Origin: Antedon bifida
Lineage: Eukaryota; Echinodermata; Crinoidea; Comatulida; Antedonidae
NCBI GenBank assembly: GCA_963402885.1
Contig: OY727102.1
Coordinates: 21,018,001 to 21,082,000, forward strand
Direction of reading: 5' to 3'
DNA length: 64,000 nucleotides
Position 1 is the stretch's first letter. Each line of letters starts with the position of its first letter. Shown here one piece after another: positions 1-64,000 of this stretch. Made by a program: the position numbers and the translations under genes. The notes below the pieces were generated by a model. That model did no database searches. It saw only the letters and a program-made list of their open reading frames with translations, and had not been told where the DNA came from.

Positions 1-46
1 CAATCTTCCCTGGTAGTAAGTGAATAAAATCAACTATATCATCTAC

Positions 47-3000
47 CTTATTTTCATGAAAGTTTAATGTTGCGTTTAACTTAATTAAGTTGTTTTCGAT
101 ATTAAAAACACTGCATGAGAACATCTCCGTAAAATATCGAAATTCATCCTTAGATTGTCTATAAAAAACATTTTTTTAAATTTGTTTAATTATCCATCAA
201 TGTGTCAAAGTAAAAAGTGGCTCAGGCTTTGTTGAGGAAATAAAGTTACAGTTAAAATATTTAAATACAAACATGCAAGACCAGGATTAACTTGTACTTC
301 TACAATATAAATAAGTTTATATTATTGATAACATTTCGTTAAAGATGTATTGTCCCTTGAAACACAAAACAATAAAGGTAAAAATATTCTAAATTTAAAT
401 TGGCCATATCAAAGTAATATTAATTTATTTACTTCAAGTTTACGTAATTAACAGGTAAATTAATTTGATTAAATTTCGTCTGGAAAATCGTCGCGAGCGA
501 AAGTAAACAAAGATTTCAAACCACGAGTATGCATTATGCATGATTTTCGAACTATTATGATACTTCAAAATGACCTACTTTTTTTTGAAACATTTATTTA
601 TTTTTTTTTTGATAGGGATAATACATCTTTAAATCAGTTATTCTTGAATGTTTCAAATATCGGTTTCACCAGTTAAGCAATTTGCGTCTGTTTTGGCAAT
701 TTTTATTCCACAAATTAAATGTATTTTTTCACTTTCCACACTTTTTTTAGTTATAATATGTTTAGAGTTGATAGGTTGAATGCGATGTTTATATTGTGAG
801 AATTAGATTTATCCATTACCATGCTACAATAAGAATACCATTCGTAAACTCATACTATATTATTTATACTCACGAGCCGTCAATAAAAACACTTTCATTC
901 ACAGTTTGGTTCTCAGTAACTTGGTTGTAAGTCCACGAAGCAACTATTAGTAAGTCAACTAAAATACAGCATAATATAATATTTTTTAGGAATTATTTAG
1001 GCACGCGTGTAGGATAATAATCTGCTACAATGTCAGATTCACATGTTCAGATTCTGGATGCACGATCGTCGACCGATTTTAGTCGTCGAAAATCGAAACC
1101 TTCCTATATTAATGCATTTGACAAATGCTCTGTTAACACTATCAAACTAGTTTGACAAAAAAGTGTGATGCGCCTAAATATGGTAGTGATATGCCCAAAT
1201 ATGGTAGTGATATGTCATCATCATGTCCATATATGGGCACATCACATTTGTTGTCACATAAAGTAAACAGAGCTTAAATGTGGTTTATTAGTAACAATAT
1301 ACATTATCGATTTGCGATTTGCAATTAGTTACCTTCATCATTAGTTTGTACTTGAAGAATAAACTCCATGTTACTATTGTCAGGAAGGTTCATTTCACCT
1401 CTTATCAATTCACTACCGTTAGCTTTCTGTACTTTAGCAAGTCCAACTAGAAAAGTGAGAAATGATACATTAATAGCAGCCATAAACATTTTACCACATT
1501 TGAGATTTGATCAAAGATTGAGATTAAAATTAAATTAAAAAACCAAAGCATTTTGAATTCTTTCAGATAGATTATCCATCTACGAGGGCAAGGCGTGAAT
1601 TACACTTTACATTTAAGTCAAATTATTCTTCTTTTTGAAGTAATTTAAAAATCCAAGATAGAATCTCCAGTAATCGAAGGTAAAATAAACGAGAATAAAT
1701 TAAACGTAATTGGGCCTATAGAATATTGTTTCCTTTCCTACAAGTCTAGTTAAATTTACAAATATGTATTTTATACCATAATCTTGCTCTTCAAATACTA
1801 TTTCTCCGCCGACTTCTATGTCTGCTATTTGAGAAAACACTCGACTTTCAAATTCCTTAAAATCATTCACAATTGGGTCCTACAAGAAAACACAGGAGAA
1901 TTAACACTCAACTTCGAATATGTCTTTCACTGTTTAAAGAAACATAAATAAAACAAAGCAATTCTCTCTAAATCTCACACGCACGTTCAGTAATCTAATG
2001 TTCTTCTAGAGTAAATCATTCTGATATTATTGTGCATTTTAAATTCAGCTCATAAACGAGTGAACATACAACCACCGAACGAAAGAGTTTTGGAAAGTTC
2101 TCGTTGAGGATTGAGTCATTCATTTGGTTTTATACAGGAAAGAAATATATTTAAAATGTTGCGTTTCTTTCCATATTTATTTGATACTAACCACAGTAGG
2201 TGTATAACAGTTCAGTTCTGTTTCTTTGTCTTGGCATTCTGTAAAAAGAATCAGATTTAGGTTGTATATATTTAATTCTTATGTTTATAAAATGTATATA
2301 AATGAAGCTTAAATTATGATCTTTAGTAAACAGGAAAATGTAAGTCAAAGAGATGCATTTAACTTTATATTATGTTGTCATGAAACTATTTTCTAGGTAG
2401 TTTAGCAGCTTAAATATCAAATATAGCATACTCTAAATAGAAACACAATCAGTAAATAATTATCACAGTTTATTGTATAGTGTAAGTTAATATTTCATTA
2501 TGCTTTTGAAAAAGTTTATATTTAAAGCCCTATTATAATGAATAAAATAGGCCTACAGTACCTTTACCACCTGTCACTAGCACATCAAAACTACAACTGT
2601 CAATATTATGAGCAGTATCATTAACGGTGCACGTGACAGTTGTTAAACCAACTTCAAATTTCGATTTCTTTCCTGGACGACAAGTAGCCAATAGTCCTTC
2701 GGTATCAACGTTGTCACTAACCACTGGGTCATCCCATGTCACCGTAGTATGACTGGACTCCGCATCAATGTTCATATACTCTGGACACGTTATGTTCGGC
2801 TTTGTATTGTCTGTAAAAAATGAACCAAATTATAATTATAGGGGTTTAATTTAACTTTGTTTGAAGGGGATGTTTCTAATACGCAACCACCATTCCCTGT
2901 ATTATATTGAGTGACATGCTTAATGTATCATTAATTGCTAATTCATTTATTATTATCTTACCTGCAACTAGGACGCCAAAACTACAACTGTCAATATTAT

Positions 3001-6000
3001 CAGAAGTGTCATAAACGGAACAAGTGACATTTGTTAAACCAATTTCAAATTGAGATTCCTTTCCTGGATCACATATAGTCGATTTTCCTTCAATATCAAC
3101 GTTGTCACTAACCACTGGGTCACTCCATGTCACCGTAGTTAGACTGGACTTTGCGTCAACGTCCATAGACTTTGGACACGTTATATTCGGCTTTGTTTTA
3201 TCTACCAAGGAAGGAAAATATGCAAATTCAATCTGCAAGAATTTAATTTTGTTTTCCTCCCTTGTATTTCGTTCAATCCTGTTCGTTCAATTTGTTATTT
3301 ATTTAGCTGCCAATCTTCCTATTTTCTCTTCATCAAAATGTTAAATAATTTATTTTTGTAGCAACATTTAGTGGATATGTTACTTTGTGGTTAACGTGAT
3401 TGCCTTCCTATTCTAAGGTTAATTAAATACAATGATCGATTTTTTCTTACCTGTAACTTGAACAACAAACACACATTTCCCAATATTACCAGCAGTGTCA
3501 TTAACGATGCAGGTGACACTTGTTAAACCAATTCCAAATGTCGATTGGTTTGTTGGACTACAAGTAGCTGAAAGTCCTTTGGTATCAACGTCGTCAGTAA
3601 CCACTGGGTCATCCCATGTCACCGCAGTGAGACGGGATTCAGCATCAATTTGCATCGACTCTGGACACGTTATTTTCGGTTTTGTATTGTCTACAAAGGA
3701 ATACAAATAAGCAAATTTAAGTTTGTTTTTCCTCCTTTGTATCTCGTTCAGTGCCTTAGTTCATAATTATTCATTTGATAATAATTTCATTTATGGTGAA
3801 GGAAAAGGTTACGTTGAAACTTACCCAACGTTCCATGCGTTATCGTAATAATATTTGTTAGAAGGAGATGATTTTTTTTATTTGATCCATTTATAAGCAA
3901 TTATTAATCATGTGTTAATTATCTGGTAATTACGCACATCCGTTTATTGACTGATCGATTTTGTCTTACCTGTAACTCGGACTACAAACATACATGTACC
4001 ATTATTACCAGCAGTGTCATTAACGGTACAAATGACATTTGTTAAACCAATTTCAAACGCAGATTCCTTTCTTGGATCACAAGTAGCCACAAGTCCTTTA
4101 ATATCAACATTGTCACTAACCGGTGGGTCAGTCCATGTCACCGTAGTTAGACTGTACTTTGCATCAACGTACATAGCCTCTGGACAAGTTATATTCGGCT
4201 TTGTTTTGTCTATAAATATTAAGAAAAATAAAAAATAATATTTATAAATGAAAAATAATATTTTTTATTTTTTTTTATATCCACCCGTCTATAAATCCAG
4301 TAATATCAATTTGGTATCAAATGCGAAATTTCTAAATTAATAGAGAAACACGGACAATTTGTCTCCAATAAGAATTTAAAAAAGACTATGAAATATAAAC
4401 CTATAATTGAAGATCAAAGTGGTCTTCAAAAATGTCAGATATGTAGATAGTAATGATGTAGATGTACTGTAGTAATGTAGATATAAAACAGTATTTGATA
4501 GGTTTTCATCCTTTGCATAAAGAAATAGGTCTAGGTTGTTTTTACTAGCGGTATGTCCTTTTTTAAGGTTAAACATTTACAATCTATAATCGGTTTATTT
4601 ATTGGTCAATTTGTTCTTACCTTTAACTAGGACACCGAACCTACAGCTGTCAGTGTTACCAGCAGTGTCATAAACGGTGCACGTGACATTTGTTAAACCA
4701 ATTTCAAATTGTGATTGGTTCTTTGGATCACAAGTAGCTGAAAGTCCTTTAATATCAACATTGTCACTAACCACTAGGTCACTCCATGTCACCGTAGTTA
4801 GATTGGAATTCGCCTTAACTTTCATAAACATTGGACACGTTATATTCGGCTTGATATCATCTATAAAGAAGCATAGGATATGGGTAAGCAAAATTGATTT
4901 GATGGGATTGTTCCTAATACGTACCCAATTCTTAAATTATTTATGCAGGTGTACTTTTTGGCACCTGTGGACCAAATAAAGTGTCCCCTTAATGCGGGTG
5001 TCCCTTATAAGAGTCGACCGTGTAGCGTTAAAATATCCTTTGTTCGTTTCACATTGTGAAAGTGGCAGATGAATTGGGGTGTCCTAAAGAAGAGGTTTTA
5101 CTGTAGTAACATACACACTCTTTTTACTCGCTCACCTCCCACTTTACATGCCTTATTTAATGCATTGTTTAAGCGTGGTTCCCACTAGAACGCAACGCAG
5201 TGACGTATCGACGCAAAGTGCTTTTGCGTAATCACAAGTGGGAACCGACGACGCAATAGTACTGCAAACATCGTATAGCTGGTTAGATTTCACGCAGGAG
5301 GGGGAAAACAAAACTATTGGAAGGGCATTTTTCTTATGTTGCGTAGATTGCGTTACGTTGCGTCGCTAGTGAGAACCAAGCTTTAGATAAATTACCTTTT
5401 ACATTAACGGAAAAATCACATTCTTTAAACCTGCACTTAATTTGAAACATAGGAATCGTACTTGTCGGCGTTGACGGTGATACAACACAAGTAGCTGTAG
5501 CAGTATATTTATGCTTGCTTTTGATGAGATGGTGTTGGTCCCATTTTAACGTGACGTCATTATTCGTATTAATCCGAATATATTGTGGGCAAGTATTGTA
5601 ATGAGTTGAAGCTTTATTAGAATGAAATAAAACTTTATAAGTTAAATCAGGGAAGAGTTTTATCTGATCTGAAGTTTGTGGCTTCGAATCTCATCCGAGA
5701 GCAACTTTGAGACCTTTTTCGCAAGTCTCGTAAATATTAAGTCGATGGCAAATTGCTACTTCATTCAATATCAGCTGTTGCAATTGACAAATGTATACAT
5801 TATTTTATATTTTCAATATAAAAAAAAACAACACTGGATATTATGCATAGGTGGTATATTTAAATTAAATTGATAATTTTCCTTACATACCATCACCATA
5901 GATCAACAGCAAACAGCTACCATTAGACATATATTCATTACAAAATAGTTTAGATAGACCAATGATGTATATATTAGTGATTATGTCATTGATGCCGTTA

Positions 6001-9000
6001 CAGGTAAATATCTCCGATACATCCTCATCCTCATATTTGACTGTAGATGACGTTTTGTTCATATATATAGAGCCCAGATCATGAGGGCAGCTCACATCAG
6101 AGCGGTAAATACCTTAAAATAATAGAAGTATTAGGATCTACTGTACCTGCTTCATGACAACTAACAGGATAAGGTATTACATAGCATGTGACCACTAAAA
6201 TCATGTGCGGAATTAAAAGGTATGTCGTTTTCCACGAGAACAAATTTGATTCTAATTCTTCGAGATGATACTTAATTCAGTATAAACAAGTTAGAACAGT
6301 AGGTTGTTTATAAGACAAATAACAACAATTAAACTCATAAACAGATTATACAAATTAGTTTATTAGTTGAAATTGATCTTGTGTGTCAGTTAGGCCTACT
6401 GTATCAGTTTATCATTTTGTAATTTCTTTTATGGTAAGTATCAATAATAAAATTTTTCTAAAACACAAAATTGACATGTTTGCAAATAGATATCAAAACA
6501 AGGCTTACCATCACTTATTTGGCAATAATCTCCTGTGTAATACGTATCGTAGCAATCACATGTATACAAACTAAAATCGGGATCCATTTCACAAATACCA
6601 CCATTCAGACAATAATTAATTGATGAACATTCTCCTAAAAATATTTTAAATCAATAATTAATTTATTAGATATTCAATTTGTATTAAATTTAACTATGTA
6701 TTTATTATTTTTAAGTATACTAAACACCCCCGTGCATTAAAGTTTCATACATGGAAGTCTTTCTACAGAAATTAGGTAATAAATCTAAAATTATATTTAA
6801 ATAATAATTTATACTTTATTTTAAAGTAATTACGTTCTTGTGGGGCCCCAGACATTTCATGTTATGGTGACTTTGTTGCTTTTGGGGCCCCATGACAGTT
6901 TTGATCGAATAAATAAATAAAATAAAAAATGAAATGAAAATAAATAAAATAAAACAGATCGTTTTTATTTATAAATAAAGTATGAATATGACGTCATACC
7001 GTATATGGGATCTGGACACTTGGTATTTGGAACGCATTTACCACATTGCTGTGTTTGAGTACATGTACTTACGTCTTGGCATGATGCACATGTATCTATA
7101 CACAATAATAACAGTAGTCGAGAATAACAATCATATTTTAATAAGCATTTGTTAACACCAAATCCCTGTATTGCCACCTGCATCATCATCTCTATTACAT
7201 TGTCACACCAAACTTCTCTCCTACCATCATTATCACATCACATTCCATTGTTTCAACACCCAACCTCAACCTACCATAATCCCACACCCAATCTCACCCT
7301 ACCTTAATCCCACACCCACACCCAACCTCACCCTACCATAATCCCACACCCAACCTCACCCTACCATAATCCCACACCAAATCTCACCCTACCCTACTAT
7401 AATCCAAAACCCAATCTCACCCTATCCCACACCCAACCTCACCCTACCATAATCCCACGCCCAATCTCACCCTACTATAATCCTACACCCAACCTCACCC
7501 TACCATAATCCCACACCCAATCTCACCCTACCATAATCACCAAATCTAACGTCACTCCCAGCCTAATAAGAAATCATACATACCGTTACAGAAACTTCCA
7601 TAGAAACCAGTGGCGCATGTGCACGAGAACATATAACCATGTGTTTGGCATGTTCCGCCATTCTTACAAGGCGTTGACATACAGTTTGCTAATTTGTTCA
7701 AATCACAATAATTATTCATAAATCATTAAAATAACCAGAATAAACAACACAGCATTCCTTCAGCATCAGACAACATCGTACGAACATTTCGATACAATTT
7801 AGAATTTATTGCCTTTCATCCTGTTTCTCTTACTGTATTTACATGATTCATTTTAACAGTACCAACAATAACATATTTTAATAATAATTATTAAGTTTGT
7901 ATTATTAGTGTTGCTCAGTAGAAGCCCATAATTAGTTAGTAATAGTACCAGGGAAGAGTGTAATTTCGTAGCTGGCTCATTTGAGTTACTTTGCTTAACC
8001 TGCCCCTGCCCAGCATTTTTTCATCTCTTTTTTTTTAGAAAGAGGCTAGCACCACTGTCAAGCGAAAGCCTACATGAGAGCTGAAGTAAGAAGTATTTAT
8101 ATACATATACAGATTCCTTTTATTATCCAATGTAATGGAAATTACAATGCTCATATCTTGGCCTGCCTTACATAATTATAAAGGAAAAAAAGAACTATCT
8201 AACAAATCTTTATATTGTATTGCTTTTATGCTGGTCGAATAAATAAACGAAACGACAGAATGATACAATGATGTTATTGTTCCTTTTGATCATGACGTCA
8301 TCTACGTAATTTCCTTGTCAAGTAGGTGTACCTCTCTGTTTGATTAACTCAATGATGCTTTGCTTTACCCTACCTCCCCAACCCCCTTCCCCCTTGCTGA
8401 ATTAACTCCATATGCTGGGGACATCAGTATTACTATCATGTTGAATTATTTAGTTTAAGAAAGGAAAAATGTGCACGTACCTAAAGCATGTTGAGTACCG
8501 GTTCCAGAACCATCGTCTGGAGAGTGTAGAGTTCATTAAAAAAAACAATGTACGTTTGTTTAAAATGTGGATTCCATGGTTAATGATTATAAAAAAAGAT
8601 TCATAAAATGCAAGTTATATCTGGTAGCACTGACCGGGATAATAATCAATTAGTTTGACATTTCATAGGAACCGTATGTATTGTCCCTTTGTCAAATTCC
8701 AAAAAAAAAAAAAAAAAAAGATTTCGAAAAAAAAGTGGGTCATTTTGAAGTATCATAATAGTTATTAACTTTCACCAAAAATTAGTGGGAAAAAAAATCA
8801 TTTAACTGAAATACAGACGTTTTTTGGTTCAAAAAATAACTTTGACTTCCAGTCAAAGTTTTCGATCAAAACATATCTCATAATGCAATGTGCTTATTTG
8901 GCTACTCTGTATGCATAATCATAAAACTTCCTCGCGATCTGTGTGAAAACACCTTCTCAACCGTGACGAGTTGTAAACAATCCTAATTAGCATCATGCAT

Positions 9001-10148
9001 AATGTATACTCATGGTTTGAAATCTTTGTTTACTTTTTCAATTTCGATTTTCCAGACGAAATGTTATCAAATTAATTTAGCTGTTAATTACGTAAAATTT
9101 TTGTTTTTGGCTCGAATTTTCGACTTAAAGTGAATAACTTTAATATTACTTTGATATGGCCAATTTAAATTTAGAATATTTTGACCTTCATTTTTTGTGT
9201 TTCAAGGGAAAATACATCTTTAAGGATAATACCACTGCTAAATGTTGAAAAAAATATTCAAATTTTAACACATCGAAGCCAAAATCACAACAATTTTAAA
9301 GCTAACCATAATGAAAAATTATTTTGGTAGGTGAACATTTCTTTCATTTCATTTTATTTCAGTTCATTCAAAAAAGGAGGTAAAAGAAAACAATATTAAC
9401 TGAATGAACTGAGGATAGGCCTAACCCAAGAAAGTTTAAGAAAAAATCTTATTTCGATTGCCTACAATTTTTCTTTTGGTTTTGCGTTGGAAATTTTAGC
9501 AAAAACAAAAAACTTTAAAACAATTAATCCTTTTATATGCCATTGTATACAAAAATGTCTGATTTTGTTGACATGCGTCTGCGCATAGGATACTATGTGA
9601 AATCTAGTCCGGTGAATATTAATTTTCTGAAAACCGAAGTTGACGTCATTGGCGCATTTGGATTTGGTAATATTATTTATTTATTTAACAACACCTTTAA
9701 ACAGGATTACACAATCAGGTAAAAGATTTGTTTTGCATCGTGGTCCTGTCTTAAATACAATAATAATACAATACATTCAAGAAAAAAAATGTTTAGTTTT
9801 GTGGGGGAAAATGTGAGATCGATGCATAGCTTTGAATGAAGCAACTGTTGGGGAATATTTAATTTCAGTTCGTATGTTATTCCGTATTTTTGCGCCTGCA
9901 ACTTTGAACGACGAGTTCATCTTACGAATGGTATTGTAGGGGATTGTTATATTTAGGCGTTCTACTCTACGTGTTAAGTGAGTATGAATATCGGCAATCA
10001 GTAATTAACTAAGAACATCAAGAAACGGAAGTAATTGTTGCTTACCCGTAGCTGAACTATAACTTAAACCCACGCTTGAGCAGCAGCATGAGATGAAACA
10101 ATGTAATGTAATCAAAAGAACAGCAAAAACATTCTCGGTCACATTCAT
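47..10148 (-). CDS. Receptor A: HYR/EGF adhesion GPCR, 5' part (3' exons off the window)
   Basis: Spliced gene read from the reverse strand. Exons in transcript order: 10148-10046, 8516-8481, 7688-7584, 7095-7000, 6634-6509, 6112-5891, 5611-5396, 4860-4621, 4209-3970, 3690-3451, 3201-2962, 2810-2571, 2238-2192, 1879-1777, 1446-1333, 958-874, 158-47. Together they give 855 codons in one frame, and all exons up to the last HYR begin and end in phase 1. Layout: signal peptide (about residues 1-25), EGF (47-81), Cys-rich module (82-113), EGF (114-155), two divergent HYR-like modules (156-301), five HYRs (302-701), then the start of a GAIN domain. The GPS and seven-helix exons must lie to the left. 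By homology to B and C this is a cell-surface adhesion GPCR; the ligand is unknown. The exon at 2810-2571 could instead end at 2562 (in frame, nine bases longer). Confidence 0.88.
339..632. mobile_element. MITE family 3 copy
   Basis: Terminal inverted repeats TTAAAGATGTATTGTCCC and its inverse (GGGATAATACATCTTTAA here). In the intron of receptor A beyond exon 158-47. Confidence 0.8.
1126..1275. mobile_element. MITE family 2 copy
   Basis: Family 2 has termini like CTACACTATCAAACTAGTTT and its inverse, with an interior CCCAAATATGGTAGTGATAT (here two copies) and CCATATATGGGCACATCACA. This copy has an eroded right end (GTAAACAGAGCTTA). Confidence 0.8.
2571..4860 (-). other. Receptor A HYR array, five exons
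   Basis: Exons 4860-4621, 4209-3970, 3690-3451, 3201-2962 and 2810-2571, each 240 bp and in phase 1-1, so any one can be lost or gained without a frame change. Each encodes a HYR (hyalin repeat) domain with KPNITCP or a close variant at the start, TTVTW(D/S)DP, (S/T)DNVD, ATC, GLTNVTC, a DTAGN-type loop and C.F.V.VTG at the end. Two or three N-glycosylation sequons (NIT, NLT, NVT) recur per domain. HYR is an immunoglobulin-like fold thought to act in adhesion. Confidence 0.92.
5169..5385. mobile_element. TTAA-target hairpin MITE (family 1), receptor A intron
   Basis: Bounded by TTAAGCGTGGTTCCCACTAG and its inverse GTGAGAACCAAGCTTTAG. The interior has GCAACGCA/TGCGTTGC arms. It ends about 11 bases from the donor of exon 5611-5396. 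Family 1 has 18-20-bp termini (AAGCTTGGTTCCCACTAG) and TTAA at both edges, as in piggyBac-like elements; no transposase is present. Confidence 0.85.
5396..6112 (-). other. Receptor A divergent HYR-like pair (type alpha then type beta)
   Basis: Exon 6112-5891 (74 residues) carries SCPHDL, a central FTCNG and the signature IIGLSK..C followed by GSCLLLIYG. Exon 5611-5396 (72 residues) carries YNTCP, RINTN, KWDQHH and ends in C.FSVNVKG. Both have the Cys and strand spacing of HYR domains (CP near the start, C in the middle, a final C.F.V.V-like strand) but poor sequence identity to the canonical HYRs next to them. Similar alpha and beta exons occur in receptor B. The labels alpha and beta are mine. 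Confidence 0.7.
6509..7688 (-). other. Receptor A exons: EGF, Cys-rich module, EGF
   Basis: Three phase-1/phase-1 exons. 7688-7584 encodes a textbook EGF domain with six Cys (NGGTC near the second and third, CTCATGFYGSFC at the end). 7095-7000 encodes a 32-residue segment with seven Cys that I cannot assign to a named fold. 6634-6509 encodes a second EGF-like domain (LNGGIC, then TCDCYD and YCQ). EGF modules in extracellular proteins usually mediate protein contacts; no calcium-binding consensus is obvious. Neither B nor C has these exons. Confidence 0.85.
7255..7548. repeat. Pyrimidine-rich minisatellite, about 27-bp unit
   Basis: Imperfect tandem copies of CCCACACCCAACCTCACCCTA followed by CCATAAT, in the intron of receptor A between the Cys-rich exon and the first EGF exon. 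On the gene strand it is purine-rich (GGGTGAGG...). Confidence 0.9.
7690..7920 (-). promoter_or_regulatory. Copy of the receptor 5' flank inside intron 2 of receptor A
   Basis: Sequence just upstream of the EGF exon resembles the 5' flanks of the receptor genes: ATCGTACGAACATTTCGATA at about 7774-7793, then CCTGTTTCTCTTACTGT, and TTAAGTTTGTATTATTAGTG, in the same order and at similar spacing as near 31330-31507. No signal-peptide exon accompanies it; the only ATG-led reading frames nearby are very short. Confidence 0.45.
8668..9223. mobile_element. MITE family 3 copy, long variant
   Basis: Eroded left end (GTATGTATTGTCCC) and right end GGGAAAATACATCTTTAA. The interior includes TCATGCATAATG...CATGGTTTGAAATCTTTG, shared with the copy at 339-632 in inverse orientation. 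In intron 1 of receptor A. Confidence 0.75.
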
Positions 10149-10210
10149 TTTTACTTCTAAGTAAATTTTTAATAATCAGAATGGATAACACTGCAGTTTA
10201 ACTTCGGTGT

Positions 10211-10244
10211 ACAAGTGCATCCTACGAACATTTCGATAAAATGA
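10211..10244 (-). promoter_or_regulatory. Conserved upstream block of receptor A
   Basis: A block reading ACAAGTGCATCCTACGAACA on the plus strand, then ending AAAATGA, 63 bp upstream of the ATG. The same block lies 67 bp upstream in B and 113 bp upstream in C. It contains CACTTG, an E-box, on the gene strand. Conservation across genes whose coding modules differ suggests a core promoter or 5' UTR element. Confidence 0.5.
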
Positions 10245-10918
10245 TTATTTTAATTGTATTTTCTTATTTATATTATGCATTGAGTACTATAAACCATTAA
10301 TTCAATTTGTATTATTCATTTTATATTATCCGACGAAATTCATATCTACAATTACAGTTTGTTCAAGGATAAAATAAAAAATTAATCCAAATGCCAATAT
10401 TGTTCATTGTAGTTTTCAAAAAGTTAATTACTACTACGAATTTACAAACACTGGTATAATACACGTTATCTAGCTACTACGACTTATACCAAGTACGAGA
10501 TAACAAAGATATTCATATTTTTAATCAAGTGGTACTGTATAGTTATTTTGTGTGCAAGCATCTTTTGTGTATTGTATTCTTTCTGTCTCATCAATACATC
10601 AATTCGTGATGGCAATAAATTACCTGTTTATATTTATTACTGTCAAAATTTGACTGTCGATTGATTATTTTTCATTATGATTTGACAATTAATATAGAAA
10701 CACAGACAATGAATGATGATGTTTAATATAAAAATGTAAAATGTGTAATATTGAAGATAACCATGACTATTATGCCTAATGAGATAATTATAACAAAAAT
10801 TAATAAAAAATATCACTAATTAAAAATTCTGTTTCTTTGCCAGCTTTTAAAAGTAAAATAAAAAATACATATTTATCACTGTACCGTCAATAATTTTATA
10901 TATCATTAATTAAGGTAG

Positions 10919-11116
10919 CCTTTTATATTTTTTTTTCTCTCGGGGTCATGGTGAGACAAGTTTTTTACTTCTAATCATGACCCCAATGATGGCATTCCTT
11001 TCTCTTATTTACCTTTTCTTGTTTTTATATTGTATTACTGTTTCTTATTGTTTATTATTCTTGTATTATTTGTCTTACCATTATTGAATAAATGTTATAT
11101 TGAATTGAATTGAATA
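10919..11116 (+). mobile_element. Probable non-LTR retroelement 3' end
   Basis: A T-rich segment ending in AATAAATG then (TTGAA)n-like GAATTGAATTGAAT. It interrupts sequence that is continuous in the receptor C flank (near 33110), so it is an insertion in the B copy. Confidence 0.5.
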
Positions 11117-11653
11117 TGTTACCAAATACATTTCTGTCCTAGAACTCTGCAATTCTGCATGTTTTCATTGCCTTATTATCGTATATATTAAAGATTAAAA
11201 TAAATAAATAATTGAATGATTTGTTTCAAGTTACTGTTAATGTATTAATTAAATTAAAACAGACCAGAAATTGAATAACATTGTACAGACCCTACCTAAT
11301 ATATCAATTACGCACAGATATACAAATTGTGCGACTCTTATATATACACTCTTGTAACACAAGTAAAAATTTGCAGAAATTACGAATATTGCACACCAAG
11401 AAAAGTGACGTATGATCTATTATAAATGTATACATATACAATTATTATCAATATTAGAAGTAAACACCCGATGCAAAAAATTGTATGAAATAACTTAATT
11501 GTCTTACAGTAATTCAATACACTAATTAGCTATATAATTAAATGTTGTAGGCAGATACGTTTTTCTTCAAGCGGCCAGTCAAGTACAGGTAGCTCACAGT
11601 TGAAGTGTTATTATCGCATATCTTAAATATGTAGTAACATTTTAAATCGACCT

Positions 11654-14600
11654 TTAAACAGTATGGGACATTGTCATATCGGTAGCCGATGTGGACACTC
11701 GGTTTTTGTTACGTTTCTGAAAGCATTCCTTTACCTAAAAAGAAACGGTATAACCATATAAGTGACGTACAGAAACGCAAAGTCACAAGGCGCCGTTTGG
11801 GACATTTTTACAATTACGCGGCGGTGCCGTTTTTTACATTTTCAGTCGCGCGCAAACGTGACTCTGCACACTATGTCGGTCGGTTGGTCGGCCGGTAGAC
11901 AAAACTTAAATTTGCGCACGCGACTGCAGCCATGTATATGGCCTTGTTAATTACGATGCGCCTTTTGGGTCTTTTTTAATTGTGCCAACAAAATACCGTT
12001 TGGTAAGATAGAATACTTTTTTTGCCAAAAAAAAATATTTTTTTCACACAATGATTCTGTCTTCAGAAAACGTTATATGTTAACGAAGTACATATATGAG
12101 GGCAAATGAATTGGAGGATGTATTAATGATATATTATAATATGATTTACCTCTTTGTCAAAAACACAATATACAAAGAATATGAATATTCCCTGGCTACC
12201 GTTAAGCAGGACAAATAGATATTCCATGACTGGCGTCGTGAGAACAAACGGACCAATAATCCATGTTGTTCCCATTATTGGCAATAGCATAGCCGTTCCT
12301 TTAGCAGCTTTTCTATTGGTCAAGATAAAAACAAAAATAATTGTTATAACGTTTTACTATGTAATAATTGTATTATTATTTATCTCGGTACTGTATCTGA
12401 TTTCCCCATAATCATATGAATATTTGGTACCACGTGTGTTTTACAATTATCTCCTAGTACATAATTAACATAACCTTGATATAAATAAGGTGCTGTTATT
12501 ATACTGTATTAAAAAAATATTCTATGATACTGGGCAATATCGTAGTACCTGTACTGTATGTGGACAGCACTGAGAAACGCGTAATAATCTATGCGTGGAG
12601 CTGATAAAGATGTTTCTGCTAACTTTTATTCCATATTATATAACACCTAAATAAATTCCTGTCATTTGATTGGACGATTATGGGTCACATGGCGTACAAT
12701 AGTACGCACTATTCACGTTTATTTACTTCACGTTCCATACTATAACATATCATAAGCACGTGTCTAAAGTCCCGTTTTCACTCGGAAAATTTCGTTATGC
12801 TTATAGGAACAATGCTATACTAAAAAAATAATAACTTAAAATAATTATATATTTACCGCATTTGTTTCGAGTTTGGCGTCTCTCCTCTTGACTTTCCAAC
12901 CATTCTCTTAGATCGTTTGTAAATAACGTTCACAACAATTGCCATGACAACAGTGTTAATCTTGGAGAGAAAAAAAATAAATAAAGATTCTGACAGAACC
13001 AATAAGGTTATATGCATAATAATGCGTATAACCTAATAAACAATTTTTGATAGCTGTTGCGTATAGAATAAAAGAAACATTCAAGCAATATTTACCGTAA
13101 GAATCAGTATGGCAGGTGCTATGAAGGCCCATCTCATTGTCGATTCAAGCCAACAGCTTTGAAATTAAAAGTAACAATTTGTTAATATATTACGAAGACT
13201 CGTACAGAAGTGCAATCATTTTCAAATCATTTAAATCGATATTTTTAGTTGTGATACTTCTGCTTTTGATGTCATTTTTAATAATATATAAATCCGTTTG
13301 TTTTCCTTGTTCTTTTTTATGTAAACCTAATGTATATTTTATGGCGATCCTGTATTTGTGTTTTTCTTTATACACTGTTGGATCTTGAATAAAATAAATA
13401 TAAAAATTTAGATTATTCGTAAGTTATTATTAATATACAATTGCAATAACTATATTCGGAACCCCAAATCTTCGTATCAAGAGCGTGTCATAGACTCACT
13501 ACAAGAAATCACAATATTAATACTTCAATGTTGTTTGTTGTAAAAAAGATGCACTGATCATGTTTGAATAAAATGCTTAAGCCAAAATATTAGAGGGAAT
13601 TCATGATTTAATGATTTCTTGATAGCGATACAATAAAGATTGAACAATGGAGCAATATTTATACTATGTTAAAGATGTATTGTCCCCCAAAACATGAAAA
13701 ATAAAGATTAATTAATAGGTTATTGTGTAGTTCTAATAAAGTTAATCACTTCCTTAAAAAAATATTAAAAATGATGGTTAAATTCAACCAAAATTACATT
13801 GGCTGGCAGCCAATTTGCTTATTTTAGGTAAATATTTTTTGTGAAAGTGAATAACTATTATGTGACATTAAAATGGCATATTTAACAAAATATTTTTTTT
13901 CAGGGGGAAAATACATCTTTAAAGTAAAACAAAAACAAACTGACATGTTTTGTATGTAGGTCCCAACCACTGATCTTGCCACAGAAGTACAAAACACAAT
14001 GACTAGTGGGATTCCATAACACAGGAACATATAATATCTAAGTCGGTTATGTCGGCTTGGTTTTGGAGATACTTTAAAATACAAGTATACAGCTTCGCCA
14101 CACATCCAAGTAAAAGCATTGAGAGAAGTCAGATGAAGAAATATGCTGATTATCTTACACGCCGTCTGTGAAAATAAAAGAGTTGGGTTGTCATATACTG
14201 CACCTAATTCACATAATACACAATGTGGACCTACAGAAACTAAATGTTGCAATAAGGCCGGCCACGTAAAAAAAGGTCTGTATTCCCTCCAATGATTGTT
14301 TCCCCTTGCTGATGAACTGAAATGGTAAAATTAATTTGGAACGTCTAATTTTAAAACTACTTGTAAAGAAAATTGTACTCAGATTTTGAGTATATTGTAG
14401 TCATTTAAGCTCCGTCTACACTCTATTAAACTAGTTTGACAAAAAGTGTCCTGTGCCCAAAAATGTTAGTGATATGACATCATCATGTGCATATAATTGG
14501 CACAACATCATTTTGCAAGTAATTAGTGTTTACCTCCTAGAAATATTAAAGATGTATTTAGTGTTACCTTATATTCAGTCTTTTCAATTCCGAAGAGAAA

Positions 14601-17600
14601 CAGAAACTGCATCAGAATCAGATTGATAACCAAGTTCTTGTGTATCGAATTGCGATGAGATTTCCATAATTCTCTAGAAACGTTTTCATATGAGATTAGT
14701 TATTTGAGAAAAAAATATATAGATTTCGTGGGCGCATGATATTGAGTCATGGGTACATTGAAGAGGTACAAAACCGAGTATTGACCCGGCTAAACTAAGG
14801 ATTGCTAATCTGGATAATATGTAGGCCTATGTTAAGAAGAAAAACTGAGCAATTTCGGTAAATGGCAAAAGTACGCACAAACAACTTACGAGAAATAGCA
14901 GTAGATTCCAAGAGTAACACTCAGAGCAATGAGAGAGCAGTAGATACAAATTCTCGACAACTTACGTAGGCCTATATCACTCTCAAGAGGCTATAGGATA
15001 TAACAATTGTTAAAAACGTCTAAACAAAACATTACAGTACTTAAGTTTAATATACCAATATACCGCGTGTAAACTTTTCTCATATTATTCTATCCTACAA
15101 TACAAAATATGTACAAGATTCTCAGTGCTGTATCTCCACATACGACAACTTTTGCCAAGTACCATAGAAACATTCTGCAATACAGCATCACATGTGTACC
15201 ACACGGTGTGTGTGTCATGTAAGATTAGGTTAAGAGTTATCATACCAGAAAGTACATGTGAAACACATGTAATGCTGTTTTACCAAATATTCCTATGATA
15301 CTGAAAAAATCTAGATACAGTACCAAGAATCGGGTACAAAGTGGATAATAGAGATCTAGAACAAGTGAAATAATTATTTCAGTACCTCTGGTGAATTACT
15401 AATCTTCATGAATACTCCAAAGCTGGTGATATGTTCCGAAGAGCAATTTATTCTGTCTTTGGTATTGTTAGTTGTCATACCTCTATTACTCCAACCCCTA
15501 TAATATTCAATAAAAATGAGATGAGAAACAGACGTTGAGCACTTTTAAAAAGATAAAAATGGTAAAGTTATTTGTCTTCAAGCTTAACTTGAGTGGAGCA
15601 TGTGCACTAACTTATATTCTTATACTCTTTTAAAGGAAGTAATTGGTTGGAACTGGTTGGAACTGATTGGAACTGGTTGGAACTGGTTGGAATTAGTGGC
15701 CTCTACTAGACATTCCTTGAAAGGATTTTGCTTCATTATATTAGGTAAGAGTTGGATTCATGAGACTGTAGTGACCTGAACGGATACGTTTAATTTGTGG
15801 ACAAAAAATCTCACCGTTTGTTTTCATCGTAAAAAAGGCAAATTGTCTCAGTTCCATTTTCGATTTCTGTCAGCAATGTCTAAAATAGTAAAGGTTTTAA
15901 GTAGAATCAGAGGTTTAAGCATATTAAAGTTACTCCTACTTTACCTACAGTAACCCTCTAAATAATCTCTCACTATGAAAAAAAAACGACCACATATATT
16001 AAGATATATTAATAATAATATCCTGGACTTATATAGCGCCTAATGTTGTGAAACCTCTAAGCGCTGCACATTATTACCACAGGATCAAACACGTATGGAA
16101 ACATACTCCCATAATGCAGCTAGTAATCAGCGCAAAGTTGTGTCCTGATCTAACCGGTACCTTATACACCTGGGTGGAGAGAGGCTAACGTAAGTAAAGT
16201 ATCTTGCCTAAGGATATGTAAGGTAATGTCAGGAGAGGATTCCAGAAAACGTGATACTGTACGATGTTTTGTATCTATAGACATGATAATATTGCTCGTG
16301 TATCGGGTGGGCTAATAAGCACCATTTAGGCCCGTTTAAACTAGGACGATAACGATCGATGATAAATAGATAAACATACATTTTTCTTACATAAAACAAA
16401 ATAAATTGGAAAAGTTTTTCGTCTACCACTATATGACAATCATCTAATGCTGTCTTTGATCATTTTAATATTTAACAAAATCTAATCAAATGACGTCATG
16501 ATCAATAAAAACAATAAAATCGTATTGTCATTATAATATTGCTCAAATTAATCATGACGTCATTTGATTGGACGTGTGAAAATATTATTTTCATCAAAGG
16601 CAGCATAGATGGTTATCCTAGTTCTAGGATAAAACTTCTTAGATTTCTTTTGTAAATGGGCCTTTACATGTAAGGGATGTGAATGATATATCCCTAACAT
16701 ATATCATTAACAATTTACCTTATTTTCATGAAAGTTTAATGACGCCTTTAATTTCATTAAATTGTTTCCAATATCATAAACACTGCATGAGAACATCTCC
16801 GTCAAATAGCGAAATTCAGCCTTGTCTTCTTTCCTAAATAATCATGAATAAAACATATTTATTTGTTGACGATATAGGTATACTTAAACAGTCAAGGTAA
16901 AGTGTATTTATAAGGTTTAAACTTCATAGCAGATTTACATTATCATCAATAATAATATGAATAATATTATCCATAATTGTAATCATGATTTAAGACGTTA
17001 TCAATTACATTTTGAACGAATTTTTAAAGTTTCGTATTCAATAATAGAGTAAGTTTTCTCTGTTTTAATATAGATAATATATGTAATATCATATTTAAAA
17101 CTAGAACAATGGGAAAGTACAGGGTCTGCATATTTCTCCTCATTAGGTTCCTACAGAAGCCACGATGCCTTATTTATTTCATTTTCATTTCATTTATTTT
17201 TTCGACGAATAAACATTAACATAATACAGAACAGAAACAAAGGACATGGTCAGGGGCAACTAAAGCAAAAAAATTACTATAACTCAAAGAGTCAGTTGCC
17301 CCTAAATTAAAAAAAAAACAACTTACAATTCATTAATATAAACGGTTTCGTTTACAGTCTTGTTTTTGGTAATTTGGTTATAACTCCATGTTGCAATAAC
17401 AAGTAAGTCAACTAAAGTGTAAACAAATAAAATACAATATTCTTCCATCTTTACGCAAATCCGCAGATTTTTATTATAATTATTTTTATTTTAATACAAT
17501 ACCAATCATGCTACAGTCAAGATATACATAATAATATATTGTATATGTTTTTCTTTAATCTCGCCTAATGGACACTTTCAGGTTAGAAATACAAATAGGT

Positions 17601-20600
17601 TAATAGGTTCATATAGCACTCGTAGACTCGTACATGTTGATGTCACTTATTTTCATGCAGATAGAAAGTCAATGTTTAAAGTATGGCTACATAACAATGA
17701 TATTTTAGAGTTATACTTACCTTCTTTATTGCTTTGTATTTGAAGAGTAAACTCCATGTTACTTTCATTATAAAGGTTCATTTCACCTCTTATCAATTCA
17801 TTACCGCTAGCTTTCTGTACTTTGGCAAGTCCAACTAGAAAAGTGAGAAATAACAAATATAGTCACACGTATCACCACGAGTTCTGCAGAAATGAGTTAA
17901 GCTTGGTTCCCACTACGACGCAACACAATGACGTAAACGCAACGCAAGCGAGTTGACTAATGACAAGCGACATTCGTAATCGTAATTACGAAAGATCTGT
18001 TTACACTATCAAACTAGTTTGACAAAAAAAATGTAATTTGCCCAAATATGGTAGTGTTATTCCCAAATATGGTAGTGATATTCCCAAATATGGTAGTGAT
18101 ATGACACCATCATTTCCATATATGGGCACATCACAATTTTTTGTTACATAAAGTTTGATAGTGTAGACAAGGCTTTACTCTCACTATGCTATGTGTATAC
18201 AACTTAGTAATAGTATATGAAAAATATTCCTCACCATAATTTTCTTCTCCAAATACTAGTTCTTTTTGTACTTTTATGTCTTCTAGTTGAGAAAACACCT
18301 GCATTTCAAACTCCTTGAAATCATTCACGATTGAGTTCTAAAAGAAAACACACGAGAATTTACACACATGAAATGTATCGCTAGTCACGTTGGAAATATT
18401 GTCATTTCTAATACTAATTTGTCAACAGAAAACAATTTTGTGTTTTTTTATTTAACAAAATATTATTTTGTTTGGACAGTCATACAGAACGCAAATGTGT
18501 GCCTGATGAATGAATCGATTTTGAAAATGATGAATTTAATATTTAAAAAAAAAACTTGCAATATTGTATATGTCGCAAACGACATGGGAATTGCATCTGA
18601 AATGCATTGTATGATTATAGGCTAAATAGGATTTTAAGCTTGGTTCCCACTAGATACACAACGTAATGCAACGTAAGAAAATGCCCTTCCAATAATTGTG
18701 TTTACTCCGGCCTGCATATGAAATCAAACCTGCGATGTTTGCAGCACTGTTGCGTCGTCGGTTCCCACTTGTGATTACGCAATATAGCACTTTGCGTCGA
18801 TATGTCGTTGCGTTACGTGTCGTTGCGTTACGTTGCGTCGTTGCGTTACGTTGCGTTGCGTCGCTAGAAGTGGGAACCACGCTTAAGCTTGGTTCTCACT
18901 AGCGACGCAACGCAGCGATGTAACGCAACGTAAGTGATTTGACCAATTACAAGCGATGGATTATTCGAACAGTGGTTTCATTGGTCAACTCGCTTGCGTT
19001 GCGAGTTCGTCCTTTCGTTGCGTCTCTAGTGGGAACCACGCTTTAATGCTTGGTTCCCACTAGAGACGCAACACAAAGACGTAACGCAACGTAAGTGAAT
19101 TGACCAATCCGAACTGTCGCTTGTCATTGGTTAACACGCTTGCGTTGCGTTTACGTCCTTGCGTTACGTTCTAGTGGGAACCAAGCTTAAGGGCGATAAC
19201 GCGTACATACTCGAATACTAACCTCAGTAGTAGGATCTGAACAGCTAAATCCAGTTGTTTCGCCTGTACAATCTGTAATGAACAATAACGGGTTTAATTA
19301 TTTACCCGTGAATAAATTGGTTGATATCACTCACTTTCAGGTAGGTCATTCGGGTAGCGATATTTCTTTTCGTATGTAAGTTGGGGACCCCGCATGAAAC
19401 GTCATAAAATAAACATGAATATTCATTAGCCATATCCATAAGGTGTAACGTAAGAATTGAGCAAACTACAATTCGCAAATGCAAACGCTTTTTGTCGAGC
19501 CGTCTGTGTAGTCGAGTGGATTAGACTAGCATGTCGATGTAGGGGTTCGAATCCCATGAGCAACTTCTTTTTATAGTGAGAAAGATTATTTAGGGGGTTA
19601 GGTTTAGTTATATTTAGGAAGTAGATTGGCTATCTTTCACATAAGTGGTCCCCAACTTATGTAGGAAAATAAATTTGGATCCGGGTAAATTATTGAGCCT
19701 GGCCGAGTCCATAGAAATAGATTATGCGATTATTGTTTCGTTTCTAGAAGTAACATACAAAGAACAAATAATAATAATAATAATATTGCTAAAAATAAAA
19801 ATGAGTAATTGCGAGAAGTACTAAAATAATTGTAATCATATAGGTCTTACCTGTAACGTTGACATCAAACATACAAGTGCCATTATTACCAGCAGTGTCA
19901 TAAACGATACAAGTAACATTTGTTAAACCAATTTCAAACGGAGATTCCTTTCCTGGACTACAAGTAGCCAATAGTCCTTCGGTGTCAACGTTGTCACTAA
20001 CCACTGGGTCATCCCATGTCACCGTAGTTAGATTAGACCATGTGTTAACTTGCATAAACTCTGGACACGTTATATTCGGCTTTGTTTTGTCTGAGTTTAA
20101 TACAAGCAAGTTATATTTTAGTATAAACTAAATGTTAACTCACTCTCCACCAATCACTTTTCATTTATTTAGGTCTATATACCATCCGTTCATCATTCCT
20201 TATATATTAATTATCTGTTAATACATGTATAGCATGAATGTCCATTAATTTGAACAATATAGTTTATTGTTCGATATTTACTTGCCTGTAACTATGACAT
20301 CAAACACACAGCTGTCATGGTTACCAGCAATGTCTTTAACGGTACACGTGACATTTGTTAAACCAATTTCAAACGCAGATTTATTTCCTGGACTGCAAGT
20401 AGCTCGCCTTTCAACAGCAACGTTGTCACTAACCGTTGGTTCCCTCCATGTCACCGTAGTTTGTCTGGACTTCGCATCAAAGTCCACAGCCTCTGGACAA
20501 GTTATATTCGGCTTTGTATTGTCTATAAATAGTAGGAATCAATTAAGTAAATGATGCCAGTAAGGTAATTTGATTTGTACAGTATTACTAGTGACAGTGT

Positions 20601-23600
20601 TATTTATTTACCCATCAGTGTATCGATTTGATTCTTCAAGATCTATATATGCCCTACCTCATTCATTTACATTTATTTAAAATGTGTTTTCTTTTATAAG
20701 GAAATGGCACAATAGCATACACTTTGGTATATGCAATATATGGCCATTCATTTCTTCATCAATTTATTCGGACTCCCATTCTGTATAATTTGTCTATGTA
20801 GTTGCAATATGCAACATGCAATCTACATTCTATTTCTTACCTGTAAGGTTGACACCAAACATACAAGTGTCATTATTACCAGCAGTGTCATTAACGGTAC
20901 AAGTGACATTTGTTAAACCAATTTCAAATTGTGATTGGTTCTTAGGATCACAAGTAGCTGAAAGTCCTTCGGTATCAACATTGTCACTAACCACTGGGTC
21001 GTCCCATGTCACCGTAGTTAGATTGGACTCCGCGTCAATTTTCATATACTCTGGACAAGTTATGTTCGGCTTTGTATTGTCTGAGTTTGATTGAAAGAAA
21101 ATTAAGCAGTAAAAACTAAATAGAATAAAGTAGTTTATTCGTTAAATCACACACTCAACCACTCACTTTTCATTTCTAATAAGGTGAGTGCTGCCAGCAG
21201 ATCATGGACATATTCCTACGAATCTCCTCAAACAATTATACTTGAAGATTGAGGGGAGAGATTTGCAATCTGTGACTGGCTGGAGATGGGGTACAGCATT
21301 CTACCAGCTCTATTTTTCAAAATGTCCATAGCTTCGCCCCAACCATGATGGTGGAGACTTAATTTCATATTTCAATGAATAAATGCAATTTCCGGGGACC
21401 TAGCAGCTCAATTATTCAAAATTTCTGTCCAGAATATATAAATAGCTGTTATGTCTTCATACATTGTCGATTAATTTTAATAATAATATTTCTTTATTAA
21501 TCGATCGTTACTCTTACCTGCAACTCGGATATAAAACATACAAGTGTCATGATTACCAGCAATGTCATAAACGATACAAGTAACATTTGTTAAACCAATT
21601 TGAAAAAAAGATTCGTTTCTTGGGCTACAAGTAGCTGAAAGTCCTTCGTTATCAACATTGTCACTAACCACTGGGTCGTCCCATGTCACCGTAGTTAGAT
21701 TGGCCTTCGCATCAACGTCCATAAACTCTGGACAAGTTATATTCGGCTTTGTATTGTCTATAAATAGTAGGAATCAATTAGGTAAATGATGCCAGTAAGG
21801 TAATTTGATTTGTACAGTATTACTAGTGACAGTGTTACTTATTTACGCATCAGTGTATCGAATCTTGATTCTTCAAGATCCATATAGGCCCTACATCATT
21901 TATTTAAAATCTGTTTTCTTTTATAAGAAATCCACAATGGAATGTGCAATATATGGCCATTCATTTCTTCATCAATTTATTCGAACTCCCATCCTGTATT
22001 AATTCGTCCACTCAATCATTTATATTACATGCAACTTACATTCTATTTCTTACCTGTAACGTTGACATCAAACATACAAGTGTCATTATTACCAGCAGTG
22101 TCATAAACGGTACAAGTGACATTTGTTAAACCAATTTGAAAAAGAGATTCGTTTCTTGGGCTACAAGTAGCTGAAAGTCCTTCGTTATCAACATTGTCAC
22201 TAACCACTGGGTCGTCCCATGTCACCGTAGTTAGATTGGCCTTCGCATCAACGTCCATAAACTCTGGACAAGTTATATTCGGCTTTGTATTGTCTATAAA
22301 TAGTAGGAATCAATTAAGTAAATGATGCCAATAAGGTAATTTGATTTGTACAGTATTACTAGTGACAGTGTTACTTATTTACGCATCAGTGTATCGAATC
22401 TTGATTCTTCAAGATCCATATAGGCCCTACATCATTTATTTAAAATCTGTTTTCTTTTATAAGAAATCCACAATGGAATGTGCAATATATGGCCATTCAT
22501 TTCTTCATCAATTTATTCGAACTCCCATCCTGTATTAATTCGTCCACTCAATCATTTATATTACATGCAACCTACATTCTATTTCTTACCTGTAACGTTG
22601 ACACCAAACATACAAGTGTCATTATTACCAGCAGTGTCATAAACGGTACAAGTGACATTTGTTAAACCAATTTGAAAAAGAGATTCGTTTCTTGGGCTAC
22701 AAGTAGCTGAAAGTTCTTCGATATCAACGTTGTCACTAACCACTGGGTCATCCCATGTCACCGTAGTTTTTCTGGACTCCGCATCAGTTTCCATAGAGGC
22801 TGGACACGTTATATGCGGCTTTGTTTTGTCTGAGTTTAATAGAAATTTAAGCAGTATAAACTAAATAGTTTAAATTAGCTGGTCGATCGTTCATTAACTC
22901 GCACATTCAACGATTCACTTTTTATTTATCTAATCTACTATTCTGTGTCAGTCCATGTCGTTTAGGCGAGGTGGTCGATTATGAGCGGTCATTTAACGCC
23001 ACATTTGAGGGTGCCATGTTTGCACAAATGTGGTTGTTTGCACATTTGAGGGTGCCATGTTTGCACAAATATGCTTGTTTGCACATTTGAGGGTGCCATG
23101 TTTGCACAAATGTGGTTGTTTGCACATTTGAGGGTGCCATGTTTGCACAAATATGCTTGTTTGCACATTTGAGGGTGCCATGTTTGCACAAATATGCTTG
23201 TTTGCACATTTGAGGGTGCCATGTTTTTACAAAATGTGGTTGTTTGCAGATTTGAGGGTGCCATGTTTGCACAAATGTAGTTGTTTGCGCATTTGAGAGT
23301 GCCATGTTTGCACAAATGTAGTTGTTTGCAGATTTGAGGGTGCCATGTTTGCACAAATGTAGTTGTTTGCACATTTGAGGGTGCCATGTTTGCACAAATA
23401 TGCTTGTTTGCACATTTGAGGGTGCCATGTTTGCACAAATATGCTTGTTTGCACATTTGAGGGTGCCATGTTTGCACAAATATGCTTGTTTGCACATTTG
23501 AGGGTGCCATGTTTGCACAAATATGCTTGTTTGCACATTTGAGGGTGCCATGTTTGCACAAATATGCTTGTTTCCACATTTGAGGGTGCCATGTTTGCAC

Positions 23601-26600
23601 AAATGTGGTTGTTTGCACATTTGAGGGTGCCATGTTTGCACAAATGTGGTTGTTTGCGCATTTGAGGGTGCCATGTTTGCACAAATATGCTTGTTTCCAC
23701 ATTTGAGGGTGCCATGTTTGCACAAATGTAGTTGTTTGCACATTTGAGGGTGCCATGTTTGCACAAATATGCTTGTTTGCGCATTTGAGGGTGCCATGTT
23801 TGCACAAATATGCTTGTTTGCACATTTGAGGGTGCCATGTTTGCACAAATATGCTTGTTTGCACATTTGAGGGTGCCATGTTTGCACAAATATGCTTGTT
23901 TGCACATTTGAGGGTGCCATGTTTGCACAATTAATGTTGTTGTTTGCAGATTTTAGGGTGCCATGTTTGCACAAATATGCTTGTTTGCACATTTGAGGGT
24001 GCCATGTTTGCACAATTAATGTTGTTGTTTGCACATTTGAGGGTGCCATGTTTGCACAAATGTAGTTGTTTGCACATTTGAGGGTGCCATGTTTGCACAA
24101 ATATGCTTGTTTGCACATTTGAGGGTGCCATGTTTGCACAAATGTAGTTGTTTGCACATTTGAGGGTGCCATGTTTGCACAAATATGCTTGTTTGCACAT
24201 TTGAGGGTGCCATGTTTGCACAAATGTGGTTGTTTGCGCATTTGAGGGTGCCATGTTTGCACAAATGTGGTTGTTTGCACATTTGAGGGTGCCATGTTTG
24301 CACAAATGTAGTTGTTTGCACATTTGAGGGTGCCATGTTTGCACAAATATGCTTGTTTGCACATTTGAGGGTGCCATGTTTGCACAAATATGCTTGTTTG
24401 CACATTTGAGGGTGCCATGTTTGCACAAATATGCTTGTTTGCACATTTGAGGGTGCCATGTTTGCACAAATGTGGTTGTTTGCACATTTGAGGGTGCCAT
24501 GTTTGCACAAATGTGGTTGTTTGCACATTTGAGGGTGCCATGTTTGCACAAATGTGGTTGTTTGCGCATTTGAGGGTGCCATGTTTGCACAAATATGCTT
24601 GTTTGCACATTTGAGGGTGCCATGTTTGCACAAATGAGGTTGTTTGCAGATTTGAGGGTGCCATGTTTGCACAAATGTAGTTGTTTGCGCATTTGAGGGT
24701 GCTATGTTTGCACAAATGTAGTTGTTTGCGCATTTGAGGGTGCCATGTTTGCACAAATGTAGTTGTTTGCGCATTTGAGAGTGCCATGTTTGCACAAATG
24801 TAGTTGTTTGCAGATTTGAGGGTGCCATGTTTGCACAAATGTAGTTGTTTGCGCATTTGAGAGTGCCATGTTTGCACAAATGTAGTTGTTTGCAGATTTG
24901 AGGGTGCCATGTTTGCACAAATATGCTTGTTTGCACATTTGAGGGTGCCATGTTTGCACAAATGTGGTTGTTTGCACATTTGAGGGTGCCATGTTTGCAC
25001 AAATATGCTTGTTTGCACATTTGAGGGTGCCATGTTTGCACAAATGTGGTTGTTTGCGCATTTGAGGGTGCCATGTTTGCACAAATGTGGTTGTTTGCGC
25101 ATTTGAGGGTGCCATGTTTGCACAAATATGCTTGTTTGCACATTTGAGGGTGCCATGTTTGCACAAATGTGGTTGTTTGCACATTTGAGGGTGCCATGTT
25201 TGCACAAATGTGGTTGTTTGCGCATTTGAGGGTGCCATGTTTGCACAAATATGCTTGTTTGCACATTTGAGGGTGCCATGTTTGCACAAATGTGGTTGTT
25301 TGCACATTTGAGGGTGCCATGTTTGCACAAATGTGGTTGTTTGCACATTTGAGGGTGCCATGTTTGCACAAATGTGGTTGTTTGCACATTTGAGGGTGCC
25401 ATGTTTGCACAAATATGCTTGTTTGCACATTTGAGGGTGCCATGTTTGCACAAATATGCTTGTTTGCAGATTTGAGGGTGCCATGTTTGCACAAATGTGG
25501 TTGTTTGCACATTTGAGGGTGCCATGTTTGCACAAATGTAGTTGCAGAGGCTGCTGTGGTCGCAATTACGATCTGTTTTGGGTAAGGTGGTCTTACCAGA
25601 TGGTCGCTTTTTAGAAGGCGGTCGCTTACTAGATGTGGATAGACTGATAGAAGTAAAGATGCATTTACACATTTAGACAGGTTTGTAAAATAATTCTACA
25701 TTCGCTGGCAATAGTAACTACATCAGCTGTGAGGCAATTTTCGTTACAACATTAGCTGTTGTCCGTGCTACATTAGCATGTGTTTCTGCATTAACAGTTG
25801 TTAATGTTGTAACAAAGTAACGCACTGTAAAGTATATGTATAAAACTTACCTATTATATAAGAGGAAAACGTACAGCCATCATCAATATAGGTAGACATA
25901 GGCATACAGGTCACTTTAAACGGATTTTCAAGCAGCGACCCTGAAGACGATGGATTACAAGTAGCTCTAGTAATATATTTGTGCGAACGTTGGATTAGCT
26001 GATGGCCGTCCCTTCTTAAGATAACTTCGTTATTCACATCATCAATTCGAATGTACAATGGACATTTATTGAATTGAGCAGCTTGTGTAGAGAATAACAA
26101 ATGTATTTTTTGTTAATTTTTATTTCAACAATATTTACCTCCGCAAAAGAGGTTGTGTAGTCGATCGCGTGTTTGTGTGTGTTGTTTTTAGCAGGATTAC
26201 TCAAAACATTATTGCAAGATCTTTACCAAATTGAAACCACATAGATATGTGGTCAAGGACCACTCCGTTAAATTCGGAGGCAATCCGGACCAGGATCTCA
26301 ATTTAGGAGATTTTTCAATATCCTGGGATCTAGTACTGAGCTGTCTTAAGTAACGTAATTTAATAGTAAAAAAAAAAATAACAATATTATTAATAATAAA
26401 AAATAATAACAATAAAATTATCCTAATCACACACAGCATTAGACACAAAAATAAAAAAGTATACATTTTTGGAAGAAATCTTATGGAATTGGAATGTAAT
26501 GGAAGGGGAATTTTACAGTAGGCGGAGGTATGCGCTGTTCTAGTTAACGAATGAAGTTCGTGGGTTCGATCACACTCGCGTACAACTTACAAATGTTTTC

Positions 26601-29600
26601 GTATTCTCAAATGTACATAACCATCCGGTACATTATTCGACTAAACACCTTCCTAAACATTTGATTTCGATTCGATTTTACAAGTCTTTTTAATTTTAAC
26701 AATTTCCATTCACATTATAATATGTTTATGATTATATTGTATTTTAACGTATTGAATTGAAATAGTTCACGATGCTACCTACCGTTAACATATACCAATA
26801 GTAAACAGCTGCCAGTAGTAGAAACCTCACCATCAAAACACATTTCTTTCGATAGACCAATGACCAAAGTATCGTATGTGGTGTTAGGAATGACGTTACA
26901 TGAGATACGTGTTTCTGATAAAGTGCTGTCGTTACGTATGTGTATCACTCTACTAGTTCGACTTGCGTTCGCTTCAATGGTAAATTCTTCTGGGCAGGTC
27001 ACTCTGAAAGGTCCTAATAAAAGCATTACAATGAACTACGGTAACAATTGTACTATATTGGGAGAAAGTGTATAAGGCATATTATTTGCTAGTTGGGAGA
27101 AAAGCCAATGGATTTGACATATAATAATTATTATTGATTATTGAAAAAAAGTGATAGCATAGAAGAAAGATGTAATGTTAAACTAAGAAGAAAAACTTAG
27201 CCTATTCGAAACCGATCACTAATATACTACAGTCCCAACAAAAATGCACGTTTGTTCTGATCCACTTAATACCTCTTGTAAGCGGAGACATGTATACCGT
27301 AAAAGAACACGGACACTTTTTTTTGGTTATAAAATGGGTAGTTTATCAGGTAGCCTATTAATAGTCAATATAGAATATTTACACTCGCCAAGGGATTTTT
27401 GCGAAAACCCATATTTGTCTGTCTGTATGTTAATCTATTTGGGTGGTTTTTAGCACACCTAAAAATGTTTCCATTTTTGGTTGAAGATGTGAGATTATTA
27501 GTATACTATTATTCCTGTAGTAGTTACAAAATACAAACAAAAATTGCAACACGTTTAGGCGTGTTTCCAAAATGTTTAAATCTTACGTTGTTCTTCCATA
27601 TCATGATCTAGAAAAACAATGGAAACATCAGGTTTTTAGGTAATAAAACAGTAAGCGAAAGTAATCATCTAGACAAGTACGATTATCTTTCCATTTTAAT
27701 GTCACATAATAGTTTCACTTTGACCAAAAACTGGATCGAAAAACAAATTATTTACCTGAAAAGTGTACGGTAATTTAAAGCAAAAAAACTTAATAAATGA
27801 ATATGAATTGAAGTAATCAAAATATGATATGGTGTAATATAGATATGCGAGACACACTAATAATAGTTTCTCAGTACACGCCAGACCATGCTAAAAATGT
27901 TGACGAAAAATGTATTCTCTTGTTTGCTCGGAAAATGTAACTCACCTACGCATAATACCCCAGCATGACTACATTTGTGATCATTGTCAGTGGTGGGTAA
28001 ATAATTACACGCACTCAGGTAGTGTTCAGATCCGTTACACGTAAATGACTTAAAGATAGATCCGCTACCGCCATCGTATGTCTTGGCTTTTATGGCTCCT
28101 CTGTACCCCAATTGTCGACACGCAACCTCTGCATCTTTTATATCCCAACCTTTTTTGCAAATCGTGCCCCATACTCCTTCAACATAAACTTCAACACGGC
28201 CACGAAAAATATAATTCTCGTGTCGTAATCGAACAGGAAAATACACCGGAAATTTATCTGTCGAAATAAAAGATAAGAACTAGCGGAATTGTGTTGATGA
28301 ATTTCATTCTAGCTTAATTGTCACAAGGCCATGTCTGGTGCTTACAGGGAACATGGAGAAACCTAATTATTTCTCCATGCATGGAATGAGAATATTTATA
28401 TTGAGTAGTGTGTCGATATGGCCCAAAGTCCTTACTCGAGGTTTTGGCAGCAGAATCACGCCATATATTCTAATAAACCGGCTTATGGATAATACACAAA
28501 GCGAGATCGCCTAAAATGTGTAGCGGCTATAGTGCGAAAATATAATACAGGAGTACATTTTCACACACGGGCCACACATGTTAATATTTCCATCTACAGT
28601 CATCGTATGGTAATCTGTACATTCCTAATTCATTGGATGCTATAGTTACTTGCCTTTTACATGAGCGGAAAACATACATTCTCCATCATTATCATCATCG
28701 TCATTGGTACAGATTACTTTAAATGGCGAAAGCGAACTTACAGACGTTAAAGTACAAGTCGTTACAACGTCATTACCATGATTGCGCTGGCGATGATCCC
28801 ATGTTAACGAAACATCAGTTGCATCATTAATCCGATTGTCATATGGACAAGTATTGTAATGACTTGAAGCTTGTGTGTAAAAAGTGACAATGTTATTATT
28901 AGTTCGTGGGTTCGAGTCCCATCCGACTTTGCAAATATCCCAAAAACTGTTTCCACTTGAGTCCCTGATTCCATTTGTTACAATTCAGTAAATTAGGTGG
29001 CTTCATACAGGATGTGGTAAGTTATCGTTTAACCCCAAATTATTTGGTCAACAAAATATCTTATACATATAAGCCGCATAAGAAGAATAATGAATGTCCT
29101 TAATAGCAGCTGTCTACTTACGAGGTATGGATACTCATACATATGGAGTAAAATGGGAGCATAATATTATTTTAAAAGACCTGTAATTTAAAAATCCACC
29201 CAATCGAATTTCTAGCACGTAAGACGGTAAGATTTTGGAAGAGGGATGATGAATCTAAAACGAGACATTTTTTTCCAAAATGGGATCTCTGATTTGTTTT
29301 AAGATATCATTCAGTATACAAACGACCTACATAAATGTTTGACTTTTATACAAACATAGAGAAGAAAACGCTTAACCAAGTCACATACATAAATGCATAG
29401 TTACGTAACTTACCTTTTACACGAGTGAAAAGCGTAAAATTGTCATTACCAACATTGGTAGGCCTACAACTAACGTTGAATGACGAATGTGAATTTGTGG
29501 ACCTTAAGCTACAATTAGCTGTAGAGACATTCAAACTAGGCTGGTGATCATCCCATACTAACGTAGCATTCTCGTTCGCATCAATTCGATTGTCGTGTGG

Positions 29601-31259
29601 ACAGGTATTGTAATAACTTGAAGCTGATGTGAAAAATAAATGAAAAATGTTATAATTTCTATTAGTAACTAGTAATCTAACATCGTGGGTCAAAATTCAA
29701 CTTTCAAATATATAATGAAAATCCTACATCATTCCGTGATATTTGGGTATATATTAAGAATGTTTAGATTTGCGATGACCGACAACCAACCATGTGTCGT
29801 CGGAAATCGACAGCTCCCTGACCAACTCAAGTTTAACATAGACTATAGCATTAGGCGATCCAAATCAACACTCGAAATTGTTTAATACTGTAGTGTACTG
29901 TATAATAGACATTTTTATATAGTTATTTGTCTTTAGTAAGAATACATCGCAATTCAGATTTCCAATAAATACTGTACACCATTAGAGAAAAAATTCCCAT
30001 CGTATTTTTTAAAAGGGAAATTTAAAGAAATTGTTATTATTAAAAATATTATGATGGACCACATAAATCAGGGAAAAAAAACATTTACTACAATTTAATT
30101 TAAAAAATCAATGATAAGCTTTCGCTATTTTTATAAGTGTTAAAAAAAAGTGCAGCGAAGGTATTACACATTTTGTATTATGAGGAATGAAATTTGCAGT
30201 AAAGACAGCAAAATATACAAAATGGAGGTGGGCAGGGCATCTAGGAAAGATACACGATGGTAGATGAACACAATGGAGTTGCAATCATTATATGGGAAAA
30301 GAAAGAGGGGTAGACCTCATTCGAGATGGAGGGATGAGCTCGTTAGACAGACCAGTACCACAGCAAGATTTGCGAAAGATAAGAACAGCTGGCTTCAATT
30401 GGAGAGGCCTTTGTCCAGCAGTAAGACGTTATGGGCTGAAGAAAGTACAGTATATGAAGAATCGATGTAAATCCACCTTACTTAATACCAACGCATTTAA
30501 GTTTAATTAAATAGTTAAATATTATACAAAGTTGATTACATACCATTATCATAGACCAAATGAAAACAGCTGCCAATAGAAACCTGACCATCAGCAGCAC
30601 ACTTTTCTTTAGATAGACCAATGATGTATATCAAAGTAGTGCCTAAAAGGTTGTATATGCTGTTACATGATGATGATCCGTCGGCTCCAGGTTGCACCTC
30701 ATCGGGACAAGTGTGACTACTAGTCGCGGCATACGCATTACAGTTAGTATCTTGTGGACAGGTGTCATCGAGGCAATAATTAGTAGACGGGTCTGGAGGC
30801 ATGATGAAATATTATAAAAAATAAATTTAAGGAAAGTGTTTATTTTGTTAAACAACAACACTTCATGTCGGCGTCCACTCAGATCAGAGCCTTTATCGTA
30901 ACGTTCAGAATGTACCGTCGACTCTTCCATACGTGCGTGAAGAGGTTGATGCCCTTGGTATTCGGTTAAATCAAATTTAGGAAATCAAAGATTCATATAA
31001 TGATTCTAGAATAACGTAGAATTTCTGCGTATTCGTTAATTAAAGCTGATTTAGGCAGAAAATATAAACAATTATAATGGTATCTGAATTGTCAAAAAAG
31101 ACATAGACTTGGTTAATTCGTAATCCATTTTCTCCTTTCTGCTTTTACTACGACAACATAAATTAGAAATAGAAACAACATACCTGAGCCATCAGTTCCT
31201 TCTCCATTGCAATAACATGCAACGAAAAGAACCAAAATTGCATATATCCTCACATTCAT
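11654..31259 (-). CDS. Receptor B: adhesion GPCR with SRCR and HYR domains, complete
   Basis: Twenty-seven exons, 4443 bp, 1480 codons plus stop; splice phases agree throughout. Exons: 31259-31184, 30792-30544, 29623-29414, 28869-28654, 28257-27946, 27013-26783, 26081-25851, six HYRs between 22829 and 19851, 19272-19223, 18337-18235, 17834-17721, 17411-17327, 16833-16719, 15879-15815, 15497-15386, 14990-14890, 14673-14568, 14165-13945, 13156-13096, 12960-12857, 12312-12150, 11734-11654. Start chosen at the signal peptide MNVRIYAILVLFVACYCNG. Domain order: signal peptide, alpha, beta, beta, SRCR (251-354), alpha, beta, six HYRs (509-987), GAIN (988-1202) with predicted self-cleavage between Ile1188 and Thr1189, seven helices, short tail ending MSHTV. 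Role: adhesion-type plasma-membrane receptor; the ligand and G protein are unknown. Terminal untranslated regions could not be placed. Confidence 0.93.
13669..13922. mobile_element. MITE family 3 copy
   Basis: TTAAAGATGTATTGTCCCCC to GGGGGAAAATACATCTTTAA, 22 bases from the TM3-TM4 exon donor of receptor B. Receptor C lacks it and has a retroelement-like insertion nearby instead. Confidence 0.88.
14409..14516. mobile_element. MITE family 2 copy, partial
   Basis: Left end GCTCCGTCTACACTCTATTA and an eroded interior (CCCAAAAATGTTAGTGATAT) in the TM1-TM2 intron of B. The matching intron of C carries its copy at 36240-36353. Confidence 0.7.
15645..15700. repeat. Short tandem repeat GGTTGGAACTG
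   Basis: About five copies of an 11-bp unit in the intron between the GPS exons of receptor B. Receptor C has a single unit at the matching site (about 37855-37868), so the expansion is specific to B. Confidence 0.85.
16017..16215. repeat. Dispersed repeat in receptor B GAIN intron
   Basis: Contains CTTATATAGCGCCTAATGTT and CCTCTAAGCGCTG, a repeat core seen in many marine invertebrates. The paralogous copy in C lies at about 38140-38352, so it predates the duplication. Confidence 0.5.
17897..17975. mobile_element. TTAA hairpin MITE fragment (family 1)
   Basis: Left terminus only (TTAAGCTTGGTTCCCACTA), then GCAACGCAAGCGAGTTGAC; the right end is missing and a family 2 MITE follows within about 20 bp. 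Confidence 0.75.
17994..18176. mobile_element. MITE family 2 copy
   Basis: Both ends present (TTACACTATCAAACTAG and GATAGTGTAGACAAGGCTTT), with three tandem internal 21-bp units. Confidence 0.85.
18634..19190. mobile_element. Three abutting TTAA hairpin MITEs (family 1)
   Basis: Three elements lie end to end at 18634-18886, 18883-19046 and 19043-19190, each junction sharing one TTAA. The cluster stops about 33 bases from the GAIN exon 19272-19223 of receptor B. A related cluster is at 41438-41925 in C. Confidence 0.85.
19372..19664. mobile_element. TIR element with an internal tRNA-like segment (receptor B)
   Basis: Termini GTAAGTTGGGGACC and the inverse GGTCCCCAACTTATGTA flank about 290 bp. 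Inside are an A-box match TAGTCGAGTGG (19509-19519) and a perfect B-box GGTTCGAATCC (19544-19554) 24 bases apart, with four of five T-arm pairs. The acceptor stem does not form, so it is tRNA-derived rather than a tRNA gene. Confidence 0.75.
19851..22829 (-). other. Receptor B HYR array, six exons
   Basis: Exons 22829-22590, 22293-22054, 21757-21518, 21080-20841, 20522-20286 and 20090-19851; five of 240 bp and one of 237 bp, all phase 1-1. The 22829, 22293 and 21757 units repeat at exactly 536 bp, and their introns look nearly identical as well, so they are recent copies. The 20522-20286 exon has a GC donor (CAG/GCAAGT), as does the equivalent exon of receptor C. Domain signatures as in receptor A. 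Confidence 0.93.
21518..22829 (-). repeat. 536-bp HYR exon-plus-intron tandem units
   Basis: HYR exon 3' edges at 21518, 22054 and 22590 are exactly 536 bp apart, with introns that differ at only a few bases by eye. A related 541-542-bp series is at 43076-44395 in receptor C. Confidence 0.9.
22993..25545. repeat. Minisatellite, 41-bp unit, about 62 copies
   Basis: Head-to-tail repeats with core GGGTGCCATGTTTGCACAAA, spanning an intron of receptor B between exons 25851 and 22829. Units fall into variant classes by the middle (AAATGTGG, AAATATGC, AAATGTAG) and by GCACATTT, GCGCATTT or GCAGATTT; two units are 44 bp (AATTAATGTTG) and one is 42 bp. Blocks of variants recur (for example the GCAGATTTGA/GAGAGTGCC run near 23250-23340 and again near 24770-24900), which suggests segmental duplication. 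The reverse strand of the unit has no stop codon in any frame, so it stays open in all three frames. Confidence 0.97.
26147..26550. mobile_element. Dispersed non-autonomous repeat in receptor B intron
   Basis: Starts CCTCCGCAAAAGAGGTTGTG and ends GGCGGAGGTATGCGCTGTTC, with a core including TGGTCAAGGACCA and AATCCGGACCAGGATCT. I recall closely similar repeats from many marine invertebrate genomes; the class is uncertain. Confidence 0.55.
27946..28257 (-). other. SRCR (scavenger receptor Cys-rich) domain exon of receptor B
   Basis: One symmetric 312-bp exon encodes a complete SRCR domain: VRLRHEN, GRVEVYVEGVWGTICKKGW, AEVACRQLGYRGA, FTCNGSEHYLSACNY and a final GVLCVG. It has six Cys, the group B-like set lacking one optional pair. 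SRCR domains bind polyanions or microbial surfaces in innate receptors and also mediate protein contacts. It is absent from receptor C and from the visible part of A, so it is a lineage-specific insertion into or loss from the ectodomain. Confidence 0.95.
30190..30475 (+). mobile_element. LINE reverse-transcriptase C-terminal fragment
   Basis: Plus-strand reading frames give KWRWAGHLGKIHDGR, then GKRKRGRPHSRWRDEL and, further on, KDKNSWLQLERP, the familiar RWAGH...GRP..RW.D...DR..W motif at the C terminus of non-LTR retrotransposon reverse transcriptases. It is broken: the parts need different frames and a TGA follows the first motif. Lies in intron 2 of receptor B, antisense to it. Confidence 0.8.
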
Positions 31260-31325
31260 TTTTGCTTTGACGTAAATTTCAAATTATCAGAACGAATGAG
31301 ACATGCTTTACTTCAGCATCAATAG

Positions 31326-31358
31326 ACAAGTGTATCGTACCAACATTGTGTCAAAATG
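31326..31358 (-). promoter_or_regulatory. Conserved upstream block of receptor B
   Basis: Reads ACAAGTGTATCGTACCAACA then TTGTGTCAAAATGA on the plus strand; homologous to the blocks upstream of A and C, with one upstream E-box unit (TCAATAGACAAGTGTA). Confidence 0.5.
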
Positions 31359-32047
31359 AAGATAATTTACTGTCTTACGCTTCCCTTATCTTGTTTCTCT
31401 CTTTTCATGGTATCTCAATGTATTAATTAAATAACCGTATTATATTTACATGGTATATTTTAATTTTTTTAATTATTATTTTTGCTTAACTTTGTATTAT
31501 TCATGCTGCTCCAAACATCCTAAGGCAATAACAATAACTAATACGTAATATGATTATACAATACAAGCAAACAAAGGAATTCATATTACAATGTTGTACA
31601 TACAAAAAAATGATTGACAGAATTAGTACCAATTGTCTACAAAGAATAGAAAGTATAAAGAATACATCAAATGCGTGCGAGGTGAAAAATTAATTTTAGG
31701 TGTATATTAATATTATAAATAAAGATGATGAGGTTGATATTATTTCAGAACGATCATGAATATGTTTACACAATACCTTCTTGAGGGTGCACGTGTCTCT
31801 ACCATGGTCACCATGATCAAAACACTCTATAAGACAATGACGCTCTTCCTATTTATTTTTTCAATATACTTTTTAATAATGGCATGATGTCGTGCTGTAT
31901 CGGTTGATGACATAAACTTGCTTATTAATGTTCTAACAAATAAATAACGATAAAACTGACATCGAAAATGCATGGCTTTCATGAGACGAACGATGATTGT
32001 TTTCCAGTAGATTCAGACAGATAATGTACCATTAAAAGATAAAACCG

Positions 32048-32085
32048 TGGGCAGAGTGAAAATTACAAAGTAATATCACTCTGCC
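32048..32085. other. Conserved hairpin upstream of receptor B
   Basis: Inverted repeat GGGCAGAGTGA / TCACTCTGCCC (11 bp, perfect) with a loop containing a second small inverted repeat (ATTAC/GTAAT). It lies about 790 bp upstream of the ATG. A copy with an 8-bp stem (GGGCAGAG / CTCTGCCC) lies at 48986-49022, about 410 bp upstream of receptor C. Confidence 0.6.
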
Positions 32086-33648
32086 CTAATAAACTTTGAA
32101 TAGAGTGATCTATCCACAATCCACCCGGGTGTCGCTCAAAATCCTGCGGAAACAGAGAACAGGTACAAAAACATTTCGAAAAACACCAATGTATGGAACA
32201 TCAACATTGATTTTTTTTTTTGGAAAAATTGAAATCCGATTAATCTTTTCCACAAATTATTGCCTTGTTCATCAAACAATAAGTAGGCCTATTTTTAAAG
32301 GAATTGTTGAAAATATCACTGTTCTATCTAATCATAAAGGGGGTTTTTCAGTGCATTGTAAATTCAAATCGTTTTTACGCTCACCAAAGAGCTTTAAATA
32401 GATTGAATTAAATACATAAAATAACACCAAAAAAGTAAATAGTCATTGAAATTGAGATTATATCAATCAATAAATTCATTTATTTAAATAACGAGGAACA
32501 ATAGTATATAAGATATGAATAAATAGGACAAATAATGCATAAATTATATACAACCAGTCAGGCATGATACGGTATGACAACAAGATATTTGAATAGGACA
32601 AGCAAAGCGGGCAACATATAAAATGCCTTCATTAACTTAAGCTACAATAAAGGATTGAAAAAAAAACATCATGATCTGTCTGAGTTTTAAAATAAATTAG
32701 GTTAGCGACCTCAATAGCTTGTTTACAAAAAAAGACCACAGTAGTAAACTCGGCCTCCTTTGAGACACCAAGTATTAGGGGACACTTTGTTCGGTCGCAA
32801 ATGTAAGGATATCAACAACCCATTTTGCCTTATTCCACTTTGTAATCAAGGCCAATAAAGACCAGGGGCAAATCCATGATTTTTAAACGAGGGACCGTTA
32901 ACAATGTAATATTTATTTAATAATAATATCTGTCAAAAATAGTGCCTATCTTTGATTATTTTTCATGATGATTTGACAATTAATATAGAGACACAGACAA
33001 TGAATGATGATGTTTAATATAAAAATATAAAATGTGTAATATTGAAGATAACCATGACTATTAATGAGGTAATTATAGCAAAAATTAATAAAAATATCAC
33101 TAAAGGAAACGGTATGTTACCAAATAAAGACATTTCTGTCCTAGAACTCTGCAATTCTGCATGCTAATTTCTTTGCCTTATTATCTTATATTAACGATTA
33201 AAATAAACAATTGAATGATTTGTTTCAAGTTACTGTTAATGTATTAATTCGAATTAAAACAGACCAGAAATTGAATAAGATTGTACAGACCCTACCTAAT
33301 ATATCAATTACGCACAGATATACAAATTGTGCGATTCTAATATATACGCTCGTGTAACACAATTACATATTTGCAGAAATTACGAATGTTGAATACCAAG
33401 AAAGTTGACGTATGATCTGTTATAAATGTATACATATACAATTATTATAAATATTAGAAGTAAACACCAGATGCACAAAATTGTATGAAATAACTAAATT
33501 TTCTTACAGTAATTCAATGCATTAATTAGCTATATAATTAAATGTTGTAGGCAGATATGTTTTCTTCAAGTGGCCAGTCAAGTACAGGTAGCTCACAGTG
33601 TATCTTATCGCATATCTTAATTACAGTAGTAACATTTTAAATCAACCT

Positions 33649-34126
33649 TTAAACAGTATGGGACATTGTCATAGTGTTAGCCGGTGAGGACACTCGGTTT
33701 TTGTTACGTTTCTGAAAGCATTCCTTTACCTGAAAAGAAACGGTATAACCTTATAAGTGACGTACAGAAACGCAAAGTTACAAGGCGCTGTTTGGGACAT
33801 TTTTTAAATTACGCGGTGGCGTCGTTTTGGACATTTTTAGTTGCGTGCAAAGGCGACTCTGCTCACTATATCGGTCGGTCGGTCGGTCGGTCGGTAAACA
33901 CTAACTCAAATTTGGGCACGCGACTGCAGCCATGTGTATGGCCTTGTTAATTACGCAGCGCCCTTTTGTTCATTTTTAATTTTGCCAACAAAATACCGTT
34001 TGGTAAGATAGAATACTTTTTGGGCAAGATAAATATATTTGTTCACACAATTTATTCTGTCTTCAGAAAACGTTATTATGTTAACAAAGTACATATATGA
34101 GGGCAAATGCATTGGAGGATGTATAA

Positions 34127-34197
<71 letters not shown>

Positions 34198-37100
34198 ATG
34201 ATGTACCTCTTTGTCAAAAACACAATATACAAAGAATATGAATATTCCCTGGCTACCGTTAAGCAGGACAAATAGATATTCCATGACTGGCGTCGTGAGA
34301 ACAAACGGACCAATAAGCCAGGTTGTTCCCATGATTGGCAATAGCATAGCCGTTCCTTTAGCAGCTTTTCTATTGATCAAGATAATAACAAAAATAATTG
34401 TTGTGACGTTTAATTACTATGTAATAATTGTATTATTATTTATCTCGGTACTGTATCTGATTTCTCCATAATCATAGGAATATTTGGTGTCATGTTTGTT
34501 TTACAAGTATCTCCTAGTATATTAACATAACCTTGATATAAATGAGGTGTTGTATTATACAAGTACTGGGTAATATCGTAGTACCTGTACTGTATCTGGA
34601 GAGGACTGAGAATCGGGAAATAATCTATACGTGGAGATAAAGACGTTTCTGCTACTTTATACTGTTATTCCATATACTATAACATATCATAAGCACGTGT
34701 CTAAAGTCCCGTTTTCACTCGGAGAATTTCGTCATGTTTATAAACTATGTCAAACATAATAACTATATAAATATATATAAATAATTATATATTTACCGCC
34801 TTTGTTTCGATTTTGGTGTCTCTCCTCTTGATTTTCCTACTCTCTTAGATCGTTTGTAAATAACGTTCACAACAATTGCCATGACAACAGTGTTAATCTT
34901 GAAAAAATAAATAAAAATACACAATAATAGTGTTTTTGATAGCTGTTGCGTATAGAATAAAAAAAACATTCAAACAATATTTACCGTAAGAATGAGTATG
35001 GCAGGTGCTATGAAGGCCCATCTCATTGTCGATTCTAGCCAACAGCTTTGAAATTAAAATTAATAATTTGTTTTTAATAATTTATTACGAATCCTCGTAC
35101 AGAACTGCAATTATGTTCAAATCATTAAAATTTAATAATAATAATAAATTATAGATTATTTGTAAGATATTATTAATATACAATTATAATCACTATTTTC
35201 GGAACCCCATATCTTCATATCAAGAGCGTACAATAGACTCACTACAAGAAATCACAATGTTATTTCTTCAATGTTGTTTGTTAGATAGTTAGTTAACCAA
35301 TAGATGCACTGATTATGTTTGCATAATATGGTATTAACTTACTCCAAATATGAGAGGACATTCATGATTTAACGATTTCTGGATAGCAGGGAAATTTCAC
35401 TCTTCCCTGTTGATAGCGATCAAATAAAGATTGAGCAATGGAAATATTACAAGATATAATACCAATAAGGCACGATTTACAAATAGTTTCTTTCCAGGAG
35501 CTATTAGAGCCTTAAACATCATGTAGACCCTTTTTGTAATGTTTTTTTTTTGAGTTCGTGTTGTGTCCGTTGGATATTGTGCTCCGCCAACAGAGCAAAC
35601 AGAATTTCTATGGTTTTTCTTAAAACAAATGAAAATAAATGATACTTGACTTGACTTGATATATACTATGTTAAAGTGAGATAAAACTGAAACTGACATG
35701 TTTTGTATGTGGGTCCCAACCACTGATCTTGCCACAGAAGTACAAAACACAATGACTAGTGGGATTCCATAGCACAGGAACATATAATATCTAAGTCGGT
35801 TATGCCGGCTTGGTTTACTTGGTTTCACTTTAAAATACAAGTATACCGCTTCACCACACATCCAAGTAAAAGCATTGAGAGAAGTCAGATGAAGAAATAT
35901 ACTGATTATCTTACACGCCGTCTGTAAAAACAAAAGAGTTGGGTTGTCATATACTGTACCTAATTCACATAATATTCTAAGCAACATAATATGGAATTCA
36001 GAAACAAAAATCACATTCACATATATTCAAAGCAACATTAATATAAGAGCGACTTCATAATATGGACCTACAGAAACTAAATTTTGCAATAAGGCCGGCC
36101 ACGTAAAAAATGTATGTATTCCCTCTGATGATTGTTTTCTTTTGCTGATGAACTGAAATGGTAAAATTAATTTGGAACGTCTTATTTCAAAACTACTACT
36201 AAGTTTTACTGAGATTTTGAATATATTGTAGTCATTTAAGTTCAGTCTACACTATCAAACTAGTTTGACAAAAAAAGTGTCATGTGTCCAAATATGGTAG
36301 TAATATATCACACTATTTTCTCACATCAAGTATTGATAGTGTGGACAGAGCTTTACAAGCATTTTTATCAAGCAAACAAGGAACATACCGACACAACAAC
36401 CTCATTTTGCATAATAATTAGTGTTTACCTCCTAAAAATATTGAAGATGTAGTTAGTGTTACCTTACGTTCAGTCTTTTCAATTCCGAAAAGAAACAGAA
36501 ACTGCATCAGAATCAGATTGATAACCAAGTTCTTGTGTATAGAATTGCGATGAGATTTCCATAATTCTCTAGAAACGTTTTGATATGAGATAGTTATTTG
36601 AGATAAAAACATGTATATTATATTGAGTATGATATTGAGTCATGGGTACATTGAAGAGGTACAAAACCGAGTATTGACCCGGCTAAACTAAGGATTTTGT
36701 TATGGCCGACTTCTGTCGTAAACGACAATATCAATTAGTCTTACATTCATCTGAATGATGACTAAGCCAGGACTGTTTAAAGCACCTTTGGCTGGTCTCA
36801 ACATTGACCAAGGGCTTCTCTCTAAGGATTACTAAACTGGATAATATGTAGGTAGCTGGCCTATTGTTGATTGAAAGAACTGAGCAATTTGATCGGTAAA
36901 TGGCAAAAGTACGCATAAAAACTTACGAGAAATAGCAGTAGATTCCAAGAGTAACACTCAGAGCAATGAGAGAGCAGTAGATACAAATTCTCGACAACTT
37001 ACGTAGGCCTTTATTACTCTTAAGAGGCTATAGGATATAACAATGTTAACACGGTAGATACAAATTCTCGACAACTTACGTAGGCCTATATCACTCTCAA

Positions 37101-40100
37101 GGGGCTATAGGATATAACAATGTTAACACGGTAGATACAAATTCTCGACAACTTACGTAGGCCTATATCACTCTCAAGGGGCTATAGGATATAACAATTG
37201 TTAAAAACGTCTAAACAAAACATTACAGTACTTGAGTTAAATATACCAATATACCGCGTGTAAACTTTTCTCATATTATTCTAGCCTACAATACAAAATA
37301 TGTACCAGATTCTCAGTGCTGTATCTCCACATACGACAACTTTTTTACCAAATATCATAGAAGCATTCAGCATCACATGTGTACCACACGGTGTGTGTAT
37401 CATGTAGGATTAGGCTAAGGGTTAATTAAGGTCTATCATACCAGGAGGTACATGTGAAACACATGTGATGCTGTTTTACCAAATATTTCTATGATACTGA
37501 AATCTAGATACAGTACCGAGAACCATTAATAGTGCAAACGGTACCAAATAAAAGCGGATAATCGAGATCAAAAGAAGTGAAATTTAATTATTTCAATACC
37601 TCTGGTGAATTGCTAATCTTCATAAATACACCAAAGCTGGTGATATGATCCGAAGAGCAATTTATTCTGTCATTGGTATTGTAAGTTGTCATACCTCTAT
37701 CACTCCAACCCCTATAATATTCCATAAAATATAAATGTGATGAAGAACAGACGCACTTTTAAAAATATAAAAATGTTATTTGTCCTCAAGCTTAACTTGT
37801 GGAGTGGAGCATGTGCACTAACTTATCTTCTTATACTCTTTTTAAGGAAGTAACTGGTTGGAACTGGTGGCCTCTACTAGACATTCCTTGAAAGGATTTT
37901 GCTTCATTATATTAGGTAAGAGTTAGATTAATCTCTCAAATAATTGGATTCATGAGACTAATTTTTGCACACAAAAACTCTCACCGTTTTTTTTCATCGT
38001 AAAATAGGCAAATTGTCTGTCTGTCGATTTCGGTCAGCAATGTCTAAAATAGTTAAAGTAGAATCAGAAGTTTAAGCATATCACCTGAAGTAACTCCAAC
38101 TTTACCTACAGTAACCTTCTATATATAATAATATCCTTGATTTATATAGCGCCTAATGTTGTGAAACCTCTAAGCGCTGTTTTACCCCGGTCATTTTTTG
38201 GATCAAACACGTATGGAAATATACTCCCATGATGCAGCTAGTAATCAGCGCAAAGTTGTGTCTTGATCTAACCGGTTCCCATTTATACACCTGGGTGGAG
38301 AGAGGCTAACGTAAGTAAAGTATCTTGCCTAAGGATATGTAAGGTAATGTCAGGAGAGGATTTCATATGGGATGAAGGTTGCTGCCAGAAAACGTAATAC
38401 TGTACAATGTTTTGTCGGGTAGGCTAATTAGCACCCTTACACGTAAGGGCTGTGAATGATATATCCCTAACATATATATCACTTAAGCTTGGTTCCCACT
38501 AGATACGCAACGTAAGAAAATGTCCTTCCAATAATTGTGTTTGCCCCCGCCTGCGTGAAATCAAACCCGATGTTTGTATGCACTGTTGCGTCGTCGGTTC
38601 CCACTAAAGCGTGGTTTCCACTAGCGACGCAACGCAGGGACGTAACGCAACGCAAGTGAATTGACCAATCACAAGCGATGGCTTATTCGCTTGTGATTGC
38701 TAACTGTCTATAACTTCGCTTGCCAATGGTTAAAACGCTTGCGTTGCTTTTACGTCCTTGCGTTACGTTCTAGTGGGAACCAAGCTTAATTGTGATTACG
38801 CAATACAGCAATACGTCGTTGCGTTGCGTTCTAGTGGGAACCACGCTTAAGCGTGGTTCCCACTAGCGACGCAACGCAAGGACGTAACGCAACGCAAGTG
38901 AATTGACCAATCACAAGCGATGGCTTATTCGCTTGTGATTGCTAACTGTCTATAACTTCGCTTGTCATTGGTTAAAACGCTTGCGTTGCGTTTACGTCCT
39001 TGCGTTGCGTCGCTAGTGGGAACCACGCTTTAACAATTTACCTTATTTTCATGAAAGTTTAATGACGCCTTTAATTTCATTAAATTGTTTCCAATATCAT
39101 AAACACTGCATGAGAACATCTCCGTCAAATAGCGAAATTCAGCCGTGTCTTCTTTCCTAAATAATCATGAATAAAACATATTTATTTGTTGACGATATAG
39201 GTATACTTAAACAGTCAATGTAAAGTGTATTTATAAGGTTTAAACTATATAACAGATTTACATTATCATTAATAATAATATCAATAATATCATCCATAAT
39301 CTTTCTAAATTAAAAACAATAAACATTTAAGAAGTTATAAATTATATTCTGAAAGAATGTTTAAAGTTTTGCATTAAATAATAGAGTAAGTTTTCTCTGT
39401 TTTAATATAGATAATATATATATGTATATCATATTTAAAACTAGATAAATACAGAAGCCACGATGCCCTAAGCGTGGTTCCCATGGACTAGAACGCAACG
39501 CAGCGACGTATTGACGCACAGGTTTGATTTCAGGCGAGGGCAAACACAATTATTAGAAGGGCATACACAATTATTAGAAGGGCATTTGCTTGCGTTACGT
39601 AGATTGCGTTACATTGCGTCGCTAGTGAGAACCACGCCTTATTAATACAAAACCAACAACTCACAATTCATTAATATAAACGGTTTCGTTTACAGTCTTG
39701 TTTTTGGTAATTTGGTTATAACTCCATGTTGCAATAACAAGTAAGTCAACTAAAGTGCAAAAAAAATAAAATACAATATTCTTCCATCTTTACGCAAATC
39801 CGCAGATTTTTATTATAATATTTTAATTAATTAATTTTTTAATTTAATACAAATCATGTTACAGTCAAGATATAAATAATAATAATAGGCCTATATTGTA
39901 TATTAATGAAAACATTTTCTTCTGGCTACTATTATCACACTCAATGAACCATCATATCAATATATTGTATATATTTTTCTTTAAGCAAATTTGAATGATC
40001 TCGCCTAATGAACACTTTCAGGTTTGAAATACAGATTTTTTAATAGGTTTATATAGCACTCGTAGCCTCGTACATTTTGATGTCACTTATTTTCATGCAG

Positions 40101-43100
40101 ATAGACGCCAATGTTTAACAGAGCAGATAAATATGACAATGATATTTTAGAGTTATACTTACCTTCTTTATTGCTTCGTATTTGAAGAGTAAACTCCATG
40201 TTACTTTCATTATAAAGGTTCATTTCACCTCTTATCAATTCACTACCATTAGCTTTCTGTACTTTGGCAAGTCCAACTAGAAAAGTGAGAAATAACAAAT
40301 AGTCACACTTATCACCACTAGTTTTGCAGAAATTAGTTACTCTATTTCGAAGTACAATGAGTATAGAGTGGGCCTATAAGGGGTCGAGGTACAAGGAGTC
40401 GATTAGGCCCAGTGGGCCTATTGGTTCATATCCATCTCGAGGTACAAGGAGTCGATTAGGACCAGTGGGCCTATTGGTTCATATCCATCTCGAGGTACAA
40501 GGAGTCGATTAGGGCCAGTGGGCCTATAATTGGTTCATATCCATCTCGAGGTACAAGGAGTAGATTAGGCCCAGTGAGCCTATAATTGGTTCATATCCAT
40601 CTCGAGGTACAAGGAGTAGATTAGGCTCAGTGAGCCTATAATTGGTTCATATCCATCTCGAGGTACAAGGAGTCGATTAGGCCCAGTGGGCCTATAATTG
40701 GTTCATATCCATCTCGAGGTACAATCTCAGTTACTAGCAAACATTTTTGAAAGAAATTGTTTTGCTAGTAAGAGGAAATTAAACTTTCAACAATCTATTA
40801 TTTTCTCATTGTTAAAACATTCAAAGTGGATACTATTAACGTAATTACTAAAGATCTGTTTACACTATCAAACTAGTTTGACAAAAAAATGTAATGTGCC
40901 CAAATATGGTAATGATATTCCCAAATATGGTAGTGATATGACACCATCATTTCCATATATGGGCACATCACATGTTTGATGTCACATAAAGTTTGATAGT
41001 GTATACAACTTAGTAATAGTATATAAAAATTCCTCACCATAATCTTGTTCTCCAAATACTAGTTCTTTGTTAACTTTTATGTCTTCTAGTTGAGAAAACA
41101 CCTGCATTTCAAACTCCTTGAAATCATTCACAATTGGGTTCTAAAAGAAAACAAACCAGAATTTACACACATTAAATGTATCGCTAGTCACCTTGGAAGT
41201 GTTGTCATTTTTAATGCTATTTTGTCTACAGAATAACAATTTTGTGTTTTTTTATTTAATAAAACATTTTTGTTTCGACAGTCATACAGAACGCAAATGT
41301 GTGCCTGATGAATGAATCAATTTTGAAAATGATGAATTTATTATTTTTTTAAAAACTTGCAATATCGTATATGTCGCAAACGACATGAGAATTGCATCCT
41401 AAATGCATTGTATGATTATAGGCTAATAAATAGGCTTTTAAGCTTGGTTCCCACTAGATACGCAACGTAAGCAAATGCCCTTCTAAAGCGTGGTTCCCAC
41501 TAGCGACGCAACGCAAGGACGTAACGCAACGCAAGTGAATTGACCAATCACAAGCGATGGCTTATTCGCTTGTGATTGCTAACTGTCTATAACTTCGCTT
41601 GTCATTGGTTAAAACGCTTGCGTTGCGTTTACGTCCTTGCGTTACGTTCTAGTGGGAACCAAGCTTAAGTGATTTGACCAATTACAAGCGATGGATTATT
41701 CGAACAGTGGTTTCATTGGTCAACTCGCTTGCGTTGCGAGTTCGTCCTTTCGTTGCGTCTCTAGTGGGAACCACGCTTTAATGCTTGGTTCCCACTAGAG
41801 ACGCAACACAAGGACGTAACGCAACGTAAGTGAATTGACCAATCCGAACTGTCGCTTGTCATTGGTTAACACGCTTGCGTTGCGTTTACGTCCTTGCGTT
41901 ACGTTCTAGTGGGAACCAAGCTTAAGGGCGATTACGCGTACATACTCGAATACTAACCTCAGTAGTAGGATCTGAACAGCTAAATCCAGTTGTTTCGTCT
42001 GTACATTCTGTAATGACTAATAACAGGTTTAATTATTTAGCCGTGAATATTGGTTAAAATCACACACTTTTTAGGTAGGTCATCCGATATTCCTTTTCGT
42101 ACATAAGTTGGGGACCCCTCATAAAACGTCACAAAATGAACATGAAAAATCATTATCCATATCCATAAGGTGTGACGTAAGAATTGCGCTAACTACAATT
42201 CGAAAATACAAACGCTTTTTGTCGAGCCGTCTGTGTAGTCGAGTGGATTAGACTAGCATGTCGATGTAGGGGTTCGAATCCCATGAGCAACTTCTTTTTA
42301 TATTATAGTGAGAGAGAGATAATTCAGAGGGTTAGGTTTAGTTATCTTTCACATAAGAGGTCCCCAACTTATGTTTAGGTTTAGTTATCTTTCACATAAG
42401 AGGTACCCAACTTATGTACGAAAAAAAAATCGGATCCGGGTAAATTACTGAGCCTGACCGATTCCATAGAGATAGATTATGCGATTATTATTTCGTTTCT
42501 AGAAGTAACATACAATTAACAAAACATAGTAATAATATTGCTAAAAATAAAAATAAGTAATTGCGAGAAGTACTCAAATATATAAATAATTGTAATCATA
42601 TAGGTCTTACCTGTAACATTGACACCAAACATACATGTACCATTATTACCAGCAGTGTCATTAACGGTACACGTAACATTTGTTAAACCAATTTGAAAAA
42701 GAGATTCATTTCCTGGACTACAAGTAGCCAATAGTCCGTCGGTATCAACGTTGTCAGTAACCACTGGGTCATCCCATGTCACCGTAGTTAGATTATACCA
42801 TGCCTTGACTTGCATAGACTCTGGACACGTTATATTCGGCTTTGTATTGTCTGAGTTTAATACAAGCAAGTTATATTTTAGTATAAACTAAATGTTAACT
42901 CACACTCTCCAACAATCACTTTTCATTTATTTAGGCCTAGGCCTATATCCCATCCGTTCACAATTTCTTATATGTTAATTGTCTGTTAATAAATGTATAG
43001 CATAAATAATACACGTATTTAGCATAAATGTCCATTAATTTGAACAATATAGTTTATTGTTCAATATTTACTTGCCTGTTACTATGACATCAAACATACA

Positions 43101-46100
43101 GCTGTCATTATTACCAGCAGTGTCATTAACGGTACAAGTAACATTTGTTAAACCAATTATAAACGGAGATTTATTTCTTGGGCTACAGGTAGCTCGTCGT
43201 TCAATAGCAACGTTGTCAGTAACCACTGGGTCACTCCATGTCACCGTAGTTTGACTGGAATTCGCATCAACGTCCATAGACTTTGGACAAGTTATATTCG
43301 GCTTTGTATTGTCTATAAATAGTAGGAATCAATTAAGTAAATGATGCCAGTAAGGTAATTTGATTTGTACTGTATTACCAGTGACAGTGTTATTTATTTA
43401 CGCATCAGTGTATCGAATCTTGATTCTTCAAGATGTATATATATGCCCTACCTCATTTATTTAAATGTGTTTTTTTTTTATAGGTAAATGATTCAATGGT
43501 ATATGCATTATACGGCCATTCATTTCTTCATCAATTTATTCGAACTCTCATCCTGTATTAATTCGTCAACTCAATCATTTATATTACATGCAATACAATC
43601 TACATTGTATTTCTTACCTGTAACGTTGACACCAAACATACAAGTGTCATTATTACCAGCAGTGTCATTAACGGTACAAGTGACATTTGTTAAACCAATT
43701 TTAAACGGAGATTTATTTCTTGGACTACAGGTAGCTCGTCGTTCAATAGCAACGTTGTCAGTAACCACTGGGTCACTCCATGTCACCGTAGTTTGACTGG
43801 AATTCGCATCAACGTCCATAGACTTTGGACAAGTTATATTCGGCTTTGTATTGTCTATAAATAGTAGGAATCAATTAAGTAAATGATGCCAGTAAGGTAA
43901 TTTGATTTGTACTGTATTACCAGTGACAGTGTTATTTATTTACCCATCAGTGTATCGAATCTTGATTCTTCAAGATGTATATATATGCCCTACCTCATTT
44001 ATTTAAATGTGTTTTTTTTTATAGGTAAATGATTCAATGGTATATGCATTATACGGCCATTCATTTCTTCATCAATTTATTCGAACTCTCATCCTGTATT
44101 AATTCGTCAACTCAATCATTTATATTACATGCAATACAATCTACATTGTATTTCTTACCTGTAACGTTGACACCAAACATACAAGTGTCATTATTACCAG
44201 CAGTGTCATAAACGGTACAAGTGACATTTGTTAAACCAATTTCAAACGGAGATTCCCTTCCTGGACTACAAGTAGCTCGCGTTTCAACAGCAACGTTGTC
44301 ACTAACCACTGGGTCATCCCATGTCACCGTAGTTAAACTGGAATTCGCTTTAACTTTCATAAACTCTGGACACGTTATATTCGGCTTGATATCATCTATA
44401 AATAGTAGGAATCAATTATGTAAATGATGCCAGTAAGGTAATTTGATTTGTACTATATTACCAGTGACAGTGTTATTTATTTACGCATCAGTGTATCGAA
44501 TAATTTTGATTCTTCAAGATCTATATAGGCCCTACCTCATTTATTTAAAATGTGTTTTTTATCCACAATGGTATATGCAATATATGGCCATTCATTTCTT
44601 CATCAATTTATTCGAACTCTCATCCTGTATTAATTCGTCAACTCAATCATTTATATTACATGCAATCTACATTGTATTTCTTACCTGTAACGTTGACAAC
44701 AAACATACAACTGCCATTATTACCAGCAGTGTCATAAACGGTACAAGTGACATTTGTTAAACCAATTTCAAATTGTGATTGGTTTCTTGGACTACACGTA
44801 GCCAATAGTCCTTTTATATCAATGTTGTCAGCTCTATTTTTCAAAATGTTCTTAGCTCCGCCCCAACCATGATGGTGGAGACTTAATTTCATATTTCAAT
44901 AAATAAATGCAATTTCCGGGGACCTAGCAGCTCTATTTTTCAAAATTGTCTAAGCTCAGTCCCAACCATGGTAGGCCGGAGGTTCTGGTAAGTCTTATAT
45001 ATGTTTCATATAATTTTAAATCATGTAAAGTGCCATTTTCTGGGAGACCCAGCAGCTCTATTTTTCAAAATTTCTGTCCAGAATATATGAATAGCTGTTA
45101 TGTCTTCATACATTGTCGATTAATTTTAATAATAATATTTGTTTATTAATCGATCGTTACTCTTACCTGTAACTCGAATATAAAACATACAAGTGTCATG
45201 ATTACCAGCAGTGTCATTAACGGTACAAGTGACATTTGTTAAACCAATTTCAAATTGTGATTTGTTCTGTGGATCACAAGTAGCTGAAAGTCCTTTTATA
45301 TCAACGTTGTCAGTAACCATTGGGTCAACCCATGTCACCGTAGTTAGATTGGACTCCGCATCAATGTTCATATACTCTGGACACGTTATGTTCGGTTTTG
45401 TATTGTCTGAGTTTGAAATAAAATTAAGCAGTAAAAACCAAATAGAATAAATTAGTTTATTCGTTAAATCACACACTCAACCAATCACTTTTCATTTATT
45501 TATCTAATAGGGTGAGTGCTGCCAGCAGATCATGGACATATTCCTACGAATCTCCTCAAACAAGTATACTTGAAGATAGAGAAGAGGGAGTTGCAATATG
45601 TGACTGGCTGGATGAGGTGAGGTACAGCATTCTAGCAGCTCCATTTTTCAAAATGTCCTTAGCTCCGCCCCAACCATGATGGGGCTGAGGCCCTGGTAAG
45701 TATTATGTTTCGTATAATTTCAAATCATGTATAGTGCCATTTTCCGGAGACAAGCAGCTCTATTTTTCAAAATTGTCTTAGCTCATATCAGTCCCAACCA
45801 CGGTAAGCCTGAGGTCCTGGTGAGTCTTATATAGTTTGTTTCATATAATTTTAAATCATGTTAAGTACCATTTTCTGGAGAGCTGGCAGCTCTATTTTTC
45901 AAAATTGCTGTCCAGAATATATGCATAGCTGTTATGTCTTCATACATTGTCGATTAATTTTAATAATAATATTTGTTTATTAATCGATTGTTACTCTTAC
46001 CTGCAACTCGAATATAAAACATACAAGTGTCATGATTACCAGCAGTGTCATTAACGGTACAAGTGACATTTGTTAAACCAATTTCAAATTGTGATTGGTT

Positions 46101-48577
46101 CTTAGGATCACAAGTAGCTGAAAGTCCTTCGGTATCAACGTTGTCAGTAACCATTGGGTCATCCCATGTCACCGTAGTTAGATTGGACTCCGCATCAATG
46201 TTCATATACTCTGGACACGTTATGTTCGGTTTTGTATTGTCTGAGTTTGAAATAAAATTAAGCAGTAAAAACTAAATAGAATAAATTAGTTTATTCGTTA
46301 AATCACACACTCAACCAATCACTTTTCATTTATTTATCTAATAGGGTGAGTGCTGCCAGCAAATCATGGACATATTCCTACGAATCTCCTCAAACAAGTA
46401 TACTTGAAGATTGAGGGGAGAGATTTGCAATCTGTGTCTGGCTGGATGAGGTGGGGTACAGCATTCTAGCAGCTCCATTTTTTAAAATGTCCTTAGCTCC
46501 GCCTCGACCATGATGGGGCTGAGGTCCTGGTAAGTATTATGTTTCATATAATTTCAAATCGTGTGTAGTGCCATTTTCCGGAGACCAGCAGCTCTATTTT
46601 TCAAAATTGTCTTAGCTCATATCAGTCCCAACCACGGTTGGCCTGAGGTCCTGGTGAGTCTTATATAGTTTGTTTCATATAATTTTAAATCATGTTAAGT
46701 ACCATTTTCTGGAGAGCTGGCAGCTCTATTTTTCAAAATTGCTGTCCAGAATATATGCATAGCTGTTATGTCTTCATACATTGTCGATTAATTTTAATAA
46801 TAATATTTGTTTATTAATCGATCGTTACTCTTACCTGTAACTCGGATATAAAACATACAAGTGTCATGATTACCAGCAGTGTCTTTAACGGTGCACGTGA
46901 CATTTGTTAAACCAATTTCAAATTGTGATTGGTTCTTAGGATCACAAGTAGCTGAAAGTCCTTCGGTATCAACGTTGTCAGTAACCATTGGGTCATCCCA
47001 TGTCACCGTAGTTAGATTGGCCTTCGCATCAACGTCCATAAACTCTGGACAAGTTATATTCGGCTTTGTATTGTCTATAAATAGTAGGAATCAATTAAGT
47101 AAATGATGCTAGTAAGCTAATTTGATTTGTACAGTATTACCAGTGACAGTGTTATTTATCTACCCATCAGTGTATCGAATCTTGATTCTTCAAGATCTAT
47201 ATAGACCCTACCTCATTTACTTAAAATGTGTTTTCTTTATAAGGAAATCCACAATGGTACAGAATATGCAATATATGGCCATTCATTTCTTCGTCAATGT
47301 ATTCGAACTCCCATCCTGTATTATTTCGTCAACTCAATCATTTACATTACATGCAACCTACATTCTATTTCTTACCTTTAACTAGGACATAAAACATACA
47401 TGGACCATTATTACCAGCAGTGTCTTTAACGGTACAAGTGACATTTGTTAAACCAATTTCAAATTGTGATTGGTTCTTTGGATCACAAGTAGCTAAATGT
47501 CCTTCGGTATCAACGTTGTCAGTAACCACTAGGTCACTCCATGTCACCGTAGCTTTAGAGGACTTGGCATCAATTTCCATAGAGGCTGGACAAGTTATGT
47601 TCGGCTTTGTATTGTCTACAGTAACAGAATATTAGTTATTCACCGGTCAATATATTAAATCTCATGTAAGTACTACCTTATTGATTTATTTGTTTATTAA
47701 ATATTTTGGTTTTCTGTATTTAGGAAAATAGCAAAACCTTTTAATATAAGAACCGATTCAGCCATAATGTATAGGCCTATAATGTACATTCTTTCGTTAC
47801 TTTGAAATGCACTTATTATACTTCGAAATAAGAACTGATATAATATAATATAATAACGTTTAAAAAATTAACAGAATATTAATTAAACAATCTTTGAACT
47901 TGCTCTTTACAGACAGATGGCAGTTGTTGTTTTAATATACATAATATATTTCTTTATAAATAATTAATTAAGTATAAATGTGGATGGTGGTCAAAATAAG
48001 TCTAAAAATAGACTTTAGGCAGAGACAACAATTTACAAAATAGAAAAACATTAGGCCTACATTGAGGTTACAGTACAATGATTAATTTGAAAAATAAATA
48101 AAAAAAGCTAGTGAATCTAATTTCTATTATTTACCTGTTACTGTTGAAATACTTGTATCTTGACTCCCTGAAACAATTGAAGAAATGACAACTTTATAAC
48201 AAATAAAACCAATATTTATGCCTATGACTACAGCATTTTTTAAAAATATGATTGATATTGGCCTACAGTCTCCAAATCTCTTATTTTGTTTTTCATTGTA
48301 CTTTGATATATTTATTTTTAAGTATTCAGGACCAAAGAAAATTTTAAAAAGTTTTTCTACTGTATCTTAAATTGTTTAATTCTAAACAATTATAATGGTA
48401 TCTGAATTGTTGTTAAAAAGACTGATTAATTCGTAATCCATTGTCTCCTTTCTGCTTTTACTAGAACCGCAGAACGACAACATAAATTAGAAATAGAAAC
48501 AACATACCTGAGCCATTTTTTCCATTGCAATAACATGCAACGAAAAGAACCAAAATTGGATATATCCTCACATTCAT
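33649..48577 (-). CDS. Receptor C: HYR-only adhesion GPCR, complete
   Basis: Twenty-four exons, 3489 bp, 1162 codons plus stop, phases consistent. Exons: 48577-48508, 48167-48135, eight HYRs (47615-47376, 47074-46835, 46240-46001, 45406-45167, 44395-44159, 43854-43618, 43312-43076, 42850-42611), 42007-41958, 41140-41038, 40276-40163, 39749-39665, 39156-39042, 38043-37985, 37711-37600, 37027-36927, 36568-36463, 35921-35698, 35045-34985, 34897-34797, 34369-34207, 33729-33649. Signal peptide MNVRIYPILVLFVACYCNG differs from B by one residue. The 11-codon second exon (GSQDTSISTVT) takes the place of the SRCR and alpha/beta modules of B. Predicted GPS cut is between Ile870 and Thr871. Tail ends MTMSHTV as in B. 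Paralogue of B by tandem duplication; likely an adhesion receptor of the same class with a different ectodomain. Confidence 0.93.
34129..34191. repeat. (TA)n microsatellite
   Basis: About 30 TA units in the last intron of receptor C, starting some 15 bases from the TM7-exon donor at 34206. The same intron in B has only a few TA steps (about 12127-12142). Confidence 0.95.
35405..35663 (+). mobile_element. Probable retroelement 3' end in receptor C intron
   Basis: Segment ending AAATGATACTTGACTTGACT, a short tandem tail typical of some non-LTR elements. Absent from the matching intron of B. Confidence 0.45.
36240..36353. mobile_element. MITE family 2 copy
   Basis: Both ends present (TCTACACTATCAAACTAG, GATAGTGTGGACAGAGCTTT), one internal unit and a shortened middle. 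Confidence 0.8.
37027..37191. repeat. 77-bp tandem triplication over the TM1 acceptor of receptor C
   Basis: The first part of the TM1 exon and its acceptor (CCTATAG on the gene strand) occur three times at exactly 77-bp spacing, with exon starts at 37027, 37104 and 37181. Only the innermost copy is followed by the full exon. The two outer copies are closer to receptor B in sequence (GAGAGTGATATAG) than the innermost one (AAGAGTAATAAAG). Each copy includes a perfect internal donor-like GTAAGT. Confidence 0.9.
38140..38352. repeat. Dispersed repeat in receptor C GAIN intron
   Basis: Paralogous counterpart of 16017-16215, with the same TATATAGCGCCTAATGTT core. Confidence 0.5.
38483..39033. mobile_element. 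Compound TTAA hairpin MITE insertion (family 1)
   Basis: Several family 1 copies, some nested, flanked by TTAA at both outer edges (38483-38486 and 39030-39033). The interior has the perfect palindrome AATCACAAGCGA / TCGCTTGTGATT. Receptor B shows the unoccupied site ATCATTAACAATTTACC at about 16704-16720. The insertion ends nine bases from the donor of GAIN exon 39156-39042. Confidence 0.9.
39469..39638. mobile_element. Hairpin MITE copy (family 1)
   Basis: Termini AAGCGTGGTTCCCATGGACT and GCGTCGCTAGTGAGAACCAC; internal direct repeat of CACAATTATTAGAAGGGCAT. Absent from the matching intron of B, which instead carries an unrelated insertion at about 17170-17305. Confidence 0.8.
40375..40735. 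repeat. Minisatellite, 53-56 bp unit, about 6-7 copies
   Basis: Tandem copies containing GAGGTACAAGGAGTCGATTA and GGTTCATATCCATCTC in a GAIN-domain intron of receptor C. Receptor B lacks it at the matching place, so it arose after the duplication or was lost from B. Confidence 0.92.
40851..41008. mobile_element. MITE family 2 copy
   Basis: Counterpart of the copy at 17994-18176 (same intron of the paralogue), with two internal 21-bp units instead of three; the right end runs to within about 30 bases of the GAIN exon 41140-41038. Confidence 0.85.
41438..41925. mobile_element. Cluster of TTAA hairpin MITEs (family 1)
   Basis: Outer TTAA edges at 41438 and 41922. Contains a fragment, a full copy (about 41485-41668) and two further copies resembling the last two of the cluster in B. 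Lies about 33 bases from GAIN exon 42007-41958 of receptor C. Partly inherited with the gene duplication, then altered. Confidence 0.85.
42100..42420. mobile_element. TIR element with an internal tRNA-like segment (receptor C)
   Basis: Paralogous copy of the element at 19372-19664. A-box 42236-42246, B-box 42271-42281. Its right terminus is duplicated in tandem (ends near 42376 and 42420). Confidence 0.75.
44685..44831 (-). pseudogene. Truncated HYR exon remnant in receptor C
   Basis: The 3' two-thirds of a HYR exon survive (DNIDIKGLLATCS... to ..VVNVTG with an intact GT donor below 44685), but the N-terminal third with the CP motif and the usual splice acceptor are missing. At about 44831 the homology stops and intron-type repeat (GCTCTATTTTTCAAAATGT) begins. 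A makeshift AG at 44833-44832 would give a 147-bp in-frame exon, but it lacks a pyrimidine tract. Most likely skipped. Confidence 0.75.
45167..47074 (-). repeat. 834-bp HYR exon-plus-intron tandem units
   Basis: HYR exon 3' edges at 45167, 46001 and 46835 are spaced exactly 834 bp. The intervening introns, including the GCTCTATTTTTCAAAAT repeats and the TGCTGCCAGCA segment, match over nearly their whole length, so the unit of duplication is exon plus intron. Confidence 0.88.
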
Positions 48578-48644
48578 TTTTGCTTTGACGTAAATTTCAA
48601 ATTATCAGAACGAATGAGACATGCTTTACTTGAGCATCAATAGA

Positions 48645-48723
48645 CAAGTGTATCAATAGACAAGTATCAATAGACAAGTGTATCAATAGACAAGTGCATC
48701 GTACCAACATTTTGTCAAAATGA
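48645..48723 (-). promoter_or_regulatory. Conserved upstream block of receptor C with amplified E-box unit
   Basis: The conserved block at 48690-48723 is preceded, toward the gene, by about three extra copies of the 16-bp unit TCAATAGACAAGTGTA (one copy lacks GTG). Each full unit contains CACTTG on the gene strand. B has a single unit at the same place. The expansion moves the block from 67 to 113 bp upstream of the ATG. Confidence 0.5.
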
Positions 48724-48985
48724 AGATAGCTTACTGTCTTACGCTTCTCTTATCTTGTTTCTCTCTTTTCATGGAATCTCAATGTATTAATTAAATAACC
48801 GTATTATATTTACACAGTATATTTTAATTTTTGCTTTATTATGTTTGCTTAACTCATGTATGTATTATTCATGAAAACATCCTAAGGCAGTAGGTAGGTA
48901 GGTAGTAGGCCTACACATGGCTTTCATGAGACGAACGATGTTTGTTTCTCAGTAGATTCAGACAGATAATGGAGGATAAAACCGT

Positions 48986-49022
48986 GGGCAGAGTTTAATT
49001 ACAAAGTAATATCACTCTGCCC
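48986..49022. other. Conserved hairpin upstream of receptor C
   Basis: Counterpart of the hairpin at 32048-32085; the stem is shortened to 8 bp by changes on the 5' arm, while the inner ATTAC/GTAAT pair is unchanged. Confidence 0.55.
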
Positions 49023-50239
49023 TGATAAACTTTGAATAGAATGATCTATCCACAATCCACGACATGCTCTGAGACCCGGGAGTCGCTCAAATCCGGCGGA
49101 TACCGAGAACAGGTACACAAAGATTTCGAAAAAAAACACAATAGGAACATCAACATTGATTTTTTTTTCAAATTAAAATCCGATTAATCTTTTCCACAAA
49201 TGTAATCCCTTGTTCATCAAACAATAATTATTCCTAAAGAAATTGTTGAAAATATCACTGTTCTATCTAATCATTTTGAATGACAGATAAAGGGGTTTTT
49301 CAGAGTATTGTAAACTCAAATCGTTTTTACGCTCACCAAAGAGCTTTAAATAGATTGAATAGAATACGTAACCACCAAAAAAGTAAACAGTCATTGAAAT
49401 TATATCAATCAATAAATTCATTTATTCAAATATCGAGGAACAATATTATATAAGATATGAATAAAAGTGTAGGACAAATAATGCATAAATTATATACAGT
49501 CAGACGGTAACATGATATGACACCAGATATTTGAAGAGGACAAGTAAAGCAGGCAACTTAGGATACAATGAAGGATCTGTCTGTTAAAAAAATAAATTAG
49601 GTCAGCGCCCTCAATAGCTTGAGAAAAAAAAAGACCACAGTAGTAAACTCGGCCTCCTTTGAGACACTCCAGTATTAGGGGACACTGTTGGGTCTCAAAT
49701 GAAAGGACATCAACAACCCATTTTGCCTTATTCTTATTATTATATTAGGCTTGGGTTTATTATCCAGAATGTGGTTTTTAATGCGGCGTTATTATCCATT
49801 CGGGTTTTTAGGAGCGTTTATTCGACGGAGGCGTTAAGTTTTTGGGGTGTATGCTAATGGTAATATGTATCATCCAATAAATGTTCCCTACTTATGAAAA
49901 ACTACAACCTAACAAGTGATAAAATACAGTACAAATGTATGAAAATGGAATGGATCATCGAATTAAATCATATACTGATAGATCGAATGTGTAGTATTTC
50001 GCACAATTATTTTTGTCTATTTCCAAAGTAATATTTCGTAACTTTCATTGGAAAACATTAGCTTCCGAAAACGCTTTACCATGCTGATACTAAATTATCA
50101 AATAAGAATTTTAGATACAGTACTAAATACTGTAATAAATGTTTCGTACCAAAAGTCAATGAAACTGATTTCCAAAAGTAACAAAAGGGAACTTCCCTAC
50201 TGTCGAAGGTTACGTAAACTCAGTCAAGCGTAAAGCTTA

Positions 50240-50627
50240 CCAACGCATAGCAACATACCGCTGATTAGAGGGGAAGAGTGCGAAAGAAAACTACTGAATA
50301 GTTGTCCATAAATATTGATTTAAATGCAATCAGTCAACCAAACAAAATAATTCAACAAGATTACACGTTTCTCGCACAAACACAGAATTTTTTTGCCATT
50401 TATATGCTAATATAACAGCACAACACACATAGGATGGTGGATGTTGAAGTTTTTGGACTCTCCGCCTTACCACGTTTCCGCTGCTGAGTTAGCAGTAACT
50501 TTACATGCGCACTGGGGGGCCGTGGCCTGGTGGGCTAGAGAGAGGTAAACCTGCCTACACTAATTTCTAAGCAGATCGAGGCCTAACGAATGCAGTAATT
50601 TGTACTATTAAAGATAGATAGATAGAT
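50240..50627 (+). promoter_or_regulatory. RGS22: Presumed RGS22 promoter/5' UTR region
   Basis: The stretch just before the RGS22 start is less AT-rich than its surroundings (for example around 50455-50570). No clear TATA box or initiator was seen, and the start of transcription cannot be fixed. It ends in a short GATA repeat directly before the ATG. Confidence 0.35.
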
Positions 50628-53600
50628 ATGCCTGAGAAGAAGCTATCTGTTGGTGAGTAAAAACAAAACCTTTTCTTTTGATACCCTAGCTAGCCTAGAT
50701 AGAGGAGGCCTAGGCTAGGATAGACCAGGACAAATAAATTTGTTAACATCTCCTTGCCTAGACTAGGCCCAGGCTTGTGTTTTTAAGGCCCATGCCTAAC
50801 AATAAAGTTCAGGGGAAAATCTGTCAAAAATAGTGCCTAGGTTAGGCCTAGGCCTAGTTCATAATGTCATTTTCGCTGTCAGGATTTCTGTCTGGATTCT
50901 CCCCTAATGATTTGTTTGTATCCTGTATTGTTTGTAAATTTTAAAATAACTAATATTAGAGTTTTTAAAGAAGAAATTGCATTATAATTATACATTCATA
51001 TATAAATGCAATACTAGGCCTATATTAATAAATTTTTTTAAATTTTAATTTAGCCCCACCAGAGGTGACAATAGATGACCTTGTAAGTAACTGATTTTCT
51101 TTTCAACTTTAATACATTTCACTTTGATTTGATTTATTATTATTATTTATTCAAAAGATGAACTGGGCACACGGGCAAACTGTGTATACTGAACGTTTTT
51201 AAATTATAGTTTATAGTCCTTATCCGAGAAAAATTGTTCAACCACCAGAACCAGGAGCAACATTGGCCTTCAACCCATGCTGGTATTGTTGATAAACTGC
51301 ACCCCAGCCCTTAACTGCTTAGGAATTTGACCCGTTGTTAATTAAACAATTTTGACATTAAAATTGTCAGATGTTTTCTCTGACGTAATTGTATTGAATG
51401 GTCACAGTAGGCCTACACTGAGAACACTAGTAACAGTAATTTTCTAGTGACTCGAACCAATGACATCCAGATCATTAACTGTTTATACCTTTAGACCACT
51501 AAACTAAGCTTTCGGTCATAGTTTGTTTTAGCCTGTTGATAGAGTTACGTCTTTTTATATAGCGGTTTAATTTGTAATGTTATATACATTCATCAGGAAG
51601 AGATAGTTTATGATACAGTAAGTTAGTCCATCTAGTGTATATCATCATAAATTAGCAATCATAAATTTATCACCAATATTATTATTAGTAACTTTCGCCA
51701 TTTTTATCGTAACTAAGACAACTTAACTTTGCATCTTATATTTGCCCTGACCCCCTTGTCATCGTCATGCTGTCTGGTAAACTATAAATAGAACCATAGT
51801 GGTAGGATGTATGTCATATGTTGCCACACCAAAAGCAATACAAACAGAACATTGTATGTGTACATTAATGAGTCTGGCTTGCTGGGAGACTTTCATCCCA
51901 CTTGAACTATAGCGCCTCACAACAAATGAGTTGTGCTATCCCTTCAAGTAATTTTATTGTCATTTGTAAACATTTAAAAAACATTTACATTGAATAGAAT
52001 TTGAATGGTTTCGGTTAACAACAAAATAAACTACATGGTGAATCTATCCCCCACCAGACACCATCCCGGTATTTCTAGAACTGGTTTCGGGTTTGGTAAA
52101 AAACTAAGCCCCGCCGGACACCATTCCGTTATTTCAAAGTTTCGGGGAAGTACAAACTTCTTGGACAACACTTGCACTGTAGGTCACACACTGCATATTT
52201 GAACAGCATCGATATCTACTCTGTTCTTCGTAAATGTATTGATGTTAACTGCATCAATATGTCTACATTGAGTATCTATTCAGTACTTTGTACTCAAAAT
52301 CAATACTTAATACCTTGGCTATGCTAAAAATTCTACTCTTAATTACTTGTTTTACAATATTGTGGTTGGTTAAACGCTTGCTAGTGATCAATAGGTCTTT
52401 GTTTACCTTTATATTGCATAAGGTTTAACTATCCTGTTCTATGGGTAATTGCTATGAAAACGGAATAGATGGTAATCAATTTTATTGATTATTTTCCTGA
52501 AAAGTTATGTACATTACCTTCGTCATTTCTGTAGTACATTTACAGAAATGCCTATCTTAGTTAAATAAAAATCTTTTAAAGATGTATTGTCCCCCAAAAA
52601 CATGAAAAATGAAGATTAATAAAATCTAATTTTGAATAGGCCATTTTTGTTTTTTAAATAAAGGTAGTCACTTCCATAGGAAAAAAAAGAAATAAAATAA
52701 TGTTTTCACTTATAAAAAGACAAAATAAATGGTTAAATTCAACCAAAGATAAGATAATATTCACAAAGTGTTCCTGACAAACAATTTGTCTATTTTTTGC
52801 TTTAAATTACAGTTTTTTCAAGTAAATTTTTTTTTTTTCGATCCGATTTTTGGTCAAAGTGAATAACTATTATGCAACATTAAAATGACATATTCAACAA
52901 CAAAAATTTGAAAAATTATTTTTTCTGGGGACAATATCTTTAAATAAATGTCACCATTATTATAACCACAATTCATAATATCATGATTTAATTGTTATTC
53001 ACAATAATTTATTCAACAAAATGACGCAGTGGCTTAACAACACGTTTACTAATATTTGCATTAATTTATATGATAATGAATAATTTATAATAGATCTTAA
53101 ATAAATAGCAAATTGCAATTAATGAGAAAGATAACTATACTAATGCATGTCATTGCTAGGCAACCAGCATTTTGCTACTAAAACAAATTTAAAGAAGAAA
53201 GCTGCATTCATTTAAAATTTTTCCTATGTACTTAAAGATGTATTCTCCCCACAAAATATGAAAAATGAAGATTAATTAAATCAGACTTTAAATAGGCCAT
53301 TTTGAAGTTTTAATAAAGTCATTCACTTAGCTGTAAAAAGAAAAAAAAATACTTCACTTATAAAAAGACAAAAGAACTCTTAATTTTAACCAGAAACCAT
53401 TGTCTGACAGACAATTTAAGTATTTTTTGCTTTGAATTACATTTTTTTTCGGGTAAATAATTTTTCGATCCAGTTTTTGGTCAAAGTGAGTAACTATTAT
53501 GTGACATTAAAATGGCATATTCAACAAAAATGTGAAAAAAAAAGTTTTTTAGGGGGAAAATCTTTAAACATTCCATGTGTGTCACTTTTCACAAGAAACA

Positions 53601-56600
53601 ATAGTACAGAAATCTTTGTATTATGAATTTTGAAAATATTTAATACATTTTTTTAAATTGTCATTATTATGTAAAAAAAGTAAAAAAAAATCTAAGCAAG
53701 TTCTACGATATTTATTTTCTGTTTCTAATACTGGAAAATATTGGAAAGCTAACTCATGCTCATTGACGAATTCATATCTGGTTTCCTATTAAACTCAAAC
53801 AAACAGACATTTGTATAACTTAACTTGAATAGCTTATAGCCACAAACAATACTGTATACTAACCAACAATATAAAAGTTAGCTACTTCTAGATTTATACT
53901 GTATATAGTATACTGTCGGGTTTTGTTGAAAATACACTATGTAACTCCATCGGATGCTGTTGCCAGAAATTCAGGGTACCTTTCAAAATGTTGAAAGTAA
54001 TACCATTGATGTTGGGTTTGGTACGTTATGGCCGACAGCATTTGATGATTGTGTTACAAACATGGTTAATTTAATAAGCACTTTTTTGTTGTCAAGTTTG
54101 TCAAACGTCTCTTGTATTGCAGTGATTGCAAAAGTAAACACTGTATCCTTTCATAAAAAGGATATTTTTTTAACAAGAAACTAAATTACAGTATAGCCGT
54201 TAATTTTCTTTTTATTCTGGCTTTTCATTTCATTTTATTAAAATCTCAGTGACAGAAACTGAATTACTTATGTTGTACAATCATACCTAACAAAAAATTA
54301 TACTTGTAAGTAACTAACACCAAAAGCTATAAAAAAAGAAAAATCTCTCATTGAGCAAAACAGTTAATTAGAGAAAATCACAGGCTTGAAAATATGGAAA
54401 AAATCATTATCATATTGCAAAAAATAATGAAAAAAAAGACAAAAATTATAAAACATTACATTATTATGCACACAAATATTGACATGTAAATTGTAGAAAA
54501 ATAAAGTTACAGTAAGTATTAGTGCACAAAATAATTTGATTTAATTTTAAAAAGACGAAATAGATACACTTTATGGTAATTCATAGTATTTTTTATAAAC
54601 TACAATAACAGTGTATTATACTGTACTCTGTATGTAGCAACTTTTAAGGTGCATTTATAATGCAATTTCAAACATTCAAAGATCAAAATAGTTCTACTTT
54701 TCATGGGAAATACATTCTAGAAGGAAGTTTTTGAAGTTTGGTTATTTCTCTGGAGAGTTTCAGATTTATTATGAGGTAGAATTTCTGTCAGCACACAATA
54801 CCTCATTGTGAACAATTTCAATTTTTTTGGTGCAAAAATCTGACTGTCTTGAATGTTCATAAATCTCTCGGCTTCTGATCATTTAGCATTATTGTTAGAA
54901 AGATGTCTTCTCTAAACTGTGTCAATTAGTTACTGTCGATTTTAGCATGAACTGTTACCTAGCAACTATTCACCAATATTGTAGACCATCTCAATGCATT
55001 CTTTTATTGCTCAGCAATGACAGTTTTTGGTATCACTCGTTTGCTGTTTGAACATTAGCAACATAATGATGTGATGATTATTCTCTGTTCCAGCAAAATT
55101 AATGATGTACCTTGAATATGTGTATATTATAATAATAATTCATATATCATTTTTCATTCTGATTAAATTTAGAAACAATGCAGGGCCACCAGTACCATTG
55201 GTCAATTTTTAATCTACTGTAACTGCTTTTTAACAGGACACACCCATAGATTAGATGAGATTAATTTATTTTTGCTAGCCAAGTCTGTACTTCTAATTGA
55301 ATTTCTTTTGAATACATAATAATATATGGAGGGGAATTGGAGAAAAAAGGGTTATGAGTTAAAAATACAATCCAGATATCCATTTCTTCAAGTAGCTCTT
55401 TGATGCACCCTGTCACATTCTTTTAAGCTGCTTTATATTTCCACAGATACGACTCGCTTCTTTCTATTGTTATGGTTGCTAAGGGATAAAGCATGTTGTT
55501 CCTTTTCAATAGATCACACACAAACCTATTTATTTAACCAAATCTTCTATTTAAAGAAAGTTGAATAGCACACACTTTACCAAACAACTTCTTCTACTCT
55601 TAAGCCCTGTCTACACTATCAAACTAGTTTAACAAAAAAATTGTGATGACTGTGCCCATATTTGGTAGTGATATGCCCAAATATGGTAGTAATATGACAT
55701 CATCATGTCCATATATGGGCACATAACATTTTTTTGTCACATAAAGTTTGATATTGTAGACAAGGCTTTACTGGCCGTGCTCAGTATTTGCTCCATAAGT
55801 AATTCTTATAATATTACATAATTATTGAAAGTAATTTATGTTATATTAAGAAAAAATTGGTTTTGTTTGTTTGTTAAAAGAAATGGATGAAACTATAGTC
55901 AACTGAATAATATTTTAATTATATATTACGTTAGTGAAAAGACAAACAGTATACAATGAGATAGACTGTTGACTGCAACAGTATGAGTGTGTTGAAAAGT
56001 TGATCAATGCAACAATCAAATTAGGACAATACTCCATTGTTTTTGTGTTCAATAATAGTGTATAACAAAGTCAACAGATTCTAAACAGAATGGTAATTAA
56101 TAGTTTGTGGGTTAACTGTTAAATCCCAAGAAGCATTTGATGTAATATGTTGTGTTGATCTATATTGTTAAGTGTGATTAAATTCAGAAGGTTAAGAGGT
56201 TTACATTATTATCAATAAAACACTAGACCACTTGAGTGTTTAGTTGAAGTTTATAACACATAATGTGTAATCTTATAATGAACAAATAAAGTAGTTTTTT
56301 TTTAGCATTCTTAAGTCTATGAAGGAGGCTTTAGTAAATTAAGTTTACCCTTGAGGTATACATTATATTGCGAATTGTTTTGTCTTTTAATAAATGCGTT
56401 TTTTGTTTTCATTTACAGGAGGAATACTTGGCAACGGACAATTTATTCATCGAATATTTTAATGCATTTCTCAAATTGCCAGTAAGTAATGATGCCTTTA
56501 AAAAAGGTACAAAATTGAAAAACAAAATGAGATGTTACAAACAAACATTGACACTATGGATCCTGAAACAAATTCTTAATGTATGAGGTTATTGAATAAA

Positions 56601-59600
56601 GACACAACCTATTTTGTCCGTTATATAGATAATATCCTAATTTATGCCATACTTATAATCTCATAAAGTAGCCTATATATGGTTTCTACCTCAAACGACC
56701 AGAATAAAAAATGATGCTACTTTGTAACTGATTACCAATGAATGCAACAATAAAAATTAACTCCCTATCATTTATTCATCAGACTTTTGTAGAGCCTCTA
56801 GCATTTAACAAAGAACGTGGTGGATTTGAAGTGGTCACCAATGCCAAGCAAGAGCTAAAGAATCAAATGCAAGCTGCCGTCAGGTCTAAACAATCTCCCA
56901 ACCACATCTACAAAGTTACTAAACAAGTGCTTAATGAAAAGAATCCACCTAAAGTGAAATATGACGATGATAGTGAGGAAGATGAAGAACCGGAAATTAA
57001 AACTACATTTAAAGTTCAGGTATTATGCATTTATTTTTCTTATACTATAATGCACTGTTTTATAAACTTTATGCCCTAAAGGCTTTTAAATTTGTGACAG
57101 ATTCAACTTTTAACAGTGGTTTTACATTATACTTGGATACTGTTTTTGTTTCAGTGTCTAAATAAAGAACAAGGAATCCAATGGATAAAAGAGGAAAGGA
57201 TGCCAGCATTTCTGCAGTCTGACATTTATCTTGAGTACCGTCTTGCTAAAGTTGTTTCTCAAACAGAGGTAAAGTAACTATTGAAACACATTTTCGAAGA
57301 GAATATTATCACGATAAATAAGATGAAATAAAACAAACAGTTCATGTGAATTATATAAAATTGTGTAGAAAACATTTTGTTGAAATTGTTAAAACATATT
57401 TATTTAATAAATATATCTAACGTACTGTTTAATTAATTACAGTATTAAGATTTTCAGTGTTTTGTCAATGATGATTGTTTATGTTGTTTTTGTTGGCAAT
57501 AAAGTAAAGTAAAATTATAGGTAGAATCTTAACCCTTAATAACCATGTTTTTTCATCTTGTTAGATTGCAACAAAAGAAGATAAACCAATACAACTTGTC
57601 ATCGACTCATCTTATAAACCATTTATGATTGAAAAACCTGTTGTATCAAAACCGGTTGCAGTCGATACAAAATCAGTCGCGTTTCGTGACATGTTTATAT
57701 GCCTTGGAGAAACCCAAACCACACAAACGGATGACTGGTACAACGACGTAAAACTTGTCACAGACACCAACACAACTCAAAGTGCAAACAGTCGCCCATT
57801 ATCAGCACAATCTCGTCCAACAAGTGCACGTCCGCCAAGTGCATTAAGTAAAGACTTGAGTACGATCGACAGTGGTGTGTGGAGTTTGTGTCGACAGGAG
57901 TCATTTTCAAATCCGTCTCAGACATTTAGCTTTGATGGTGATGCTTCTATCAATAGCAGTAAATTGTTTGATAATCCTCCTAAGTTACGCCCAACGTCTC
58001 CGAAACGTTGGAGGGCGCCGATTGGTGATCAATCCTGCATTGTTCTTGAGAGTGAAAAACGAAACTATGGCGGTGCTGTTCATTTACCAGTTGTGAGGCA
58101 AAATTTATTAAAAACGGAATTGGAAGAAGTTTTATCAGAGGGTGGGGAAAGTGGTGTTGAAAGCGAGAAAGCTGATAGTGAAACAGCTGACAATGAGGGA
58201 GGTATTCAATGTGAAGATGGGAAAATAGAAAATGAAATGGACATTAAAGTAATGAAACCAATCGTAGTTGATAACATAGATCAATTAGTAAAGATGACGG
58301 TGACTTATTCAATCAAGCGTGCACTACAGTGTGTAACAAACTGCTCTGACGATGTAATTAATGCGTACTTAGATGAAAACGTACTCAAATCAGAAAATGT
58401 AAAATCGGCAGACCTTCAAGAAAACACTCTGGATAATATAGAAATTAGATCGCCCTCTATTGAGAGTGACCACATGTTGACCGTCCCAAAACAAATAGAA
58501 TCTGCTTCATCGACCTTCTCTTCTATGAATTCTGTAAAAGATTCTGTCGAAGAGGATTCTTTGATTGATAGTGATGAGGAGGAGGAGGATGACGATTATA
58601 CCATTTTTACAAGGACTAAGCGAAATGACTTAAGTAACAAGAAGGGCATTGATGCATTTAAGAACTTTCTATGTGGAAATATGGGTGAAAAGTACTGGAG
58701 TTTATGGTTGGATCTTGATAGAGGAAATAGCATTTTAAATACAGATAATGAAAATCAGTAAGTACAGTATATATGGATACTTCATACCTGTAGATCATAC
58801 TTAAAAGTAGAAAAAAAAGTACAGACTTTAAATTCTATAATGAAATGATGGAAGCATTAACCATCCATTCCTGATTATGATAATGTCCATTTGTATAGAG
58901 CCATTCCAACAATACTATTGATTTAATGTTACACATTTCAACTACATGGGTCATGTCATGTCATTGCTGCCAGTCGCTCTCTAATCTGTCACAACAGAGG
59001 CTGTGTGTGAACACCAGCCAACCCCCTACTCATCTCAAAAAGGTGTACTAGGTTAAGTGTACACACATATTTTGTGTACACTGGACCTACAGTTTATAGT
59101 CCTTATCTGACTTGTTCTACCACCAGAACCATGGAGCGAGTGATCCTCAAACCCTTATATTATTATATTATTATGGCTATGGAATACGGTTCCATAAATC
59201 TTAACCGCATGGCCACTCACTGACTGCTTAGAAGTAAAGATTTTAGGGTAGGAAGTCTGCACTTTTCAACCCTGTTACATCACCACCTATTGTGGCTAGA
59301 TATCAACAGAATTTAAAACCAAGAATATCTTGAAGATCCAACCCAAAAATACTTGTACCGTAATTTTATATTTAAAATGAAAGTAATAGTCTGGAACTAA
59401 TTTTAAAACTAAATTTTCATTTCAGATTTATATGTCAACTTCGAGAGAAATATGTGAATTCCAGAGGAGTATGTGTACTGCCACAAGAGGTGCAACGAAG
59501 TCTTGGATTCTCAGAGTCGTACAAGTGCTCATTCTTAGCAGATCTTCTGAAAATGCAACCAAAAGTTCTGGAACCATTACTTTTATACTGGTATGCTGAT

Positions 59601-62600
59601 TGTTCTTTTGTCTTTCATTCATTCATTTATTATTTTTGTCTGTTTCATCATGATGTGTCTCCCTTTACTTGGATAAATTAACGGCCCTAAAGCTCTGTCT
59701 ATACTATCAAACTAGTTTGAAAAAAAAGTGTGATGTGTCCAAACATGGTAGTGATATGGCATCATCATGTCTATATATGGGCACATCACACTTTTTTAAA
59801 TTTTTTGTTTACATGTGCTATCCCCTTTTTATTGCTTGTTATTGTACATTGTGTGCAGAATTGTTCAGCCTTTGGCTGCCTTCTGTTTGTGCGATTTTTT
59901 TTATGATTAAATGTACCTGAAATATATTTATCTATTTTATCACCATCACTATTTTATTCATTATTTGCTTTCTTTTAGGGCTCCTAAATTCTTGATGAGA
60001 GAACACTACAAGTGCAATCCTGCAACCAACTATCTGTACCGTCGGCAACAATTAAACCGTCCAGTATCAGTACCAAACCCTGAACCAAAGGCTATTGCTT
60101 TACTGCCATTAAGACCAAAGACATGCATGCCTAAACTAAAGAGGGATGTAGTACCAAATGTAAGTATTTTCTCCCTATTTATTATTTTTATTTCACTTTA
60201 TTTAGAGAGGGTGACCATAAACAACATAAGCTGACAATCAAGGGTCCCTCTTGATGACTGTGAGTGACAGTGGCTGTGTACTAGTACACTGGGGTAACCC
60301 CCTACTCGTCTCAAAAGATGTACTAGGTTCTTTAAAGTGCACTGTAGCTTGCAAGGACATTCTGTGGCTGCTCTGTGTATTGTCAATTATTCTCAGCTTG
60401 CTTAGGTGAATCTTAAGAAGGAATCGTTCTGAACACGGACTATTTGATGCGTGTTAGAAACAGATTCTCCCTACAAATATTAAAGAAGTTTACTAACATT
60501 ACCTGATAAAATGTTTTTTGTTTTTGCATAAACTAAACCTTTTTGTGTTTTTTTTTCTTTCTTACAGACTGGTTCTGCTTTACACAAAGAAGTTTCCCCT
60601 GCAACAATAAAAAATAGTACTTTTACAAATTTATCATTTGCAATCAATTTACAAGGAATAACGCCAAAACCTCCAACAACCCGGCAAAAGATTGACGCAG
60701 AAACCCAGCAAGAAGAGATGAAAGAGCAACCACATGAAAATAAAAAACCAACTTCGAGGGCTGCCAGTGCTAGGTCAAGGCCAAACAGCAGGTCAGGCTT
60801 TAGTCGACCTGCATCCGCTCAACCGGTCACCAGATCTGAGAATATATCTAAAGCAAGGGCAGTAAGAAGGTAACATTTTGAAATGAAACGATTAGTATTC
60901 TGCACCAAATTCTATTTGATATTGCACATTGTTGTTCATGTTCATTTATGATTTATTTCACTTTACTAATAACTTAAATAAAGTGGAGGAGCCAAAATGA
61001 AAGCATAATTTGTTGCTTTAGTTTTTTCTGTATTTACAATTATTTATGTATGCAGAATTTGATTTCATGTGTGATTGATGAATAATTGATGTGTATATAC
61101 TAATATAATCTCTAGGTTCTTGTTCTTAAATGTGCCCAAATATGGCAGTGATATACCCAAATATGGCAGTGATATACCCAAATATGGCAGTGATATACCC
61201 AAATATGGCAGTGATATACCCAAATATGGCAGTGATATACCCAAATTTGCCAAAGATGGGTCTCCTTTTTGATGTTCTTGACATTTATTTCATTATCTAA
61301 TTGATTTTTCAATTTCAAAATGTTTTGATAGTATGTTTAAACATTTTATTTGTAAATGTTATGTTAACCCATGTGTCAAGTACTCAAACTTTGTTTGTTA
61401 ATCTTTATAATGCTATGTATTTAATCAGCTCACATCATCAGGTAAGCAATATGTCTTTTAACAAGTTCTGAAAGAATATCATGGCATGATGGTAGAAATT
61501 GGTTGAATTGTAATACCTCTACTAACCAACTTGTTTTTAACAAACTAACCAACAATAACTAACTTGTCTTAACCACAGTAGTCAAACATTGCAAGATGAC
61601 AGGCATGGAAACCAAGTTGTTAACCAGTTAACCAACCTTAACCAACAAGGAAACAGCTTTACTAACACTATCCAGGGCACTAACCAGCACACTAACCAAC
61701 TTGTAAATGATGCTGCAGCTACTAACCACGAGGGGTATCAGTCCTTACCACTTAGCCCAATATCACCTCATTCCAAAAACCTTGTTTCCTTTAGTTTACC
61801 CCAATCAGCTAGGCCAAGCTCAGCCTGCAGCAGCAGGGCTTCTGACGTTAGTAGCAGAGCCTCTGATGAGAGTGAATTCTTTGGTGGAAGGCGGATAGAG
61901 AACTTACTGCAAGGTCTAATGTTTGAGAAGAAATCTGGAGGATTCTTTATGACATACTTGCAGCAACTAGGAGACAAGGTTAGATACAGAGAGAGGAGAG
62001 AAAGATTATGTGCTGCTGTAGTGACTATGAGTGACTGCTTTAAAGAAATACTTATAAGAGGCAATTTACTTATTATGCACTTACATCTTTAGTTACCTCT
62101 GATTTTTGTCTAATCTTGTCTTCACATGTTTCCATTTTTTTTCTTATTTTAGGTTTTAATAAATTGTGTTCATTGCTGGCATGATATTCAAGAATACCAC
62201 ACACTCTTTTTCTCAGACACTTTTAGTGAATATGTGCTGAACAGAAAAGCGCAGGTCAGTGGCATATTATCACTATAATTTCGTTCAGAGGGCTCTCATT
62301 TTATATTTTCGGAGACATTGTCTTCTACAAATATGTTACTTTTAATAACCATCATGATAGAATGTATTATGGTATTATGGTTTCATTTGAATCATCCAGG
62401 CTCCATAACAAAATGATGGCGATCCTGAGATGATCTAATATCGGAGTTTTTTTGTATGTTTTTTGCCCTTTTTTTTAAAGTTGTTTTTTCTTATGTGATG
62501 CAATTGATTTTGTTTCTGAAATAAAAGTAAATGAATAATACTTTCCCAGGATCAAGTTGGAAATGCATTATTTCAATATTAAATGTAGATTATCTCAGAT

Positions 62601-63735
62601 TTTTGGATTAACTTTTGTTTTGTACATTCCAATAATCATTGTGAAAGGCATTTGATATGGAATGTTTTGTTAACTTAGTGTGTTTTATATTGAAGGCAAT
62701 TTTTGGAAAGCATGTTGTTCCAAGTGGATATTATCACATAGGCTGCTCAAAAGAAATACAAGTACAAGTGCGACGGGAGATATCGCCACCATTTGAGGAG
62801 CTGTTTGACAGAACTGAAGAGTATATTCTAGAGAAGCTGGCACAACCCTTTTCTGAAATGAAACAATCCGATCAACGTCTGTATGATAAGGTATGGGGAA
62901 TATTTTAATATGCAAGGAATACTTATACCTGATTCACACACACAACACAAATATAACAAAAGTCATTACATAGATATCTCCTGAGATAATCCAAGTGTAC
63001 AGAGGTTTCACATACTAGTCAGGGTGTGAAGTAACTGCTTGTATGCACAGATACCAGTGTATTACAGTGAGACCTGTAAAGACTACCCACTTGTTCAGTC
63101 GGAGATTTTACATCGATGTTCAGAATAAGTATACTAATCTTTGGCTCATGTTAAATATATATTGTACCATCAAGATCATTTTTATCTTTATTATCAATTT
63201 TAAGAGCATTTTGTTGATTGATGAATGTTGGTTGCTATGGAAAAGCCACTCAAAACATACCAATCTAGAAATTCTGTTTCATCTTTATGTTTTCAATACA
63301 ACTAGCAGTGTTGCATCACTTTTTAAAATGTCAGAATATTGAAGGAAAATTAATAAAACCTAAAGATGTTTTTTTTTATGTATTAGTATTGAATTATAAC
63401 AATTATAAAAGTAATTATTTATTATTATTCTTTTTTTATTCATTTTTTTTAAGGCTCGCCCACCACAAGATGTTTTTTTTTTGTTTTCATCTTCCGGGAC
63501 ATCTGCCTTCAAACTCTGACCTCATATCATTTTTATTTTTCTTTGTACGTTATTATCTATTATGTCAGAGTCTGTAAATAAATGTTATGAAACTTGAAAA
63601 AAACTTGAATATTTATGTTTATTTGGTAATACTTAGATTCAGATGACACAAGAGGAAAGACGTGTTGAAACAAAGGAGTCTAGATACTTAAGACGGTTGC
63701 AGAGAAGAACTATGTTCAAAGAGGCAGGCATACAC
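50628..63735 (+). CDS. RGS22: RGS22-like regulator of G-protein signalling, 5' part
   Basis: Thirteen coding exons: 50628-50652, 51054-51082, 56419-56481, 56783-57019, 57155-57268, 57565-58757, 59426-59590, 59979-60159, 60568-60869, 61579-61978, 62153-62254, 62696-62890, 63637-63735; 3105 bp, 1035 codons, phases consistent, continuing past the right edge. Diagnostic matches to vertebrate RGS22 as I recall it: start MPEKKL, ATDNLFIEYFNAFLKLPTF (residues 22-41), CLNKEQGIQWIKEERMPAFL, GEKYWSLWLDL, LLYWAPKF, ALLPLRPKTC and EEYILEKL. Human RGS22 is about 1264 residues with its canonical RGS domains in the C-terminal half, so those must lie outside. Vertebrate RGS22 is testis-enriched and binds G-alpha subunits; a ciliary or sperm role is likely here but inferred. 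Exon 13 ends with a weak GTACAA donor. Confidence 0.93.
51150..51535 (-). mobile_element. tRNA-derived SINE-like repeat in RGS22 intron 2
   Basis: On the reverse strand an A-box TAGTTTAGTGG and a B-box-like GGTTCGAGTC sit at the head (about 51450-51515). The body includes TTTATAGTCCTTATCCGA, which recurs at about 59090 in another RGS22 intron. Confidence 0.5.
52575..52945. mobile_element. MITE family 3 copy in RGS22 intron 2
   Basis: TTTAAAGATGTATTGTCCCC to GGGGACAATATCTTTAAA; contains the shared interior GTGAATAACTATTATG. Confidence 0.85.
53232..53568. mobile_element. MITE family 3 copy in RGS22 intron 2
   Basis: TTAAAGATGTATTCTCCCC to GGGGGAAAATCTTTAAA, about 290 bp from the previous copy and in the same orientation. 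Confidence 0.85.
54954..54966 (+). promoter_or_regulatory. X-box (RFX site) candidate in RGS22 intron 2
   Basis: GTTACCTAGCAAC is an exact match to the RFX X-box consensus GTNRCC-N(0-3)-RGYAAC with a one-base spacer. A weaker form, ATTGCTAGGCAAC, lies at about 53150-53162. RFX factors drive ciliary genes, which would suit RGS22. Chance matches of this degeneracy are expected about once per 100 kb. Confidence 0.35.
55602..55770. mobile_element. MITE family 2 copy in RGS22 intron 2
   Basis: Termini AAGCCCTGTCTACACTATCA and GATATTGTAGACAAGGCTTT; two internal units; well preserved. Confidence 0.88.
57565..58757 (+). other. RGS22: RGS22 large exon 6: disordered linker then RGS-like fold start
   Basis: A 1193-bp exon, far longer than its neighbours. 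It carries a Ser/Pro/Arg-rich stretch with RPLSA, RPTSA and RPPSA repeats, a long acidic low-complexity part (SDEEEEDDDYT) and, at its end, the conserved block FKNFLCGNMGEKYWSLWLDL that begins an RGS-like helical domain continued in exons 7 and 8. The CA/GTAAGT donor gives phase 2, matched by the next acceptor. Confidence 0.88.
58950..59240. repeat. Dispersed repeat in RGS22 intron 6
   Basis: Contains AACCCCCTACTCATCTCAAA and GGTGTACTAGGTT, shared with 60205-60400, and TTTATAGTCCTTATCTGAC, shared with the repeat near 51210. Confidence 0.5.
59689..59800. mobile_element. MITE family 2 copy, partial
   Basis: Left end AGCTCTGTCTATACTATCAA with one internal unit and GGGCACATCACAC; the right terminus is missing. 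In an RGS22 intron. Confidence 0.8.
60205..60400. repeat. Dispersed repeat in RGS22 intron 8
   Basis: Shares AACCCCCTACTCGTCTCAAA and GATGTACTAGGTT with the copy at 58950-59240; only a fragment. Confidence 0.5.
60568..62890 (+). other. RGS22: RGS22 exons 9-12: RPxSA-rich linker and second RGS-like domain
   Basis: Exon 9 has further Arg/Ser/Pro repeats (SRAASARSRPNSRSGFSRPA). Exon 10 opens with an Asn/Gln/Thr-rich segment (about residues 774-818) and another RPSSACSSRASD stretch, then RIENLLQGLMFEKKSGGFF, which starts a helical domain completed by INCVHCWHDIQEYHTLFF, YVLNRKAQAIFGKHV and PPFEELFDRTEEYILEKL in exons 11 and 12. This is the RGS-like region that precedes the catalytic-type RGS domains in vertebrate RGS22. 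Confidence 0.87.
61133..61250. repeat. 21-bp tandem repeat derived from a MITE interior
   Basis: Five to six copies of CCCAAATATGGCAGTGATATA in an RGS22 intron. The unit is the internal motif of the TACACTATCAAACTAG MITE family, which itself holds one to three copies. Confidence 0.9.
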
Positions 63736-64000
63736 GTACAAACTCTTTATCTTTTTACCCTGTACTTTTGATTGAAAAGCATCGTTTTGCCATGTGTTTC
63801 ATTTAGTTTTAATCTTTAAAGTAAAGTTAAAGTAATTTTCTCATTTAAAAATCTGTTACTGAATTTTTACATCAAAGTTGTTATTAGTCATAAAAATGAA
63901 AACAATTACAGTAAATGTTTTAATGAATGATTTGTAATACTGTATTATCATAACTTGGATGAATGTAGGGTGTACACGGTCTTATCATACCCCTCACCAT

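Follow-up and report, generated by a model that had tools for sequence, protein, structure and literature searches.

A tandem array of three HYR-bearing adhesion GPCR genes with a common core and differing heads in the crinoid Antedon bifida

Three tandem genes occupy the minus strand of a 64,000-nucleotide stretch of the Antedon bifida genome (C15:21018001-21082000; contig OY727102.1, assembly GCA_963402885.1), referred to here as the window, and are transcribed in the order C, B, A. The genome searched comprises 315.6 Mb in 27 contigs. Its mitochondrial genes follow the echinoderm code: ND1 has AAA at four positions where Asn is conserved, which also speaks against a tunicate origin, COX1 requires TGA to be read as Trp, and COX1 and a COX2-like frame are open under table 9. 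COX1 lies on the strand opposite to ND1, which would suggest the gene order of Asteroidea. Gene models were obtained by finding conserved exons through three-locus comparison, reading the splice sites and then assembling the exons; 40 kb to the left of the window were included, and gene A ends 4.0 kb into that region (Table 1). In each gene the signal exon comes first (by inspection), a short tail exon comes last and the frame closes without internal stops. Donors are GT or GC in all three genes, with GC at three modelled head exons (B HYR-like 3, B HYR5 and C HYR7). The lists of N-terminal modules contain the recognisable exons; extra small exons may have escaped. With their flanks, the signal-exon regions of B and C are 88% identical over 288 columns, those of A and B 68% over 150, and those of A and C 68% over 93.

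A fourth copy was not found in the array: a TM3-4 probe has three neighbouring matches on C15, and its one other match on that contig is 0.5 Mb away, with 30% identity. In a tblastn search with B (E 1e-3), the 40 kb left of the window yielded only exons of A, and no match was obtained between 48.6 and 64 kb.

Table 1. Exons and features of the three genes, with HYR-bearing loci of the same core group elsewhere; positions are those of the window unless a contig is named
Feature	Span	Exons	Strand	Details and basis
Gene C	48577..33649		-	1151 residues; spliced model
Gene C signal-peptide exon	48508..48577		-	ATG at 48577, phase 0-1; alignment to B
Gene C, 8 HYR exons	42611..47615	47615-47376, 47074-46835, 46240-46001, 45406-45167, 44395-44159, 43854-43618, 43312-43076, 42850-42611	-	all phase 1-1; model and Pfam
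Gene C HYR remnant, 5' half missing, outside model	44679..44830		-	locus comparison
Gene C linker, g1-g5, GPS	37600..42007	42007-41958, 41140-41038, 40276-40163, 39749-39665, 39156-39042, 38043-37985, 37711-37600	-	model; Pfam GPS 4.9e-8
Gene C seven-helix and tail exons	33649..37027	37027-36927, 36568-36463, 35921-35698, 35045-34985, 34897-34797, 34369-34207, 33729-33649 with stop	-	model; Pfam 7tm_2 3.9e-43
Gene B	31259..11654		-	1480 residues; spliced model
Gene B signal-peptide exon	31184..31259		-	model and alignment
Gene B HYR-like 1-3	N-terminal block 25851..30792	30792-30544, 29623-29414, 28869-28654	-	phase 1-1; model
Gene B SRCR		28257-27946	-	phase 1-1; Pfam SRCR 1.8e-21
Gene B HYR-like 4-5		27013-26783, 26081-25851	-	phase 1-1; model
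Gene B, 6 HYR exons	19851..22829	22829-22590, 22293-22054, 21757-21518, 21080-20841, 20522-20286, 20090-19851	-	model; Pfam on first; alignment
Gene B linker, g1-g5, GPS exons	15386..19272		-	model
Gene B seven-helix and tail exons	11654..14990		-	stop at 11654; model
Gene A	10148 to -3977 (C15:21014023)		-	1181 residues; spliced model
Gene A signal-peptide exon	10046..10148		-	model and alignment
Gene A N-terminal modules	5396..7688	EGF 7688-7584, Cys-rich 7095-7000, EGF 6634-6509, HYR-like 6112-5891 and 5611-5396	-	all phase 1-1; Pfam EGF 8e-06, 2 stretches
Gene A, 5 HYR exons	2568..4860	4860-4621, 4209-3970, 3690-3451, 3201-2962, 2810-2568	-	model and Pfam
Gene A linker and g1-g4	47..2238	2238-2192, 1879-1777, 1446-1333, 958-874, 158-47	-	model
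Gene A g5, GPS, seven helices, tail	C15:21014023-21017743, left of window		-	model
L038	C9:1.99 Mb			HYR 1.5e-8, PAN 9.3e-11 (Pfam)
L042	C9:7.64 Mb			HYR 7.3e-6, C-type lectin 7e-5 (Pfam)
L043	C9:about 6.05 Mb			HYR 2.1e-7 (Pfam)

The genes share a core of 14 exons (linker, g1-g5, GPS, TM1, TM2, TM3-4, TM5a, TM5b, TM6-7 and tail). Start and end phases are identical in A, B and C at all 14; lengths are equal at nine, and the other five differ by multiples of 3. Pfam, which covered the cores of A and C, identifies a secretin/adhesion-type seven-helix domain (7tm_2, E 5.6e-41 in A and lower still in C), and the core of B is 96% identical to that of C over TM1-TM4. The best solved relatives of the core are ADGRL3 (8e-42), ADGRD1 (2.5e-39) and ADGRL2 (1.1e-36), and the ADGRL3 alignment spans the GPS into the helices. 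The GPS itself is recognised by Pfam in C; that of A gives no Pfam match at E 0.1, and its exon aligns with those of B and C. Read from the models, independently of Pfam, the cleavage tripeptide His-Ile-Thr (HIT) stands before TM1 in all three genes, in keeping with the rule His-Leu/Ile-Ser/Thr given in the accessible text of a 2026 review of adhesion GPCRs (PMC13197933). A genome-wide search for the GPS family had made A, B and C appear to have no GPS, an appearance that the spliced models corrected: the search passes over them because their GPS sequences are divergent and each is spread over two exons. On the seven-helix domain and the GPS tripeptide before TM1, A, B and C are assigned to the adhesion GPCRs (class B2).

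The initial annotation had proposed just such an array, of three same-strand tandem HYR-bearing adhesion GPCRs with a common signal exon, a HYR array and phase-matched GAIN exons, and the spliced models, the alignment of the signal regions and the Pfam matches to HYR and 7tm_2 bear it out. Its end points, 48577 and 47, are the ATG of gene C and the last base of gene A's g4 exon inside the window. The seven-helix exons that it saw in B and C, and expected for A outside the window, lie 1.2-4.0 kb to the left in A, together with the tail.

The region before the helices is less typical. Pfam finds no GAIN family in C or A, and the exons from linker to GPS give only 206-208 aligned codons, where a full GAIN domain has about 320 residues (PMC13197933, accessible text); this length would fit GAIN subdomain B with a short subdomain A. 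According to the same review, two conserved disulfides anchor the GPS near the motif CxCxHL|T. With the cysteine positions placed by the ADGRL3 alignment, A, B and C keep cysteines 1 and 3 and carry Met for cysteine 2 and Ser for cysteine 4; the full motif with both disulfides, which is not essential to membership among adhesion GPCRs, is thus absent from all three. In the GPS, cysteine 2 pairs with cysteine 4. Given this pairing, one disulfide would have been lost, and cleavage may be impaired, since the cysteines of one highly conserved GPS bridge are missing.

B and C form a recent pair, with dS of about 0.09 in the seven-helix part and 0.07 in the GAIN part; gene A, at dS 0.22-0.54 from both, is older. 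In the seven-helix part, each of the three pairs shows a bias against amino-acid replacement (p 7e-4, 5e-4 and 6e-7), the first of these values being the Fisher test for B-C, with dN 0.026 and dS 0.088. In the GAIN part the bias is found in two of three pairs, B-C being not significant (dN/dS 0.54, p 0.14). Overall, five of the six pairwise core tests show the bias, and the core is under purifying selection.

This bears on whether one or more copies, C above all, could be decaying non-functional duplicates. Gene C is without the HYR-like heads common to A and B and holds a truncated HYR, and the 5' part of its TM1 exon is tandemly repeated together with the acceptor (36977-37204, 77-base period, 2.9 copies), which creates decoy acceptors. 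Against decay, all three reading frames are open with GT or GC donors, and the B-C differences in the seven-helix part have the bias just described; we regard decay as very improbable. Three open spliced frames, matching splice phases and the seven-helix bias against amino-acid change confirm that these are real genes beyond chance.

The heads of the three genes differ. The repeat of hyalin, an extracellular protein of echinoderms, is HYR, and the head of C consists of eight such domains. In B the order is three HYR-like modules, an SRCR domain, two HYR-like modules and six HYR; in A it is EGF, a Cys-rich module, EGF, two HYR-like modules and five HYR. At a Pfam cut-off of 21.7 bits, HYR is matched in C with E 3e-93 (306.7 bits, 8 stretches) and in A with 1.6e-55 (185.8 bits, 5 stretches); in B the first HYR alone was scanned (4.5e-14, 53 bits), and with B4 as the reference the aligned domains B2, B3, B5 and B6 are 82%, 75%, 67% and 77% identical. 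In A, B and C alike, all head module exons in the models are in phase 1-1, so that heads can be lost, gained or multiplied without disturbance of the core.

The HYR exons and the GAIN/7TM exons could in principle belong to separate genes, one for a secreted hyalin-like protein and the next for a GPCR with a short ectodomain. The intron between the last HYR exon and the linker exon measures 0.33-0.60 kb, which leaves some room for such a split. However, phase 1 is shared by the end of the last HYR exon and the start of the conserved linker exon; in the linker frame there is no Met between the upstream stop and the linker exon in A, B or C; and the same order of HYR and core recurs in A, B, C and the paralogous L038, L042 and L043. 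The genomic association of HYR with GPS described below points the same way, and we hold separate genes to be hardly credible.

The HYR-like modules form two groups. The first (three modules of B and one of A) is related to HYR, with a profile match of 96%; for the second (two of B and one of A) the match is 34%; B modules 1, 4 and 5, scanned singly, gave no Pfam match. Both HYR-like modules of A have counterparts among the five of B, with ambiguous pairing. Homology between B and C covers the signal exon, stops, and restarts at the first HYR. Since A and B share the HYR-like modules and C is nearer to B, C most simply would have lost them. In a tree of 19 HYR domains, in which 11 of 16 inner branches are open, the bootstrap is unsettled and gene labels cluster weakly, the local duplication B2-B3 is well supported, C2-C4 less so, and some B/C pairs appear. 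In gene C the HYR remnant is joined to a repeat-like stretch, further copies of which occur in other HYR introns of B and C.

Position-matched HYR domains of B and C have dN/dS of about 0.4-0.6, compared with 0.54 for the GAIN part; they do not evolve clearly faster than the core, and the ratio is not above 1. Because matched domains evolve about like the GAIN part, head variability is mostly module gain and loss. Across the whole HYR, pN/pS is 0.71; within codons 9-32 pN exceeds pS, but pS is low there and the pairs are non-independent, so we do not claim positive selection on HYR.

With the TM3-4 exon as a probe, 34 places were found in the genome, three of them A, B and C. The query began with about 17 intron residues, and most distant matches start at query positions 6-19. 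An unrooted tree (65 columns) was built from 19 of the 34 places, namely A, B, C and 16 loci, leaving out L020 and 14 places without a locus. Twelve loci fall on one side of a branch with moderate support (85/95; present in 86% of bootstrap trees), and we call these the core group. Five of the 12 TM3-4 loci lie within C9:7.64-7.71 Mb. As to L020 (C1:22511691-22511819), it matches the TM3-4 exon at 90% identity over 42 residues and is probably a dispersed fragment.

Heads were examined for eight of the 12 group members, in models or in one 10 kb stretch each, and HYR was found in six: A, B, C and the three further loci in Table 1. L040 (C9:6.02 Mb) has a C-type lectin domain (8.6e-8) and no HYR within the 10 kb read; L039 (C16) likewise has no HYR within the 10 kb read, and two of its modules were scanned, neither scoring above the Pfam cut-off. 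At L043, positions 1374-7236, the HYR block is duplicated in tandem over about 3.1 kb, with nearly identical copies. A single core group within this genome thus bears HYR, SRCR, EGF, PAN and C-type lectin heads. Nine of the 12 members have a readable GPS; all nine carry other residues in place of cysteines 2 and 4 and retain cysteine 3 and His-Ile/Leu-Thr. Outside the core group, the GPS read with the same pattern keeps CxC at L011, L012, L031, L041 and L044 (5/5); of the seven tree members outside the group, two have a readable GPS, L031, and L044 together with the 7TM of L022.

The picture of a constant core with a variable ectodomain therefore holds for the array, with three module sets in three genes, and extends to the PAN and C-type lectin heads on the same core group. 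That the family is expanding is borne out by the core group, with its cluster on C9, but not by the array itself, which has only three members. The earlier interpretation thus stands in part, for the HYR-bearing array and its constant core; a role in recognition is a prediction, and diversifying selection on the ectodomain finds no counterpart in the HYR dN/dS values.

An alternative is ordinary gene birth and death among structural adhesion proteins, serving cell-matrix contacts as hyalin does, with neutral drift behind the differences in the heads. The occurrence of the repeat in hyalin, the matched HYR dN/dS values, the local HYR duplications (B2-B3 and, less surely, C2-C4) and the broken remnant in C are all consistent with it. 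However, a single core with SRCR, EGF, PAN and C-type lectin heads exceeds what repeat drift would give, and the excess of pN in codons 9-32 argues, subject to the low pS and non-independent pairs noted above, in the same direction; on balance we think this alternative rather unlikely.

HYR heads are not confined to the core group. When the 150 scored HYR matches out of 1376 candidates were compared with all 122 listed GPS places, a HYR of this set was found within 15 kb upstream on the same strand at 12 of the 122, with none downstream and none on the opposite strand; at 25 kb the counts are 12 upstream, one downstream and none on the opposite strand. HYR next to GPS is therefore frequent in this genome. 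A 7TM match follows in at least six of the 12 places (36 of 155 7TM matches were used, picked by eye); because GPS is also found outside adhesion GPCRs, the 12 need not all be such receptors. At L041 (C9:29.64 Mb), a HYR array is followed by GPS and a seven-helix exon, the same order as in A, B and C; its core and its GPS differ from theirs, the GPS keeping CxC and the core being ADGRG-like (best match ADGRG4, 5.5e-17 on an 89-residue fragment) and 26% identical to A, B and C. HYR heads thus occur on at least two distant cores. At C16:5.96-6.27 Mb and C7:4.64-4.77 Mb there are two more large clusters of GPS and 7TM places with high GPS scores, and these have no listed HYR within 25 kb upstream.

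Among known receptors, ADGRL, ADGRD1 and ADGRE resemble A, B and C in seven-helix and GPS sequence and in the tripeptide His-Ile/Leu|Thr. Relative to ADGRL, the three genes differ in their HYR, SRCR and EGF heads, in the replacement of GPS cysteines 2 and 4 and in a short tail. The heads of ADGRL (latrophilin) are rhamnose-binding lectin, olfactomedin and HRM, and Pfam finds none of these in A, in C or in the scanned N-terminal part of B. HYR arrays like those of A, B and C are found in the surface recognition and adhesion proteins EBR1/EBR1_5 and hyalin. EBR1_5, of the sea urchin egg bindin receptor family, is described as having seven HYR, with positive selection confined to three, and a SEA and a transmembrane domain (PMC5521101, accessible text) where A, B and C have a GPS/7TM core instead; EBR1_5 gives HYR domains a precedent in recognition.

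The accessible part of a choanoflagellate GPCR paper in eLife (PMC12716839) argues that domain shuffling has shaped adhesion GPCRs and states that heads usually go with the type of 7TM in choanoflagellates and, citing others, in metazoans. The terms 'HYR domain' and 'hyalin repeat' are absent from its main text and may occur in its other parts; the accessible text of the 2026 review (PMC13197933) makes no mention of HYR, nor does that of a Ciona survey, which names LRR and EGF heads (PMC2396169). In a survey of sea cucumber GPCRs, 50 of 56 and 38 of 39 adhesion receptors are given as unclassified (PMC7042368, accessible text). Open-access titles and the starts of abstracts contain no account of HYR-bearing echinoderm adhesion GPCRs among the matches listed; an earlier mention may exist, for example in the subscription literature, which includes sea urchin genome studies of 2006.

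Taking these points together, we consider it probable that A, B and C are echinoderm adhesion GPCR paralogues belonging to a lineage-expanded, tethered-agonist family that has diversified by module swapping. The head, HYR with or without SRCR or EGF, would bind an extracellular or cell-surface ligand; the GAIN region would transmit binding or force; the strand that follows His-Ile|Thr (TSFGVFMKIS...) would act as a tethered agonist on the seven helices, which would signal via a G protein. The array and the core group would exploit phase freedom, combining one signalling part with diverging recognition heads. Ligand binding, self-cleavage, tethered agonism and G-protein coupling are predictions from sequence, as would be any immune, gamete or cell-adhesion role.

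A more far-reaching proposal, which we put forward tentatively, is that an echinoderm clade of adhesion GPCRs with a one-disulfide GPS might form a diversified system for recognising microbes, self or gametes. Through tandem genes and the shuffling of phase 1-1 exons, a single tethered-agonist core would have come to carry HYR, SRCR, PAN, EGF and C-type lectin heads, and the missing disulfide would tune head release. If so, the family would stand beside expanded innate receptor families as their GPCR-based counterpart. Since one core group bears many heads and HYR sits on two distant cores, echinoderms offer a natural test of head exchange in adhesion GPCRs with signalling kept. Likewise, the loss of GPS cysteines 2 and 4 together provides a natural experiment on whether the bridge is needed for self-cleavage and head release.

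Two further features of the window were noted. Plus-strand open frames lie beside the array at 56732-62089, and the longest of them is rich in Ser, Thr and Pro. Pfam scans of five of these frames gave no match at 0.01. Most of the intron between the last HYR-like exon of gene B and its first HYR is taken up by a 41-base minisatellite (23000-25544, about 62 copies, 94% matches), which is open in several frames, for up to 897 codons, and is a trap for ORF-based annotation.
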